Assembly: GCA_946699065.1 (NCBI GenBank) | Contig: CAMPDV010000221.1 | Location: forward strand, 124,001 to 188,000 | Reading direction: 5' to 3' | DNA length: 64,000 nt | Origin: Loxodes magnus | Lineage: Eukaryota > Ciliophora > Karyorelictea > Loxodida > Loxodidae | In this document: piece after piece, positions 1 to 64,000 of the stretch | Layout of the letters: every line of letters starts with the position of its first letter | Position numbering within the stretch: the stretch's first letter is position 1 | Position numbers and translations under genes: made by a program | Notes under the pieces: model-generated | Seen by the model: only the letters and a program-made list of their open reading frames with translations | Database searches by the model: none | What the model was told of the DNA's origin: nothing

Positions 1-215
1 TTCCAAAGCATAGGATGCAATATGCGATTACGGGTACATTTCCCCGACCTATGATGAAGAAAGCTTCCTCCTAGCATTCAGAATTCTCCAGCTTGTCACA
101 TCTTCCTTCTCTTGTTATTGGTTTCTCTTCTTCCATTTTATCCTCCGTCCGCGCTCATTTTTTTGTTGCCTTGCTGAGCCTCCAAGCAGGATCCGAAGGA
201 GAGAGCTTTCCACTC
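1..215 (-). CDS. GC-richer coding fragment, unknown product, runs off the window edge
   Basis: On the minus strand one frame gives about 70 residues with a natural mix of charged, Gly, Pro and Cys residues, including one TGA (Trp) and one TAG (Gln). Its last part reads FFIIGRGNVPVIAYC and resembles at DNA level the two direct repeats at 11237 and 11400 on the plus strand, with a three-base gap that keeps the frame across VP-I/V-I. GC content is well above the flanking sequence. No start or stop can be placed and I do not recognise the family. It could be an exon or a captured gene fragment. Confidence 0.4.
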
Positions 216-900
216 TATTTAAATTAAATTATAATATTAATTTATGATTCTTTTATTTATTTTAGTTAAGATAACTTTAAATTACTGCTTAAGTATATTA
301 TATTTATAAATTATAGTTAACTTTTGCTTTTTTAACTACTATTTTACTTTACTATTTCAATGAAAACTATTTTATGCCTTTTATAATTGTATAATAGTCA
401 TTGCCCTAACTGTCTTAAAGCTATTATTATGACAAGCGAGTAGTTAAATAGTTTCCATGTAAATGAGTTTTGTGCTTAAATGATCAAAGCATCATTTTAG
501 TTTCTTTAATGATTTTTGCAAGAATCACCAATAAGCTTTAATAATAGACCTGAAGATTTACTTAACTTTGAGATTAAAATATATAAGATAGAATGCTAAT
601 AATCCTTAGTAAATGATTAGATTTAAATTAATGTGTAGATCAAAGTTTTAAAGAAATGTAAGCTAAGTATTCAATCACAAGAGGAAATTTATTAATATTT
701 TAAAAATAATTCTTAGCATTTTCAAGTAGCTTTCCAATATCTTAATAAATTAATCGTTAAAATCAACGTTAGTAAATGCAAAAACAGTAACAGTCTAATT
801 GAACAGTAATAGTTTGTCTAGCGACTCTATATCAAAACATAGTAAAGGAATAGAAGCAACCAGAGAGAATTATGAAAAGTAACTAGATTAAATTCTAAAA
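216..900. other. AT-rich sequence with no supported gene
   Basis: Very AT-rich sequence without motif, repeat or paralogy to other parts of the window. I see nothing annotatable in it. Confidence 0.5.
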
Positions 901-2230
901 TAAAATAAAAAATTCAGTTTAATAGATACTTAATGATATAAAAATTTGAAAATAAAGGTAGGATTCAAAAAATAGATGTAAGCAAGTTTAACTCACAATA
1001 AGGAAGTGATATTTAATGTTATTACCTTCCTAAAATAAAAGGCTAATGAATAGTTATTGACAGAGTAATAATTTAAATCCCTAATAGACTAATATTTCTA
1101 GTAGAATTATCATGAAAATTAATTAAAAAAACGTTAAAATCAAGAAGAGCTATAAAAGATACAAGAACAGATATTTGTTTAAAAATATGAATTACAATAT
1201 TTTAGTAGAATCAAATTTGATAAGATATGTTAATTCTTGGAGTAAATTAAAGCAGAGAATTTATATTAATAAAGTTTAATGTAAAGGCCTCTGAGCAAAT
1301 CAAACTTATAGAATAAATATCTATCTAGTTAAAGTTATCTTCTCTAATGATTTACTAAGTTAAAAGTTGATATAAATAATTAAGTGATCAAAATCTTCTT
1401 AAGAATTTAATGGCAGCATCAAATACTATTCTCTCCTAAATTATATATGAACTTCAATTCAATTCAATTCTTAAATCTTATCGACTATCAAATTAAAGAA
1501 TGATGATTTATCTAATAGTAAGCTCAGCAATGTAATTAACAAATTTAAATTTCTAATATGCAATTCTAAGAAACACTAAATTAATCAGCTATAACATGAG
1601 CAACACAAATTTCAATTCCATCACATCTGAGTACCCTTATACTATTCAAGGTCATTCTGATTGTATTACATCTTTAGCCATCTCCTCAGACCATTAATTA
1701 ATCTTTTCGGGAAGTGGAGTGAGACAAACATATGGGACTTAAAAGGTGGCTTGCTTAAAAATACTTTCCAATGATATAAGGATTCTATATTCTCTTTAGT
1801 GATATCAAGTGATAATAACTATATTGCTTCAGGAAGTGAGATGATAAAATAAAAATATAGGATTTGAAAAGCAGTTAGCTTAACAGTACTTTGTAGGGAC
1901 ATATTAGTTCTTTATAATCTATAGCAATTTCCAGTGATGGTGGCTATATTATTTCGGGAAGTGAAGATACTACAATAAAGATATGAGATTTCTCAACTTG
2001 ATAATTCATTCAACTCTCCAAGGACATTCAAATTCATTAGAACAGGTAATATTATCGAATGATAAAAAACATATCTTATCAGGATCTTATGATAAAATAG
2101 TCATGATATGATAATACAATTTCTTACTAATGTGCTTGCAAATTGTTGAGGAATTAAGATCTTATTGGTAGCTATAGAATGAGATACTTAAGCAATCAGT
2201 GTGAGATTGAAGAAGAAAATTTAAACTTAA
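901..2230 (+). pseudogene. WD40-repeat gene copy, frameshifted
   Basis: From about 1610 the sequence carries four or more WD40 blades in the reassigned code: GHSDCITSLAISSD, then IWDLKGG, GSE, IKIWDF and GHSNS. The blades lie in different frames, with breaks near 1710, 1835 and 2010, so the copy is decayed or badly sequenced. TGA stands at the Trp of IKIWDF near 1984. The stretch 1410-1460 resembles the N-terminal IPLLLxKYEILPN module of the intact WD40 gene at 20254, which suggests that 901-1600 is the N-terminal part of the same gene type. WD40 propellers are protein-interaction scaffolds; no specific role can be given. Confidence 0.7.
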
Positions 2231-2854
2231 ATCATAAACATAATATCTTATTTATTGTTAAAAGTAAATAAAATAATATATTAAATTGCATTATATTTCT
2301 AAAGAAAAATTAAATAAATATAAGTAAAAAAAGTAAGAAATTATATGATAAAAGTTTATCTTTTTAAGAAAAAATAATAAATTAAATTAGGTAAATTAAA
2401 AAACAAAAATATTAAATGAGGAAATAATAAAATGGAAAAAAGATGTCAGGATTCAAGATAGGATTCTTCGCAGTTCCAATGGTAGGAGTTAACTGTGATC
2501 GGAAGGTTTCTTAAAATATTTTAGTATCTGGCATCTCCCATAAAATAAAAGTTGCCTTTTAATAATTTATTTTCATACTCACCTGCATTTTTATTAGGAT
2601 TATAAATTATCTTAATCGTCTTAATTTTTTTCTAGCTAATTCTCCTTATCTAATACTTATTAATTGCTATGTTTCTTAGGTTTAATTAGTCATTTTATAC
2701 TTATAATAATAATATACTTAAAGTTATTAAGGTTTTGCATTTCCTGGAATTTCGATCAGTTCCTGCGGACATTTTATTAAACGTGGATGTGTTCCACGAC
2801 CTTTTTTGAAAGTGGAGGTTACCACTATAGACTTCTAAGTGGTCTTGCGAAGAT

Positions 2855-3526
2855 TTTTTATTTATAAATTCCAATTTGCGTTATCCATAATTTGTTAAGT
2901 TATCTTCATGTTCTTTTCTGCTCTTATTCGTTTATTCTCTTTCATTATCAACAGTTTCTTAATAAATGATTACTTGATTTGCAATATCAGCACAGTTTAT
3001 TTTCTCGTTTTTATTTCGTTCTTTTTATCGATAGTTTATTTTCTATTTTTTCTAATCTTTAAATGAAGTTCATATCGATCATTTCTTTTCCTGGATTTTA
3101 TTCTACTTTTGAGTATATTGGTGTTTTTTCTATTTCCATTTTCGTGTCATATTTAAAGTTTTATTGTGACTAAGTTCAGAGTTGTTCTTCCGTTATCAAA
3201 TTGCTTTGAATGAGCTGTCTTCTGAGTATTAATAATTCATTGTTTTAATCCTCTATGCTATTCATTAATTCCCTTATTTTTTCTCCTTAGTTATAAGCTA
3301 TTTCTTCATACTTTGAAATTAATTTTTACATTTGATCTAATTAAATTTAAAGTTTTTGATCAGCTTCGTTCTTAGGTTATCTTATCTCTATAGGTCCTAC
3401 CATCACTTTACCTTCTGATGACGAGCTTGACTTCTCTCGTTACTATTGTTTTTTCTAAATTTATTTCGCCGCTTTTCTCTTTAGGTTTTTAAGTTAATTC
3501 TTTGAGAGTCGAAGAGTCTAATCCAT
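2855..3526 (-). CDS. Gag-like coiled-coil protein with CCHC zinc knuckle
   Basis: Reading leftwards from an ATG at 3526-3524, the frame starts MDQTLRLSKNQ and continues with a basic, Gln- and Ser-rich segment and a long heptad-like coil. About residues 178-191 form a CCHC zinc knuckle (C-W-Y-C-K-S-S-N-H-L-L-R-N-C, spacing C-x2-C-x4-H-x4-C) encoded at 2945-2995, with the Trp after the first Cys written TGA. CCHC knuckles bind single-stranded nucleic acid and are typical of retroelement Gag proteins and some RNA-binding proteins. Open sequence continues to about 2440, so the end is uncertain. No protease or reverse transcriptase is visible next to it. Two decayed relatives lie at 24290-25310 (minus) and 56390-56570 (plus). 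Confidence 0.6.
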
Positions 3527-4189
3527 TTTATTTCTATTTTATACTTATAACATTTAGCTTATTTACTGTCTAGCAAATTAACAGAAAATAATTAAAAAAT
3601 AAATTTATCTAAATTCCCATAAGTGTATCAAGTCAAACGAATATAAGGAAAATAAGATAGTACTTCATCAATAAAACAGGAAAATGAATATGTATTTGAG
3701 TAATGCGATATTTAATGAAAGTTTCCAAAAATCAGTATGAGTTAATCTGCAATCTTTTAGAGAGAATAAAAGAACTCATACACATATTAAACAAATGAAT
3801 TTAGAAAAGACATAATGCAAAAACAACTTGTTCAATTAAAGTCACAATTTAAGAATTATTTTTCGTTAATCCTAACCCACTTAATTGAAGGATTCTGAAT
3901 AACAACTAAATTAGCTAAGATTGATATCGTGACCAATCAATTAAAATTAGTAATGAAATTTAAAGATTAAATTAACTAAAAGATTGCAAAAGCTCGAAAG
4001 TTTTAAAATTAAAAAAAATAGAAATTGAAGATAATGAGGTGTTGATATTTTAATTCTGCTTAAGAACTGATAAAACACTGTTTTAGCTTCAAAAAATTTA
4101 AAAGGTAAAAGGATTGAAGAAATCGAAGAGAACTTTTTAGAATTTGAATAGATAGCAATTAAATTAAAAAAATTGAAACAGAAAATACT

Positions 4190-4500
4190 TTAGTCAGATG
4201 GAAGATGAGTGGTAATCATTGCGTAAAAAACGATAGAGGAATCAGCCATAATAAAAATGGAAAACTAAAACTGATTGAAAATCCATAAAAAGCAGCACTA
4301 TTTAAGCTTTATGTTGATAATAATAATAATTTTAAAATTTTAAAATTACTTAAATAATTGAATAAGCTTTTATAAGCAATTAATTAAATCAAATAATATG
4401 AATGTCATTTAAAATTATCTAACTAAAGATTCTAATTTACTGAAGATCAATAAAATGCAAAAATCAATTTTATTTATTGTTCTATAAATGAATGTCAAAT
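4190..4500 (+). other. Coding fragment with weak serine-recombinase-like linker pattern
   Basis: One plus-strand frame reads NHCVKNDRGISHNKNGKL, then LIENPQKAALFKLY followed by four Asn and KILKLLKQLN. This recalls the GY..NGKL....EA.IV..IF..Y......I...LN pattern found after the catalytic domain of large serine recombinases. I see no catalytic domain (no YxRVSTxxQ motif) upstream in 3600-4190, although that stretch also reads as Lys/Gln-rich protein. The resemblance may be chance. I would otherwise call it an unknown remnant. Confidence 0.2.
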
Positions 4501-4813
4501 GATAATATTATTATTCCTACTTCTCTATGTTATTTAATTTTTTAATCACTAAATATTTTTGCGTTTTTTATAATTTTGTTTTACTTTAATGGATTTATAT
4601 AATTTTATCAAAAAATTTGATGGTCAAAACAAAGTTTTTTTTCGGAAGAGAGCTTTTTTTTTTCTCGTATAGTTTATTAAAAAAATTAAAAAAATAAAAG
4701 TAATTAAGATTAAGTTATGTATGTATAATCATTCTTTAATTAGATTTTGAATGCTCTTATTTTCATTTTTTTATTTAAAATTTTGTTTTTAAGCATATTA
4801 AAATATAATAAAT

Positions 4814-5158
4814 ATGTTGCTGAAGTGGATGGTACAATGTGCTTAATTCAAATTATATCTTTGGCATATTGCTACTTTTTTATTGTTTAATGAAGTTACG
4901 GTCCTATTTAAATATTCCGGAAAGATGACTGAAATATAATATTTAGCAATGTCTAGGTTGGATTATAGATTGACGGTGGTTTTGACATTTTCTGAAGATA
5001 GATAGAAAAGAGCAATCTTCAAGTATTACTTCTCATGAGGATATTATAGATTGTACTTTCTGATTATGGAAGTCAAAAATCCTTAGTTTATTACCAAACT
5101 AAACTTTTTATTCTAGTTTGAAGAAATAAATCAAAAAGAAAAATTTATTATTTATTGA
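4814..5158 (+). CDS. Small ORF of unknown function ending on TGA
   Basis: ATG at 4814 opens a frame of 114 codons rich in aromatic residues (MLLKWMVQCAQFKLYLWH at the start), with TAA and TAG as Gln and one internal TGA as Trp near 5035. It reaches TGA at 5156-5158, ten bases before the R1 ORF, which happens to be in the same frame, so a read-through fusion is formally possible. Composition is balanced and protein-like, but no domain is recognised. It may be the 3-prime part of a larger gene. Confidence 0.35.
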
Positions 5159-5167
5159 ATATATTAA

Positions 5168-5530
5168 ATGGATGTCGGACACGTCAGAAAAATTAGTAGA
5201 TAATCTGGTGCAGTGTATACTGCATTGCGAGTAATCTCGCCCTAGATATCATCACGGGAAAGGATGGATAAGCTCCGTTGAGACATACCTAATTTACCCC
5301 GAGGGTTCTCTCTAGCAGTATGAATTTTGACTGACATGCCTTCTAATTACCAACTTAATAACTATCTATTATTTGGACCTTATTCAAGAAGATTGAAGCA
5401 TTTGACTCAAGATTTTAGAATAATTTTTAATAAGAAGATTCTCCATTTGGAGAAGCTGACATGACTCATCGGACCTCTAGAATTTTAACAAGAAACATGA
5501 GAACATTTTCTTAATATTAAATATTAATAT
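5168..5530 (+). CDS. R1 ORF copy 1, conserved small protein of a dispersed repeat
   Basis: The frame starts MDVGHVRKISRQSGAVYT and continues about 120 codons through FGPYSRRLKHLTQD, a Lys/Leu-rich helix and ETWEHF. The second copy is at 19392-19755 on the minus strand. The copies differ largely by third-position or conservative changes, and four TGA, several TAA/TAG and the ATG are shared, so the ORF evolved as protein with those triplets as sense codons. GC content is higher than the flanks. The family is not recognised. Copy 1 is followed by a hairpin tail at 5531-5580; copy 2 ends just before that tail. Confidence 0.6.
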
Positions 5531-5580
5531 TGAAAGAGCTGCGCGCCAATGAGATGTTACGCGCTCTATAAACATTTTTA
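5531..5580 (+). repeat. 3-prime hairpin tail, copy T1
   Basis: A sequence beginning AAAGAGCTGCGCG and closing with CGCGCTCTATAA, whose ends can pair (AGAG with CTCT, CGCG with CGCG) round a loop with AATGAGA. Related copies stand at 11634 and 12079 on the plus strand and at 25314 and 24251 on the minus strand, each after a different coding fragment and each followed by T/A-rich sequence. A shared 3-prime end of mobile or transcribed units is the simplest reading. Confidence 0.6.
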
Positions 5581-5629
5581 TTCATTTATTTATTTAAGTT
5601 TTCTAAAAAATCTTAAATTAATTCAATTT

Positions 5630-6290
5630 AAACTAAAAGAGCATTTTGACGTCTTTAATTGTAAAAATTGCATCCTTCAATTATAGATATTAGTAAATGA
5701 TTTTAAATTTCTTTTTAATACTTTCTTGACTTTCTAATTTTTCTTTAATTACTCTTTATTTCCACTCATCTGAGCTTTTTCCTTTTTTGTTTTCTTCATT
5801 ACTAGAATTTCAATTCTCGTCCTTAGTTTTTTGTGAAATATTTTAATTTATAAAATCTTATACTTTTGCTTAAACCTTTAAAATAAATTTATATATTCTT
5901 GATCTTATAGTATGAGACGCCTTAACTCATAATTCCTGGTCTTTTCTGAAAGTCAAACCTTATATTAGAATAGTATATACTTTTAAAAATATGCTCAAAA
6001 GTCTCATACTCTCCATACAAATAATCGGGATTATCAATAAGATAAAAATCTTAATACGTTTATTATAATTTTTTGTTTTTGAAAGATATTGAAGCAAGTT
6101 TAGAACTCTACGAATTACTTTCGGATTTTCATGGATGGAAGCAAAATAACTCCCTTTTAGGCAATTTGAATTGTTTCCTGAAATTTAAAGTTTTTTCTTG
6201 AAGCTGAAGTATATATTAAGCTGCGATTTTACTATTCCACATATGAACTTCTTTATCTTAAATTGAATTTTATTTTATGGATTGGTTGCC
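5630..6290 (-). pseudogene. Unknown protein remnant, one frameshift
   Basis: Leftward from about 6290 the minus strand reads IRKVIRRVLNLLQYLSKTKN, then after a shift in a run of T near 6050 continues LIDNPDYLYGEYETFEHIF, KSIYYSNIRFDFQKRPG and a basic C-terminus. The amino-acid mix and the clean continuation on both sides of one homopolymer indel support a real gene copy. It may be helical-repeat in nature, but I recognise no family. Confidence 0.4.
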
Positions 6291-6324
6291 ATAACAGAGC
6301 TGAAACAAAAAATTTAGAAGGCTT

Positions 6325-8030
6325 ATGTAGCTCCCAATATAACGTCAATTAAAGGGAAAATACTCATAGAATAATGTCTAAGCCCCAGAAAAATAAAAAT
6401 TCTATCGGAAAAAGCTTCAGTTTGACTCGAGTGGACAGAAAATTCTCACTCTGAGGCTATCGTTTCTATTCATGGAAGAAGGAATACCAACTATGAGTGT
6501 GGAATTCACTAACTCGTAAGCTTCATAGAACTAGAGTACATAAATGGCGGCAGAGGAGTAAATAGAATATTCGTGCTGAAACACCAGCGTGCTTTTCAAT
6601 TACCAAGATTTAAAATTACCTGAACCAACCTGAATAATGCTTCTATGATTATTTTCTTCCATTACATCACTCCTTTTCTATCAAACTATTTTAAACCAAC
6701 TTACCCTACAGTAGATAGAGGACGCAAATCTTTATAAAGTAAGATAGTTGGTAGTAGTTTCCGATTTAAGCGGATCCAATGAATGCATTGCATGTGATCC
6801 TAATAGATAGGAAAATGTAACTTTCAATTTTGTTAAAACCTTCAACTAGGTGAATCTTGATTTCTTTTTATATTATATTAAATTATATTTATATAGGACA
6901 AGACATTTTCAACTTGAAGATTATAAGAATCATTACGTTGGAAGGAAAATCAACATAAATAAAATAATCTGAAATGTAGAAACAGATGTAAAATGACTTT
7001 TAAGTAAACATTTTGACTAAACTTACTTTAAATAAGCATAGATTAATTGATTATTATATTAAGACAGATCTTTATACTATTTTTATGCTTAGGTTTCATT
7101 TTGTTGTTCTAATGATGCTTATGTTTTTTTGCTACAGAAGAAACAAAAAAATTAATATAGATAGTTTAAAATAAACAATTTTAAAGATATTCATTTAAAA
7201 ATGAGAAAGAATAACTAGTTTATTTAAAGCTTACTTAAAAAAGAAAGCCATTTTAAATCAGTCTTATATGAATTTAATATAAATCTATAAATAAAATGTA
7301 AGAGACACTTAATTCCTCTAATCTATTTCTAATGGAACTTAAATAGCCTTAATTTTGCAAGATAGTTCACTTAAGAAAATCTTTAAAGAGGCTTAAATAA
7401 ACTACTGGGTAGATAAGCTATTTTGCTAGTATTCCTTTGCTATTAGCTAAATATGAAATACTTCCTAATCTTTGCTATTCTCCTTAATTAAAATGATGCT
7501 AATAGAAATGTTCAAGACATATTTTAATTTCAAGTGACTTTTTATCACTAACTAAAATTTAAAGCTGTAGTTTTGATACCAACTGCCTTGATAAGCCTCT
7601 TAAAAAGAATATGCTTTATTAATTTGATTTCACTGTTTTTTTAACTAACACTTTCGATTGTAAACTAGGAGTGACGAACGATATAAACATTGATTTTTAA
7701 ACATGTTTTTCAGACACCAAGAATGGATGAAGTTTATTCTTAGGAGATAATCAACTTAGACACTAATCTGGAGGAGGAGGATCTAGATATGGCTATGAAA
7801 AATATACTATATCAGAGAATAAAACTTATAGTATTAAGATGACAGTTGATACTTGCAAAGGAGAGGTCTCATATGAAATAGATGGATAGGATTGTGGAAT
7901 AGCTTTTACAGAACCATTAGAGTTTACAAAAGGAAATCTGTATATAGCTGTAAGTTTTCTTCATTCAAATGCAAGTATAACAATAGTCAAGCAGAAGATA
8001 AAACCTTGTGTTAAGAAAATATAAAAAGAT
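6325..8030 (+). pseudogene. SPRY-like domain gene with WD40-family N-terminal module; one frame break
   Basis: From an ATG at 6325 one frame runs to about 7410 (segments such as VVVSDLSGSNECIACDPN and RSLYYFYAQVSFCCSNDAY). A second frame then gives [17 protein letters not shown], the same module found at the N-terminus of the intact WD40 gene at 20254. Relative to that gene about 17 extra bases near 7414 cause the shift. The C-terminal part (7690-8005) has NGWSLFLGDN, a run of Gly, KMTVDTCKGEVSYEIDG and FTKGNLYIAVSFL, resembling the beta-sandwich SPRY/B30.2 fold that recognises protein ligands. Whether this is a pseudogene, two genes or a sequence error cannot be settled. The stop is unplaced. 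Confidence 0.5.
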
Positions 8031-9385
8031 TAAAGACTTATCTAGTAACTTTTAAATAAGGCTTAAGACTATAAAATTAATATTTTAACAACTTCTTTCA
8101 TAGATAAAGCAAACTTAAACCAAGCTAATTAGAAACTTTATTCTCTTCTCAATCTAGTTTTTATTACATCGTTAGATGAAAAATTATATTGAATCTATAA
8201 TAAAATGTTAAATAATTAATTAGTCTGCTTGATGATATATATTTCTTAAATACTCTAGGAAATTTGTAATTTTTAACTAATATTGCTTTACTCAAATTTA
8301 ACTTACAAAAATAATTTACAGTCTAATGGTAAGAATAGACTTGCTGATGCATTTATACTAGATGTCAACTTAAAATTTATGACTTTTAGTAAAAAAAAAA
8401 AGGATAAGATGATGTACCTAGAAGGTTAAATAAGCAAACCTATTTTAATTAAAATTTTTATTTTAATAATAAGGACTAAGTTTGAATACTAAAACAGGTC
8501 TATATTATTTTTAGCTAACTTTATACAGCTTATACTTTGTAAATTATGGTATTTTTAAATAGTTCTCATCAATCTTAGATATGTAAAGTATAATCAGACA
8601 AATAAACTTTCTTTCAGCCTGAAGAATTATAAAATTAATCTCTTCAATGTAAAAATATGGAACATTTAAGAAATGTATTTAGTTAAGGCAACACTATCAA
8701 TTGAAAGTACAAACTACAGTAAGTAAAATAATGTTTTCTTAAAATTTTAATTATCTTTTAATTATAATATATAGATAAGTAAATAGATTATATTAAGTTA
8801 TAACATTATCGGATGATTTTCAATCTATTCTCACCAACCTTTATATTACTTCAAAATCTAGGAATTTAAATTTAAACGTTTCAATTTTTCTTTGCTTGAT
8901 ATATTTCTTGAGATCTCTAATAATTCTGTTATTATTTGTTATTACTTACTCTATATTTTGATAATAATATTCCAATATAGTTTCTCTTCTCTTCTTTTAT
9001 CTTAGTTACTAACTATTTATTCTATCTTGTTATTTTAATAAATTCATACAGTATTCATATTATATTGTTAGTAATGATACACATCTTCTTTATAAATGTA
9101 TTATTTAATTACACAATTAGCATCTCCTTTTTATTTACTTTTTTGAAATAGATATTAGTTTCATTCCTCCTCAATTTTTTTATATAAAATAACTCCTAAA
9201 AAAAGTAGATTTTTGTTTACGAATATCTTAAAAAGTAAAATATTCAGACAGAATTAAAATCTTAATAATAAGAGTAACATCAAATTTAAAATCGTTTGTT
9301 CAATAAAATCATCAAAAGAAATAAAATCTATAATAAGAATAAAAAAGGATAAAAATTTAATAATATAGAATAAATATAAGAGAAA
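8031..9385. other. No supported gene
   Basis: AT-rich and partly pyrimidine-rich. Short plausible peptides occur in several frames, but no motif, paralogue or consistent frame stands out. Confidence 0.4.
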
Positions 9386-9389
9386 AGAT

Positions 9390-9900
9390 TAGAGAAAATA
9401 GATTAAGGGTTAAACATTCTATTTCCATCTATAGAAAGACTATTATAACATTTGATCTCAAATGGAAAAAATAGAAGATATTATTAATAGTTTTGCTAAA
9501 ATCATCAAGTGCTTTAATTTTAATTTTCGAAACTCTAATATTATATAAAAAATTGGGAGAAAAGCAGACTATATAAAAAGAAATTATTTGAAGGGTTTAT
9601 GGATAATAAGGATTCTACCAATGGACATGGAAATTTTTTTTTTAATAATTCAGAAGAAAATAGTTTACTTTATATGTTAAAAACAAACATCATTTCTAAG
9701 GATGTTGGTGAAAAAACTAAATTACGAAAAAAATAGTAATTTTAACAATAACTTTCTGATGAAATAGGTTAAGCTGCAAAACCCAAATAATAGCAAGGGT
9801 GATGGATTAATGATGTTCTAAGCCATCAATTAGCTTAAGAGAAGACATTTTCAAGGTTAATGAATGCAAAGATTAATATTGAAATATAAAATTCTAAATA
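9390..9900 (+). pseudogene. Coiled-coil family CC1, copy A
   Basis: Begins with a conserved PSIERLL block and, after a frame shift, continues QMEKIEDIINSFAKII, matching the coiled-coil part of copies B (17215) and C (21904). Copies also share DNA blocks such as TTTCCATCTATAGA. The frame break and poor C-terminal match indicate decay. It lies directly upstream of a WD40 pseudogene; copy C also neighbours a WD40 gene. Function unknown. Confidence 0.45.
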
Positions 9901-10079
9901 AAATATTTTTTGATCTCTTAAATCTAAATTTAACTTATTTATTAATAGTTCTTTTATTTTAAGTTTTTTCATTCTAATTTTACTATAATATATTTAATTC
10001 ATCTAGTTTATGCTAAGTTTCAGAAGACTTTGATGTAAATTTTTTAGGTCATAAGTCTTTGATTTTGATTCTTTGCTAT

Positions 10080-10620
10080 TTTAAAAACCTTGACTGGACA
10101 TACGGATTAAATTTTCTCTTTAGCAATAACCTTTGAATCTAACTATATTATATCAGGAAGTCGAGATACAACTATAAAGATCTGGGATTTCCACACTGCT
10201 ACCCTCCTAAAAGTTTTGACCGGACATACGGATTCAGTTAGATCGGTAGTAATAACAAGGATCAAAAATGAATAATTTCTGCATCTTAAGATAAAATGAT
10301 AAAGGTCTGGTTTTTTCAAATGATCAGCTTATTAGAACTCTCCAAGGACATTCAAGTCACATAACAGCCCTTAAAGTATCTTTAAGTAATAGCTATATAA
10401 CATCTGGTTCTAATGATCATACTATAAGGATCTGAAACTTATCGTTTGGTTAATGTATCCTTATTTTATTGTGGCACTAAGAGACGGTGGAAGCATTGGA
10501 TATATCGAGTAATAACAGTTAGTTTGTATCAGAAAGAGGATTTTGTTATTATACTGCAAGGCTAAGTATCCTACATTTAGAAGGTGGAATATACAGAAAG
10601 TGTTGAGTTAAGAAATAAAC
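10080..10620 (+). pseudogene. WD40-repeat gene copy with frameshift
   Basis: Four blades are readable: LTGHTD with ITFESNYIISGSRDTTIKIW, a second GHTDSV blade, then after a one-base shift near 10256 KDQKWIISASQDKMIKVW, and after another shift LQGHSSHITAL with SNDHTIRIWNL. Two Trp positions (KWIISA and RIWNL) are TGA. Later sequence to 10620 is degenerate. The intact relative is the gene at 20254. Confidence 0.75.
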
Positions 10621-10629
10621 TCATCTAAC

Positions 10630-11195
10630 TAAGTATAATAGGTAAGAATTATTTAATTCTTAATTTTAATAAAGTAGATGGATTGAAACTAAATATTCTC
10701 TAATCACGGGTTGAAGTTTAAGAATTGTGTTTTTACTAACATTTAGATGCATGAGTTGGATTGAGAGACTAATATACTTAAATTCTTAATATAGTAATTT
10801 ACTTAAAGACTATTTCACTATTAATACTATAATACAATAATATTAATAAATGTAATACACTTTAAAATTTAAATATTTATGAGTTTATAATGTTTAATAT
10901 TTTAAAGGTTTAGCATTATTTAATATATATTATAAGTGACAAAAATTATGGTGCAAACTAAGTATAATTGAATATTATTATAAAAGAGTAATTTAGTATA
11001 TTAAAGTTGAAAATAAAAATTAGTTTGAAATTATTTATTGTTTGGAAGTTTAAATAAAATGATATTAAAATATTTACTAAGATTATATTATTTTGGTTAA
11101 TTGGGAAAATATTTAAGAATAAAAATTTAGAAAAGGGAAGCGTGGTTGTTTTTTTATGTAATAATGGTATAATTATTTTATTAAATTATATTTCT
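10630..11195. other. AT-rich sequence with no supported gene
   Basis: Extremely A+T-rich with no motif or paralogue that I can see. Confidence 0.5.
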
Positions 11196-11199
11196 TTAA

Positions 11200-11633
11200 A
11201 ACCGCCATAGTTGTTCGAAGGTGAACAACAAGGTCATCTTCATCAGAGGTTGGGGAAGTTAAGTACCCATAATCGACTTTATGTCTTCCTCTGCTTTGGT
11301 TTGGCCTCGAGACATAAGATTCTTAGACCTTCGACGTTGGCTTGACTTGGTTTCGTTGATTTTTAATTCTGGAACGAAAAAGAAATAATATTGCGAGCTT
11401 CATCAGAGGTGGGGAATTTAAGTACCCATAATTGACACATGTCGTCCTCTGCTTTGGTGATGCAATGAGACACAATCCTGCCATGTCCTTGGACCTTCAG
11501 CAAGTATTAAAGATTACGAGTATTCTAAAATTATATCAGTATTGAACATCAGTACTGAATTTATCAGTATTCAAGATTTATCAGTATCTGATTTTATCAG
11601 TAACAAACATTCTTGTCAGTATGAAACATTTTT
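11200..11633 (+). CDS. GC-richer coding fragment with internal direct repeat
   Basis: Two imperfect direct repeats of about 60 bases start at 11237 and 11398. In one continuous frame they encode RGWGSQVPIID and QRWGIQVPIID, each followed by a variable segment ending in FLDL or LGP; TAA supplies the Gln and two TGA supply Trp. A diverged third copy is at 1-66 on the minus strand. After 11520 the sequence becomes AT-rich with several ATCAGTA-type units, then the hairpin tail T2. No family recognised. Small hairpins also fit this DNA, so a structured RNA remains an alternative. Confidence 0.4.
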
Positions 11634-11690
11634 TAAAGAGTTGCGCATCAATGAGAGTGCTACGCGCTCTATAATCAAATTTATTTATTT
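11634..11690 (+). repeat. 3-prime hairpin tail, copy T2
   Basis: Starts AAAGAGTTGCGCATC and ends TACGCGCTCTATAATC, followed by T/A-rich sequence. It matches T1 closely but lies in a different frame relative to the upstream coding fragment, arguing that the tail is noncoding. Confidence 0.6.
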
Positions 11691-11799
11691 GTTTAAATAA
11701 AATAATTATTTTTTATAATTTTTAAGGTAGAAAAATTAATAAAGAAGGAAAATTCCTTACATAGAAAAAAATTAACTTACTTAAACTTTTATTTCTACT

Positions 11800-12078
11800 A
11801 TTATTAATATATAAATAGGGAAGAGCTATCCTCCAACTGACATTTACTTATGATCTGGTAACAGGTAGTACCCGTTGGTGAAGAACCAAACAAAATCTTG
11901 GTAGAAGCCAAGTGAGAAGACAAAAGCGACATAAAATAACGTTATTGATGAAAGATATCAAATACTAAGGATTCTTAGGGAGCATTCTGATCACACCCTA
12001 TAGAAGAAAAGACCCACAAAAGATTCTACCACCGTGGAAGACTTCATAAAAGAATTTTTTTACTTTAAAAATCTTTAT
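11800..12078 (+). CDS. Coding fragment of unknown product ahead of a hairpin tail
   Basis: One frame reads EELSSNWHLLM, PVGEEPNKILVEAKWEDK, SNTKDSQGAFWSHP and HKRFYHRGRLHKR, a balanced sequence with four or more TGA read as Trp. GC content is above the flanks. No start codon is convincing and no family is recognised. The position just upstream of tail T3 parallels R1 copy 1 and the 11200 fragment. Confidence 0.4.
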
Positions 12079-12135
12079 TAAAGAGCTGCGCGTCCATAAA
12101 GGTGCTACATACTCTCTAATCGAATTTATTTATTA
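12079..12135 (+). repeat. 3-prime hairpin tail, copy T3
   Basis: Begins AAAGAGCTGCGCGTCC and continues GGTGCTACATACTCTCTAAT then T/A-rich sequence. The 5-prime arm is intact, but the 3-prime arm has lost the CGCG core, so the hairpin is decayed in this copy. Confidence 0.55.
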
Positions 12136-12160
12136 TTCATTAATTTTATTTTAAGAAGAT

Positions 12161-13230
12161 ATGGCAAATTTAAATGAATTATTCAATTAATCCTTAGAAC
12201 ATAAATATAAATTTTAAGTTAAAATAAATATTATAACTAGTTTAGATATATCAAGACTAATAATGTCTTATACAAGATCTAGCATTAAAATAAAGCATAT
12301 GCAATTTATAAATTAATTATAAGATCTAAAAAGTTGTTTCTAATTACACAATTATTGAAATCAATTTTAAGTTAAATAAGTTTTTTACTTGAGCGTATAA
12401 TTAATGATATGTATTATCTATTATTAGCAATTAGGCAAATAAAATCTGTTTATTTTATAAATTTTTAATTATTCCAAATTCAGGATTATATTCTGACCAT
12501 TTTACACTACATTTTGTTTTGAATATGATTTAACAAATTGAATATGATTAATAATGATTTTACTCTTTCAAATATCTAAATTATAAGAAATTATTATAAT
12601 AGTAAATTGGGCAAACTCAAAAAGAAAGAGCAAGCTAGGCATGGTCACTTAATAGAATCTCACTAGAATTAGAACTATTTTACATAAGTTTGAAAACTCA
12701 TAAATTATTGTTCTGTCACCTTGGTTTGTGTGAATTAAAGCTTTTGATCAAGTAGAACTTATGTAAGTAGGTTCAAAATCTACCATTTGGTCAACATTGA
12801 GTATCAATTGGTATAAAAAATTGGACAAAATAATTTTTGGGAGCATCTCTTTAATCTTAATAACTAAACCAAAAAAATGCTGATAACTAATATAAATTTA
12901 TTTTCAATCTAGATAATTGAAATAATAAAGCTGCACTTGGTTAAAAAATTAATCGAAACATTATTTCAAGTTGCCAGCTTTTCTGTCATATTATTTAATT
13001 AAGCAAAGAAGGATAATATTACATACTTTAGAGCTTTTGATCTTCATAATTATGAACTTCCTAACTATATTGGAAAAATAAATCTTTTTAGTGTTATATT
13101 AGTAAAGTTGAAAACGGAAAAGAAAGAAGGTGAAGAAAAAGTAAAATGGTATAAATTAAATGTCTCAGAAATGTTTAAACAGACTAAGAGTTTTTTAATC
13201 CTAATTTTATAATATACGAGCTGAAATTTC
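12161..13230 (+). pseudogene. Unknown protein, at least one frame change
   Basis: ATG at 12161 opens MANLNELFNQSLEHKYKFQ and a frame that stays protein-like to about 12870 (VLSPWFVWIKAFDQVE). A second frame, from a possible ATG near 12878, reads LVKKLIETLFQVASFSVILF, FRAFDLHNYELPNYIGK and EEKVKWYKLNVSEMF to about 13230. The second part has the look of a folded beta-rich domain, but no family can be named. A frameshift or two separate genes would both fit. Confidence 0.35.
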
Positions 13231-13234
13231 CAGC

Positions 13235-14055
13235 GAATAAATATAAATAGTGGAGAGTTAGAAAAATATTACTAATAAGAATGCTACATTCAGAGAAATT
13301 AGTTAAATTTTAGAAAATAGAAGTAATTTATGGAAAAATCTATTGCTGTGAATTAGAAACTAAGTAATTTTTATGAAATCATCCTTCTTCAGAACAATAA
13401 AATCAATTGTTAAAATTGCTAATAATACGACTTTAATTCATGATTTCTTGAAAATAAAAGTAATTAAATATGGAGGATAGAAACTGCATAAAATTTAATG
13501 AAGTTAAATAATACAGTTAGATTGTTGACTATACTAAATACGTTAAAATATTAAAATCATCCAAGATTTTAAAATGGCATCATAGATATTTGATTAATTA
13601 TCTATCTATAGTTTTTATTAAATTGTCTAATGGAAAATAAACATTGAAATCTTACTAAACGGTTCTATAGATATCTAAATAAGCTCAATATTTTTAATGA
13701 AATAAAATTGATATTATATGTAACTTCTCAACTACTCAGTAAATTTGAGCTATTGATCAGGCTATAGATCTACAGTTAAAGTCATCATGCTGAAATAACT
13801 AAAAGCTATCTATATTGTATAAAAAATATTTGATTGTATTTGCAGATAATTGCTTTTGATCATCTTTGAATGCTTCAACTTCCTCTAAGGTCGATATTGA
13901 CTTTAATTTTTATATTTGACATAGTTGCAAGATTTTATTATTGATCTTCTTTCAAAATAAACTAAATAATGTAACAGAGTTTCACAAAGAAGTAATAGTG
14001 AACTTATAAAAGCATCATTATATAATGATAGATAAAATATTTATTACTAAAACTA
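13235..14055. other. AT-rich sequence with no supported gene
   Basis: No motif or paralogue recognised; possible coding remnants cannot be separated from chance open frames. Confidence 0.4.
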
Positions 14056-14061
14056 AGAATA

Positions 14062-14640
14062 ATGGAAAATGACAAAGCATCAAAAATTTAGAAAAAAAAT
14101 AGATGAGCCAGATTAGAAGAAAAAAAGCAAAACTCAACAGAATCTTCATTATCGAATCAAGGCAAAAAACTACAAGGTAAATAGAACAGCACCTCAATAA
14201 TCGAATAGGAAAATTAATTAATTTCAACTAAAAAAGTTTTTGGACCGGAAACTCCTTTCCGATTGCACGACCCGACGCTCTCTTTTTATGGAATAACGGG
14301 GATATCCTGTTGTGCTCCAGGCACAGCTGCTAGGGAGCTCCATCGCTATGAGCAGCCAGGCTTCAAGCCCCTACCAAGAGCGGATAATCTCAAAGACAGT
14401 GTTCCCTTCAGAAAATGACTCTGACCAGGGACTTTCTCAGCGACAGGAAAGGAACTTGTTCCTAGCCATAAAACCAGAAAGTGTTGTCACGAAGGTAATT
14501 CTCAGCTCCCATCATCTTTTTAATTATATGATTTATTCCATTATAAACTGAAAAGATTTGCCTTAATTTCAATAGGAATTCAGTATGCACCACCTAAACG
14601 TTAGTTATAGTATCATTTGTATAAATAGCGAAAACTCTGA
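14062..14640 (+). CDS. 192-residue protein of unknown function, GC-rich core
   Basis: ATG at 14062 opens a frame that ends on tandem TGA-TGA at 14638-14643. The N-terminal 60 residues are Lys/Gln/Ser-rich; the centre (14235-14500, close to half G+C) reads GPETPFRLHDPTLSFYG, APGTAARELHRYEQPGFK and PLPRADNLKD, strongly protein-like with Pro, His and Cys. Three internal TGA read as Trp (NRWARLEE, RKWLWPG), and TAA/TAG read as Gln. The C-terminus is basic. A GT...AG stretch at 14495-14575 is unnecessary because the frame is continuous through it. The protein is not recognised. The sharp rise in GC may reflect strong expression, constraint or an acquired gene. Confidence 0.6.
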
Positions 14641-14644
14641 TGAA

Positions 14645-16235
14645 ATTATAAATATTTTAATTATAAGTACTATAAAATATTATTTGAAATATAAAAATCA
14701 TATAGTTTTCAAAAAAAGGACTAAAGATATTAATTCTATAAAAATAAAATTATATATCCAAAAATTCCTGTAAAAGCAAATTCCTAAAATTGATGAATTC
14801 ATCAATATAATTTTATTTCAATATTTAAAAGAAGTTAATTGTGATTTTTTACGAAAAAGATTATACTTAAAAAAAATTGATTAACTTGAATAAAAATTAA
14901 GTTACTAGTCATTATATTAAAAATACAAAATAAAATAATGTTAAAGAAAGGGAGAAATATTTGATTGAAAGATTAGAGTTTTTGTATTTAGCCTACAGTA
15001 GCATTTATAATTTAGACTATAAACATTACAATTATATTCTAATACTACTAAATATTGAAACTATCCCTTTTCTTTTACTATTAAAAATTTCTATTATAAG
15101 AAGCTAAAAAATATTTATATTATATTAAATAAAAAAAATTACTTTTATTCTTTATTAATTGAAACTAAAAGAAATAATAATTAAAATAAGAGAAAATTTA
15201 AAAACTATAATATAAATAAAAAAGTATAAGGAGAACTATTTGATAAATTATCAGTAAAACTTTTAAGATTTTGGTTTATTTATTTTCTAATTCGAGGTTT
15301 TAAAACTAAAAAAATAAAAGTGAGATTAGAAGAATTATTGATAAAGACAATTCATCGTATTTAAATTTAATAAAAGAGTATTTAACTGTAAAATTTCTTC
15401 AATATAAGAAGGATAAACATAGTTCAAGCATTTTAAATTTTAAATGAATCTATTCAAATGAAAACTTAAATAAAGTAATAAAATAATAAATTTAAATTTT
15501 ATTAAATTGAAAAAGGATAAGTATCAAAGAATTATTAAAAGAACAATTAAAGAATAGCAAGAAAAATAATTACTAATCTTAAAAGCTATATTTTATTAAA
15601 AAATAGCTCCTTAGAACCAACAGACAACTCTTGATGAATATTTTAAAATTAAGAATAATGAATTCAGACTGAGGAAAGCCATAATAGTAAGAGAAATATT
15701 AATATCAAGAATGATGTGCACTATTAAAGTATCAAAGATTAATACACTTTTAATAGTATATATGAATAGATATTATATAAACTAATTTATTAAGCATAAA
15801 TCTCTATTAGTATATGTTTAAATTAATTAACTTTATCTATTAGCAATATAATTAAATAAATTTTAATTATATGAAATTTGACTTATAGCTTTTTATTAAA
15901 ATAAAAACATCTAAATTTATTTTAAAATATAAAAATTAAATTAAATTAAATTATCTTTGTGTAAATAAATTAAATGCTTTGTTAATATTAGGAGATCTTA
16001 AAACAGTAAAGCAAAAAAATATTACTATTTGATAAACTCAAATTCTAAAGGACTCTTGTAGTAAGAATATCTAAGGTTCCTTATTATTATTATCAAATAA
16101 AAATTTAGTTGTTGTTTACTTTCCTTGGAATTTTCTCTATTTCCAACTATCCATTTTTATCGAGATTAGATCTTTTGGAATGGTTACCACTTCCTATCTA
16201 TCTCACTAAGGTCTATTCTATATCTAATCTTTTTC
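14645..16235. other. Long AT-rich stretch with no supported gene
   Basis: About 1.6 kb of extreme A+T content. It contains a short ATTAAA-type microsatellite near 15935-15952. No domain, paralogue or consistent coding frame is seen. Confidence 0.5.
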
Positions 16236-16239
16236 TTGT

Positions 16240-16790
16240 AGATCTGTTGTTATTTATAAAATATCTTGCTATTTTTCTTCAGCTATATTCCTTTTGTTTT
16301 TTAAGTATTTTTAGAAAATAATGATTTTTATTTAAATGCATTCTCTTTTGATAAACTGTTGTGAGAGTTGTATGTTAATTCTGTGAAAATTTGATAGGCT
16401 ATTCCCTTAAATTAGTGTGATTAAAACAATCAAGAGTTATGGGAAAAGTCGACTTTGATTTGTAATAATCAGTTTGAAAATATGGATAATTAATTGGCTG
16501 TAATTAAATAAGCTTCCTTAAGAATAGAAATATATCGGTATCTTAAAGATGGGTCAAACCCAGTATATTTCTAATAAGTAATTAATGAATTCAATAGTAA
16601 ATTATTGGGATTTGGTCTATCAAAAAATGATCTTAAATTCATCAAGAATCATGATAGTGAAGATTTAGAAAACTTTGAGTTGAATACTTTTATTACATTA
16701 AACTCTTTGATTCGTGGCAAACCAAATAAAAGTGACGCCATATTATTCTATTATGTTATAGTTTAAATATTATGTGATAAAAAAGTGTAA
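16240..16790 (+). CDS. Unknown protein fragment
   Basis: One frame stays protein-like across the segment: VFLENNDFYLNAFSFDKLL, VKIWQAIPLNQCDQNNQ, RIEIYRYLKDGSNPVYFQ, GFGLSKNDLKFIKNHDSED and SLIRGKPNKSDAILFYYV. TGA serves as Trp twice, and TAA/TAG as Gln many times. The start is not clear (an internal ATG lies near 16480) and no TGA stop is obvious before the AT-rich flank. No family recognised. Confidence 0.45.
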
Positions 16791-16794
16791 AAAT

Positions 16795-17212
16795 AACTAT
16801 TTATAAGTTAATAAATAACCAAATTATAAAAGGATTATAATTTACAATTAAATAATTTTAATTAAAATATTAATTACAACATTTGTTTTTAATTTATTTT
16901 ATTTATCCAATTATATAACTTGCGTTTTTTTAGTGAACTTCTATCATGTTTAACCCACTTTTTCTAGTCTTATAAATATTTTCAATCATTTTATTCTTAC
17001 AATTATGTAAAATTAATCTCAGATGTAAAGCATTTACAATGTTGCTTTTATCTCATCTATATTCATAAATATTGCTTTACTCATGTTCAATGTTATCTAA
17101 TATATGTATTATTACAAAATAGATTTAACCTATATTAAAGCATTCATAACCTTAGTTTTACATAATTTTGAAAATAGCTTTAAGAAAAGTTATACCTTTT
17201 TTAACTAATTTC
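16795..17212. other. AT-rich sequence with no supported gene
   Basis: Nothing recognisable on either strand. Confidence 0.45.
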
Positions 17213-17214
17213 TT

Positions 17215-17900
17215 AAGAAATGAGGGAAATAATACAAGCAGACCGAAAAAGAATTTTAAGAATCATTGTATAATTGGTATTCGAAAAGTAGTAAGTCTAT
17301 GATAAGCAGTTAAAATAATAGCAATTTAATTAAAAAAAATTAGAATCGATACTAGAGAAACTAGGCAAAATTCTAAGAATCTAATTTCCATCTATAGAGG
17401 AGATTATCAATAAGATTTAATCTCTAATGGGACAAAAATTAGACAAGATGGATAAAAAAATTCGACTAAAATTATAAAGTATTTTAATTTTATTTATCGT
17501 ATTTCTAATATAAAAAAGGAGAACTAAAGGAAAAGCAGGCACTATGATAGATAATTATTTAAAGGATCTATGAATAATAAGGTTCGTATTTATGATATAG
17601 AGCAAAACTATTTAAATTAGATATGAGAAGAAAAATATGTTGCTTATATGTTAAAAGCAACACAACTATAAAAGAAGCTGAAAGAACGTAAAAATTTAGC
17701 AAAAATAAATAGACCATCTAAATAATTTATTTAAAAATATAGACAACAAAAGCAGGACTAGGCTATGGAAAGAAGTTCTGCAATTAGAAATTCAGCAAAT
17801 CCAAGAGCAGTTTATTCAAGCGCATGAGTTTCATTTAATAAATTGATGTTTAAAAGCATGGATGGTGGATAAAAGAAATCCTAGATGATTCCTTAGTTAA
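17215..17900 (+). pseudogene. Coiled-coil family CC1, copy B
   Basis: Carries the shared PSIEEIINKIQSLMGQKLDKMDKK-type block (split here as PSIEEIINKI and MGQKLDKMDKK), then in another frame a basic coil and a C-terminal part reading ERSSAIRNSANPRAVYSS and FKSMDGGQKK. DNA similarity to copy C (21904) runs from about 17390 to 17560. At least one frame change separates the parts, so it is probably decayed. Function unknown. Confidence 0.45.
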
Positions 17901-17904
17901 AGAT

Positions 17905-18870
17905 AATGCATGTATAAAATCTGACCATTTTCTAAGTTTTCTCCTAAATTTATAATCGTAAATTACCTTTTTTTACATAATTTAAAATTAATGATTATAT
18001 TAGTTCATAGATATATTTAAAAAGCAAAAAGAAACTTTAAGAAAATCTTAATAATCTATATATAATTAAAAAAATAAAATTTGATTATAGAAATTAAATT
18101 AAATTAAATTAAAAAGTTTATTTAATTATAAAAATGATAAAATAAAAAATAGGAACTATTTGAATCAAATTTATACTTATAAATATCATTTAAGATATCT
18201 AAAATATTAAAAATTTAGAAAAAATTAGCATTCAAATCTACATTTTTATTAATGATAATTAAAAAAATTCCTAGTTTTATAAATATATAAAAAAGAAATA
18301 AAAAATTTAAATTTTAAACCTAAATTAAAAAATAAAAAATCTTAATATAAGTATTGAAAATTAAAATTAAAAATAAGCATGAAAAAAAAGCAAAAGTTAA
18401 ATCAAAAAGATTTTCCAATATTAATAAAAAATAAAAAAATTTTCAAATCATTAACTAAAAACATAAAATGCAAAAAACTAACCGTATTATCAGATAAATT
18501 AAAAAAATAATAAAATTAAAAAAATTAGGTTACATTAATTTAATAATTATTAAATTAAAATTAAACCTTTAAAGATTCTATAATATAAAATATAATTTTA
18601 ATATTTAATATTTAATTTTACTCTATGCATAAGAAATTTTAATTTAATTTAATTTTCAGTTTTATTTTTCATCATTCTATTGCTTTTCTTTTATTTCTGT
18701 TTGGAGATAGATTTCCATAGAAGTATTTTCTTTTGTAATTTCTGATTATCTCCTTGAACTTATATTCTTTAGAATTAAACAAAATAGTAATTATAAAAAA
18801 ATTAGATCTTTTATTACTAAAAAAATTATTGAGACTATTTTTTACAACTGTTTGGATATTTTGAAGATTT
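17905..18870. other. AT-rich sequence with no supported gene
   Basis: Nearly pure A/T in places, with an ATTAAATTAAATTAAATTAA microsatellite at about 18093-18113. No coding signal beyond chance. Confidence 0.5.
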
Positions 18871-18873
18871 TAA

Positions 18874-19391
18874 ATGAAGAAGACTAATTATAGCGAAAAT
18901 AAATCTTGATTAAGTTTATTCACTTTTTTGAGATTAGTATTTCATTTTACAGAAAAATCTGAAGAATTTCAGAGCTATTATGTCCTTAATAATCCAAATT
19001 TATACCTCATAAAATCTTATTAGAATAGTTAAATTTATTCTTTTAGCAGGATACTAATTTTACATATTGCCTAATTAAAACATTTTTTAAATGAGAAGCT
19101 AAAATATATTCGATGTTTTTGTTTCGAAAAATTAGGATATAATTATTATTCTCAGGGCAGTCAAATGTTATCCCGTATTTATGCTCTGGTAACGATATTA
19201 GATTATCCTATTGTATATGATTTTATGATTTTCAATGATTCAATCAATAGCATAAATTACTATTGAGTCTTAGCTTTTGAACTTACGAATTCGGTTAATT
19301 AATATAGCAGTGAAATAAAGGAGCAAGGGATATTTTACTCATATCTGACCAAGTCTAATTGATATACTAGCTTTGATTTGTAGCTCTTTCA
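18874..19391 (+). CDS. Unknown protein truncated at the R1 repeat
   Basis: ATG at 18874 opens MKKTNYSENKSWLSLFTF and a single frame of about 170 residues (VFHFTEKSEEFQSYYVLNN, CFEKLGYNYYSQGSQML, ALVTILDYPIVYDFMIFN, ELTNSVNQYSSEIKEQG). TGA is Trp three times. Composition is that of a folded helical protein. The frame stops making sense exactly where R1 copy 2 begins (about 19392), so the 3-prime part seems lost or displaced by that repeat. No family recognised. Confidence 0.5.
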
Positions 19392-19755
19392 ATATTAATA
19401 TTTAATATTAAGAAAAATGTTCTCATGTTTCTTTTTAAAATTCTTGAAGTCCAATGAGTCATGCCAGCTTCTCCAAATGGGGAATCTTCTTATTTAAAAT
19501 TATTCTTAAATCTTGAGTCAAATGTTTCAGTCTTCTTGAATAAGGTCCAAATAAGAATTTGTTATTAAGTTGGTATTTAGAAGCCCGTCAGTCAAACTTT
19601 CATACTGCAAGAAAGAACCCTCGGGGTAAGTTAGGCATGTCTCAACGGAGTTTATCCACTCTTCCCCGTGGTGTCATCTAGTCCAAGATTACTCGTAATA
19701 CAGTATACACTGCACCAGATTACCTACTAATTTTTCTGACGTGGCCAACATCCAT
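19392..19755 (-). CDS. R1 ORF copy 2
   Basis: Minus-strand copy of the ORF at 5168, from an ATG at 19755-19753. It begins MDVGHVRKISRQSGAVYT and continues through FGPYSRRLKHLTQDLR to ETWEHF. Differences from copy 1 are mostly third-position or conservative, and TGA, TAA and TAG codons are kept at the same alignment positions. An extra T near the end shifts the last few codons, and the hairpin tail of copy 1 is missing: similarity ends at GAAAGAGCT. The outer boundary abuts the truncated ORF at 18874. Confidence 0.6.
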
Positions 19756-19759
19756 TTAT

Positions 19760-20250
19760 TATATAATAAAGGTTAAGCAAAAAGTAATTAAAGTATACAA
19801 ATATGATAAATATTAAGATACTTTTTATTAAAGAAATGATTTAATTACTAAAATATTTAAATTGCAAAATAAAGTCTTTATTTCCATATTTGTTATTATA
19901 TAGAGTATTTCATTATTTAGTTTAAAAAGGTTAGTTTTAAAGAGAATAAATCTAGACCTCTTTAAATAAAAATTAAATCAGTTTAGTTTATAACTAAAAC
20001 TTTAGTTTTAAATGGATTAAATATTTAAATTATTTCGTTAATATTAGAATTATTTAAAAATATAAAGAAAATTAAAATATTATCCTTATATTTAAATTAG
20101 TTTAAAGAACTAAAATTTAAAATTAGTTTTATACATATAAATATGATTAATAATTTAAATATTTAATTGTATTGAATTAAGTCAGAAAGAAATATTTTCA
20201 AGTCATAAAAGTTACTTTAATTAAGCATTGTTAAAGTAAGTTATAAAATA
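19760..20250. other. AT-rich sequence upstream of the WD40 gene
   Basis: No coding signal. It presumably holds the promoter of the gene at 20254, but no element is recognisable. Confidence 0.4.
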
Positions 20251-20253
20251 AAA

Positions 20254-21312
20254 ATGGAAAATAAATAAAAACAATTTATTAAAAGTATTTACATACGAAA
20301 ACTCTTAAGATAACGAAATGCACTTCTAGGCAGAATACCGCTTCTTCTTTTAAAATATGAAATTCTACCCAACTTGTGTTATTTAAAATTTGTAAAAAGG
20401 ATCAACTATGATTAAACTAAAGGTAATTTTTTATATTTAGATTTAATTTTTTAGGGACATACTGGTTAAGTAACTTCTGTAGCGATATCAAGTGATCAGA
20501 TATGAATCGTATCGGGAAGTTGGGATTATACGATAAAGTTATGAGACTTTACAACTGGTTAGTTAAAAAATACTTTATAGGGCCATACGGGTTTTGTATA
20601 CTCTGTAGCGATATCAAGTGACCAGAAATGAATCGTTTCGGGAAGCCATGATAAGAAGATAAAGATATGGGAATTCTCAACTGGCTAGTGCATGAGAACT
20701 TTGTATGGACATACATATGGTATATTCTCTATAGCGATATCAACTGACCAAAAATGAATCGTATCGGGATGTGGAAGTTATATGATAAAGATATGGGACT
20801 TTACATCTGGTTAGATAAAAAGTACTTTGTAGGGACATACAAGTCCTGTTTTATCTGTAGCGATATCAAATGACCAAAAATTAATCATTTCGGGAAGTCA
20901 TGATTGGACGATAAAGATATGGGATTTGACAACTGGTTAACTAAAGAATACTTTATAAGGACATACGTGAGGTGTATTCTTTGTAACGATATCAAGTGAC
21001 CAGAAATGAATCGTATCGGGAAGTAGAGATAATACGATAAAGATATGGGACTTTACAACTTGATAATGTATTCGAACTCTGACTGGTCATTCAAGCATTG
21101 TATCAAATATTGAATTTAGTAATGATTTAAGTGTTATAATTTCTGGATCATGGGATAAGACAATCAAATTATGGAATTTTAGTACAGGTTAATGTATATA
21201 GACTCTTTAAGTTCATAAAGGAGATATATTATCGGTAGCACTAAGTAAAGACAATAAATGGATAGTATCAGGAGCGAGGGACAAAACTATAAGAAAATAG
21301 AAGATAGCATGA
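20254..21312 (+). CDS. Seven-bladed WD40-repeat protein
   Basis: ATG at 20254 gives a 352-residue protein in one frame. Residues 1-65 include the [16 protein letters not shown] module shared with the 6325 and 901 genes. Seven WD40 repeats follow ([44 protein letters not shown], a fifth GHT repeat, [21 protein letters not shown]), enough for one beta-propeller, an interaction scaffold. At least five TGA stand at Trp positions (KWIVSG, KLWDF), and TAA/TAG stand where Gln is expected. The ORF ends on tandem TGA-TGA at 21310-21315, after the last blade has diverged. An 18-base GT...AG segment at 20430-20447 keeps frame whether removed or not. No frameshift: the best intact WD40 copy in the window. 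Confidence 0.85.
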
Positions 21313-21319
21313 TGAGAGG

Positions 21320-21900
21320 AGGTAAGAACTATAAATACTTATAAATTTTACAACTTAAGAAATCAATTATTAAAATTAGTTAAAGTACACTAAATATTTA
21401 ATTACAAATAAAAATTATAAGTAACATTAAGTAACAAAAAGTTAACATCTTTAAGAAGGTTTAAGATTATAATTAAGTATAAAGGTATTTTAAATTTCAG
21501 GAGTTTTATAATAAATATTTAAAAATATAAATCAAGGTATTCTGATTTGATTTTAGCAAAATTCTAGAAAGTAAAGAATAAGTTATCTAAAATTTTATTA
21601 AAAAGCCTTTGCTTATAGAAAACTATTTTTTTAAGTCTTTAAAAGCTTGAAATAAAGCATTAGTTGCTTATTTTATTTAATTAAATTTTACCTTTATAGG
21701 TTAAAAAAAAATGGTCAAAAACTTATATGTCTTTTTAGCTGAGTGTTTAACATTAAGGATATTTTTATGATGGAACTAAAAATACTTTAAGTATTATTTA
21801 AAAGTAGATAAATATTTTTTATTATTAAAGTTTATTTTATAAATAAAAATAAATGAATTTCATTTATACTCAATTTTAAAAATTTTATTCTATATATAAT
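21320..21900. other. AT-rich sequence with no supported gene
   Basis: Spacer between the WD40 gene and CC1 copy C; nothing recognised. Confidence 0.45.
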
Positions 21901-21903
21901 AAA

Positions 21904-22720
21904 ATGGCACCTAAGAAATAATCCTCTCTTGGCTCTTTCTTAAAAAAACAAGAATAATAAACTAACATATTGGATAGGAGCATCTATAATACTAAGAAAT
22001 AGAATCTAAGGAAGCTTTTGCATAATCTGTGTAATAATGAATTACTAATATATAATTCGAATTAAAATAACAAAGATAAAGATAAAGGATAGAAAAACTA
22101 GACGAAATGTACAAAAAATTGATTTAATCACTAGATCATTAATTTCCATCATTGGAAGGAGCAATCGATAAATTTGAATCGTAAATAGAAATTAAATTGG
22201 AATAAATTGATAAAAAACCTAATGAAATTCCACAAATTTTTTAATTCCAATTTTCTAAACTTTAATACGAAATAAAATAACTTTAGGAAAAATAAGAAAA
22301 ATAACAAGTATAATCAAGTATTCCAATGGAAATTGAAACGGAATATAAATAATAAAAGACAAATAAGAAATATTCCTATCGTAGAAGATCCGGTGCTACA
22401 TATGCTAGAAGAATCACTGCTGAAGAAAATGCTGAAAGAAGGCAGAAATTGAAAGAATTAATAAGAAACAAATATTAGAAAGACTCTTCTGCTTTTGACC
22501 AACAAGGACAGTATAAGTATACAGAAAGAAATTTTATAACTCAAGATTCAACGAGGAGAATAGCAACTGGAGAAGAAACTAGAAGGAGAATTATTTTTTG
22601 AGGGGGAGACAAGAAATTTGGACCAATGAAGTCCTACGGTATCTTTAGCTTAGGAAAGAGCAGGAATAAATAGAAGTTAACTGTGGAGCTCTTCTCTAAG
22701 ACTATAAATTTATCTTTTCT
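21904..22720 (+). CDS. Coiled-coil family CC1, copy C, with one frame change
   Basis: ATG at 21904 gives MAPKKQSSLGSFLKKQEQQ; a second frame from about 21960 carries EAFAQSVQQWITNIQFELK, LDEMYKKLIQSLDHQFPS and LEGAIDKFESQIEIKLEQID, a long coiled coil. A basic C-terminal domain follows with YSYRRRSGATYARR, ITAEENAERRQKLKEL and IIFWGGDKKFGPMKSYG. A shift between the N-terminal start and the coil needs one indel or a tiny intron. Copies A and B share the PSL/IE...IDKK coil block. It lies 590 bases downstream of the WD40 gene on the same strand. Function unknown. Confidence 0.5.
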
Positions 22721-22828
22721 CTTTTTTTAACTACTTTTGAAATTATTGCATAAAATGGTAGATTTTTTCCTCTAAATCTAAGTCATTATATAACTTTAAC
22801 AGGAACTATAGAAGGTAGGAACTTAACT

Positions 22829-24230
22829 ATGCTAAAACTAGAACTAAATCATCAAAGAATAAATCATATTTATTAATCAATTAATTTTTCAACAGTTTCA
22901 TGTCTAGATGAAGCAGAAATATCTAAAAAAATAATGGAAAGTAAGAAAGTTATAGAATATGTAAAGAAAGTAGTTCAACTAAAATAAAGTTACTAATTTA
23001 TCTAAAGCTTGGAATTATTGAGTTGAAGCCAATTAAAATACCAAAATGAAATTCTTATATTTAGCGTCTAATCAGAGTAAAGATAGAAACTTTTAATTAT
23101 CGAAAATCTTTAAAAAAAAGAAGACTGTGCTCAGTTAAATTTTTTAATATAATATCCTTATAAAAAGCTAGAAGTAGTATTTTAGAGAGACATCTTGGAG
23201 ATATTTAAATAAAATATCTTAGCCCTATTTGCTAAATTAAAAGCTTTGAGACTTGAGAGTATAAGAAGAAAATAAATTTCTAAGGCGAGAACAGTTGATT
23301 TTAGTTCCTTAAAATAGTTAGTCTAAAATCTAGGATTACCAGAATAAATTAAAGTATAATATTAAGCTCAAATGAGGATTGCTTATCTAGCTGAACTAAA
23401 GCAAAAATGGGAAGAAAGAAAAATAAATGAGGCATAATATTAAATAAAATAGGGAAAATTCTTCCATTTACTGTTTAAAAGGAAGAAGAACTTAATAATA
23501 ACACAACTAGAAGCTAATCCAGCATATGACTAACTAATTTAATAACAATAAGTCTAATACAATATTAGTCAAAAGAGCTATTAGCATTAAATATAAGCAA
23601 AGAAATTATCAGCCATAAGAACAGCAGTCTAACTAAGATGCTAGAGCAAAAAGATTGGCCTGGGAATATAATTTATGGAAAGATGTTTGAAATCAACTTA
23701 AAACCTTTAAAAGAAAAGTTAATATTTAATATGCAAATATTATTACAGGAAATCTAATTAAAGAACTGGAAGCTCTAAACCTAAAATATGAGAAGTGGAG
23801 AAATAAAATATCTTGCAAATATATCAAGCTTATTTAAAGCCTTTAACTTTATATTAACTTGAAAATTCTTAAGATTTTGAGGTAAATATCATTAAGATAA
23901 TAATCATTAAAATGATAAATTAGAAGATTTATTCCTAGTATGCAATTCTAGTTTGAGTAAATACCTTTAAGAAAAATGCAACTGAGATTTCATATAAGAA
24001 TCTAGGCAAAGTTAAAAGTCTAAAAGAAATTAGAAGCTATAATTGCTAGTAAGTAAAGAAAATAATTGATAAAGCATGTTGATAAATAACAGAAGAGATT
24101 TAAAATGCATAATCTTCGAATAGAAGAAGAGAAAATCTAAAAATAATTGTTAAAGTTAAAAGTTAAAAAGCTTTGTTAAAGCCTTAGTAATCAGCCATTT
24201 TCCTATTTTATCAGCTTATCTCCATTAGTT
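22829..24230 (+). pseudogene. Long coiled-coil protein with one frameshift
   Basis: ATG at 22829 opens MLKLELNHQRINHIYQS and a helical, charged frame (VIEYVKKVVQLKQSYQF, LEVVFQRDILEIFKQNIL, MRIAYLAELKQKWEERK) to about 23620. The following frame carries ARAKRLAWEYNLWKDVWNQ, LEALNLKYEKWRNK and IEEEKIQKQLLKLKVKK to about 24190. The single switch near 23625 fits no GT-AG intron of suitable length, so it is an indel. A coiled-coil structural or scaffold protein is likely; the family is not known. Confidence 0.5.
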
Positions 24231-24250
24231 TGTCATGAATTCTTATTGGC

Positions 24251-24288
24251 TTAGTAGAGGCATAGCACTTCATTAGTGCGCCATCCTT
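24251..24288 (-). repeat. 3-prime hairpin tail, copy T5
   Basis: On the minus strand: GGATGGCGCAC, a loop with AATGAA, then GTGCTATGCCTCTAC. GCAC pairs with GTGC and GGC with GCC, so the hairpin is kept although the sequence has diverged from T1. It directly follows the Gag-like remnant at 24290-25310. Confidence 0.45.
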
Positions 24289-24289
24289 T

Positions 24290-25310
24290 AATATTCTGAA
24301 TAGTTATATTCTTGCATGTAGCGTTCCTAATTATTTCTCCAAAGATTAAGATTTGAATTAAAGAATTTGTTCTATAAATTTTTCTGCTTTATGTTGGATA
24401 TATCAAAACTAGTTTTCTTTTAAATATCTTATTTATTCTTTCTTTAAATTTCGCTTAGTTAGTAACAGTATATTCATTGGTATTATTTATTGTACATGTA
24501 ACATTTATTCTTCTTTTAAACTATTATTCCTGTAACACTTATTTAATTTAAATCTACTAGTTATTTTAAATTAATGTTTAACTTTTATTTTAATTTGAAG
24601 CTTCATTTTCTATTGTATCTGATTGATTCTTTTAAAACGAAAATGGCGTTACCTGAATTTATTATTAAATTTAAAGAATTCTTTGCTCCAGTTTGTTTTC
24701 TATTTATTATGATGATTGATATTGTTTCTCAAGCAATGACGTTATTAGTTTTTCTAATTTTTTTAATTTATCAGTGAGGTATCTATTTTTGAACATTAAC
24801 TCATTTAATGACTTAGATAATATTTCTATTTGAGTTTGTGTGGGAAGTTTTTTAATTCTAGATTTCCAAGTGGTTAATGTTCGTCATATCAATCATATTT
24901 CTCACTTTCACTCATTTTAATTATTTCGCTTTTTTATTTTTAGAGAATTTTCCTGTTTAAATGTTTTGTTCCAAGTTCTGTTATTTCTTAGAAGCAATTT
25001 TGTATTTTTCCAATAGATAAGCACTTTTAAGCTTGTATCCGTTATTTTCTCATCTTTTTTCTTCTCCTAGAATTATATTTGCCAATAATAAATATTTTAA
25101 GACTTTTTTATCTTCTTTTTCTTTTTCTTCTTCGTCTTCATTTATTACCATCTTCTTTCCATATTATTTCCAGATATTAATTTTGCATATTTTTTAATTC
25201 TATCATTATTTATGATAATTTTACGGCATAAAATTGCATTCTTCATCTAATGCATCAAATATCATTTAATAAATTTTATCTTGAAAATTAATTTTAAAAG
25301 TCTAATTTAT
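24290..25310 (-). pseudogene. Gag-like coil-knuckle ORF, decayed copy
   Basis: Leftward, one frame reads TQIEILSKSLNELMFKNR, YLTDKLKKLEKLITSLLEK and IENKLEQRILQIQ, a coil like that of the ORF at 3526. Further on, in a shifted frame, NKC-YMY-NKQYQ-WIYC aligns with the CCHC knuckle of that ORF but has lost the second Cys and the His. It lies between tails T4 and T5 on the same strand, so it could be a unit that ends at T5. Confidence 0.4.
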
Positions 25311-25313
25311 TAT

Positions 25314-25362
25314 TAAAAAAATTAGATTATTTAGCGCATAGCACCTCACTGGGCAGCTTTTA
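25314..25362 (-). repeat. 3-prime hairpin tail, copy T4
   Basis: On the minus strand: AAAAGCTGCCCAGTGAGGTG, then CTATGCGCTAAATAATC and a T run. It matches T1 and T2 over most of its length but the stem is weakened. It follows the minus-strand coding remnant at 25365-25810. Confidence 0.5.
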
Positions 25363-25364
25363 AA

Positions 25365-25810
25365 TGTCAATTCATCTCGATATTTTCAAGAATATTTTTT
25401 GGGATAAAAACTCTCCCCCAATTTCATTTATATCTTCTTCTTCCCTGTCATTTATGTCTTCCATTTCTTCATTGTCTTCTCTATTCCTTGTCTCTGCAAG
25501 TAGAGATAGGACGATCAAAGTCTGGGATTTCCAGACTGGAAGCTGTTTGAGGACTTGTACTGGACATGCGAACTCAGTTATTGTCCTTCTTCAATCTCTT
25601 GACCTCTTCCTGGAGGTTCAGTACCACTTTGATGAGCTACTCCATGCTCATCTGGCCAGAAGGGTTGAACTCTGATACCTCCTGGTGGAGAACAGACTTC
25701 ATCTGTTTCCTCGGTTTCTCGCTTCCTTTTTCAGTGCTTAGGAAGACTTGGTTTCTTGCTTCCTCGCTTCCTTTTTGGCTTGTAGTATAGAAGCCTGAGT
25801 TGAAACCTTC
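25365..25810 (-). pseudogene. Mosaic coding remnant ahead of tail T4
   Basis: The minus strand reads KGSEEARNQVFLSTEKGS, EKPRKQMKSVLHQEVSEFN, QMSMEQLIKVVLNLQEEVK (coil) from 25800 to 25570, then after an intervening block an acidic stretch EDNEEMEDINDREEEDINE to about 25400. The block between (25484-25590) is a WD40 blade on the opposite strand. GC content is higher than around it. This looks like a chimera of two coding sources, one inserted antisense in the other; the acidic coil part may belong to the Gag-like family. Confidence 0.4.
25484..25590 (+). pseudogene. Single WD40 blade fragment
   Basis: Reads SASRDRTIKVWDFQTGSC, then LRTCTGHANSV, a textbook end of one blade and start of the next. 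Nothing upstream or downstream on this strand continues the propeller. The fragment is GC-richer than the other WD40 copies in the window and may come from a different member. Confidence 0.6.
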
Positions 25811-25999
25811 AACCATTTTTTTATTCCTTAATCCAAAATAAGTTATGTGATTTTAAATTCTCTTATTCAGTTAATTATTCATATATCTAAGTTTATAGAT
25901 TATATCTCTTTTAATTAATATTTTATATATTAATTAAAAGCCTTTCATTTTAACTTAGTTCTACTATTTAACTACAATATTAATACATTTTACTCTACT

Positions 26000-28900
26000 A
26001 TGCTGCTCTTACTTTCTAAAATTATGTTTCTTATTTTCAGTCTCTGATTTCATATTTCATAATTTTAATCTGACTAATAAGATCTTTTCAACTTTTTTAT
26101 TATTAGTGTTGCTTTTATTATTTATGCTTGATAGATAAAGACATCTCTTTATAAACTTATTTCCTAAAGAAGCTAAATTAACTTTTTAAACCTCTTAATA
26201 AATCTTATTTTGCTACTTAAATAATTAATTAATTTAACTTAATTATTGCAACTAATCATTCATATAACTCTATTTTTTTAATCTAAACTTTTGTTAATTT
26301 ATATCCTCTTTTCATAAAGATATATTACTGATTATTTATTAGTCTTTTATAGTTTAAACTGATTACTATTTTACTAATATAAGTTACTGATCTATACATG
26401 TAGCTAAGTGTCTTATCTCTTTTAATTTTCCAAATATTTCATATTAACATTCTGACTATCAAATTTATTCAAATATTCTATATAATACTTTTATAGTTAA
26501 TTAAAACTTTTTATTTAACTTAATTGTCTTGTCTAGTTTTTAAATTTTACCTTTACTTCTTTCTCCTTTTATGTATAAAAGCTTACATTTTCATATTTTT
26601 TATTTATCTTTATTTTATACTCTCTCATCTCCTTCCAACTATTATCTTTATTTTTTAAGCTTTAAATTTATAATTTATCTGGCTCTTTTACTTATACTTC
26701 CCATGTTTCATATAACTTCTTTCTCATTCCTTTTTTATGTGTATAACCTAAATACTCAAAATGATTGTTGTGGTTACTCGAAGTAACATAACTTTATTCT
26801 CTTGAATATCTAAATAGCTATTTCATTTATTGCTATTTATGTAGTCCAAAACTATCAAATTGATTATCCTTTCTTTATAATATTTTTGTCTATCTATTGT
26901 TAACAAAATAGAGCTGCTTATAAACTGGTCAGTATAAGCAGATATTAAAATAATTACTACTAGTATTTTTAATCATTTAGGCATATTAAGAAGACTTTAA
27001 TCATTGGATTATCATCGCTTATTCAATTTTACGTTTATTATTTAAAGACTGGATTGAAAATATTTTTGATGTATGTAATAAAAGCTTCTGGAGTTTTGAA
27101 TTAGCTTAACCTACTAATAGAATCCTTGCTTATACTTATTTTCTCCTGTTCATTACTCAACCATTTATAAATACCTAGTTATTTAAATTACCTTACTGAT
27201 TAGAATTTATTTAAAGAACCAAATCTAAAAAATATCATACTGATTTATTAGTTATCCCTGTATCTCTCCTTGTAGAATTATTCTTGTAGTTTTACTCTTC
27301 TACAATCATAATTATTTCAAACTGCTTACTAATTCCTATTTTTAGGTTCTAAAGCTATTCCTTTATAATTTATCCTTTAACCTCAAGTAACTAAATGTCT
27401 TTAATCAATGTATTACCTTCCTAATTCTTTATGATATCTTATTGTATATGAGATGATTAAACCATTTTTAAAAGCTTTAAAGGTAATTATTTAGACATAG
27501 GGTATTGAAGATTCTATTATATTCTCTTGACACATTCTATAACTTCGATATATGCCTATCTTGGACTGCATTAATATAGCTATATTTCTCTAAGAAACTC
27601 ACAAATTTATCGCTTTGTTTCATTACTTTACATCTAAATAGTATTTCTCTATGATTAGGGATGAATTAATCAGATCTGCAGTAATGTGAATAATAAGATC
27701 AAATTATCAGTCGACTGAGATAAGTAACTTGGATTAAAAAGGGAACGTGATGTTCCTATGAGTCTAGAATGGATAATGGAATAGGCTAAAATTGAAAATA
27801 ACTAAGTAACTAGATTTTAGAACATTCAGTTATTATAGTCTTATCTTCATACGAATGCAGTGGATCTATTGAATAACTTCATGTTTACTACATTACTATT
27901 CTAGTTTACTTAGATTTACATTGCTGTTTGTTAAGCAACCTTAAACTAGTTCTTGCTTAAAAAAAGGTACTGAAGATGGTTTTTTTTAGTCTGAATTTGT
28001 AACTTCATTCATCTAACTTCTTTCAGTATTGCTTTACCAACTTAGATTTAGTTTTAAGATTGGCAGGAATATCCACAGGCTTAGATAGAAATATTTGGAT
28101 TATAAAAGGTCTAGAAATATAGTCAGATACACTAAGCTCTTAACAAAGCTTATTAGATATAACTCCTCATATTATAGCATTAAAAGGGTTAGATGAAAAT
28201 ATGCAAAAGTGATTCTTAAACTTGGTATACTGAATGTTTAGAAATAAAGTACAGTAAAGAAGCAAAATGATTAATGAAAGTGTTTGATATAATTGAAGCT
28301 AAATCAGAAGAAAAAGGAAAGGAAAGATTAAAGTTAGTATAATTTTGGTTTAAGTATTTCTAGCAGTTTACAATAAGCAGCTTATTAGCTTTAAAGAAGA
28401 AAATTCTATTACATGTTATTTTTAAAGTTTCGTAAATTAAACCAGTTAGTAAAGTAGGCTAAAGTTGAATAATTGATAATTATATTAAAATATTTCCAGA
28501 TTGTTAATTTAATAAGTCCATTGTAAGTAAAACTTATAAGTGAAAAAGTAGGATTTTAACAAAGAATACAGGAAAGTTTATTCCTTCCTAATTTATCTAG
28601 AATTCCTTTTTTGCTACTACAATCATAGAACTGATTGGAGCTAATCTTGCTAGCTTATTTGAAAAATTTATGGTTTCTTTTTTTCATGCTATCAACCCCC
28701 ATCCAATCTAATCTTCTATTAATGAAAGATTTGTATTTTTCTAGACTAGTGAGAGAAGTTAAGTTGAAGCTTTAATAAGTATATTAGCTTCTTGCTTATT
28801 AAGAGCTCCTCCTTTTATGCTGAAAAAATAAGCATATTAAAATATCTCTTAATTTCTGTATTTAGTAGATAATTTATTTTTCTCCGTGTCTAGCAAGTCC

Positions 28901-30967
28901 TTTGCTCGTCTAAGCATATTCTGATGTATCTAACATCACTGATATAAAGATTAACTTATTCACTTCTTGCTAATCTTATTAGATAGTTTTAAGTATAAAT
29001 CCTAGTAGAGACCGATTGGTTATATGACTTTTCCCTTTTTCTTTCTAAGCTGCTTTGAACTTAATCCCTTTACAGGTTATGCTAATCCTAATTTCAATCT
29101 TTACTAAAACAAGAACACAATAGATTGGTAGAGATTAAGTATTGATTTCATTGACCATCGTTTCATTCAATAAATTAGAGCAAGTTTCTAGGATTTGCTT
29201 CGAAAGGGAAGGAGAATATAAAGCCAATTTCACTTGAATACTTCAAAAGGAACTTAATCAAAGGTTTAGAATGCTTAGTATCTATATAGACTAATGAAGG
29301 ATTTTGCTGCTTTAGTAATATGATAACCAAATTCAAAATAGATCTAAAAAGACTAATCATTACATTTATATCTATACACAGTTTATTAAACTAAGCTACT
29401 CAAAAAAAGTTTTATTTGGCGGTCTTTATTTTTAGATGAAATTGAAGATAGATATACTTCTAATGACTTTGATTGAAGAATAGTTGAAAGACTAGAAGAG
29501 ATTAGTTGTCAAGTTACTAAGAGAATGAACAGTACTTAGGTATAGTAGATGCGTTTGTCTAACTAATTATTTAGCTTTGAATATTTAGTCTAAAGAACTT
29601 TTGATTAAAATCGAAGATTTAGCCTTCTGTTTTGTAGTTTAATCTTCTCATCTTCTTCCTGTTAAACTAAGGGCCTTTTCAACTCGCTTTATTTATAATC
29701 AAATATTCAACCATTTTTGTGTGTCTTATTATTTATCTAACTAATAAGATTAATTACTTATAAACCAAGTTAATATGAAATTATCTTTGATCTATCTTTT
29801 TACTTTTGATAAAAAACTAATGAATGTTAATCATCTCCTTGATGCTACTTGCATAAAGCAATTTAGCTTTTTAAAACTAAATAGTCTACCTCTATTTCAA
29901 ACTACACTAAGCTTATTTCACATAATGACTTTGTATAGAAGCAATTTTAAGTTATTTTGTCTACTCCTTCAATCTACCAAACATGCTTCTACTTAGTATT
30001 TATTTTAACCATTTCATATGCATTCCTTGCTTCTTTTAACTTTGTATATTAATTTCATTATTAGAATGCTTTTTATACGTGCTATTAAGTTAGGAAAGAC
30101 TTATAAACTAAAATTTATTTGTGCATAATGTTCTCTTATTCTCTTAGCAATCCAATGGTTGCTAAGATTCTTGCCTATTCAAGTTTTTTCTTAATATCTT
30201 CAATATAGTTAGGTAGCTTACCATCTTTCGAGATCTTTATTGTATCAAATCTTTTATTGCTAGATTTTAAAACCTTAAGAGGTAGTAATCAGATAACCTT
30301 ACTGATTAATTCTTTCTTTCTTTTTAAATAAAAATACCATCACTTTTTTAGCTAAATCCCCTTCTTAACTTCGATTTCTAATTGACTAGCTCTCACAATT
30401 TTTAGTTTGTTAATTTCTTGATAATCTTTAAGTGCTATAATGTCAACTACTACCCTATTTATTTTTTGATCCTACTTTGTAAAGCATAAGGTTTCAATTG
30501 GAATTTCAAATATTTGCAAGTTTTTAAATTTCTTCCATCCAAAAGTTCCATAAATCCCCTTACTAAATCTCTATATCAAGAAGTTACCTTGCTCCTTCAT
30601 TTTATCCTTTGTAGTGGTTCTTAGTGTTAAGAATGTCAATACTTACACTGAAGAACATCCAATAGAGAAAATAATAAAAAGATTTACTTAAATCAGTTAG
30701 ATATCCTTTCTTATGGTTCTGTTTAATGAAGGGATATTTTAGATATTTATCGTTTAGTAAAAGAACTAACTGAGAGTTTGTAAAAAGAAGCTTATTTTAG
30801 AGTATAGATAGAGGTGAATAGATCTAGGAGTAACTGTAGGGAAGTTTGAGTCTATGTGAAGATTAATAGAAAGGTTAGTACTTTAGATAGCCAAAAAGTG
30901 ATTTAATTTGGATAAAAAGATAAAAATTTTAAGATTTAGGAAGATATTGGAAAGCAACTAAAAGTGA
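26000..30967 (+). CDS. Very long polytopic membrane protein
   Basis: One frame from an ATG at 26000 to TGA at 30965-30967 stays protein-like for about 1655 codons. An N-terminal third is dense in hydrophobic segments (FNFFIISVAFIIYAW, LLVIPVSLLVELFLQFYSS). The middle is mixed (SVDWDKQLGLKRERDVPM, IIELIGANLASLFEKFMV, GYMTFPFFFLSCFELNPF), and a second hydrophobic cluster lies at about 29650-30600. Near 29465 the motif DFDWRIVERLEE, with TGA as Trp, recurs as DFDWRIVERIEE with TGG in the inverted relative at 37350. Start and stop are best guesses; the hydrophobic part could be inflated by pyrimidine-rich composition. A channel or transporter is possible, but no family is recognised. Confidence 0.5.
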
Positions 30968-30969
30968 AG

Positions 30970-31532
30970 AGATTTGTTACGTGTGTGGTTTTAATAGCTT
31001 CAATTAATATCTTGAAATGAAGAAAAAGTGTAACTTAACTGATGATTCTGATATTCACTATGTTAGATTCAATAAACATAAGGCTAGATGATGCGAAGCA
31101 AGATCTGTAGCTATGTCTGCAAAATCTGGGTATTTTACGATTCTAAAGATACACAAAGTAGAGATTCAACTAGTTAACATATGTATAAGTAAAAGTCTTA
31201 AATTAAGAGATACTTAAAGCAATATGGATTATAATTTGAAATCTAGAAGCTTTCTGAAGCAAGTATAGAGTGTATATAATACAGAGCAAAGATCTAATAG
31301 TAGAGATAAAGAGGTTTTAAAAACTATATACAAAAAGTCTAATGGAAATTAAACAATAGTAAATGAAATTAACTCAACATATAGTAAAAATAATCATTAT
31401 AAGTTTCTAGATTTTAGTATTAAAAAGACTTATAAATCAAATAAAAATAATTAAGCTAACCTAGATTTATTAACTATATTAGAATATAAGTAAAATTTAT
31501 TTAAATAGAAGCAAAGTTTTACTCTTTAAAAA
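30970..31532 (+). other. Open segment in frame with the TRIM-kelch ATG
   Basis: In the frame of the gene at 31533, upstream sequence reads SEEICYVCGFNSFNQYLEM, FNKHKARWCEARSVAMS and, from an ATG near 31226, MDYNLKSRSFLKQVQ followed by a Ser/Asn/Lys-rich stretch. A C-x2-C-G pair is visible. It could be the shifted 3-prime end of the membrane-protein gene, a small separate gene, or an N-terminal extension of the kelch gene. The ATG at 31533 aligns with the starts of copies 3 and 4 and is preferred. Confidence 0.35.
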
Positions 31533-33863
31533 ATGTAAGAATCTTCATGTAAAAGATGTAAGGAAAGTTTTGATGATAATGAAAGAAAACCAAGAATATT
31601 AGAATGCGAATGTATTACTTGCTAAAAGTGCTTGTAGTCTACACTAAACAAAATAAAGATTCTGTATTGCTCTATTCACGATTAAGTAACTACAAAATAA
31701 ATCGAAGAGCTTGAGGTCTTTAATTTCAGTATACAAGTAACAACTTAGTAAATGCAAGAAACCTAAGAGAATGAAGAAGAATATAAGGGTTAATTTAGCA
31801 AGACAAAAAATTGCGAAAGCCATAATCTTGCATGCATATTTATTTGCTTATAGGATAAATAACTTCTGTGCAAATCTTGTATATCGAAAGCCCATAATAG
31901 TGAGCATTAAGTACTAACAATAGAAGATTATTTAAAATCTGTGTAGGAAGAAATAAAATAGTTGCTAGTAGAATTATAAGGATAAATGTAGCTGCGTCTT
32001 AAAAGAACTAAATACAGCTTGACTTAAAATTAACTTAGCAAAGAAATGCTTAACTTAAGAAGTACGATAATATAGTCATAAGAAGATATCATCTAAAATA
32101 TAGTTAAGATAATGTAAAGCAATCTGAACAAAAGTTTAACTAAAAGATATAGCTCTTAATAAGCAAATTTGGCAAACATGGTAAAACTAATAGATATATA
32201 AAAGCAGTTCAATAAAGTAAATGGATTAGAAGAGGATACTATAGAAAAAAGCGAGATTAAAAAGTAAAATTTAATAGAGTTATAACAGTTATTTAATAAT
32301 AAAGATTATAAAGAATTATGTATTGACGAATAAGATTTACCTATAAATTTATCAGATTTAATACTTTAAGAACTATATGAAAGCGAGTTTTTTAAGAATT
32401 AGAGTGAGAGATTAGATAGACAAAGGAAAGAGCAAGAAAAGTATTAATAATAGCAAAAGGAAAAGATCTAAGAGTTGAATGGTGAGAATCAAATTTTACA
32501 AACGAAACTAGAAGAAAGTTAGAAAGTAAATATTTAAATGGAGTAGGAGATACAGAGTTTAAAATTGAAAACGGAATAATTTACTTAGGAAGTAAATAAT
32601 TTGAAATCAACTAGTTAAGATTAAAATAAATAGATTAAGGAATAAAATGAAAAGATCCAAAGTTTACAATTGCAGTTGGAAGAAAATAAAGGTAAAAATA
32701 TTTAAAAGGAGCAATAGATACAGAGTTTAAGCTAAAACATTTAGTAGCTAAATAAAGAAATAAATAGTTTATAGACGTAGAATTAAAGTCAAGAAAAATA
32801 AATTAAAAGTCTTAAAAAATAAAACGATTAATATTAGTAGGAAGTAAAGGAAAAGGAGAAATGGATAGCTTCGTTATAATAAAAAAATAATTATTTAGAA
32901 AATAATATCGAAAAATAACTCTAAGAAGGAAGTGTCTAAGCTAAATAATAATTAAAAACTTTTTTCAAAATAAGTTCATGAAATGAAGAATTGGTAAACT
33001 GAATTAGATTTGAAAATATCAAAGAAAAGAATGATAGTTAATCTGTCAGTAACTATCTTAGAATAAAATGAAATTCAAATAATTTGTAATACGTAAATAT
33101 CAAAGCAACACAATTGACTAAGAAATAAGTTACTATCCCTGGATTATAAGCAATATACAATAACAAAACATCTGTTTATTAAATATAAAAAGAGCAATTA
33201 ATAATGGTTGGAGCATATAACTAAAATCAATAATAAAGCTCCATATCTAAAATATAAGAAAATAGAATAGCTAATTAATCTAATTTGATATTTCCTAGAA
33301 GTGAAACTTCTTTAGCCTTCAATAATTAATCTACTATTTATAGTATTGGGGGATATGATTCATAAGGTAGATATTCAAATTATTGTGAGACTTATAACAT
33401 AGATTAAAATAAGAGCAATGAAATCGCTTAGCATCCGTATAAAATTGTATGGCATGGAGTTTGCTATGTTTATAATATGACTTTTACATTTGGAGGATAT
33501 ACTGGTCGTAGTAGTGATTTAGTATGCTTTTATGATGAGTGCAAAAATAAGTGGTAATAATTTCAATCGATAAAACTGCCAAATACAACTTATTATACAT
33601 CAGTAATCTATGCGTAAGGAATGGAATAAATGTATATATTCGATAATAGTGGCTACTTGGGATAAACTTTGATGTTTGATATGAAAAAAATAATAGAGGA
33701 TGGAAGTGAATTTCCTACCTTCAATAAATTTTTTTGGTACAACGGAATATATCAGTCTGATAAAATTTGAATGTACAGTCCAGATCCAAAGGAAGAAGAT
33801 TCATTATATTATTATGAGGTTAAACAAGAGCAAAATGGAGCATGGAAGAAAAGTAGCGTATGA
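31533..33863 (+). CDS. TRIM-like RING/B-box/coiled-coil/kelch protein, copy 1 (intact)
   Basis: A single frame of 776 residues from ATG at 31533 to TGA at 33861-33863. Residues 6-49 have a RING-type zinc pattern (C6, C9, C25, C27, C30, C33, C46, H49). Residues 94-125 form a B-box (C94-x2-H97, C105, C113-x2-C116, H121, H125). A coiled coil of over 350 Gln/Glu/Lys/Leu-rich residues follows, and kelch-type repeats occupy about 590-776 (YSIGGYDSQ, FTFGGYTGR, KIWMYSPD). RING plus B-box proteins of this layout are usually E3 ubiquitin ligases that bind targets through the C-terminal propeller. Four internal TGA read as Trp; the final TGA aligns with the terminal TGA of copies 3 and 4. Confidence 0.85.
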
Positions 33864-33989
33864 GTGACTAGTATAAGACTACTTTTAAATTTTATTTGAA
33901 GCTAGTTTAAACTAAAAAAATGTAATTAAATAAGCAAGATTGGTAATTAGGCTTAGCTTAATAATATAGATTTAAAAATATAATAGAAA

Positions 33990-36900
33990 TGTGATTGCTA
34001 TATATCAATCTTCATTTGCTTTCAAGTTTCTTATCGCTCAACCATTATTATATCATTTATTAATATCTCTACATTAAAGTTTGGTAAGCCTAAAATTAAT
34101 AAATAATACTTCTCCTTCTTGAGGAATTTACACCCTTTTCTGTGTACAATGATTTGTGCTTTCACTGTTTAATATAATGTTTGAAACTTCTGTAATTTTA
34201 ATGAATACAAATCTTGGAATTGTAGTTTTCCTTTCTTTTGCTTTGGGACTTGGTATTGTCACTTCCTATTTATTTTATATATTATGCCACTTTGATTATA
34301 GTTCATTTGCTTCATTCTGACTTCTTATCTTTTCTTCCTTTATTACTCTTAAATCCAATAAGTTTGCTGTTTCTATTGGAATTTATAGCCATTCCGATAT
34401 AGATATCATATACTTTTACAGTAGAATCGTTTCTTTCTGATTTCATCAAGCTTTCATGCAATGTTCGTTCTTCTTTGGGCTCAAAGATTATTTACACTAC
34501 TCCATTCTCTTTTTGTTATTTCCTTCTCGTTTGAGATGTTGAAGCTCATCGATGCCTGATATTATATCAACAAAATTAATCGAAGACACTCGAATTTTTC
34601 TAGAATCATCCTGATTTAATTACTAGCACTATCAATTTCAGAGTTATTCTATTCTCTTATTACTTTCACTACACTCAAATATACCAAACATAATAACATA
34701 ATTATTGACCTTCTTATTCAATCCTTTCTTGCTATTTCTTTATCTATCTAAATTAGCTATTTTACCATTATTGATAGTCTAGGTATATAGTTCCGGTATA
34801 AGTTTAGCCTCTTTCTAGCTCGCTTCCTTTTTTCAATTAAACCAATTAATAACTAATTTTATTCCAGTTACTTAATCTAGTAATCTAACTTCTATGATCG
34901 TATAATAGACCAAGATATATCCATTTGCTTACTAATAGGTATTATAACTGGTATTAGGCAGACGCTTCTTATAAGATCTAAACGTTTCTTAAGGTAAATA
35001 AAAAGTCTTAAAATCATTCTTTTGTATCTATGGAACTTAACTAAGTTACAAAGAATAAGGCTATTAATCTTACTTAATTCTGGATTTTCAAGATTTTTCC
35101 AAACTGCAACTTCAGAAATAACTATTTAACACAGAAAGGGAAGTGAAGGAGCAGAGTTCTCTATATATCTCTGGTGCTTTTAATATTGAAATAAAAAAGA
35201 AATGAGTAAGGAAAATTTTAGACACTAACTGTTTAGATCGTAATACTCCTATAATAAAGATCAGACGTAATAAAGCATGATAGTTGATATATTACTGAAC
35301 TTTGGTTACTAAGCACAGAACGTGTTTTTGCCAGACTTGCTTCAATTAAAGCATTGAATAACAAATTTGAAACTCTGAGAATAAGAGAAATTTTTCTTCT
35401 TAAATTTTGTTCTAAAGCACTTTACTTAATTAATTGTCAGTAAAAAATTGAAATATTTTTAAGAAGTTTCATACCCAGTAAAGAAACGAACCATAAATAA
35501 GCCAACATTCTGATTATAAAGTACACTCTTAATATGTTTTTAGACCTAAATTTAGCGAAATACAATCAAAAACAAATGAGGATATTAAAAGGATAAAATA
35601 CGCAATTTTCGTAATTATCTAGAGTATCTTAAAAGTTAATCAGCATAAGATTTCTTCTCCTCATAGATTTAAAAATTATCCTTTTTTTAATTGATTCTAA
35701 ATACTCTAGATATAAAGCTAACTGCTTTGAGAAGCCATAATAAATATTCATAAATCAGATTTAGAAAGTGAGTTATGTAGTTAAGATATGAACTAATCTT
35801 AGTGGAGTTTGAGAGATTTACCTTTTATGAACCTCTTATCTCCTAGTCTTTGCATACTACTTCTTGGTAAACAAAATCTCTCCATTTCTTCCTACTTATT
35901 TACTAGCAAGATTCTAAATATTTTCTTCGCAACCAAGCTTATAAATACTAGACTTCCAGTGCTTTTTTTAAAAGCTTGCTTAGAGTTTAGAAAGTCTAAC
36001 AAATCACTTTATCAATATTTCTAGTAAGGCTAATCTATCTATCAAGCATATCTTGTTTCTATTTACCCAAGGAAATGTACTAGGTTTTCAAAATCGCACT
36101 TTTACTTTAAGTATAGCCTTTCCTTATTCTTACTCTTAATTATTTCTTTTAGTATCCAGATAATAATTGGCTAGTATCTAAAATATACCTACTTTTTAAT
36201 ATAGTACTGAATACATACCTAACTGCTTTCAAGAAGCATTTTCATTTGCTTTCATTCTTGGCTCTTTTTAAGTGTATCAAGTGATACTCTAAACACAAAG
36301 AAACCTTACATAGGATAAAATGAAGGAAAATCTAGGTCCCTAGAAACCCAAAGCCTTCAAAATACTTGACTTTCCATTCAAATCTCCTGTGCTTCATTAA
36401 AGCAGAATCAATATATAAACGAAGCGGTAGTTGGTATCCTCACACTTCTAGAGTATAAAGAAGTCACCAAGTTAGACAGAGTTAGACAGCTCAGAAAAAG
36501 AAACGCGGAGATTAATGGGATGCAAGTTTATTGTGAGATTTAAAGCTTAAAAGAAAGAAAAAAGAAGTAAAACTATCTGGATACTAGCTCTTGGGATTAA
36601 AGTGTTTTAGTAATAGAAAATTAGAATAGAATAGAGCATGATATTTAGTATGCTACTGAGCTCTATTAAATATACTATAGATATACTTTAAAAAACAAGA
36701 ATCTTAAACACCTTTTGATTGATAAGAGTTTGATTAAGAGAAGGTTATGCGCAAGGTACATTTTTACTGTTAAGCTTTTCCTAATTTAATCGAAAATAAA
36801 AAAGTAAAATTTGGTGAAATTGGATAGATAAAATCAGTAAATAAGGAAGAACATGCGTATTGGTTAAAATGAATGATTAAGGAGAACTATGTTTAGTAGA

Positions 36901-37460
36901 TTGAAAGAGGGCTGGAATACATAGTTTTGAGAATTTTAAGGTGCTTTTCACTAAAAATATTACTTATGAGACCATTGATACTTACTAAGTCTATATATTA
37001 TGTAAATGATAGATTTCGTATAATTTAATAATAAAGGGGCAGATTTATGTATGATTTATCTTATTAATTAGATAAGAAAAGGAAAATGAACTTAATATAT
37101 GAAAATGAAGAAAAAGAGAGAAGCTTCTGATTTCTTGAACGGAAGAAGATGAAAAGATTTAGATACAGCAATAGAGGTTTTAATCTTAAAGCTTCTCGGG
37201 CGTTAATACTAGAATAGCATCTAAGCTTCGACCTTCATTTTGAAATAAAGTTAAGATACTTCCTAAGTAGCCAAAGGTTAGTAAGGGCTTCTATTGTTTC
37301 TAATTATGATCTTTCTCTCAATAACGCGATATTTCCTCTCTTCTATTCTTTCAACTATTCTCCAATCAAAGTCATATATAAGTATATCTTTTTCAACTCC
37401 ATCTAAGTCCTTTAAACAACTAGCTCTTATAATATAACTTTTTGATTACTTTTTTCTGAT
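33990..37460 (-). pseudogene. Inverted relative of the long membrane protein
   Basis: Leftward from 37460 the minus strand reads DGVEKDILIYDFDWRIVER and continues protein-like to about 36270 (hydrophobic segments, then RIPTTASFIYWFCFNEAQ). Further frames to about 34000 include LLKKALEVQYLQAWLRRK, EEMERFCLPRSSMQRLGDK and SPKAKERKTTIPRFVFIK. The DFDWRIVER block and the hydrophobic order after it match the plus-strand protein at 26000-30967. Frame changes and lack of a matching N-terminal two-thirds suggest a truncated, decaying copy, possibly joined to unrelated remnants. Confidence 0.4.
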
Positions 37461-37469
37461 CTCTTGTAT

Positions 37470-40060
37470 TTAGATAGTACAAGCAATTTCTGTGCTAAGT
37501 CTAAAAATTCAAAACAGAACTAAAATAGAGGAAGAAGATGAGGGTAGTATATTAAACTAGTTAGAAGATACCCAACCATAAGGTATATCCTAGAATACTC
37601 TAAAAAGTATGAGATAAACTATAGAAAGCCTTAGAACTTATACCTAAAAGAGAAAAAATAAAAAGAAATCAAAGAATTGTTCATAACTTTTAGTCATACA
37701 AGCCTGTAAAACCTTAAACAACAACTAATAGAAATAGCAAGCATTTAGTAAAGCAGCATTACAAGAAGCTAGTTGCTTATTATAGAGATAGAATCTTTTA
37801 ATTTTAAGATAGTTAGTAAATACAGTAATTGAGGCTTTTCTATTTATAGATAGCTTTAAATAAAAGGAAAGCTTAGGTCTTTTAAGAGTGTAAGTAATTC
37901 AATGTGAAAAATGCTAAGAATACTTTAATGATAAGGAAAGGAACCAAGAAGATTAGAATGTGAGTGCATACAATGCTTAAAGTGCTTGTAGACTATGCTA
38001 GATATATTAAGTATTCTATATTGCGATAATAATGATAATATTACTACAAAATCAATTGATGAGCTTGATAGACTTATATACATATAAGCAAGAAACTGAA
38101 GGAAAAGAAACTAGCGAAATAGAATGTGGATTTTAGTTTTAGAGCCGAAGAAATGCTAAATTCATAGCCTACCTCTAGTTATTTCATGTTTAAAGGATAA
38201 TTAGATAATATGTATTTAATGTGGAATAACTTAGCATAAATACCATTAAGTACTTTCTTTAGAAGAAAAACTAAAATCTCTATAGACTGAAATTAAGTAA
38301 AAGCTAAACTCTTTATAGAAATCTGTATAACTAAGATTTAAAAGAAAGCAATGCAGAAAAACTTAAAAATAAGTAAACTTGGAAAATATTAGTTTAAGAA
38401 GTAAGATCATACAGACATAAGAAGATATCTTTCAAAACTTAGTTAAGTTCATCTAAAGCTAATTAAATAAAAAGCTTAACTTAAAAATATAATTCATAGT
38501 AATAAGCTACATCACATATGATATAAATTATAGATTTATAAAAGTAGTTTGATGAAGTTAGTAGATTACAAGAGGAAACTATAGAAAAATGTGAGGATAA
38601 GAAATAAAGGATATAAGACTTAGAACAGTAATTTAAAAATTTGGAATAAGAGTGATAAGTAAAAGAGGAAGATGATTCTAGTTTAAATCTGTCAAATTAA
38701 ATACTTTAAGAACTATATGAAAGTGAGGTTTTTAAGGAGTAAAATGAGTATTTAATAAGATAAAAGAAAGAACAAGAGGATCAGTGATAGTAGTAACTAA
38801 TCAAGCAAAATGAAATTAATTGAGATCTATAAAATTAATTGGAAGAAAGTTAGAAAGTAAATGCTTAAAAGGAGATAAAATTAAGAGTAAAACTAAAAGG
38901 TCGAAGAGCTTGCTAAAGAAGTAAATAACTTACATTCAAAAGCTTAAAATCAAAATAATAAAGCTAACAAGCAGAATAAGAAGATTCTAAGTTTATAAAA
39001 GTTGTTAGAAAGAATACGATTAAAAGGAGAAAAAGAAATAAGAATAAATTGGATTAATTGAATAACTTACTAAAGAAGCATAAACCTTGCAATAATAAAA
39101 TTTAGATCTTAATAATTGTATTCAGAATTAATAAAAATAGAATTAAAATTAAGAATAGGTACTAAAATAATGGACATATAATATAATGTATTTTAATTAG
39201 AATAGGAAACTTAAAATTTGACAGAAAAAGGAAATCTGCTAGATTAATTAAAATAGGAGAGAGATGAAGTCAGCTGATATATTTAGTAGTTGGAAGATCA
39301 GATATAAAATAACTTTATGATTTAAGAATTAAAAATAGGAGTTAATTTAGGAACTTAAAAGTAAGAAACAATATGATATCTGAGCCTTTTACTAGCTATA
39401 TAAGAATCAAATGAAATTCAAATATCTTACAAGCAATTAACATCTCTAATAATTCATTAACCTAAACATAAGTCGCCATTCCTAATTTTTAAGCTATATC
39501 TGATAATAATACTTGTACTTATTAAACAAAATAAGATCAAATAATAAAGGTAGGATGATTAAAATAAAGCATCATCTTAAAAATATAATTTAATAGAAAT
39601 GAACCTTCTTTTTCTTTTGATAATAAGGATCTTCTTTATATTATTGGAGGACGAAATGCATAAGATTATACTGTAAATGCTTGTGAGATTTATGATGTCG
39701 AAGAAAAAGATTTAGTATGCTATTATGATATCATTTCAAATAAATGATCATAATTTTAATCAGATAAACTACCAAAGCCAACAATTTATTTCAGCAGTAT
39801 ATGCTTAAGAAATGCATATTTGGTAATAACTTAAGATCAACTTATTCATTTGATTGAAAGAGAATAACAGAAAATGAAGATCATATCCTAAATCTGGAAA
39901 TTTTTGATATAACGGAATATATTAATTTGATAGGATATGAATGTACAGTCCAGATCCAGACGAATAAAATTCAGTATATTTTTTAGGTTAAAAAATAGGT
40001 CTAATAAAACATAGAAAAAATGCGATTTTGATATCTAATTATTTGCCAATTAGACATTGA
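37470..40060 (+). pseudogene. TRIM-like kelch gene, copy 2 (decayed)
   Basis: Aligns with copy 1 along its length: QCEKCQEYFNDKER and ECIQCLKCLQTML for the RING, a coiled coil, and kelch pieces at 39600-40000 ending in RIWMYSPDPDE with TGA as Trp. The position matching the ATG of copy 1 is GTG, and frames change within the RING, B-box and kelch regions. Upstream, 37490-37890 is open in frame with the RING start (TKIEEEDEGSILNQLEDTQ and a Gln/Leu-rich part), possibly a lost N-terminal exon or a neighbour. Confidence 0.65.
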
Positions 40061-41300
40061 CAATAGGACTCCTAACTATATGATTGAATATTCTAGGTCT
40101 TTGATTTAATTCCTCTTATAGCATTCTATAGAAATTTTTCTTATAATCTTCTTCCTTTAGATCCAAATCCTAGAAGCATATTCTTTTATAATGAAAGAAA
40201 CGATAGTCAAGAAGTAAAGGCTTAACCTTTGAAAATTATTAGCATGTTATTGTGTACTTGCTTTAGTAATAATCGAGACTAGGATGAGCTTTAGCCTTAC
40301 AGAGTATAAATTCAAAGCTATTTAGTAGAAACTGCGAAGAGTCTTATAACCAATAAGTCTCTACTTAGATCTACATTTTAAAGCCTAACTAACCAATATA
40401 ACAAGAAGTGAAGAAGGTTCTCTTAATATTAGTGATGTTCGAAATCATCAGGATTTGCTTAAACCAGCAATGGATTAGCATGATACAAGATAGAAGAAAT
40501 TAGGGCGTATTCTAGCTTGCTTATGTTTATATCATAACGGAAGGAGATCTTGTAAATAAAGGAGCAAATATGCTGTTTAAAGCTTCAACTTAATTTATCT
40601 TACTAGTATAGAACGAAAAATTCTTGCCTTATAAAAAATAGATTGGATGCAGTTGATAGCTTGAAAGAAAGAAGCTATGAAGATATCAGCTAAGCTAGTA
40701 AGATTAACTTTAATCAATTTCATGCCTGTAATAGCAAATAAAAGGTTAAAGATAAACTAGAAAGGTAAGGAGTGGGAGTCGAATGTTTCAGCAAAGTTAC
40801 TCTTGAAAGGTCTTATGAACTAAGTTATGCATTATACAGTTTATAGGAAAATCAAAAAGTATTACTTAAAGCTATTTAGATTTTAGAAACTTAATATGAC
40901 ATTCCTACTTTATAGAGATAACCAAAAAACTCTGAGATCAGCTAATTAGCAATAACTTAATCCTAGAAAATGATTATGATATAAGCTAGGAGAACAGGAT
41001 TAAGTCTTAAAATCTTAGCAAGCATACTTATGTATTCATAGTGGTAAAATTAGAGAAAGTAAGATTCTCCTTTTTATATTAAAATCGAAGAGAGGCAAAT
41101 AAAAAATTTTATGATTAAATAAGACTAAAAAGAAATTAAGAGTAAGGATATAAAGCAATAGAAGGACTAAGAATAAAAATTAAACATTTTAGGTATTCAA
41201 AATTGATTTAATGAATATCAAGAGAAAATTGAATATTCAAAAAAATAGGCAAATTAGCAAAATTTGAAATACAGGTAATTTAAAAGAGCATAATATAGAA
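40061..41300 (+). pseudogene. Unknown coding remnant
   Basis: Segments in alternating frames look like one helical protein: DLIPLIAFYRNFSYNLLP, LDPNPRSIFFYNERNDSQ, LCTCFSNNRDQDELQPYR, then YIITEGDLVNKGANMLFK and SYEDISQASKINFNQF to KLNILGIQNWFNEYQEK. At least two frame switches (near 40400 and 40640) argue for decay. Helical repeats of channel or scaffold proteins came to mind, but no motif confirms it. Confidence 0.35.
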
Positions 41301-41905
41301 AATAATGCCTTGGTTAGTTTTAAGGTTGAAGAATTTTGGTATAAAGTTCTATAATTTCTTATTCTTAATAAAAATAGAGATAAAAGATATTTATAAAGTT
41401 AAGATATAAATGATCAAAATAGCAAACCTATCTTAGTTTTATAATCTTAACTATCTAATCTTTACAAACTTAATTAAATACTTGAAAGCTATTTATAAAT
41501 ATTTAAATTCATTAATGTTGGTAAAATTAACTACAGAAAGTAGTTAAAGGAGTACAACTGAAGAAACTAGTAAGGAAGAAAAGGATTATAGAGATTATAG
41601 AAAATCGGAATGATTGGTGTAGATGTTAATAAGTAAAAGATTTTACTTGGATTGAAGAAATAAGGATAACCTTACATATTTAAGAATAAATTGCCTCTTA
41701 AATGTTTATTAAATCTGCTTATTTTTTAGTCAAATTACCCTCACAGTAAACACCGCAATCATCCAATCCTAAGCATATCAAAAGTAGTTGTTGCACCTTT
41801 TATTGAATATCTATACAAATAAAATTCTTTTTAGTTCATAAATTTTCAGGCCAAATGCATCAATTTATTAAATTCTTCAGCAGTATTTTTATCTCTCTTG
41901 TACGA
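41301..41905. other. No supported gene
   Basis: AT-rich with one short charged stretch on the plus strand near 41560-41700 (RKKRIIEIIENRNDWC). Too little to call. Confidence 0.3.
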
Positions 41906-41912
41906 ATTTTGA

Positions 41913-42730
41913 ATGAAATCTGACTTATTTAACATCTCAAATTTGAAGATATTAATCAAATCACTGTCTGTATTTTCCATAATCTTATCTAAGCTTTCTT
42001 TTTTAAATTAAAATTTGAGTGCTAAAGATTGGCACCAAAATAGATGGGAGAATTTATTTTATGAAAGAAGAATTTAAATTAGTTAGCTAGAAAAAAAGAT
42101 ATCATTTTCCTTTAAAAAATTATACCAATCGAGGCTTATACTAAAAACAGCCATTATGTAGTTGCTTTTTTTAGGTGCATTCTGAAAAACTAAAAACCGA
42201 TTGCTAGTAAAATAAATTTTTTTGTTGAGTTTGAAACTTTTAACAAGTAAAGATCTATATTTGGGAATTTAGATAAAAAGGGAAATTAGGAACTATTAAT
42301 GTAATATCATTAAAAGAAGTTCTTGATGTTGCTGCCTAATTACAGGTTTTAGTTGTATTGATTGAAACATTATAAACAAAAGAAGAACGTAATGATTTAT
42401 CTTACTAGTGCTATTAGCTTCCGTCTTATAAATATAAACACAATCCTAAATACTTTCAAAATACTCTATATGTCAAATAAGAAAGCTCCAGCATTTGTCG
42501 TACATACAGCTATTGTGCATTAAAAACTGTCAATCTTGTATTTGATGAAATGATGGAAATATAAAAGCATTATAAAGTATAAAAAAAGTTGTTTAAGCTA
42601 GTTTAGGTACAATAAAGATAATAAGTACTAATATGGAGCTCTAAAAATATTAAAGGTATTAGTAATTATAAAGTAAGTGCTGCTTTAACTTGAATACTAA
42701 CTAACAATAATTAACAATTCTTAAGTCTGA
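41913..42730 (+). pseudogene. Unknown protein with homopolymer frameshift
   Basis: ATG at 41913 opens MKSDLFNISNLKILIKSL and continues AKDWHQNRWENLFYERR and SRLILKTAIMQLL. After a run of seven T at 42166-42172 the sense passes to another frame: VHSEKLKTDCQQNKFFCW, KIYIWEFRQKGKLGTINV, KEVLDVAAQLQVLVVLIE and CALKTVNLVFDEMMEIQ. One base less in the T run would restore a single frame, so a sequencing error is as likely as decay. Family unknown. Confidence 0.45.
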
Positions 42731-42999
42731 ATTGTTTTCTTAATCTAATTATTTAAATTAATTAAAATAAAAATATAGACTTAGGACTGTTATTTAGTAA
42801 TCCAAATTAATTTAAGATTTAGGAAAATTAATTTTAACCTAATTTACCAGATTTACTCATTTAAGAGCTTTTAGCAGAAAAAAACGGGATTAAAGCAAAG
42901 AGGAGAGAGATATATTAACATAATTTTAGTAATTGAGCAATAAGATATAAGTTTGGCTTTTGTTATCTTAAAGCTATTTTTAAACTATGGCCTTAAGAT

Positions 43000-45250
43000 T
43001 TCATATTTCAAGTTTGAGCATTTTCATTTTTTTTCACTTTTCCTTTTCATAAGTAGATTGGGGATTCCAAATAGCTTAATCCCTTAGTTAATCATAGCAG
43101 TCTATTTTGACTTCGTCTCTGAATTTAATATCTTCAGTGCTTTACAAATATTATTTTAAACTTGTATATAATTTAACGTAATACTTTCTTACTGAATTTT
43201 TCATATACTTAGCTAAGTTCTAGCTTAATTTACAATCTTCTATTATGTTTACTCTATTTAAGGTACCAATTATAGTACAGAATAAGCTTAAGATATAATT
43301 ATTACCAGTACTTATATTCTTAGATGATTGTAGAAAGTGCTATTTGCTTAATCATTGAATGCTAATTATCAGTCTTTTCATAACGATAATATTAATTTCC
43401 CTTGAGCAATTAAACTTGAATTTAAAATTGTTCAATGCTATAAAAAAGTTGCTTTTACTTTTCTTTTTTGAAATTGTGTTTTGAACTAAGTTTATCTGCC
43501 AATTTATGTAAGCTCAAATTTATTACAGCCTCTTATATGATCTAACTATTCTAATTAGCCAAATCCTTTATATTAATTTTTTTTGTATATCAAACAACCA
43601 TCTTTTCTAGTCACTTTATATGATCTATATATTACTACTTCCATTCTACAAACTTAAATTTTAATTATTTCCTACTTTTATTTCCTTTTTAATTGCTTCT
43701 TATATTTACCAATCTCATTTAGTTTTACTATCTTTTCTTTTATCATATATTTTAATATTAGGCTAAGTAATTATCTTTAATCTCTTTTAATTAAACTCTG
43801 TAAAGAATAGCTTCAAGCATACTTTTCACTTTTATGGTTCAGCATTCTTATCATAATCTCTCTTGAGTTCTATAAAATAAACTAATTTTAGTCTATTATT
43901 GCCTTATTTTTTTCCTTTAGTCTTATTTTGGTTTTTACGCCATGAAATTTACCACGCCAGCATAATTATGAAGTTAATTTATAAAAATCTTCAATCGTTT
44001 TCTGAAATAGCGTTATTCTTTTATCATTAGCTTCAGTAGCTTCTAACTCTATGAGCTGCTAATTAAACTTTCTCATTGACATATATTTCAGCTAAACTGA
44101 TTCTAATTTCAAATTTTAAAACTATAACTCTTAAGTCTTCTAAATAAACTATATCATCAGCTTCTCTTTTCTTCTACTCTCTCAACTTTTAATTCCTTTT
44201 ATTTACTCTAAAATTTAGCTAGTTTTAGTTACAACTTTACCATCACAGAGTATCTGCGTTCATTTGAGGAAATTTTGCAAGCTAAGTTCTTAAAAAGCCA
44301 AAATAGCAAACTTAATTTATTCTTATGCATCTAATTCCTAAATCTATTACACTTCAATAATCATAAATCCCTTTATCTTAGATATTATTAATCTTTATAC
44401 CTTCTTACTCAACATCATTACACAACTTAGCTATTTAAATTACTTTAAGTTTCACTCTAACGTGACTAGAGCAATATCTTTTGCTATGTTTGACGATCTC
44501 TTATTCGTTTATAGTATTTTTATTACTGAGAGCTTTACTTCTTTATAAATCTTTTTTTATTCATTTTATAAACTTAAGAATTTAGAGAATTAAGCTGTGC
44601 TTTTATCAAATTGGCTACAGTCTTAATTTGCTAGTCTTTTTATAAGTATTAAATAAACTCTTCTGCTTTTGTCTTATCTTTTCAAGGTTATATTATTCTA
44701 ATAAGTATTTCCCCTTTCCAAGTTAATTTAAACCCTTTTATTTTAAAGTCCATCTAACTCACCTTTATCTCTAGTTTATTACTATAAGTTCTAAAGTTTA
44801 TTTGGCGATCCCAGTTTTCAGTTAATTATGCTTAGTAAGTTTATCATTTGAAGTGTAATAAACCAGAAAACCCTATTTCATACTTTCTCTCTCATCTAAA
44901 TATAGATAGGCAAGTTATGTCTTAACATTTAGAGTTTAGCCTATCTACTATAACTAGTGATTCAACTTTCCTTTCTAAGCTTATTCTCCAATCTGCAGTT
45001 TAGAGTTTATTATTTCTTATTTTCAGCTTAGCTTTAATATACTTTTTTTAATATCTATCAGATTTAAGTTCCAACAACTATACTTTAGTTTATAGGTATA
45101 ATAGCAGGTATTAGGAAAGGAAAAACAACTAATACTTAGAATAAGAATTAGCTTTAGGTTAGTTAAGCATGGTAAATATCTTCCAATGGTGTTCGGAAAT
45201 ATTATATAGGGCAAATTTGTAATGCTATCTGCTATTCATAAATCATATTA
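43000..45250 (-). pseudogene. Family X, copy a: charged helical protein of unknown function
   Basis: Leftward the minus strand gives DWRISLERKVESLVIVDRL, FRWERKYEIGFSGLLHF and FKIKGFKLTWKGEIL, then EADDIVYLEDLRVIVLKFE and RLKIITQPNIKIYDKRK. Around 43510-43750 it matches family X copy b (54560-54760): DWQIQEAIKKEIKVGN against DKWIKDTIKKEIKVGK. Frame consistency over the whole 2.2 kb was not established; more than one gene may be present. The 260 bases before 43000 show nothing. Confidence 0.4.
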
Positions 45251-45875
45251 CTCTATAACAATAAAAAGTAGAAGTAAGATGGTTGATATAGTAAACAGTT
45301 CTGAAAAAAGCTTTTTTTATGACTCATAATTAATTTAATAGTTGAAGGTATAAAATAATCTCTTGATGATAATAATTAATTTTAGCAAAACAGTAAGTTT
45401 ATAACTTATAAACATAAGATTAAACTAATTTCTTTAAATCATTCTTTGATTAGATCTATTTTTACAAGAGTATTAAATTTACTATTTTATAATATTAATA
45501 CTAAGTCATTTCTCTTAGTACTTGAACTTAAAGGAAATAAAAATTGATTTTTCCTCTTATGAGAGTCCAGTTTTGTAATGTTAGGATGAATCTACCTTTT
45601 TCTCTTATTATATTTGATCAAAATTCTTACTTAAATATTGATTTCATAATCCTTCTTTAATATCTAGTTTCATTATTCTTTTTAGTCCTTTAATATTTCT
45701 TCCTTCTGAGCTATCTTCTTCATATCTATTAATAAGGTCCTTTGCTTATGCTATACAAGTTATGTTGGTTGCTTAGTCTTATTACTAATCATACTTCCAT
45801 GGTATCTTTAATATCTTAAGACTTTTGCTTATAAAAATTTACTAATTTACTTACTAAAATTTCTAACTTTAAGAT
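45251..45875. other. No supported gene
   Basis: Pyrimidine-rich and AT-rich; no recognisable motif. Confidence 0.35.
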
Positions 45876-45879
45876 ATGA

Positions 45880-46950
45880 TAAAATAGCTAAAATAATTAA
45901 AAATTACCAAGAAAACTAAGAACTAGACCAAGCAGCTTAAAAATTGAATCAAGTAAAATACAAGCTTCATGTTAATCAAAATTACCTGATTTACCTAAGA
46001 ATTTTCTAGAGATTAAATTTAAGTAACTGAAACGAAGCTTAGAGACTTTATAAGACAGTGAAGTTTTAATATACTCAATAAGCCAGAAGATATTATTGCT
46101 CTCAACTGTGTTTATCCCTATTAATGCTTAAACGAGCAAGGAAAAAAGAGTTGCTGCTAGGTAGTACGAAAAACACAAAAAAACTTAAACTCAATCTTAT
46201 TTTCTCCTTTGTTTTGAAATCTTATACTTGATCCACTGATTAAAAATTTCTAATTTAAAATCGACAGAAAACTGAACTGAGTGTATAATAACATTATTCG
46301 AACTAAAACGCCATTACAACTCCTTAAGATCCATTATACACTTAAACTAGATGAGTTTATTGCATTTAATAAATTATTAGATATCAAACTTCATTAAAAT
46401 TATAAAAACGAAGTCTTAAAACATTAAAACTCAAATAAAATGACCTAACAAAAAGTAAATTATAAAATAGGCTGGATAAATAAGAACATTAAACAAACTA
46501 TACAGTATAAAAAACTTTAATTACTTGGTTGTTTCTTTAAATTAATACTTTTCTCTAAAATTAACTTTCAGATATTTTATAAACTCTTGAAATAAATAGA
46601 TATTTTTAGATGTATTTTAAGAAATTTAATCATATCTCTTATTATTGCAGGTTCTAATTAATCTGTCATATAACTTCCCTATTTCGCTTCTCGGCAGCTT
46701 AAAACTATACTATATTAATGGCTTTGGATATTAAGATTATATTTTTCCATTATTCACTCAGTAGATTTGAAAATTTAAGAGTAATGTCTAAATTTATTTT
46801 GCTGATTTCTTTTCTATGTTGAACCTTCTTGAGATGGCTATGGTGTTTTTTAGATTATCCTTTAAATCTAACTTACATAAAGAAAATATTACTTATCGGT
46901 GTGATAATGTTCCATGATGATAAAAATATGCTTTGATTTTTTCTTTTGAA
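45880..46950 (+). CDS. Unknown protein fragment
   Basis: One frame reads LPDLPKNFLEIKFKQLKR, LSTVFIPINAQTSKEKR, KSTENWTECIITLFELKRH and, further on, LLGSLKLYYINGFGYQDY and LLEMAMVFFRLSFKSNL, with TAA/TAG as Gln. Composition suggests a helical protein. Start and stop are unplaced and no family is recognised. Confidence 0.35.
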
Positions 46951-47430
46951 TAAGTATTAAAATAATTGGGACTAAAGTTATATCAATGTATTGAAAATCA
47001 GCTACTTTGACTATCCAAATAAATTCTTATTACATGTCTTTACTTATTAATATCTTAGATTACTATCAATTGATAATCAACTAAATCACTCATTTCTTCT
47101 CAATTTGATCTATTACTTACTAAAATTTTCCAGATTCTAGCCTTTATTTTATCTCTTATATAAATATTTTTTATCTTGTTCTACTAATAAAATCTAAGTT
47201 TTATACTATAATAGAAGTGATTAAGTCTTTCTACTCTTGTAATCTAAAAAGTATTAACTTATATGAATCGACTCTCTTTTTATTATAATTTAACTTAAAA
47301 GCAGATTAAGTACAATCAAATGCTTTATCCTTTATTATAAATTTGAAAAATAAACTTAGTTTATTAGTGTAAGAGCAAAGCAAATATCAAATATGAGAAA
47401 TGAAGACTAATAAAGAAAAATAAGATTTAA
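46951..47430. other. No supported gene
   Basis: AT-rich intergenic sequence downstream of the minus-strand kelch gene; no terminator or repeat recognised. Confidence 0.4.
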
Positions 47431-47451
47431 TAATGCTGTTTTATGATAGTT

Positions 47452-49714
47452 TCATAACTTATGCGACTCCCACTTCTTATTGCTTGCATTTATATCATAA
47501 TAAAATAGCACATCTTGCTGATCTGGTGAAAACATTCATAATTTATTTTTATCATAAATCCCGTTATACCAAACCGGTCAATCCTAAAATGGATAAGCTT
47601 TTCCATTCTCTGTTATATTTTTTCAATCAAATGATAAAGTTTATTTTAAGCAATTAGAGTTATCAAATATAAATACTTATTCCTTTTCTTATACATATAC
47701 AGACGATGCTCAAAATGCTTCTTTTGGCAGTTTTAAAGTTGCTGACTATTACCATTTGTTAACTATTATATCATAAAAGCATATTATGTCTTTTTTTTTG
47801 TTTAAAGTTATCTATATCAAAATATCCTCCAAAAGTAAATAACATGTCATATGCATAGCAAGTTCCATGTAATTAGCCTTTATACAAATGTTGAGCGATT
47901 TAGCTGCATTTATTATCTTTGATATCGTATATCTCACATTTGCTTAAAAAATTGAGATTAGATTCTTGTCCTCCAATAATATAAATAAAGCTTAAGTTAT
48001 CGTATGATAATGATGCCTAACTTCTGGGAGATATTAAAATTGACTTATTTACTATTTCACTATTTTCAATTTTAATAGCATTCTACAAATTAGTATTCTA
48101 ATCTTACCCTCCTACTAAAATTATCTAGTTATTACTTGTCTAATAGCAAGAAGTATAATTTTAATATAAGCTTTGCAAATTGGATATTTCTGATTAAGTA
48201 TTTAATAAAGAAATAGCTGATATATTGACTTTTTAAATAACATTCGATCCTCATTTTAGTCTTAAATAACTAGATAAATTCAAGGACTTATTATTGTTTC
48301 TAATTGCTATAATTTCAAAGCTTCTTTCTTACTTAAGTTCAAAATTAAAAATATTTCATCTTAAAAGTTCTTTTTGTGGAAATAAGCTCGATTTTAAGTA
48401 TTCTCTCTCTTCGTTTAGTTAATTTAATATTTGTATCTTTTCAGTTAGGTCCATAACTTACTTAATCTTTTATCTCATCTCTTATTCTTAAACTATTTTC
48501 TACTAAGTTAATAATTCTAAATATTCATTTAAAGTTTAATTTGTCATTTATATATTAGTAATTTAATCTTTAAGTTGCTAGATTTCTATACTCTACTTTT
48601 AAATAACTTATTCTAGTTCTGATATTTAATTTACTCTGTTCTACTCTGTCTAGTCTAGCAGATTAATCTACTAATTTAATTCTTCTAATTATCTACTTAC
48701 GTTTTAGTTTGTTATCTACAAGTTTTGTATCTACTCATTCTGTTCCTCAATCTTTATATCTTATTTCTCATTTTGTTCTATTTTATCTATTAAGTTTTTA
48801 TTTTTTCTTTACTTTTCCTTTAGTTTTTGTATCTATTAATAATAATCATTTATTGTTACATTTAGATTCGATAATCTGTCTTCATAGTTTTTTCTTTATT
48901 CATCTATTGTTTCTTTTTACTCCTTGAATAACTCACTTTCATATAACTCTTATAAAATATTATTGTAAATGCTTTTATTTTCTTAATCTTAAGCGTTAAA
49001 ATTCAGTTAACCTTGTTCCTAGTTATCTAACTGTGCTTATAAGCTATTTATTTTATATTTCTTTAGCTCACATTACTCTATAGTTATTTCTTCAAGTTAG
49101 ATTATGTCATTTATTTACTATTACAAGTCATTAGCTTTTTTCAAGTTGGATGACACTTCTTATTTTTATTCATCTAATTAGCTGAAGTGTTTATTAAAGT
49201 ACTACTAACAAAAATGAATAACTTAAGATGTTATTCGTTCACTTGCTTCTAAAATATTATTTCTAGTACCCAACTTTTCTTCGTTTATTTATTTTTGAGC
49301 TTCATAAATAATCTCTCTTTCAAACTGATATTGCTGTTTTTTTTGTAATTATAGCAGGTTAAGCTAAATTTGTAGCTATAAGGTTTTAATCTTTTCTTAT
49401 ATAAGTATATTTTCATGATTATGAGTTGATATTAGGCAAGTACTACATACAAGTTAGTTATCTTTAGCACATATGATTGATAATTCAAGCTAATGCTCTT
49501 TACATAAATTCTGAGTTTTGTTTTAGATTGTTTTAAGTTAGTGCACAGGTATACTTGATTTGAAGTTATGATAAAAGCAGAATATTACATTATTCTTCTT
49601 GAACATTACATTTAGACATTTTTCACAAGCTATACATTTACACTCCATTTCTTTAGGCTTCTTGGTAGTCTCATTAAACTCATCCTCACATAATGCACAT
49701 ACAGTTGCTTACAT
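47452..49714 (-). CDS. TRIM-like RING/B-box/coiled-coil/kelch protein, copy 3
   Basis: From ATG at 49714-49712 the frame gives RING residues (TVCALCEDEF, CKCIACEKC), a B-box (HQLELSIICAKDNQLVCSTC then STHNHE), a long Gln/Glu-rich coiled coil and kelch repeats (FIYIIGGQES, LFTFGGYFD, LWMFSPDQQD). It ends on TGA at 47454-47452 after WESHKL, matching the end of copy 4. One frame break falls in a run of nine T at 47791-47799 (A on the coding strand) inside the kelch region; losing one base restores the frame, so the gene may be intact with a sequence error. Role as for copy 1: a probable RING-type ubiquitin ligase with a kelch propeller. Confidence 0.8.
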
Positions 49715-50195
49715 TTAGAATTAATTTTTATTATCGAGACTTTAAATGAAAGCTTATTTTCTATAAATAACTAATTTTAATAAAATTAGAAAGGATCATA
49801 AAGCAAAGTAGCTTAGTATAGTTATCACTTCCATTTAAATGCTTATACTTCAAAGTAAAAACACTTAGTTTTTACTAAATAAAGTATTATAATAACTATA
49901 GCTATTATAAAGTTATTACTTTAGAAGCTTTTTTATTTAAAGTAGCACATAATTAAGACTGAAGACTATAGAAGGATAAAATTAAAGAGATTAATGAAAG
50001 CTAAATAGAAAGTTTATTATTCTCTATATTGAAGAAGATTTATGGACTCTATATTGTTCTTTATCTTTAGTTTTAGAAATTTTATTCAAGGAATAATCTT
50101 TTGTAGTTTGGCTAAATAAGAAAAATCAGATTAGAACTATATCAACATTAAGCTTGATGTTTGAGTGTAATAAAGTTTTTAATCAAATCAATTCT
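49715..50195. other. No supported gene
   Basis: AT-rich sequence upstream of the minus-strand kelch gene; presumably regulatory, but no element recognised. Confidence 0.35.
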
Positions 50196-50199
50196 GATT

Positions 50200-52260
50200 G
50201 ATTGCTCATCTCTTTTCTGAAATAATTAGACATATAATAACTATAATTTTCTTAGTCTAGTTGCTAAGAAGTCTAACTTTGAGTTCTTATCTGAGTTCTA
50301 ATCTGGTAAAAAGTATTTTATAGCAATGCGATGAAAGGTATTAATATCATATCTGCTTATATGATTTCAATTGATATTTGTTGATAATAAACTTAATTAA
50401 GGTTACAAGCTTAATCTTTTCTACTTCTTTCTTTATCTTTCTATAGTTAATTTTGCTACTATTTTTTCCTCAAATAGATATGAGATTTAACTATATGATC
50501 AATTTTATTATAGGTCTAGTTTATTGTTTTCTTTACTTTATTTCACTTGTAAAATCAGTTAAAATTTGGTTTTTAAGTTAAAAAAACTTCTTAGCAAAAT
50601 CTTTAGAAATCTAATAGCTTTCATTTAGTGAAATATCATCTTCTATAATTTTATTAGGCTTTAGTTTCTTTTTACCAAATCTATTTCGAGATTACTTTTA
50701 GTTACTTAAATTTTTTAAGTTTGCTCACTAAAATAACAAGCAAATTATAGATTTTTACGTTCATATTTGCTTCTATTTTAAAAATATTGAACTCTCTACT
50801 CTTATTCTTAGTTTATCTTTTATTTCGTTTGATAATAAGGTTTATCATTTAGTCTTTCTTTTAATTTATTTATCTTTCCTTTTTTTCATACTAGTTGTTC
50901 TCTATCTTGAAATAACATACAGGTCTTTGTTCTTTTTATTTAGGTTATTGGGACTATTATTCAATTAATTTTATTATCTATACACAAAGTATGATTTCGA
51001 ATAATTAAGACTGTTATTTCTTTAGCATTCCCTTTGCTCTTTTATTTTATTCATTTCTGTTGTGTTATAACTTTATTGTAATAATATACTTGTATAGCAA
51101 AATTATTAACATCTTCAACCAATTTTTATAATTATTAGTCTCTTTTATAATTGTTAGTTTTAGTAATTTCTTTCCTTTTTAACTATTTATTTAAACTTTT
51201 AATAACCTTCATTTAATTAATTTATCTATAAGTAATTATCTTCATTATCTTTCTTCTTAAATTCAAATGTTTCAATCCAAAGTTTTTTTCTTCTACCTCT
51301 TCCTTTTTTTAGGCGCGTTTGCTTCCTTAAAATAATCTAGCTACAGTCACGATGTTATTATCTTTGAAAGTCTACTTTTAACTGAAGTAATTCAAGAATT
51401 TTTTCCTCAAAATTAAGTCTTCTTTCTTAATTTATTCTCCATTAGGTAAAGACTCAAATTGTATCCTCAATTTTTAATCTTAGTCCTTTTGATATAAAAG
51501 TATAATTAATTTAATTTTAGCTATTTATTAAAATAAAAGTCTTAACTTTAGCAATTTTATCTAAGCCAATTAAATAAATATCTTAAATTTCATTTTTAAG
51601 ATTTACTGTTTAACAAAGACAAAATTAGTATCTTTTTATAGTTAGATACTTTCTTATTTATTTAAAATCTTTATTAATACTTAGTTCTTTAAACTTTAGT
51701 ATTCATATTTTTTAATTTAAGGTCTTCTAGTCATTAGCAAATTGATTATTTCTGAGTTTAAATTTGTATTTTTGATTATATTAATACCTAAATTTACTGA
51801 GCTCCTTTTGTAAGTCTAAAATCCTTAATCGTCTGCTTTTCTCTTTATTTATTATAATGTACTGCTTTTAAACCTTTCTCAATCAAGTAAAATCTATTTT
51901 TTCTACATTCTATCTAGCCCCTTAGACTTATTTCTGCTTTTTACTATAAAATTTTAAAACTTAGAGATTTCTTGTTATTTATCCAATTTCTCAAGAAATT
52001 AAGCACATGAAACATAAAAAACTTACAGCTTATGAATCTACTTGTCTAGTCCTTCTAAAGAACAATATAACTCTTGCAAACTAACCATATGATCAAGTAA
52101 ATTAATACTCTCATATAAACATACTTGCTTCAAAAATCATACATAGGATTTATTAAACTATCATTAAAGCTTATTTTTACCTCAGAACTTAAATTAAGGA
52201 AATATAAATTACACTGATTAACTTACTATCAAAATGCTCTGTCTTATCAATCAACCTTCA
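50200..52260 (-). CDS. Coiled-coil protein of unknown function
   Basis: From about 52140 leftward one frame is clearly protein-like: LLDHMVSLQELYCSLEGLD, LDRMQKKQILLDWERFK, RLLFQQIAKIKLIILLYQ, FESLPNGEQIKKEDLILR and KDNNIVTVARLFQGSKRAQ. After about 51200 a Lys-rich continuation and, in another frame near 50650, PNKIIEDDISLNESYQISK extend it to about 50300. There is thus at least one frame change. A long coiled-coil structural protein seems likely. The start may lie near 52200; no family recognised. Confidence 0.45.
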
Positions 52261-52264
52261 ACAT

Positions 52265-54215
52265 AAATAACTATAGCATATAATATTATATGTAAAAAAA
52301 GGAAGAGAAGGAAGATTAATACTGTACCAGCTTATTAAAACTCAAAAAAGAAGCTGCAATTATTTTTTATGTTAAGAAACAAAGTAAACTGTCTATCCTT
52401 TAAATGTGATAGAAGAGAGTGGTGATATTTCGATTAAGGAAAGTGAAATAGCCTAAGAATCTTCCATCTATAATAATCATAAACTAAAATAATAGTTATT
52501 ATCATCCTTTGATATTAATGATATATAATGATAAACAGATTTAAGAATATGAATATAGATTATACTTTTTATCTATGTAGAAAAGATAAAAAAAAGTAAT
52601 TTTGCAATTTTTTTTAATGAGTACCAAGAATTGTAAGATGCTTGATTATCTTTAGCGCCAGTTTAGTTATCAGATACTACTCTCTATCTATTAGCAGATT
52701 AAGATATCCATCATACTTAACTTTAATACTTGATTATGCTGCTATGGTATCTTTAATATTCCTGGATATTTATTAATGAAAAGTGAGTTTACAAAACATT
52801 ATTGAATTAGGTAGCTTAATTGCTTAATAAAGCAGGTAAGAGAATTTAAAAGTAGAAATAAGAAAATTAGAGATTAGAATAATTAGCATAAAAACTAAAG
52901 CTTAAACTTCATTTTTGTCTAAACTGCTTATATAAGCATTTTACAGAAACTGACTAAAAGTTACTCAAAGGAAAGACTTAGATCTTCAACTTAAGTGTAA
53001 GAGTGAGTCTTCAGCAAGAATATGTAATTAAAATATACTTAAAGGACTTTCATAGTGCTCACTAGCACTTAGTATGAATTATTTTTATTAAAATATTGAT
53101 TAAAGTAAATTATATAATTAGCTTGTTTTCTTCTTAAGAGAAATTTTTTAATTAGACTTTGGTAAATGACATTTGCCTATTAAGTATCTTTAGAAGCATC
53201 TTCTAATGAAATATTAAAAGTTTATAAGCCTTCAGCCCAGAAGACTTCACAAAAATTTACTACTATAGTCTTTTTTTAATAATTGAATTTTTTCTTTTTC
53301 TTAGCTATCAGAGAATGAGTAAAGTGAGATCTACCAGAACGATCAAGTTTAATTTTTTTAAGGATGTCATTAGTGTCTCTTTTTGTAATTATTTTAATCA
53401 ATAAATCACTTAGTTTCTACCTTATATAAGCTAAATGATTTGCATATAGATAGTGAATCATATTTTTGAAATATCTAATCTAAAGAATGACAAAAACAAG
53501 ACTTTGAATTATCTGACTATATCTATTGACTTAGAGAAACTCTAGCTGGATTCATGTTCTTTAAGGAAATTTTCTTAATAACTATCCTATTTAGGTAGGT
53601 TTTTGAAGTATATGATTATCAAGCAAGTATTTAAGCCATATAATAATCTCTGCTTGAAGTCTATCGACAAATAATTCTATCTATATTCATTAAGACACAT
53701 CTTTTAATTGTTTAAAGATGAGAACTTAGTTATTTTAGCCACTCCTAATAATTTTAAGAAATATCTATCTATTAGCTAATTATAAAACTAAGGGCATTAA
53801 CATTTTACAGTAATGTTCCAATTTTTTTGTGAAAGTTTATATTTATTTGAGCTTTTATTCAGAAAGCAAATTTCCCATAGCTTATTAGCACTTTTTACTT
53901 TTTTTTTATGGTAATCTTTACTTAGAAAAAAGTAGTAATAATAGCTTCAACTATCTAATAATTATTAGATCCCCAAATATTTAATCTTAGATAGAGATTA
54001 ATCATTCACTTTAATATAAATATATCCTTAAAGATATTTCTTTTGCTATTTTCATTGTATTGTAGTATTAATTTGAATGATTAGAAAACTATTAATTATT
54101 TCCTTTTATATCCTTAAACGTTTAAATTGTAATGCTAATTATATCAGCTAGAGTAATTACTAGTTATGATACGATTTAAGTTTAAATGAGAAATGATTTT
54201 ATTATTATCATTCAC
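52265..54215. other. AT-rich region without a firm gene
   Basis: Several short plausible peptides on both strands, none continuous or related to other parts of the window. I see no domain. Confidence 0.35.
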
Positions 54216-54219
54216 CTTT

Positions 54220-55110
54220 GAATTCACTATTTGATATCCTTATCTTTCTATCTTTTGTTAATATTGATGATGAAAATGAAAGAGCTAGTCTCTAATGATC
54301 TAACTTTATAGTTTATTCGTATTTATAATCTTCCTTGCTAATTATAAGCCTTAAGAGGTACTATCATTAATTAGATCTGCTACTTTTAAAAGCTAACTTT
54401 TTACTTTTATTTGAATTGTAAATTTAAGAGAAGGAATTTAAAAAGAGAGATCTAGAAAAATAAGTAACTTAGACTACTAACTTTTTATGAAGAGAAAAAA
54501 GGTTAAAGATTCATTTAATAATAGAGATGAACGTTCATAAGATGGTTATTATTTAGCCATTTGAAGATGAGAAGAAATTAGAGATGATAAGTGGATAAAA
54601 GATACAATTAAAAAGGAAATAAAAGTAGGAAAATATTTAAATTGAAGTTTGTAGAAGAGAAAGTAAGATATAAATCTAGAAAGGCTCTAAATAAGATGAT
54701 TTTTTGATATATATAAAGAAAATAAATTAATGAAGATGATACTTAATAGAAAGGTATCCAATCATATAAGAGGTTAAAGCTAGTTTGAATTTGGGTGAAT
54801 TGGCGTATTACCTTAATTCTAAACGTTATTAAAGTAAAGCAAACAGTCAACAGAACTATCCTTTTTAAAGGAAAAGGATAACTTACTACTCAGTTTAATA
54901 ACTGGTGGTTAAAAAATACTATCGATATTAGAAGATCAATAATTAGAAAAGACTGGATCAAGTCCGAGCAATCAGCACTTTCTTCAATAATCTATAACTC
55001 TAAGGATATTTAACCTTTGCAAGTACTAATGATATCCTAAACTTCTTGTTTACTATAATTTGGAACTTAAATAGATAAGTATAATAGAAGGATATAAATT
55101 TAACTGAAGT
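54220..55110 (+). pseudogene. Family X, copy b
   Basis: Around 54560-54780 the frame reads DKWIKDTIKKEIKVGKYLN, LQIRWFFDIYKENKLMK and NRKVSNHIRGQSQFEFGW, matching copy a (43000-45250) at DNA and protein level. It continues FLKEKDNLLLSLITGGQK and EKTGSSPSNQHFLQQSITL. Two TGA stand at Trp. Upstream, 54420-54560 is Lys/Arg-rich. Boundaries and integrity are unclear, and function is unknown. Confidence 0.4.
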
Positions 55111-56385
55111 TAATTAATTATGAGATGAAGGTATTTGAAACTGTAAGTTACTATTGAAAAGAAAAAAGTGAAAAAAAAAAAAAGGAAAATGCTAAAAAAT
55201 CTTTATTAAGGAGGAAGAAAGATAAAAATTTAAATTACTCCAGATTATAAACTTTCAGAGAAAACAGAATCTAAAGCTTTGATTGTTGTGATATTTTAGA
55301 GTTAATAGTAAAAAATAGTAAAAAGAAAAAGAGATAACTTAGATGTCAGAATAACTTGATTTTCAATGGTTGAGGAAATAAAAATAAGCAAACCATAATA
55401 TTAATCAATTATAGACTTTCGTTTTAATAATAAAATAATGTTGCACTATTTACTAATGACATATTCAAGTAACAAATAATTAGTAAAATCTTTAGCATCC
55501 AATACTTAAATCTGAAAAATAATTTGAATCTTTTTCTCTGTAGAATACTATGTTAGAAATTATAGATATAAATGATTACTTGCATTTTGGAAATAAAAGT
55601 TTATTATTATAAATGAAAAATACTTATAATTAAAGAAGCTAAGTTAATTTTTAGCTGCAAAAATAGAAACTGCAAGAAATTTAAGCAATTCAATAATTAA
55701 TACTGAAACATTTAGATTAAGAAGGCCCAAATATTATGGTATATCAAGATTAGAGAATCTACATGAAAAGATTTGCAATACTCCTTTCAGAAATGGAACA
55801 ACAAACATCAAAAAGAAGAAAAAAAAACGTTCATAGAAGAAATAGATAATAAATCCTTTGATTGTATGATGAGCTATTTGAATATAGCAAACAATATTTA
55901 AATATAATAAATAAATAATAATTTAAAATATTAAAAGCCTTATATACCATTAAATATTTTGTAATTTTTCGGTCTTCTACCTTAAGCAATAAGCATAAAT
56001 AAAGAAAAATAAGCAGTATTAATATCTCTAATACCTATCAAAGCATCTTATGTAAATGAGCTTATATATAAAGTTTTAAAGTTATTTAATTTGTTAATAT
56101 AAATACTACTAATTAATAATTCTTGCTTTATTTCTACATTTATATTCATTATTAAAAAAATTGAAAATTTATTGCAAAAAGTCTCTTATAAATAGAATCC
56201 ATCCCAATCAAATTGCGATTAGCAAAACTTACTCTAGAACTAAAAATTATATAATAGGAGAATTTTGAATTTTTAAGAAATGTATAAGAACTAGAAGGAA
56301 AAATTGCATACATAATGTCTTTCACATAAATGCTAAAAAATAAAATTACTAACCAGTAAATCTGAGAATTGAACAAATAGAATCC
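55111..56385. other. AT-rich region without a firm gene
   Basis: Lys/Asn/Ile-rich translations in all frames, as expected from composition; no reliable signal. Confidence 0.35.
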
Positions 56386-56389
56386 AAAT

Positions 56390-58500
56390 TCAATTAATTA
56401 GAGGAATTGATTAAAGCTCATTTCTAAAAAATACAACAACAAATAGCGTCATGAATAACTGAATCTTCAACCAACAAAAATTCCGATAGTAAAGAATAGA
56501 AATTCACACTTATATTGCAGGAAATATGGTCACATTTCAAGATATAGCTGAAATTCTAATAAAAATAAAAACTTGAAAGCTTTAAGTTATGGAGATCCAT
56601 AAGTATTTATACTGCACTCCAGAAGGTTTACTATACAGAAAAAAGATGCATATAAGGAATGAAATCTTGAAGGCTAAGCTCGATTGAGAGGTAAATTTAA
56701 AAGGGAATTTGTTGGTACTGAAAGTGTAAAAGTGAAGTTAATACTGTAAAGCTGAGGGTAGAAAATTAGATCATAGGACTTATCTCTAGCAAGACTACAT
56801 CACTAAAATTGAAAACTCTACAACAGACTTTGCTCATTCTTATATCTATTTCTTAGCTTCTAGAAACTTGTTACGACTAATAATATACTGAGACATTTTA
56901 AATGAAAAAGATTATTATCTAATAGAGGTAAAGTCTCACTTTGCAATTAACATAAGTAACACTTAAATAAAATGAGAAAAACAACTAAAGGGGAAAGTTA
57001 AGGAAGATTTATAGCAATAAAATATCAATAAATAATAACTTTTTAAAGTTAATAGTCTTACTAACTCCATTAGCTTTAGATTTAAATTTTATTTAATACC
57101 AAGAAACTTAAAAAAGCAACAATCATCAAATTACTTTTAACTTAAAGCTGCAAGGTTATATAGCTATCAATTATTATTTTAGATTTATAGAATATAAGGC
57201 TATAGTAGCTTAATTGTCTCTCAATTGAATTTATATTACAACCTATAAAAAAGAAAGTTTGAAGGAGCACTCAATTAGCGATTATATAAATTAATTTAAA
57301 AAGATTAATTAAAATACAAGTCTTAAGATAAACAGATAAAAAAGAATTGTCCTTATCTTTTTAAAACAGTTAGCTTATAAAGAAAAGACTATTTGCTTGC
57401 GACAATTGGATATATTAATAATGCAGAATTTGGTTAATTGTCAGGAAATACTCAAAAATTTATCTTTAGAAGAGACAAAAATAAGACCTAGATGTAAGTT
57501 TTGCTGCTTTTGACAATAATCCATCTAAGAAAAATGGATTAAATGTTTGAATCGCCCAGTTGGTTTAAAGCTAAAAATCAAAAATTAGGAGAAAGGTTAA
57601 GAAAAAAGACAGATTTACCTGCACTAAGATTTTAAAAGGATATTAAAAGGACTAACTGCTTATATAATAGCACAAACTTGAGAAACTTATGAAAAGCAGA
57701 TAAGGTTAGGATCTAAAATACTAATTAAGGTAAATAAATGAAGGTGATTTAAAGTATAATCATTAATATTATTTTACTATTAGACAAGACTTGCAATAAT
57801 TCATGTCTCACGTTTGCAAAATAACTTAAAGTTCTAAGTAAAAATAGTTATTATAAACATAAGAAAGCACTTAAAACCTTGAACGATACTAATCAAATCT
57901 TATTCTCAGTAAGGGATAAAAAGAATCCTTAAGATATTTAATAGAAAAGTTTTGGTACTAAAGATTAATAATCAGAATATCTAGTAGTAAAAAGGTATAA
58001 TAGACGAAATATTTCACAAATTAAGGAGAATTTTGATATAGATATGGGATTAAGGTAGAGAATAGGTAAACTGGAAGATAAGTTAGAAATAACATTTTGG
58101 CTATGAGAAAATATAACTCTTGAAGTTCTGTATATATAGCAAAGACTTTTTAGAGTGTCAGAAATCAAGATTGCAGATATTTTATATAAAAGAAATCAGA
58201 GAAAGTTAAGATGAGTCGGAGAAGTAAAGAATATGGCTAGATATAAATGAGTTTAAGAAAAAGGGAGAAAAGAGTTAACTAGAAATATCTTTCAATAAAA
58301 AGGCTAAAATGAATCTAGATTTTATACAATAAGTTAGAAAAAATTAAAGGCAGAGGAATATGAATATTTCTGAAAGTTAAATAAAGGTGTGTATGATTGT
58401 GCTTCACAAGTAAGTATCATGGTAAATTTTGAGTACAATAGAAAGAAACGAAACTAAACAAGAGTGTAAAAGGAGAGAACAGATATAATAAATTTGCTTA
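56390..58500 (+). pseudogene. Gag-like coil-knuckle region, decayed, with downstream coding remnants
   Basis: At 56390-56450 a coil reads IEQIESKFNQLEELIKAHF. In a neighbouring frame at about 56496-56545 the sequence HLYCRKYGHISRYS resembles a CCHC knuckle (C-x2-C-x4-H-x4-C) with first Cys changed to His and last to Ser. Downstream frames are protein-like (DILNEKDYYLIEVKSHF; SISDYINQFKKINQN; FESPSWFKAKNQKLGERL; EYEYFWKLNKGVYDCAS) but change several times. No reverse transcriptase (no Y/F-x-D-D motif) or integrase is visible. A degraded retroelement-like gene is the best guess. Confidence 0.35.
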
Positions 58501-59925
58501 TCATAAGTTAGGAAATTTTTTAATTTGTACTATTATTTAAATATCAGTTGCATTAAATATATGATAAATAGAAAAGACTTAAATAAATCTCTCTAACTAA
58601 AGGAACAACAAAGAGACTTAAACATGAGAAGCAAAGAAAAAATTGCTTTAATATTTTCTTAGCAAATTTTAATATGAAGTGAATAATTAAAAACTGATTA
58701 GTCTATTATAAGCTGTATGTTCAAGAATAAATAACAGATTAAAGGAAAATTCACATATAAGCTTAATTAAAATAAAAAAAATGAAAAACTAAATAATAAA
58801 GTAAAAAGAATAGTATTTTTCGAGCATCTATCAAAACTAGATAAAATTAAATTAGAAATTATTTTGATAGCTCAGGATTTATTATTCAATTTAGATAGAA
58901 TAAAAATAAATGTAAAATAAAGAGAATGATATTAAGCAGAACTATAAAAAGAAAAATGATTCCTTAATTGAACGGTTTTTAAATTCCCAAAATTCTAATC
59001 AATTAAATTCTATTCGTTTAATAATCCAGTGTTTAATCATTAAAAATGAGACTAAGAAAAATAATACTAGATCGTTATTAAAATTAAGGTTAAGATTATT
59101 AACTAATTTAGAAAAATAATTTGTAAGAATAACTTAAATAAAGAAAGTTTTGGAAAAGCAAGAGTCTAAATGAAACAATTTAAAATGTTAATTATAAGTA
59201 ATCAGCAGATATAAGAAAATGAATTTAGCAGAGGTAACTATAGTAACTAGTTCTGCTTTAATTAAGCATTTAATATTTATTTGGCTTTGAAGTTATTACT
59301 CTTTAATCAAGAAACAAAACAACTAAAGTTGAATGATATTGAAACATTTTGGATATCAGATGGCTATTTCATTTAAATTAGATTAACATAATTCTTTCCT
59401 TGTAAAGAGATATCTCTTATAGCTTAATTAAACTTTAAAGACCAATAACAATCTAAGTATAAAACTCAAGTTTTCTCATTTCTAATCTTTTGCTTCTTTC
59501 CACTTCTTCTCAAATCTATTATTTTATATCTTAAAGATTATTTTAGTATAAGTTGATTTAATAACCTAATCTTATGAATAATAAGCTTAACGTTTTAAAA
59601 TAAGAATTATGAAACTAAAAAAAGCATTTATATTGTAAAGGATATAAAAGTCTCCTTTATTTAGATCTCTTTAAGTTCTCAATTTAATCATTTATCTTCT
59701 TTTCTATTTTTCTATTTTTTTATTAACTAGATTAAACTATGATTGTGATCAAAATTAATGCTTATACAAATAATCTTGGCATTTTAGCTTCAGTATACCT
59801 ATTTAATAGTTTTAGTATCTTAATAACCTAATATTTGATATTCAGTTATTAATACATTTAAAGTCTTCAATCTTTAATTAAATTTTAGCTTTAATTTAAT
59901 TTAAATAGCTTATAGATTCAAATTT
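58501..59925. other. AT-rich region without a firm gene
   Basis: One plus-strand stretch near 59220-59400 (FCFNQAFNIYLALKLLLF, DIETFWISDGYFIQ) looks coding but is isolated. The last 300 bases should contain the promoter of the kelch gene at 59931; no element is recognisable. Confidence 0.35.
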
Positions 59926-59930
59926 ATTAA

Positions 59931-62206
59931 ATGTAGGCAACTACATGTTCGTTATGTGATGATGAGTTTAATGAGACTATTAAGAAGCCTAAAGAAATGG
60001 AGTGCTAATGTATAGCTTGTGAAAAATGTCTTAGTACAATGTATAAACGAAATAATATAATATTCTGTATTCACCATAACTTAAAATCTAATAAACTAGT
60101 ATAGGAACTTAAAACAATAGAAACTAAAGTTTATAATTAGTGTTAAGAGCATTAACTTGAATTAAAATTCATTTGTTCTAAAGATAATTAACTTATATGT
60201 AGTACTTGCTTATTATCAACTCACAATCATGAGGCTGTACTAATTTAAGATAAAATTAGAGGTTTGCAGGAGGAATTAAAGACAAAACTACAATTACTAC
60301 AAGAAACTATACAGTTATAACATAAGAGAGTAACCTTTATTAAAGATCAATAATCAATAAGCTAAGCAAAACTTGTTACTAGAAATATGATTTTTAAAAT
60401 AAAGGAGAGATTATAATTCTAAATAATGTCTATTATTTAAAAACACTTTAACAAAAACTTAAGCTTATTCAATAGATCATAGTAAGATATTTCGTCTAAC
60501 TTAATGAAATCCCATAGCATATAAAATAAAATAAATGAAATAGCCTAGCTTGAAGAAACAACTATAGATCAATGTGAGCTAAAGAAGTAGAAGATAGATA
60601 ATTTATTAGAACAATTACTTAACTAGGAATAAAAATAGTAGAAATGGAGCATTTAAGATTATAAGAACTAAAATATTTATAATATAGTCATATAAGAGTT
60701 ATATGAAAGTGAGCTGTTCTAAGAATTAAGAGAAAAAAGAGATATTTAAAAATATAAATTAGAAGATAGAATATCATCTCTGGATTAAAAGATAACTGAT
60801 TATACTTAGTAATTATAAAGTCTAAATGAAGAATAAAGAAATAATAAAGATAAGATAGTTCAACTAGAATAAGACAATTAAAAATAAATTATATATATTC
60901 AAGAACAGATTGAGTAGATAAAAGGCCTATAGAATGTAAATTAAATCATGAGAACTTAAATAGACGAATTGACATAATAAAATACTAAACTTAACCAAAC
61001 AATTTAGATATAAATTTGATAAATTCAAGAACTAGAATAAGTTAAATAGACTTTGGATTAAAAGAGCAAGGAATAAGAAGATTTAATAAGAAATTTATAA
61101 TAGAACATTTAAAATCTTAATAAATAGATAGATACATTAATTTAATAAAAAACAGCTTAAGAGTAAGAAATAAAAGAAAAATCGACATAAATTTAAAATT
61201 TAACAGAAGAAGTGCGAAAACTTAGTCAATAAAATGAAGAGAAAGAATAAATAAAAATACAATTAAACCAACAAATAGAATTTATAAGATGAAGTATTTT
61301 TAGATTAGAATTAAAGCAAGAAAAAAATTTAAAAATAATTACAAATAGAAGCAATAACAAATCTTCCATACATTTAACTAATTACTTAAGAATAAAATAA
61401 GAATCTAATATTCTTTAATCAGTAAAAAAATCAGTATCACCTTAAACTTAAACTTAATCGGCAGTATCTAATTTATAAGCTGTATCTGCAAATGATACTT
61501 CATGTTATTAAACTAGTAACAATTAGATAATTTTAGTAGGAGGATAAGATTAAAATAGATATTAAAAGAATGTTTTAAAATAGAAAATAATTAAATAGTA
61601 AATCAATCTAATTTAATATTTCCCAGAAAAAGAACTTCATTATCATACGATAATTTAAATATCATTTATGTTATTGGGGGATAAGATGTTTAATATAATT
61701 ATATGAACGAATGTGAGATATATGATATAAAAAATAATAAAGCTAGTTAAATAGCACAACATATTTATAAAGGAGAACGACATGGAACTTGTTATGCATA
61801 TGATATGATATTTACATTTGGAGGATATTATAATATAAATAACTAAAATCAATAAAAAGATTTTACATGCTTTTATGATATAATAATTAATAAATGATAA
61901 TATTCAACAACTATTAAATTACCAAAAGAAGCGCGTTGAATATCAGCAATTTATATATAAGAAAAAGAATAAGTATTTATGTATGATAATTGAAATTACT
62001 TATAGCAAACATTGTCATTTGATTGAAAAAATATAATAGATAATGGTGAAGCATTTCCTAAATAAGATTTATCGTTTTGATATAATGGAATTTATGATAA
62101 AAATAAAATATGAATGTACTCGTCAGATTCTAATTAGCAAGATATATTATATTATTATGATATAAATGTAGCAAGCAATAGAAAATGGGAAAAGTGTTAG
62201 TTATGA
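59931..62206 (+). CDS. TRIM-like RING/B-box/coiled-coil/kelch protein, copy 4
   Basis: ATG at 59931 begins MQATTCSLCDDEFNE. The RING cysteines (CQCIACEKC) and the B-box (CQEHQLELKFICSKDNQ, CSTCLLSTHNHE) are intact, followed by a coiled coil of roughly 400 residues and kelch repeats (IIYVIGGQDV-type, FTFGGYYN, KIWMYSSDSN). It ends on TGA at 62204-62206 after WEKCQL, aligned with copy 3. A one-base loss near 61575, just before the kelch domain, breaks the frame; all sequence on either side is well preserved. It is a near-intact relative of copy 3, so either a fresh pseudogene or an assembly error. Confidence 0.8.
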
Positions 62207-62209
62207 AAC

Positions 62210-62845
62210 AGTAAAATAAACATATTTAATCTTATTTAATTAATTTTACTAAATTACCTAATAATTTATACTTAATTTAATAACTTTTAATTACATAAAA
62301 TAGTGTATAAATCTTATTACTTTATAATTATAATAGAAATAATAAAAAATAGTTTAATTGACCCTAATAATCGTAAAAAACAAAAAAAAATTAAAATTTC
62401 ATAAATTTAAACTTACAAAAATGAAGCTGGTCTTTTGATTTAATAAAGAAGAAATAACTAAATAAAAATAAAAAATATCAAGTCCTTTAAAAATAGATAA
62501 AAATAGAAGTGTTAGAACTATATAATATAATATTATTTAAGAATTAAAATTGCTTATACAACTTAAAAGAGAGAATTTGCTTATTAAAAGAAAATAATCA
62601 AAAGCGCTTAAAGATCTACTAAAAATTTGAAATAAAAATATGAATAAGGAAAGAGATTTTTCTTAATGATATATTTAAAGAAAGTAAAATTAAAACATAA
62701 TAACAAAAATTAAAATAAAAGATTATTAAAAAAAGTAGGGATTCATAATTTAGGAACTGAATATAAAATTATAATTAAATAGAAAATTGAAGGATTAGAA
62801 TAATTGCAATAAAATGATTCTATAAAACTGATTTGATTTAAAGAA
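62210..62845. other. AT-rich sequence with no supported gene
   Basis: Nothing recognised; Lys/Asn-rich chance translations only. Confidence 0.45.
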
Positions 62846-62849
62846 AAGC

Positions 62850-63180
62850 AATTTAATTTTTTAAAATTTAAATCCATTAAAAGAAAGGCTATATCAGTAA
62901 CTCAATATATCATTTAGATAATATTAGTAAGATATTCTGGAATTGGAAGGAGAAAAAGATTGATAATTACGAAAAATTTTATAAGATTAATTACGGTAAT
63001 AGATACTGGCACATAAGATGTTCGTATCTCATTATGCATCCTACTGAACGTTGTATGGAAAATCAGTAAATATTTCTTGATTTTAATATCTTATTCCCCA
63101 TCAAAGAAATATTTATACTTATAAATTAGAATATGATGATTAACATACTTTGATATATCAAGCAACTAGAAAGTTTGAAA
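62850..63180 (+). CDS. Unknown protein fragment
   Basis: One frame reads KGYISNSIYHLDNISKIFW, NWKEKKIDNYEKFYKINYG, NRYWHIRCSYLIMHPTER and FLDFNILFPIKEIF. Trp, His, Cys and Pro content is higher than chance in this AT-rich setting. No start, stop or family assigned; probably a remnant. Confidence 0.35.
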
Positions 63181-63229
63181 ATAGAGATAATATAGAAATA
63201 ACTAAGTGAAAAATTTTCGTTTGATAACA

Positions 63230-64000
63230 TTTTCATTAAATTATACTTCTTTTTTTAAAATTTAATCTTAAATATTTGTTAAAATTTCTGCAAGCTTATT
63301 TATTAATTTATTTTTAATTATTTTAAATAAATATTCTTCTTGATGTAAGATTAGTTTTCTATTATATTTATGTTTTCCTTTTTAATTTTAAAATTCAGGA
63401 ATTTGATATTATTTCTTTTTATGTTATTAATTTCAATGAGAAAGATTATGATTTTTTCTTTATTTTTTTGTTGCGTAAAATTCAGAGCAAAGTCTTGTCA
63501 TTTTTTCTAATATCCAATCTATCATTTTCAAATACAATCTTTGATATCGATCTTTCTTTATTAAATTTGTTTTGCTTAGATATTAATGTAGTTTATCTAA
63601 AATGTCTTATTTTGATGTTTATTATTTACTTTACTCTGTTTTAATATTCATTATAATACTTTTTTAATAATTTAGCAATCAGTTATCTTCTGTTGCCATA
63701 GTTTTAATAAGTATGCTATATTAACATTATTATTTAATTTTTAATGTCTATTTTATAGCTTAAGATATTACTAATCTTGCAAAATATTATTTACTATGTT
63801 ATTAACTACGAATTTTAATCTTTTTTATTCAGTATTTAAATTTCAGAACTTAAACTATCTCATTCAGGATTTTTTCTTAAAGTTATTTCTTAAACTGAAT
63901 TACTTACTCACTTGTTTATTTTAAATATTACATTATTTTTCAATAATCTTATTTTCTTTAGTCTTAAGTAAGTGATATAACTCTTAATATTTCTTATTCA
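63230..64000 (-). CDS. Unknown helical protein, 5-prime end outside the window
   Basis: The minus strand gives a long charged frame entering from the right edge: KQLQEKILNEIVQVLKF, TMATEDNWLLNYQKSIIM, DKLHQYLSKTNLIKKDRYQ and KMIDWILEKMTRLCSEFYA, then a Lys/Asn-rich end. TGA (Trp) and TAA/TAG (Gln) occur in frame. It could be another coiled-coil member. Completeness cannot be judged from this window. Confidence 0.4.

Follow-up and report, generated by a model that had tools for sequence, protein, structure and literature searches.

Genes and in-frame stop codons of the window

The window, by which we mean the whole stretch of 64,000 nucleotides from Loxodes magnus analyzed here (positions 1–64000; contig C221, 124001–188000), was read with genetic code table 27. 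Its forward strand carries a WD40 gene at 20254–21312, which matches PF00400 with an E-value of 4.4e-79 under this table. The gene lies in a single frame of 353 codons, 25 of which (the terminal codon counted) are stops in table 11, and it stays open over this length only when TAA, TAG and TGA are all read through. It still matches WD40 proteins after masking of all three codons. The stretch closes with a terminal TGA, directly followed by a second one. Inside the gene TAA and TAG are read as Gln, and TGA stands for Trp at 20503, 20542, 20629, 20755 and 21007. The preliminary description had singled out motifs in which TGA occupies the place of Trp; a check of in-frame motifs located all the named places and bore the observation out. 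Indeed, KWIVSG is written with TGA at 20626, 20752 and 21004 and with TGG at 21256, and LWDF with TGA at 20539. Five of the eight TGA codons compared among the WD40 blades (one of the eight being the last codon of the stretch) share a column with a TGG of another blade, a score matched by random placement in 1 of 20,000 draws. The blade columns of this gene hold no CAA or CAG partner for TAA (0/6) or TAG (0/8), and the blade test is thus uninformative on Gln. Pfam recognizes two further WD40 fragments on the forward strand, at 1879–1989, with TGA as Trp in IKIWDF, and at 10325–10438.

Four copies of a B-box/kelch gene were found at 31533–33894 (copy A, forward strand), 37935–40050 (copy B, forward strand, spread over more than one frame), 47421–49864 (copy C, reverse strand) and 59793–62235 (copy D, forward strand). 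Three places had been described as KIWMYSPD with TGA for Trp. TGA is present in all three, but the motif is letter-exact only in copy A, at 33762; it reads RIWMYSPD near 39927 and KIWMYSSD near 62110. In two of the four copies the frame changes within a homopolymer run, near 47800 in copy C (a run of nine A) and near 61577 in copy D, and no listed GT..AG stretch fitted by eye as a short intron at either change. Some of the examples from which the code was first read may therefore be pseudogenes or contain assembly errors. The motif DFDWRIVER also occurs in both spellings as described, with TGA for Trp at 29465–29491 (forward strand, from 29465) and with TGG at 37347–37373 (reverse strand, from 37373).

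Pfam was run on 28 stretches of the window. Matches to families of the WD40, kelch or B-box type were obtained for 10 of them, comprising all eight of one set and two of the ten in another, one of these two being weak; one stretch gave a match to DUF2730 below the cut-off and 17 gave no Pfam match. The window itself yielded no tRNA and no Rfam match, and much of it is without clear coding. Gene finding by codon periodicity performed weakly and was abandoned, as training on one gene overfitted and training on repeats called many stretches without Pfam support. Standard annotation would not work for such a genome. In the whole 64 kb the longest stop-to-stop run under the standard code is 105 codons.

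Gene ends and eRF1

Searches beyond the window covered the entire assembly (705,730,643 bases in 7,843 contigs, the window included). Its size agrees with the 706 Mbp given for the L. magnus MAC assembly by Seah et al. 2024 (PMC11441545), and the two are most likely identical. Gene ends were evaluated in 15 conserved genes, namely nine actins, of which two look alike, two eRF1 and four glutathione peroxidases (GPx). The ends were set by hand on the basis of the translations and coincide, in two actins, with the last residue aligned to a solved chain. All 15 genes end at TGA, none at TAA or TAG. The preliminary description had offered code 27 or code 28. With TGA at the end of every one of these genes, table 27 fits and table 28 is unneeded. 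The reading of UGA as sense holds, with the refinement that this codon serves as stop as well, and as the sole one observed.

Table 28, the code of Condylostoma in which each of the three codons is both sense and stop, has in its favor that it assigns identical sense meanings. The available passages on Condylostoma magnum (PMC4967479) describe the same three sense meanings and tRNA-Gln for UAA and UAG, as well as tRNA-Sec, selenocysteine UGA and no detected tRNA-Trp(UCA), all as in our data, where selenocysteine is a probable reading. However, UAA and UAG also terminate genes in that ciliate, compared to 0 of 15 here (on hand-picked ends, two actins being alike), and the eRF1 motifs are of the Loxodes type. 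The two analyzed eRF1 genes lie on contig C196 and have the motifs RAQNIKS and FLCENTF, with Ala in the position of S70, the same three states as in the Loxodes striatus row of the accessible part of PMC4695839. We consequently regard table 28 as very improbable, though it is the least improbable of the rival codes. The top eRF1-family match of the assembly, L069 on contig C2, is not the eRF1 analyzed.

Meanings of the three codons and candidate tRNAs

To assign amino acids, the three codons were masked in four genes (one eRF1, two actins, one thioredoxin reductase), which were then compared with solved proteins by alignment. UGA faces Trp at four of five sites and the fifth lies opposite the selenocysteine position. 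Two sets of paralogues agree on this codon. In 11 hand-chosen, partly overlapping alignments of window paralogues Trp scores best for TGA (15), followed by Tyr (-9), and among 14 paralogous genes (eight actins, two eRF1, four GPx) Trp (348) again leads Tyr (102). In table 6, a rival reading, UAA and UAG encode Gln and UGA is a true stop only, so that every internal TGA would reflect pseudogene decay. The frame shifts of kelch copies C and D and one WD40 TGA in a column where other blades carry Gly would suit such decay. Yet, two genes of full length, actin L087 and a thioredoxin reductase, each have TGA opposite Trp of a solved protein at two sites. Moreover, 9 of 13 TGA codons of the actin and GPx paralogues fall in columns where TGG also occurs (positions 77 and 84 of L087, 80 of L085, 79 and 340 of L084, and four of four in GPx), the other four, two in L084 and one each in L086 and L089, lying outside Trp columns. 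The 44 aligned pairs with TGA among the window paralogues include 11 TGA/TGA pairs, each counted twice, and six TGA/TGG pairs. Decay as the general source of internal TGA appears slightly less probable still than table 28.

Against the solved proteins UAA faces Gln at 13 of 36 sites and scores best as Gln (63), followed by Glu (32); UAG faces Gln at 5 of 22 sites and likewise scores best as Gln (22), followed by Glu (10). The alignments to solved proteins return Gln for both codons and Trp for UGA, and the claim of the preliminary description that all three stop codons are sense is supported. Judged from paralogues only, Gln does not stand out. The window paralogues favor Gln for UAA (71 vs. 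26 for Glu) and Lys for UAG (75 vs. 60 for Gln), and the gene paralogues favor Glu for UAA (136 vs. 108 for Gln) and Lys for UAG (242 vs. 209 for Gln). Inference from paralogues only was considered insufficient for these two codons; the solved structures were added, and outside references and tRNAs were given more weight than the paralogue tallies. Glu, as in Blastocrithidia, or Lys as the meaning of UAA and UAG is the least credible alternative of all, since the first places of Glu for UAA in the gene-paralogue tally and of Lys for UAG in both tallies are countered by the top rank of Gln for both codons against solved proteins and by UUA and CUA tRNAs that resemble tRNA-Gln.

A pattern for the anticodon arm of tRNA-Gln gave 464 matches in the assembly and none in a reversed control, with the anticodons UUA, CUA, UUG and CUG all seen among the matches listed. 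ARAGORN, run on 10 of 30 fetched loci, found four tRNAs with UUA, three with CUA, two with UUG and one with CUG, and labels the UUA and CUA kinds tRNA-Stop and tRNA-Pyl by anticodon. The UUA and CUA tRNAs share 81–85% identity with the UUG and CUG ones and 77% with each other, compared to 50–53% with a Lys and an Ala tRNA and 58–67% with Trp tRNAs. This similarity suggests that they are charged with Gln.

No comparable tRNA emerged for UGA. An initial tRNA-Trp pattern had zero matches and was relaxed; the combined UCA/CCA pattern then had 129 matches in the assembly, and the UCA-only pattern three, all tRNA-Sec according to ARAGORN and Rfam. Accordingly, 126 of the 129 carry CCA. The suppressor tRNAs looked for on the basis of the preliminary description are thus present for UUA and CUA, but the UCA pattern matched tRNA-Sec only; a tRNA-Trp(UCA) was not found by it in the assembly, and tRNAs unlike the pattern would escape. 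Four tRNA-Trp(CCA) were fetched. Those on contigs C67 and C148 have an unpaired 27–43 and hence an anticodon stem of 4 bp, and both on C110, at two separate places, have the full stem of 5 bp. The tRNA fetched from C67 is part of a long tandem array. A tRNA-Trp with a 4-bp stem has been reported in Loxodes, as cited in the accessible text of PMC13092985. By analogy with other systems, it is likely that tRNA-Trp(CCA), in part with the shortened stem, reads UGA.

Probable selenocysteine in thioredoxin reductase and the code as a whole

The thioredoxin reductase model had 10 matches, of which the five over the cut-off were fetched, four as C-terminal stretches only; two of them, L103 and L106, look identical in the printed part. 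All five end with TGC TGA GGT TGA, i.e., Cys-UGA-Gly-UGA, and UGA therefore probably also encodes selenocysteine. In the aligned thioredoxin reductase the first of these two TGA codons faces a Cys of the solved chain, which is the selenocysteine position, and two internal TGA codons of the same alignment face Trp. The assembly contains three tRNA-Sec genes and one SepSecS gene. A search of four thioredoxin reductase loci with Rfam gave no SECIS match up to an E-value of 10. Hairpins in the 3' flanks of the four loci have z-scores of -4.06, -2.59, -5.81 and -1.99, with a UGA..GA core recognized only on visual inspection, and the joint fold of these flanks is weak, one sequence being misaligned. 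Insertion of selenocysteine at the first UGA of the thioredoxin reductase end is probable, as judged from the genes. Glutathione peroxidase was considered as a second selenoprotein and rejected, as the four GPx genes found carry Cys at the site in question.

With very high confidence, we propose that the window is nuclear DNA of the karyorelict ciliate Loxodes, a well-supported genus assignment, and most likely of L. magnus. Its code would be that of table 27, in which UAA and UAG encode Gln, internal UGA encodes Trp, and UGA also acts as stop and, in thioredoxin reductase, probably as selenocysteine codon. UAA and UAG would each have a tRNA of their own, with the anticodon UUA and CUA, respectively. 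Internal UGA is most likely read as Trp by tRNA-Trp(CCA) with an anticodon stem shortened to 4 bp, a role taken from Blastocrithidia and Condylostoma. UGA near the end of the mRNA would be recognized as stop by eRF1 with its altered motifs; the position effect comes from published work, as the accessible text of PMC11441545 relates the meaning of UGA in L. magnus to its distance from the poly-A tail. In the Cys-UGA-Gly-UGA end of thioredoxin reductase the first UGA would direct selenocysteine, with tRNA-Sec and SepSecS as the machinery.

The meanings of the codons are the same as in the table 27 systems of L. magnus (PMC11441545) and Parduczia sp. (PMC4967479), with UAA/UAG as Gln and UGA as Trp inside genes and only stop; we found nothing that speaks against this assignment. 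The Blastocrithidia nonstop code, as far as the accessible description goes, shares the three sense codons, UGA as Trp and the 4-bp stem of tRNA-Trp(CCA), but UAR encodes Glu and UAA is also a stop there. In Amoebophrya sp. ex Karlodinium veneficum all three stops are likewise sense, the sole UGA tRNA found is tRNA-Sec and selenoproteins are present according to the available part of PMC6394959, yet this organism is a syndinean and not a ciliate. UGA with three meanings has been described in Condylostoma and Parduczia in the accessible text of Swart et al. 2016 (PMC4967479). The word selenocysteine does not occur in the L. magnus paper (PMC11441545), and among the open papers searched only PMC4695839 names both Loxodes and selenocysteine, its available Loxodes passages dealing with UAR reassignment and eRF1.

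The gene model described in the available text of PMC11441545 bars in-frame UGA within 21 nt before the stop. The putative selenocysteine codon lies inside this zone, and the published annotation therefore probably shortens the thioredoxin reductases. In one of these genes, L102, UGA would stand for Trp at two sites, for selenocysteine and, right after the next codon, for stop; the coexisting 4-bp and 5-bp forms of tRNA-Trp(CCA) could set the reading of UGA by gene dosage. We give this combined proposal, the probable cut in the annotated protein included, an even chance of being right.

The code of Loxodes has already been published (PMC11441545) and is not new. Its three-codon reassignment was correctly recovered by a blind reading of raw sequence, to which the present analysis adds a useful independent check through tRNAs, eRF1 and gene ends. 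Trp, selenocysteine and stop on one codon within a single thioredoxin reductase gene would make the discrimination between these meanings by the ribosome directly testable.

Kelch copies and other features of the window

Two of the B-box/kelch genes in the window, copies C (47421..49864, - strand) and D (59793..62235, + strand), undergo a change of frame at homopolymer runs, at positions 47800 and 61577, respectively. These changes may reflect either pseudogenes or assembly errors. Elsewhere in the window, the segments 5146-5573 and 19362-19786 form a related pair in opposite orientation, with translations that are 65-76% alike in several frames. The translation of 2855-3571 (- strand) has a Cys-Cys-His-Cys spacing resembling a zinc knuckle, and a Pfam scan of this stretch returned zero matches.

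WD40 arrays and gene copies in the assembly

Large tandem arrays in which each 126-bp repeat unit encodes one WD40 blade are found at two loci (L001 and L005) on contig C1503 of the surrounding assembly; judging from the spacing of the matches, contigs C119, C9, C620, C272 and C1832 carry such arrays as well. The GC content of the arrays is 0.45-0.46 at the two loci read, compared to about 0.25 in the window. A literature search pairing Loxodes with WD40 found no paper. Full-length actin matches (n = 43; contigs C266, C707, C711, C524 and others) are probably near-identical copies since all score between 450 and 460 bits. Two eRF1 genes (L070 and L071) are located on contig C196, separated by about 35 kb.

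tRNA-Sec and tRNA-Trp genes and thioredoxin reductase ends

Three tRNA-Sec(UCA) genes (L091, L092 and L093) match Rfam model RF01852 at 63.5, 70.5 and 73.9 bits. Among four tRNA-Trp(CCA) genes examined, two forms occur that differ in their anticodon stem: the 4-bp form (L094, contig C67; L095, contig C148) lies on contigs with long tandem runs of matches, and the 5-bp form is present at two places on contig C110 (L096 and L097). Five thioredoxin reductase genes end at their 3' side in Cys-TGA-Gly-TGA (L102, 1513-1521; L103, 166-174; L104, 170-178; L105, 160-168; and L106). As read from these sequences, selenocysteine and stop are probably both specified by UGA in the thioredoxin reductase genes, with a single codon between them.
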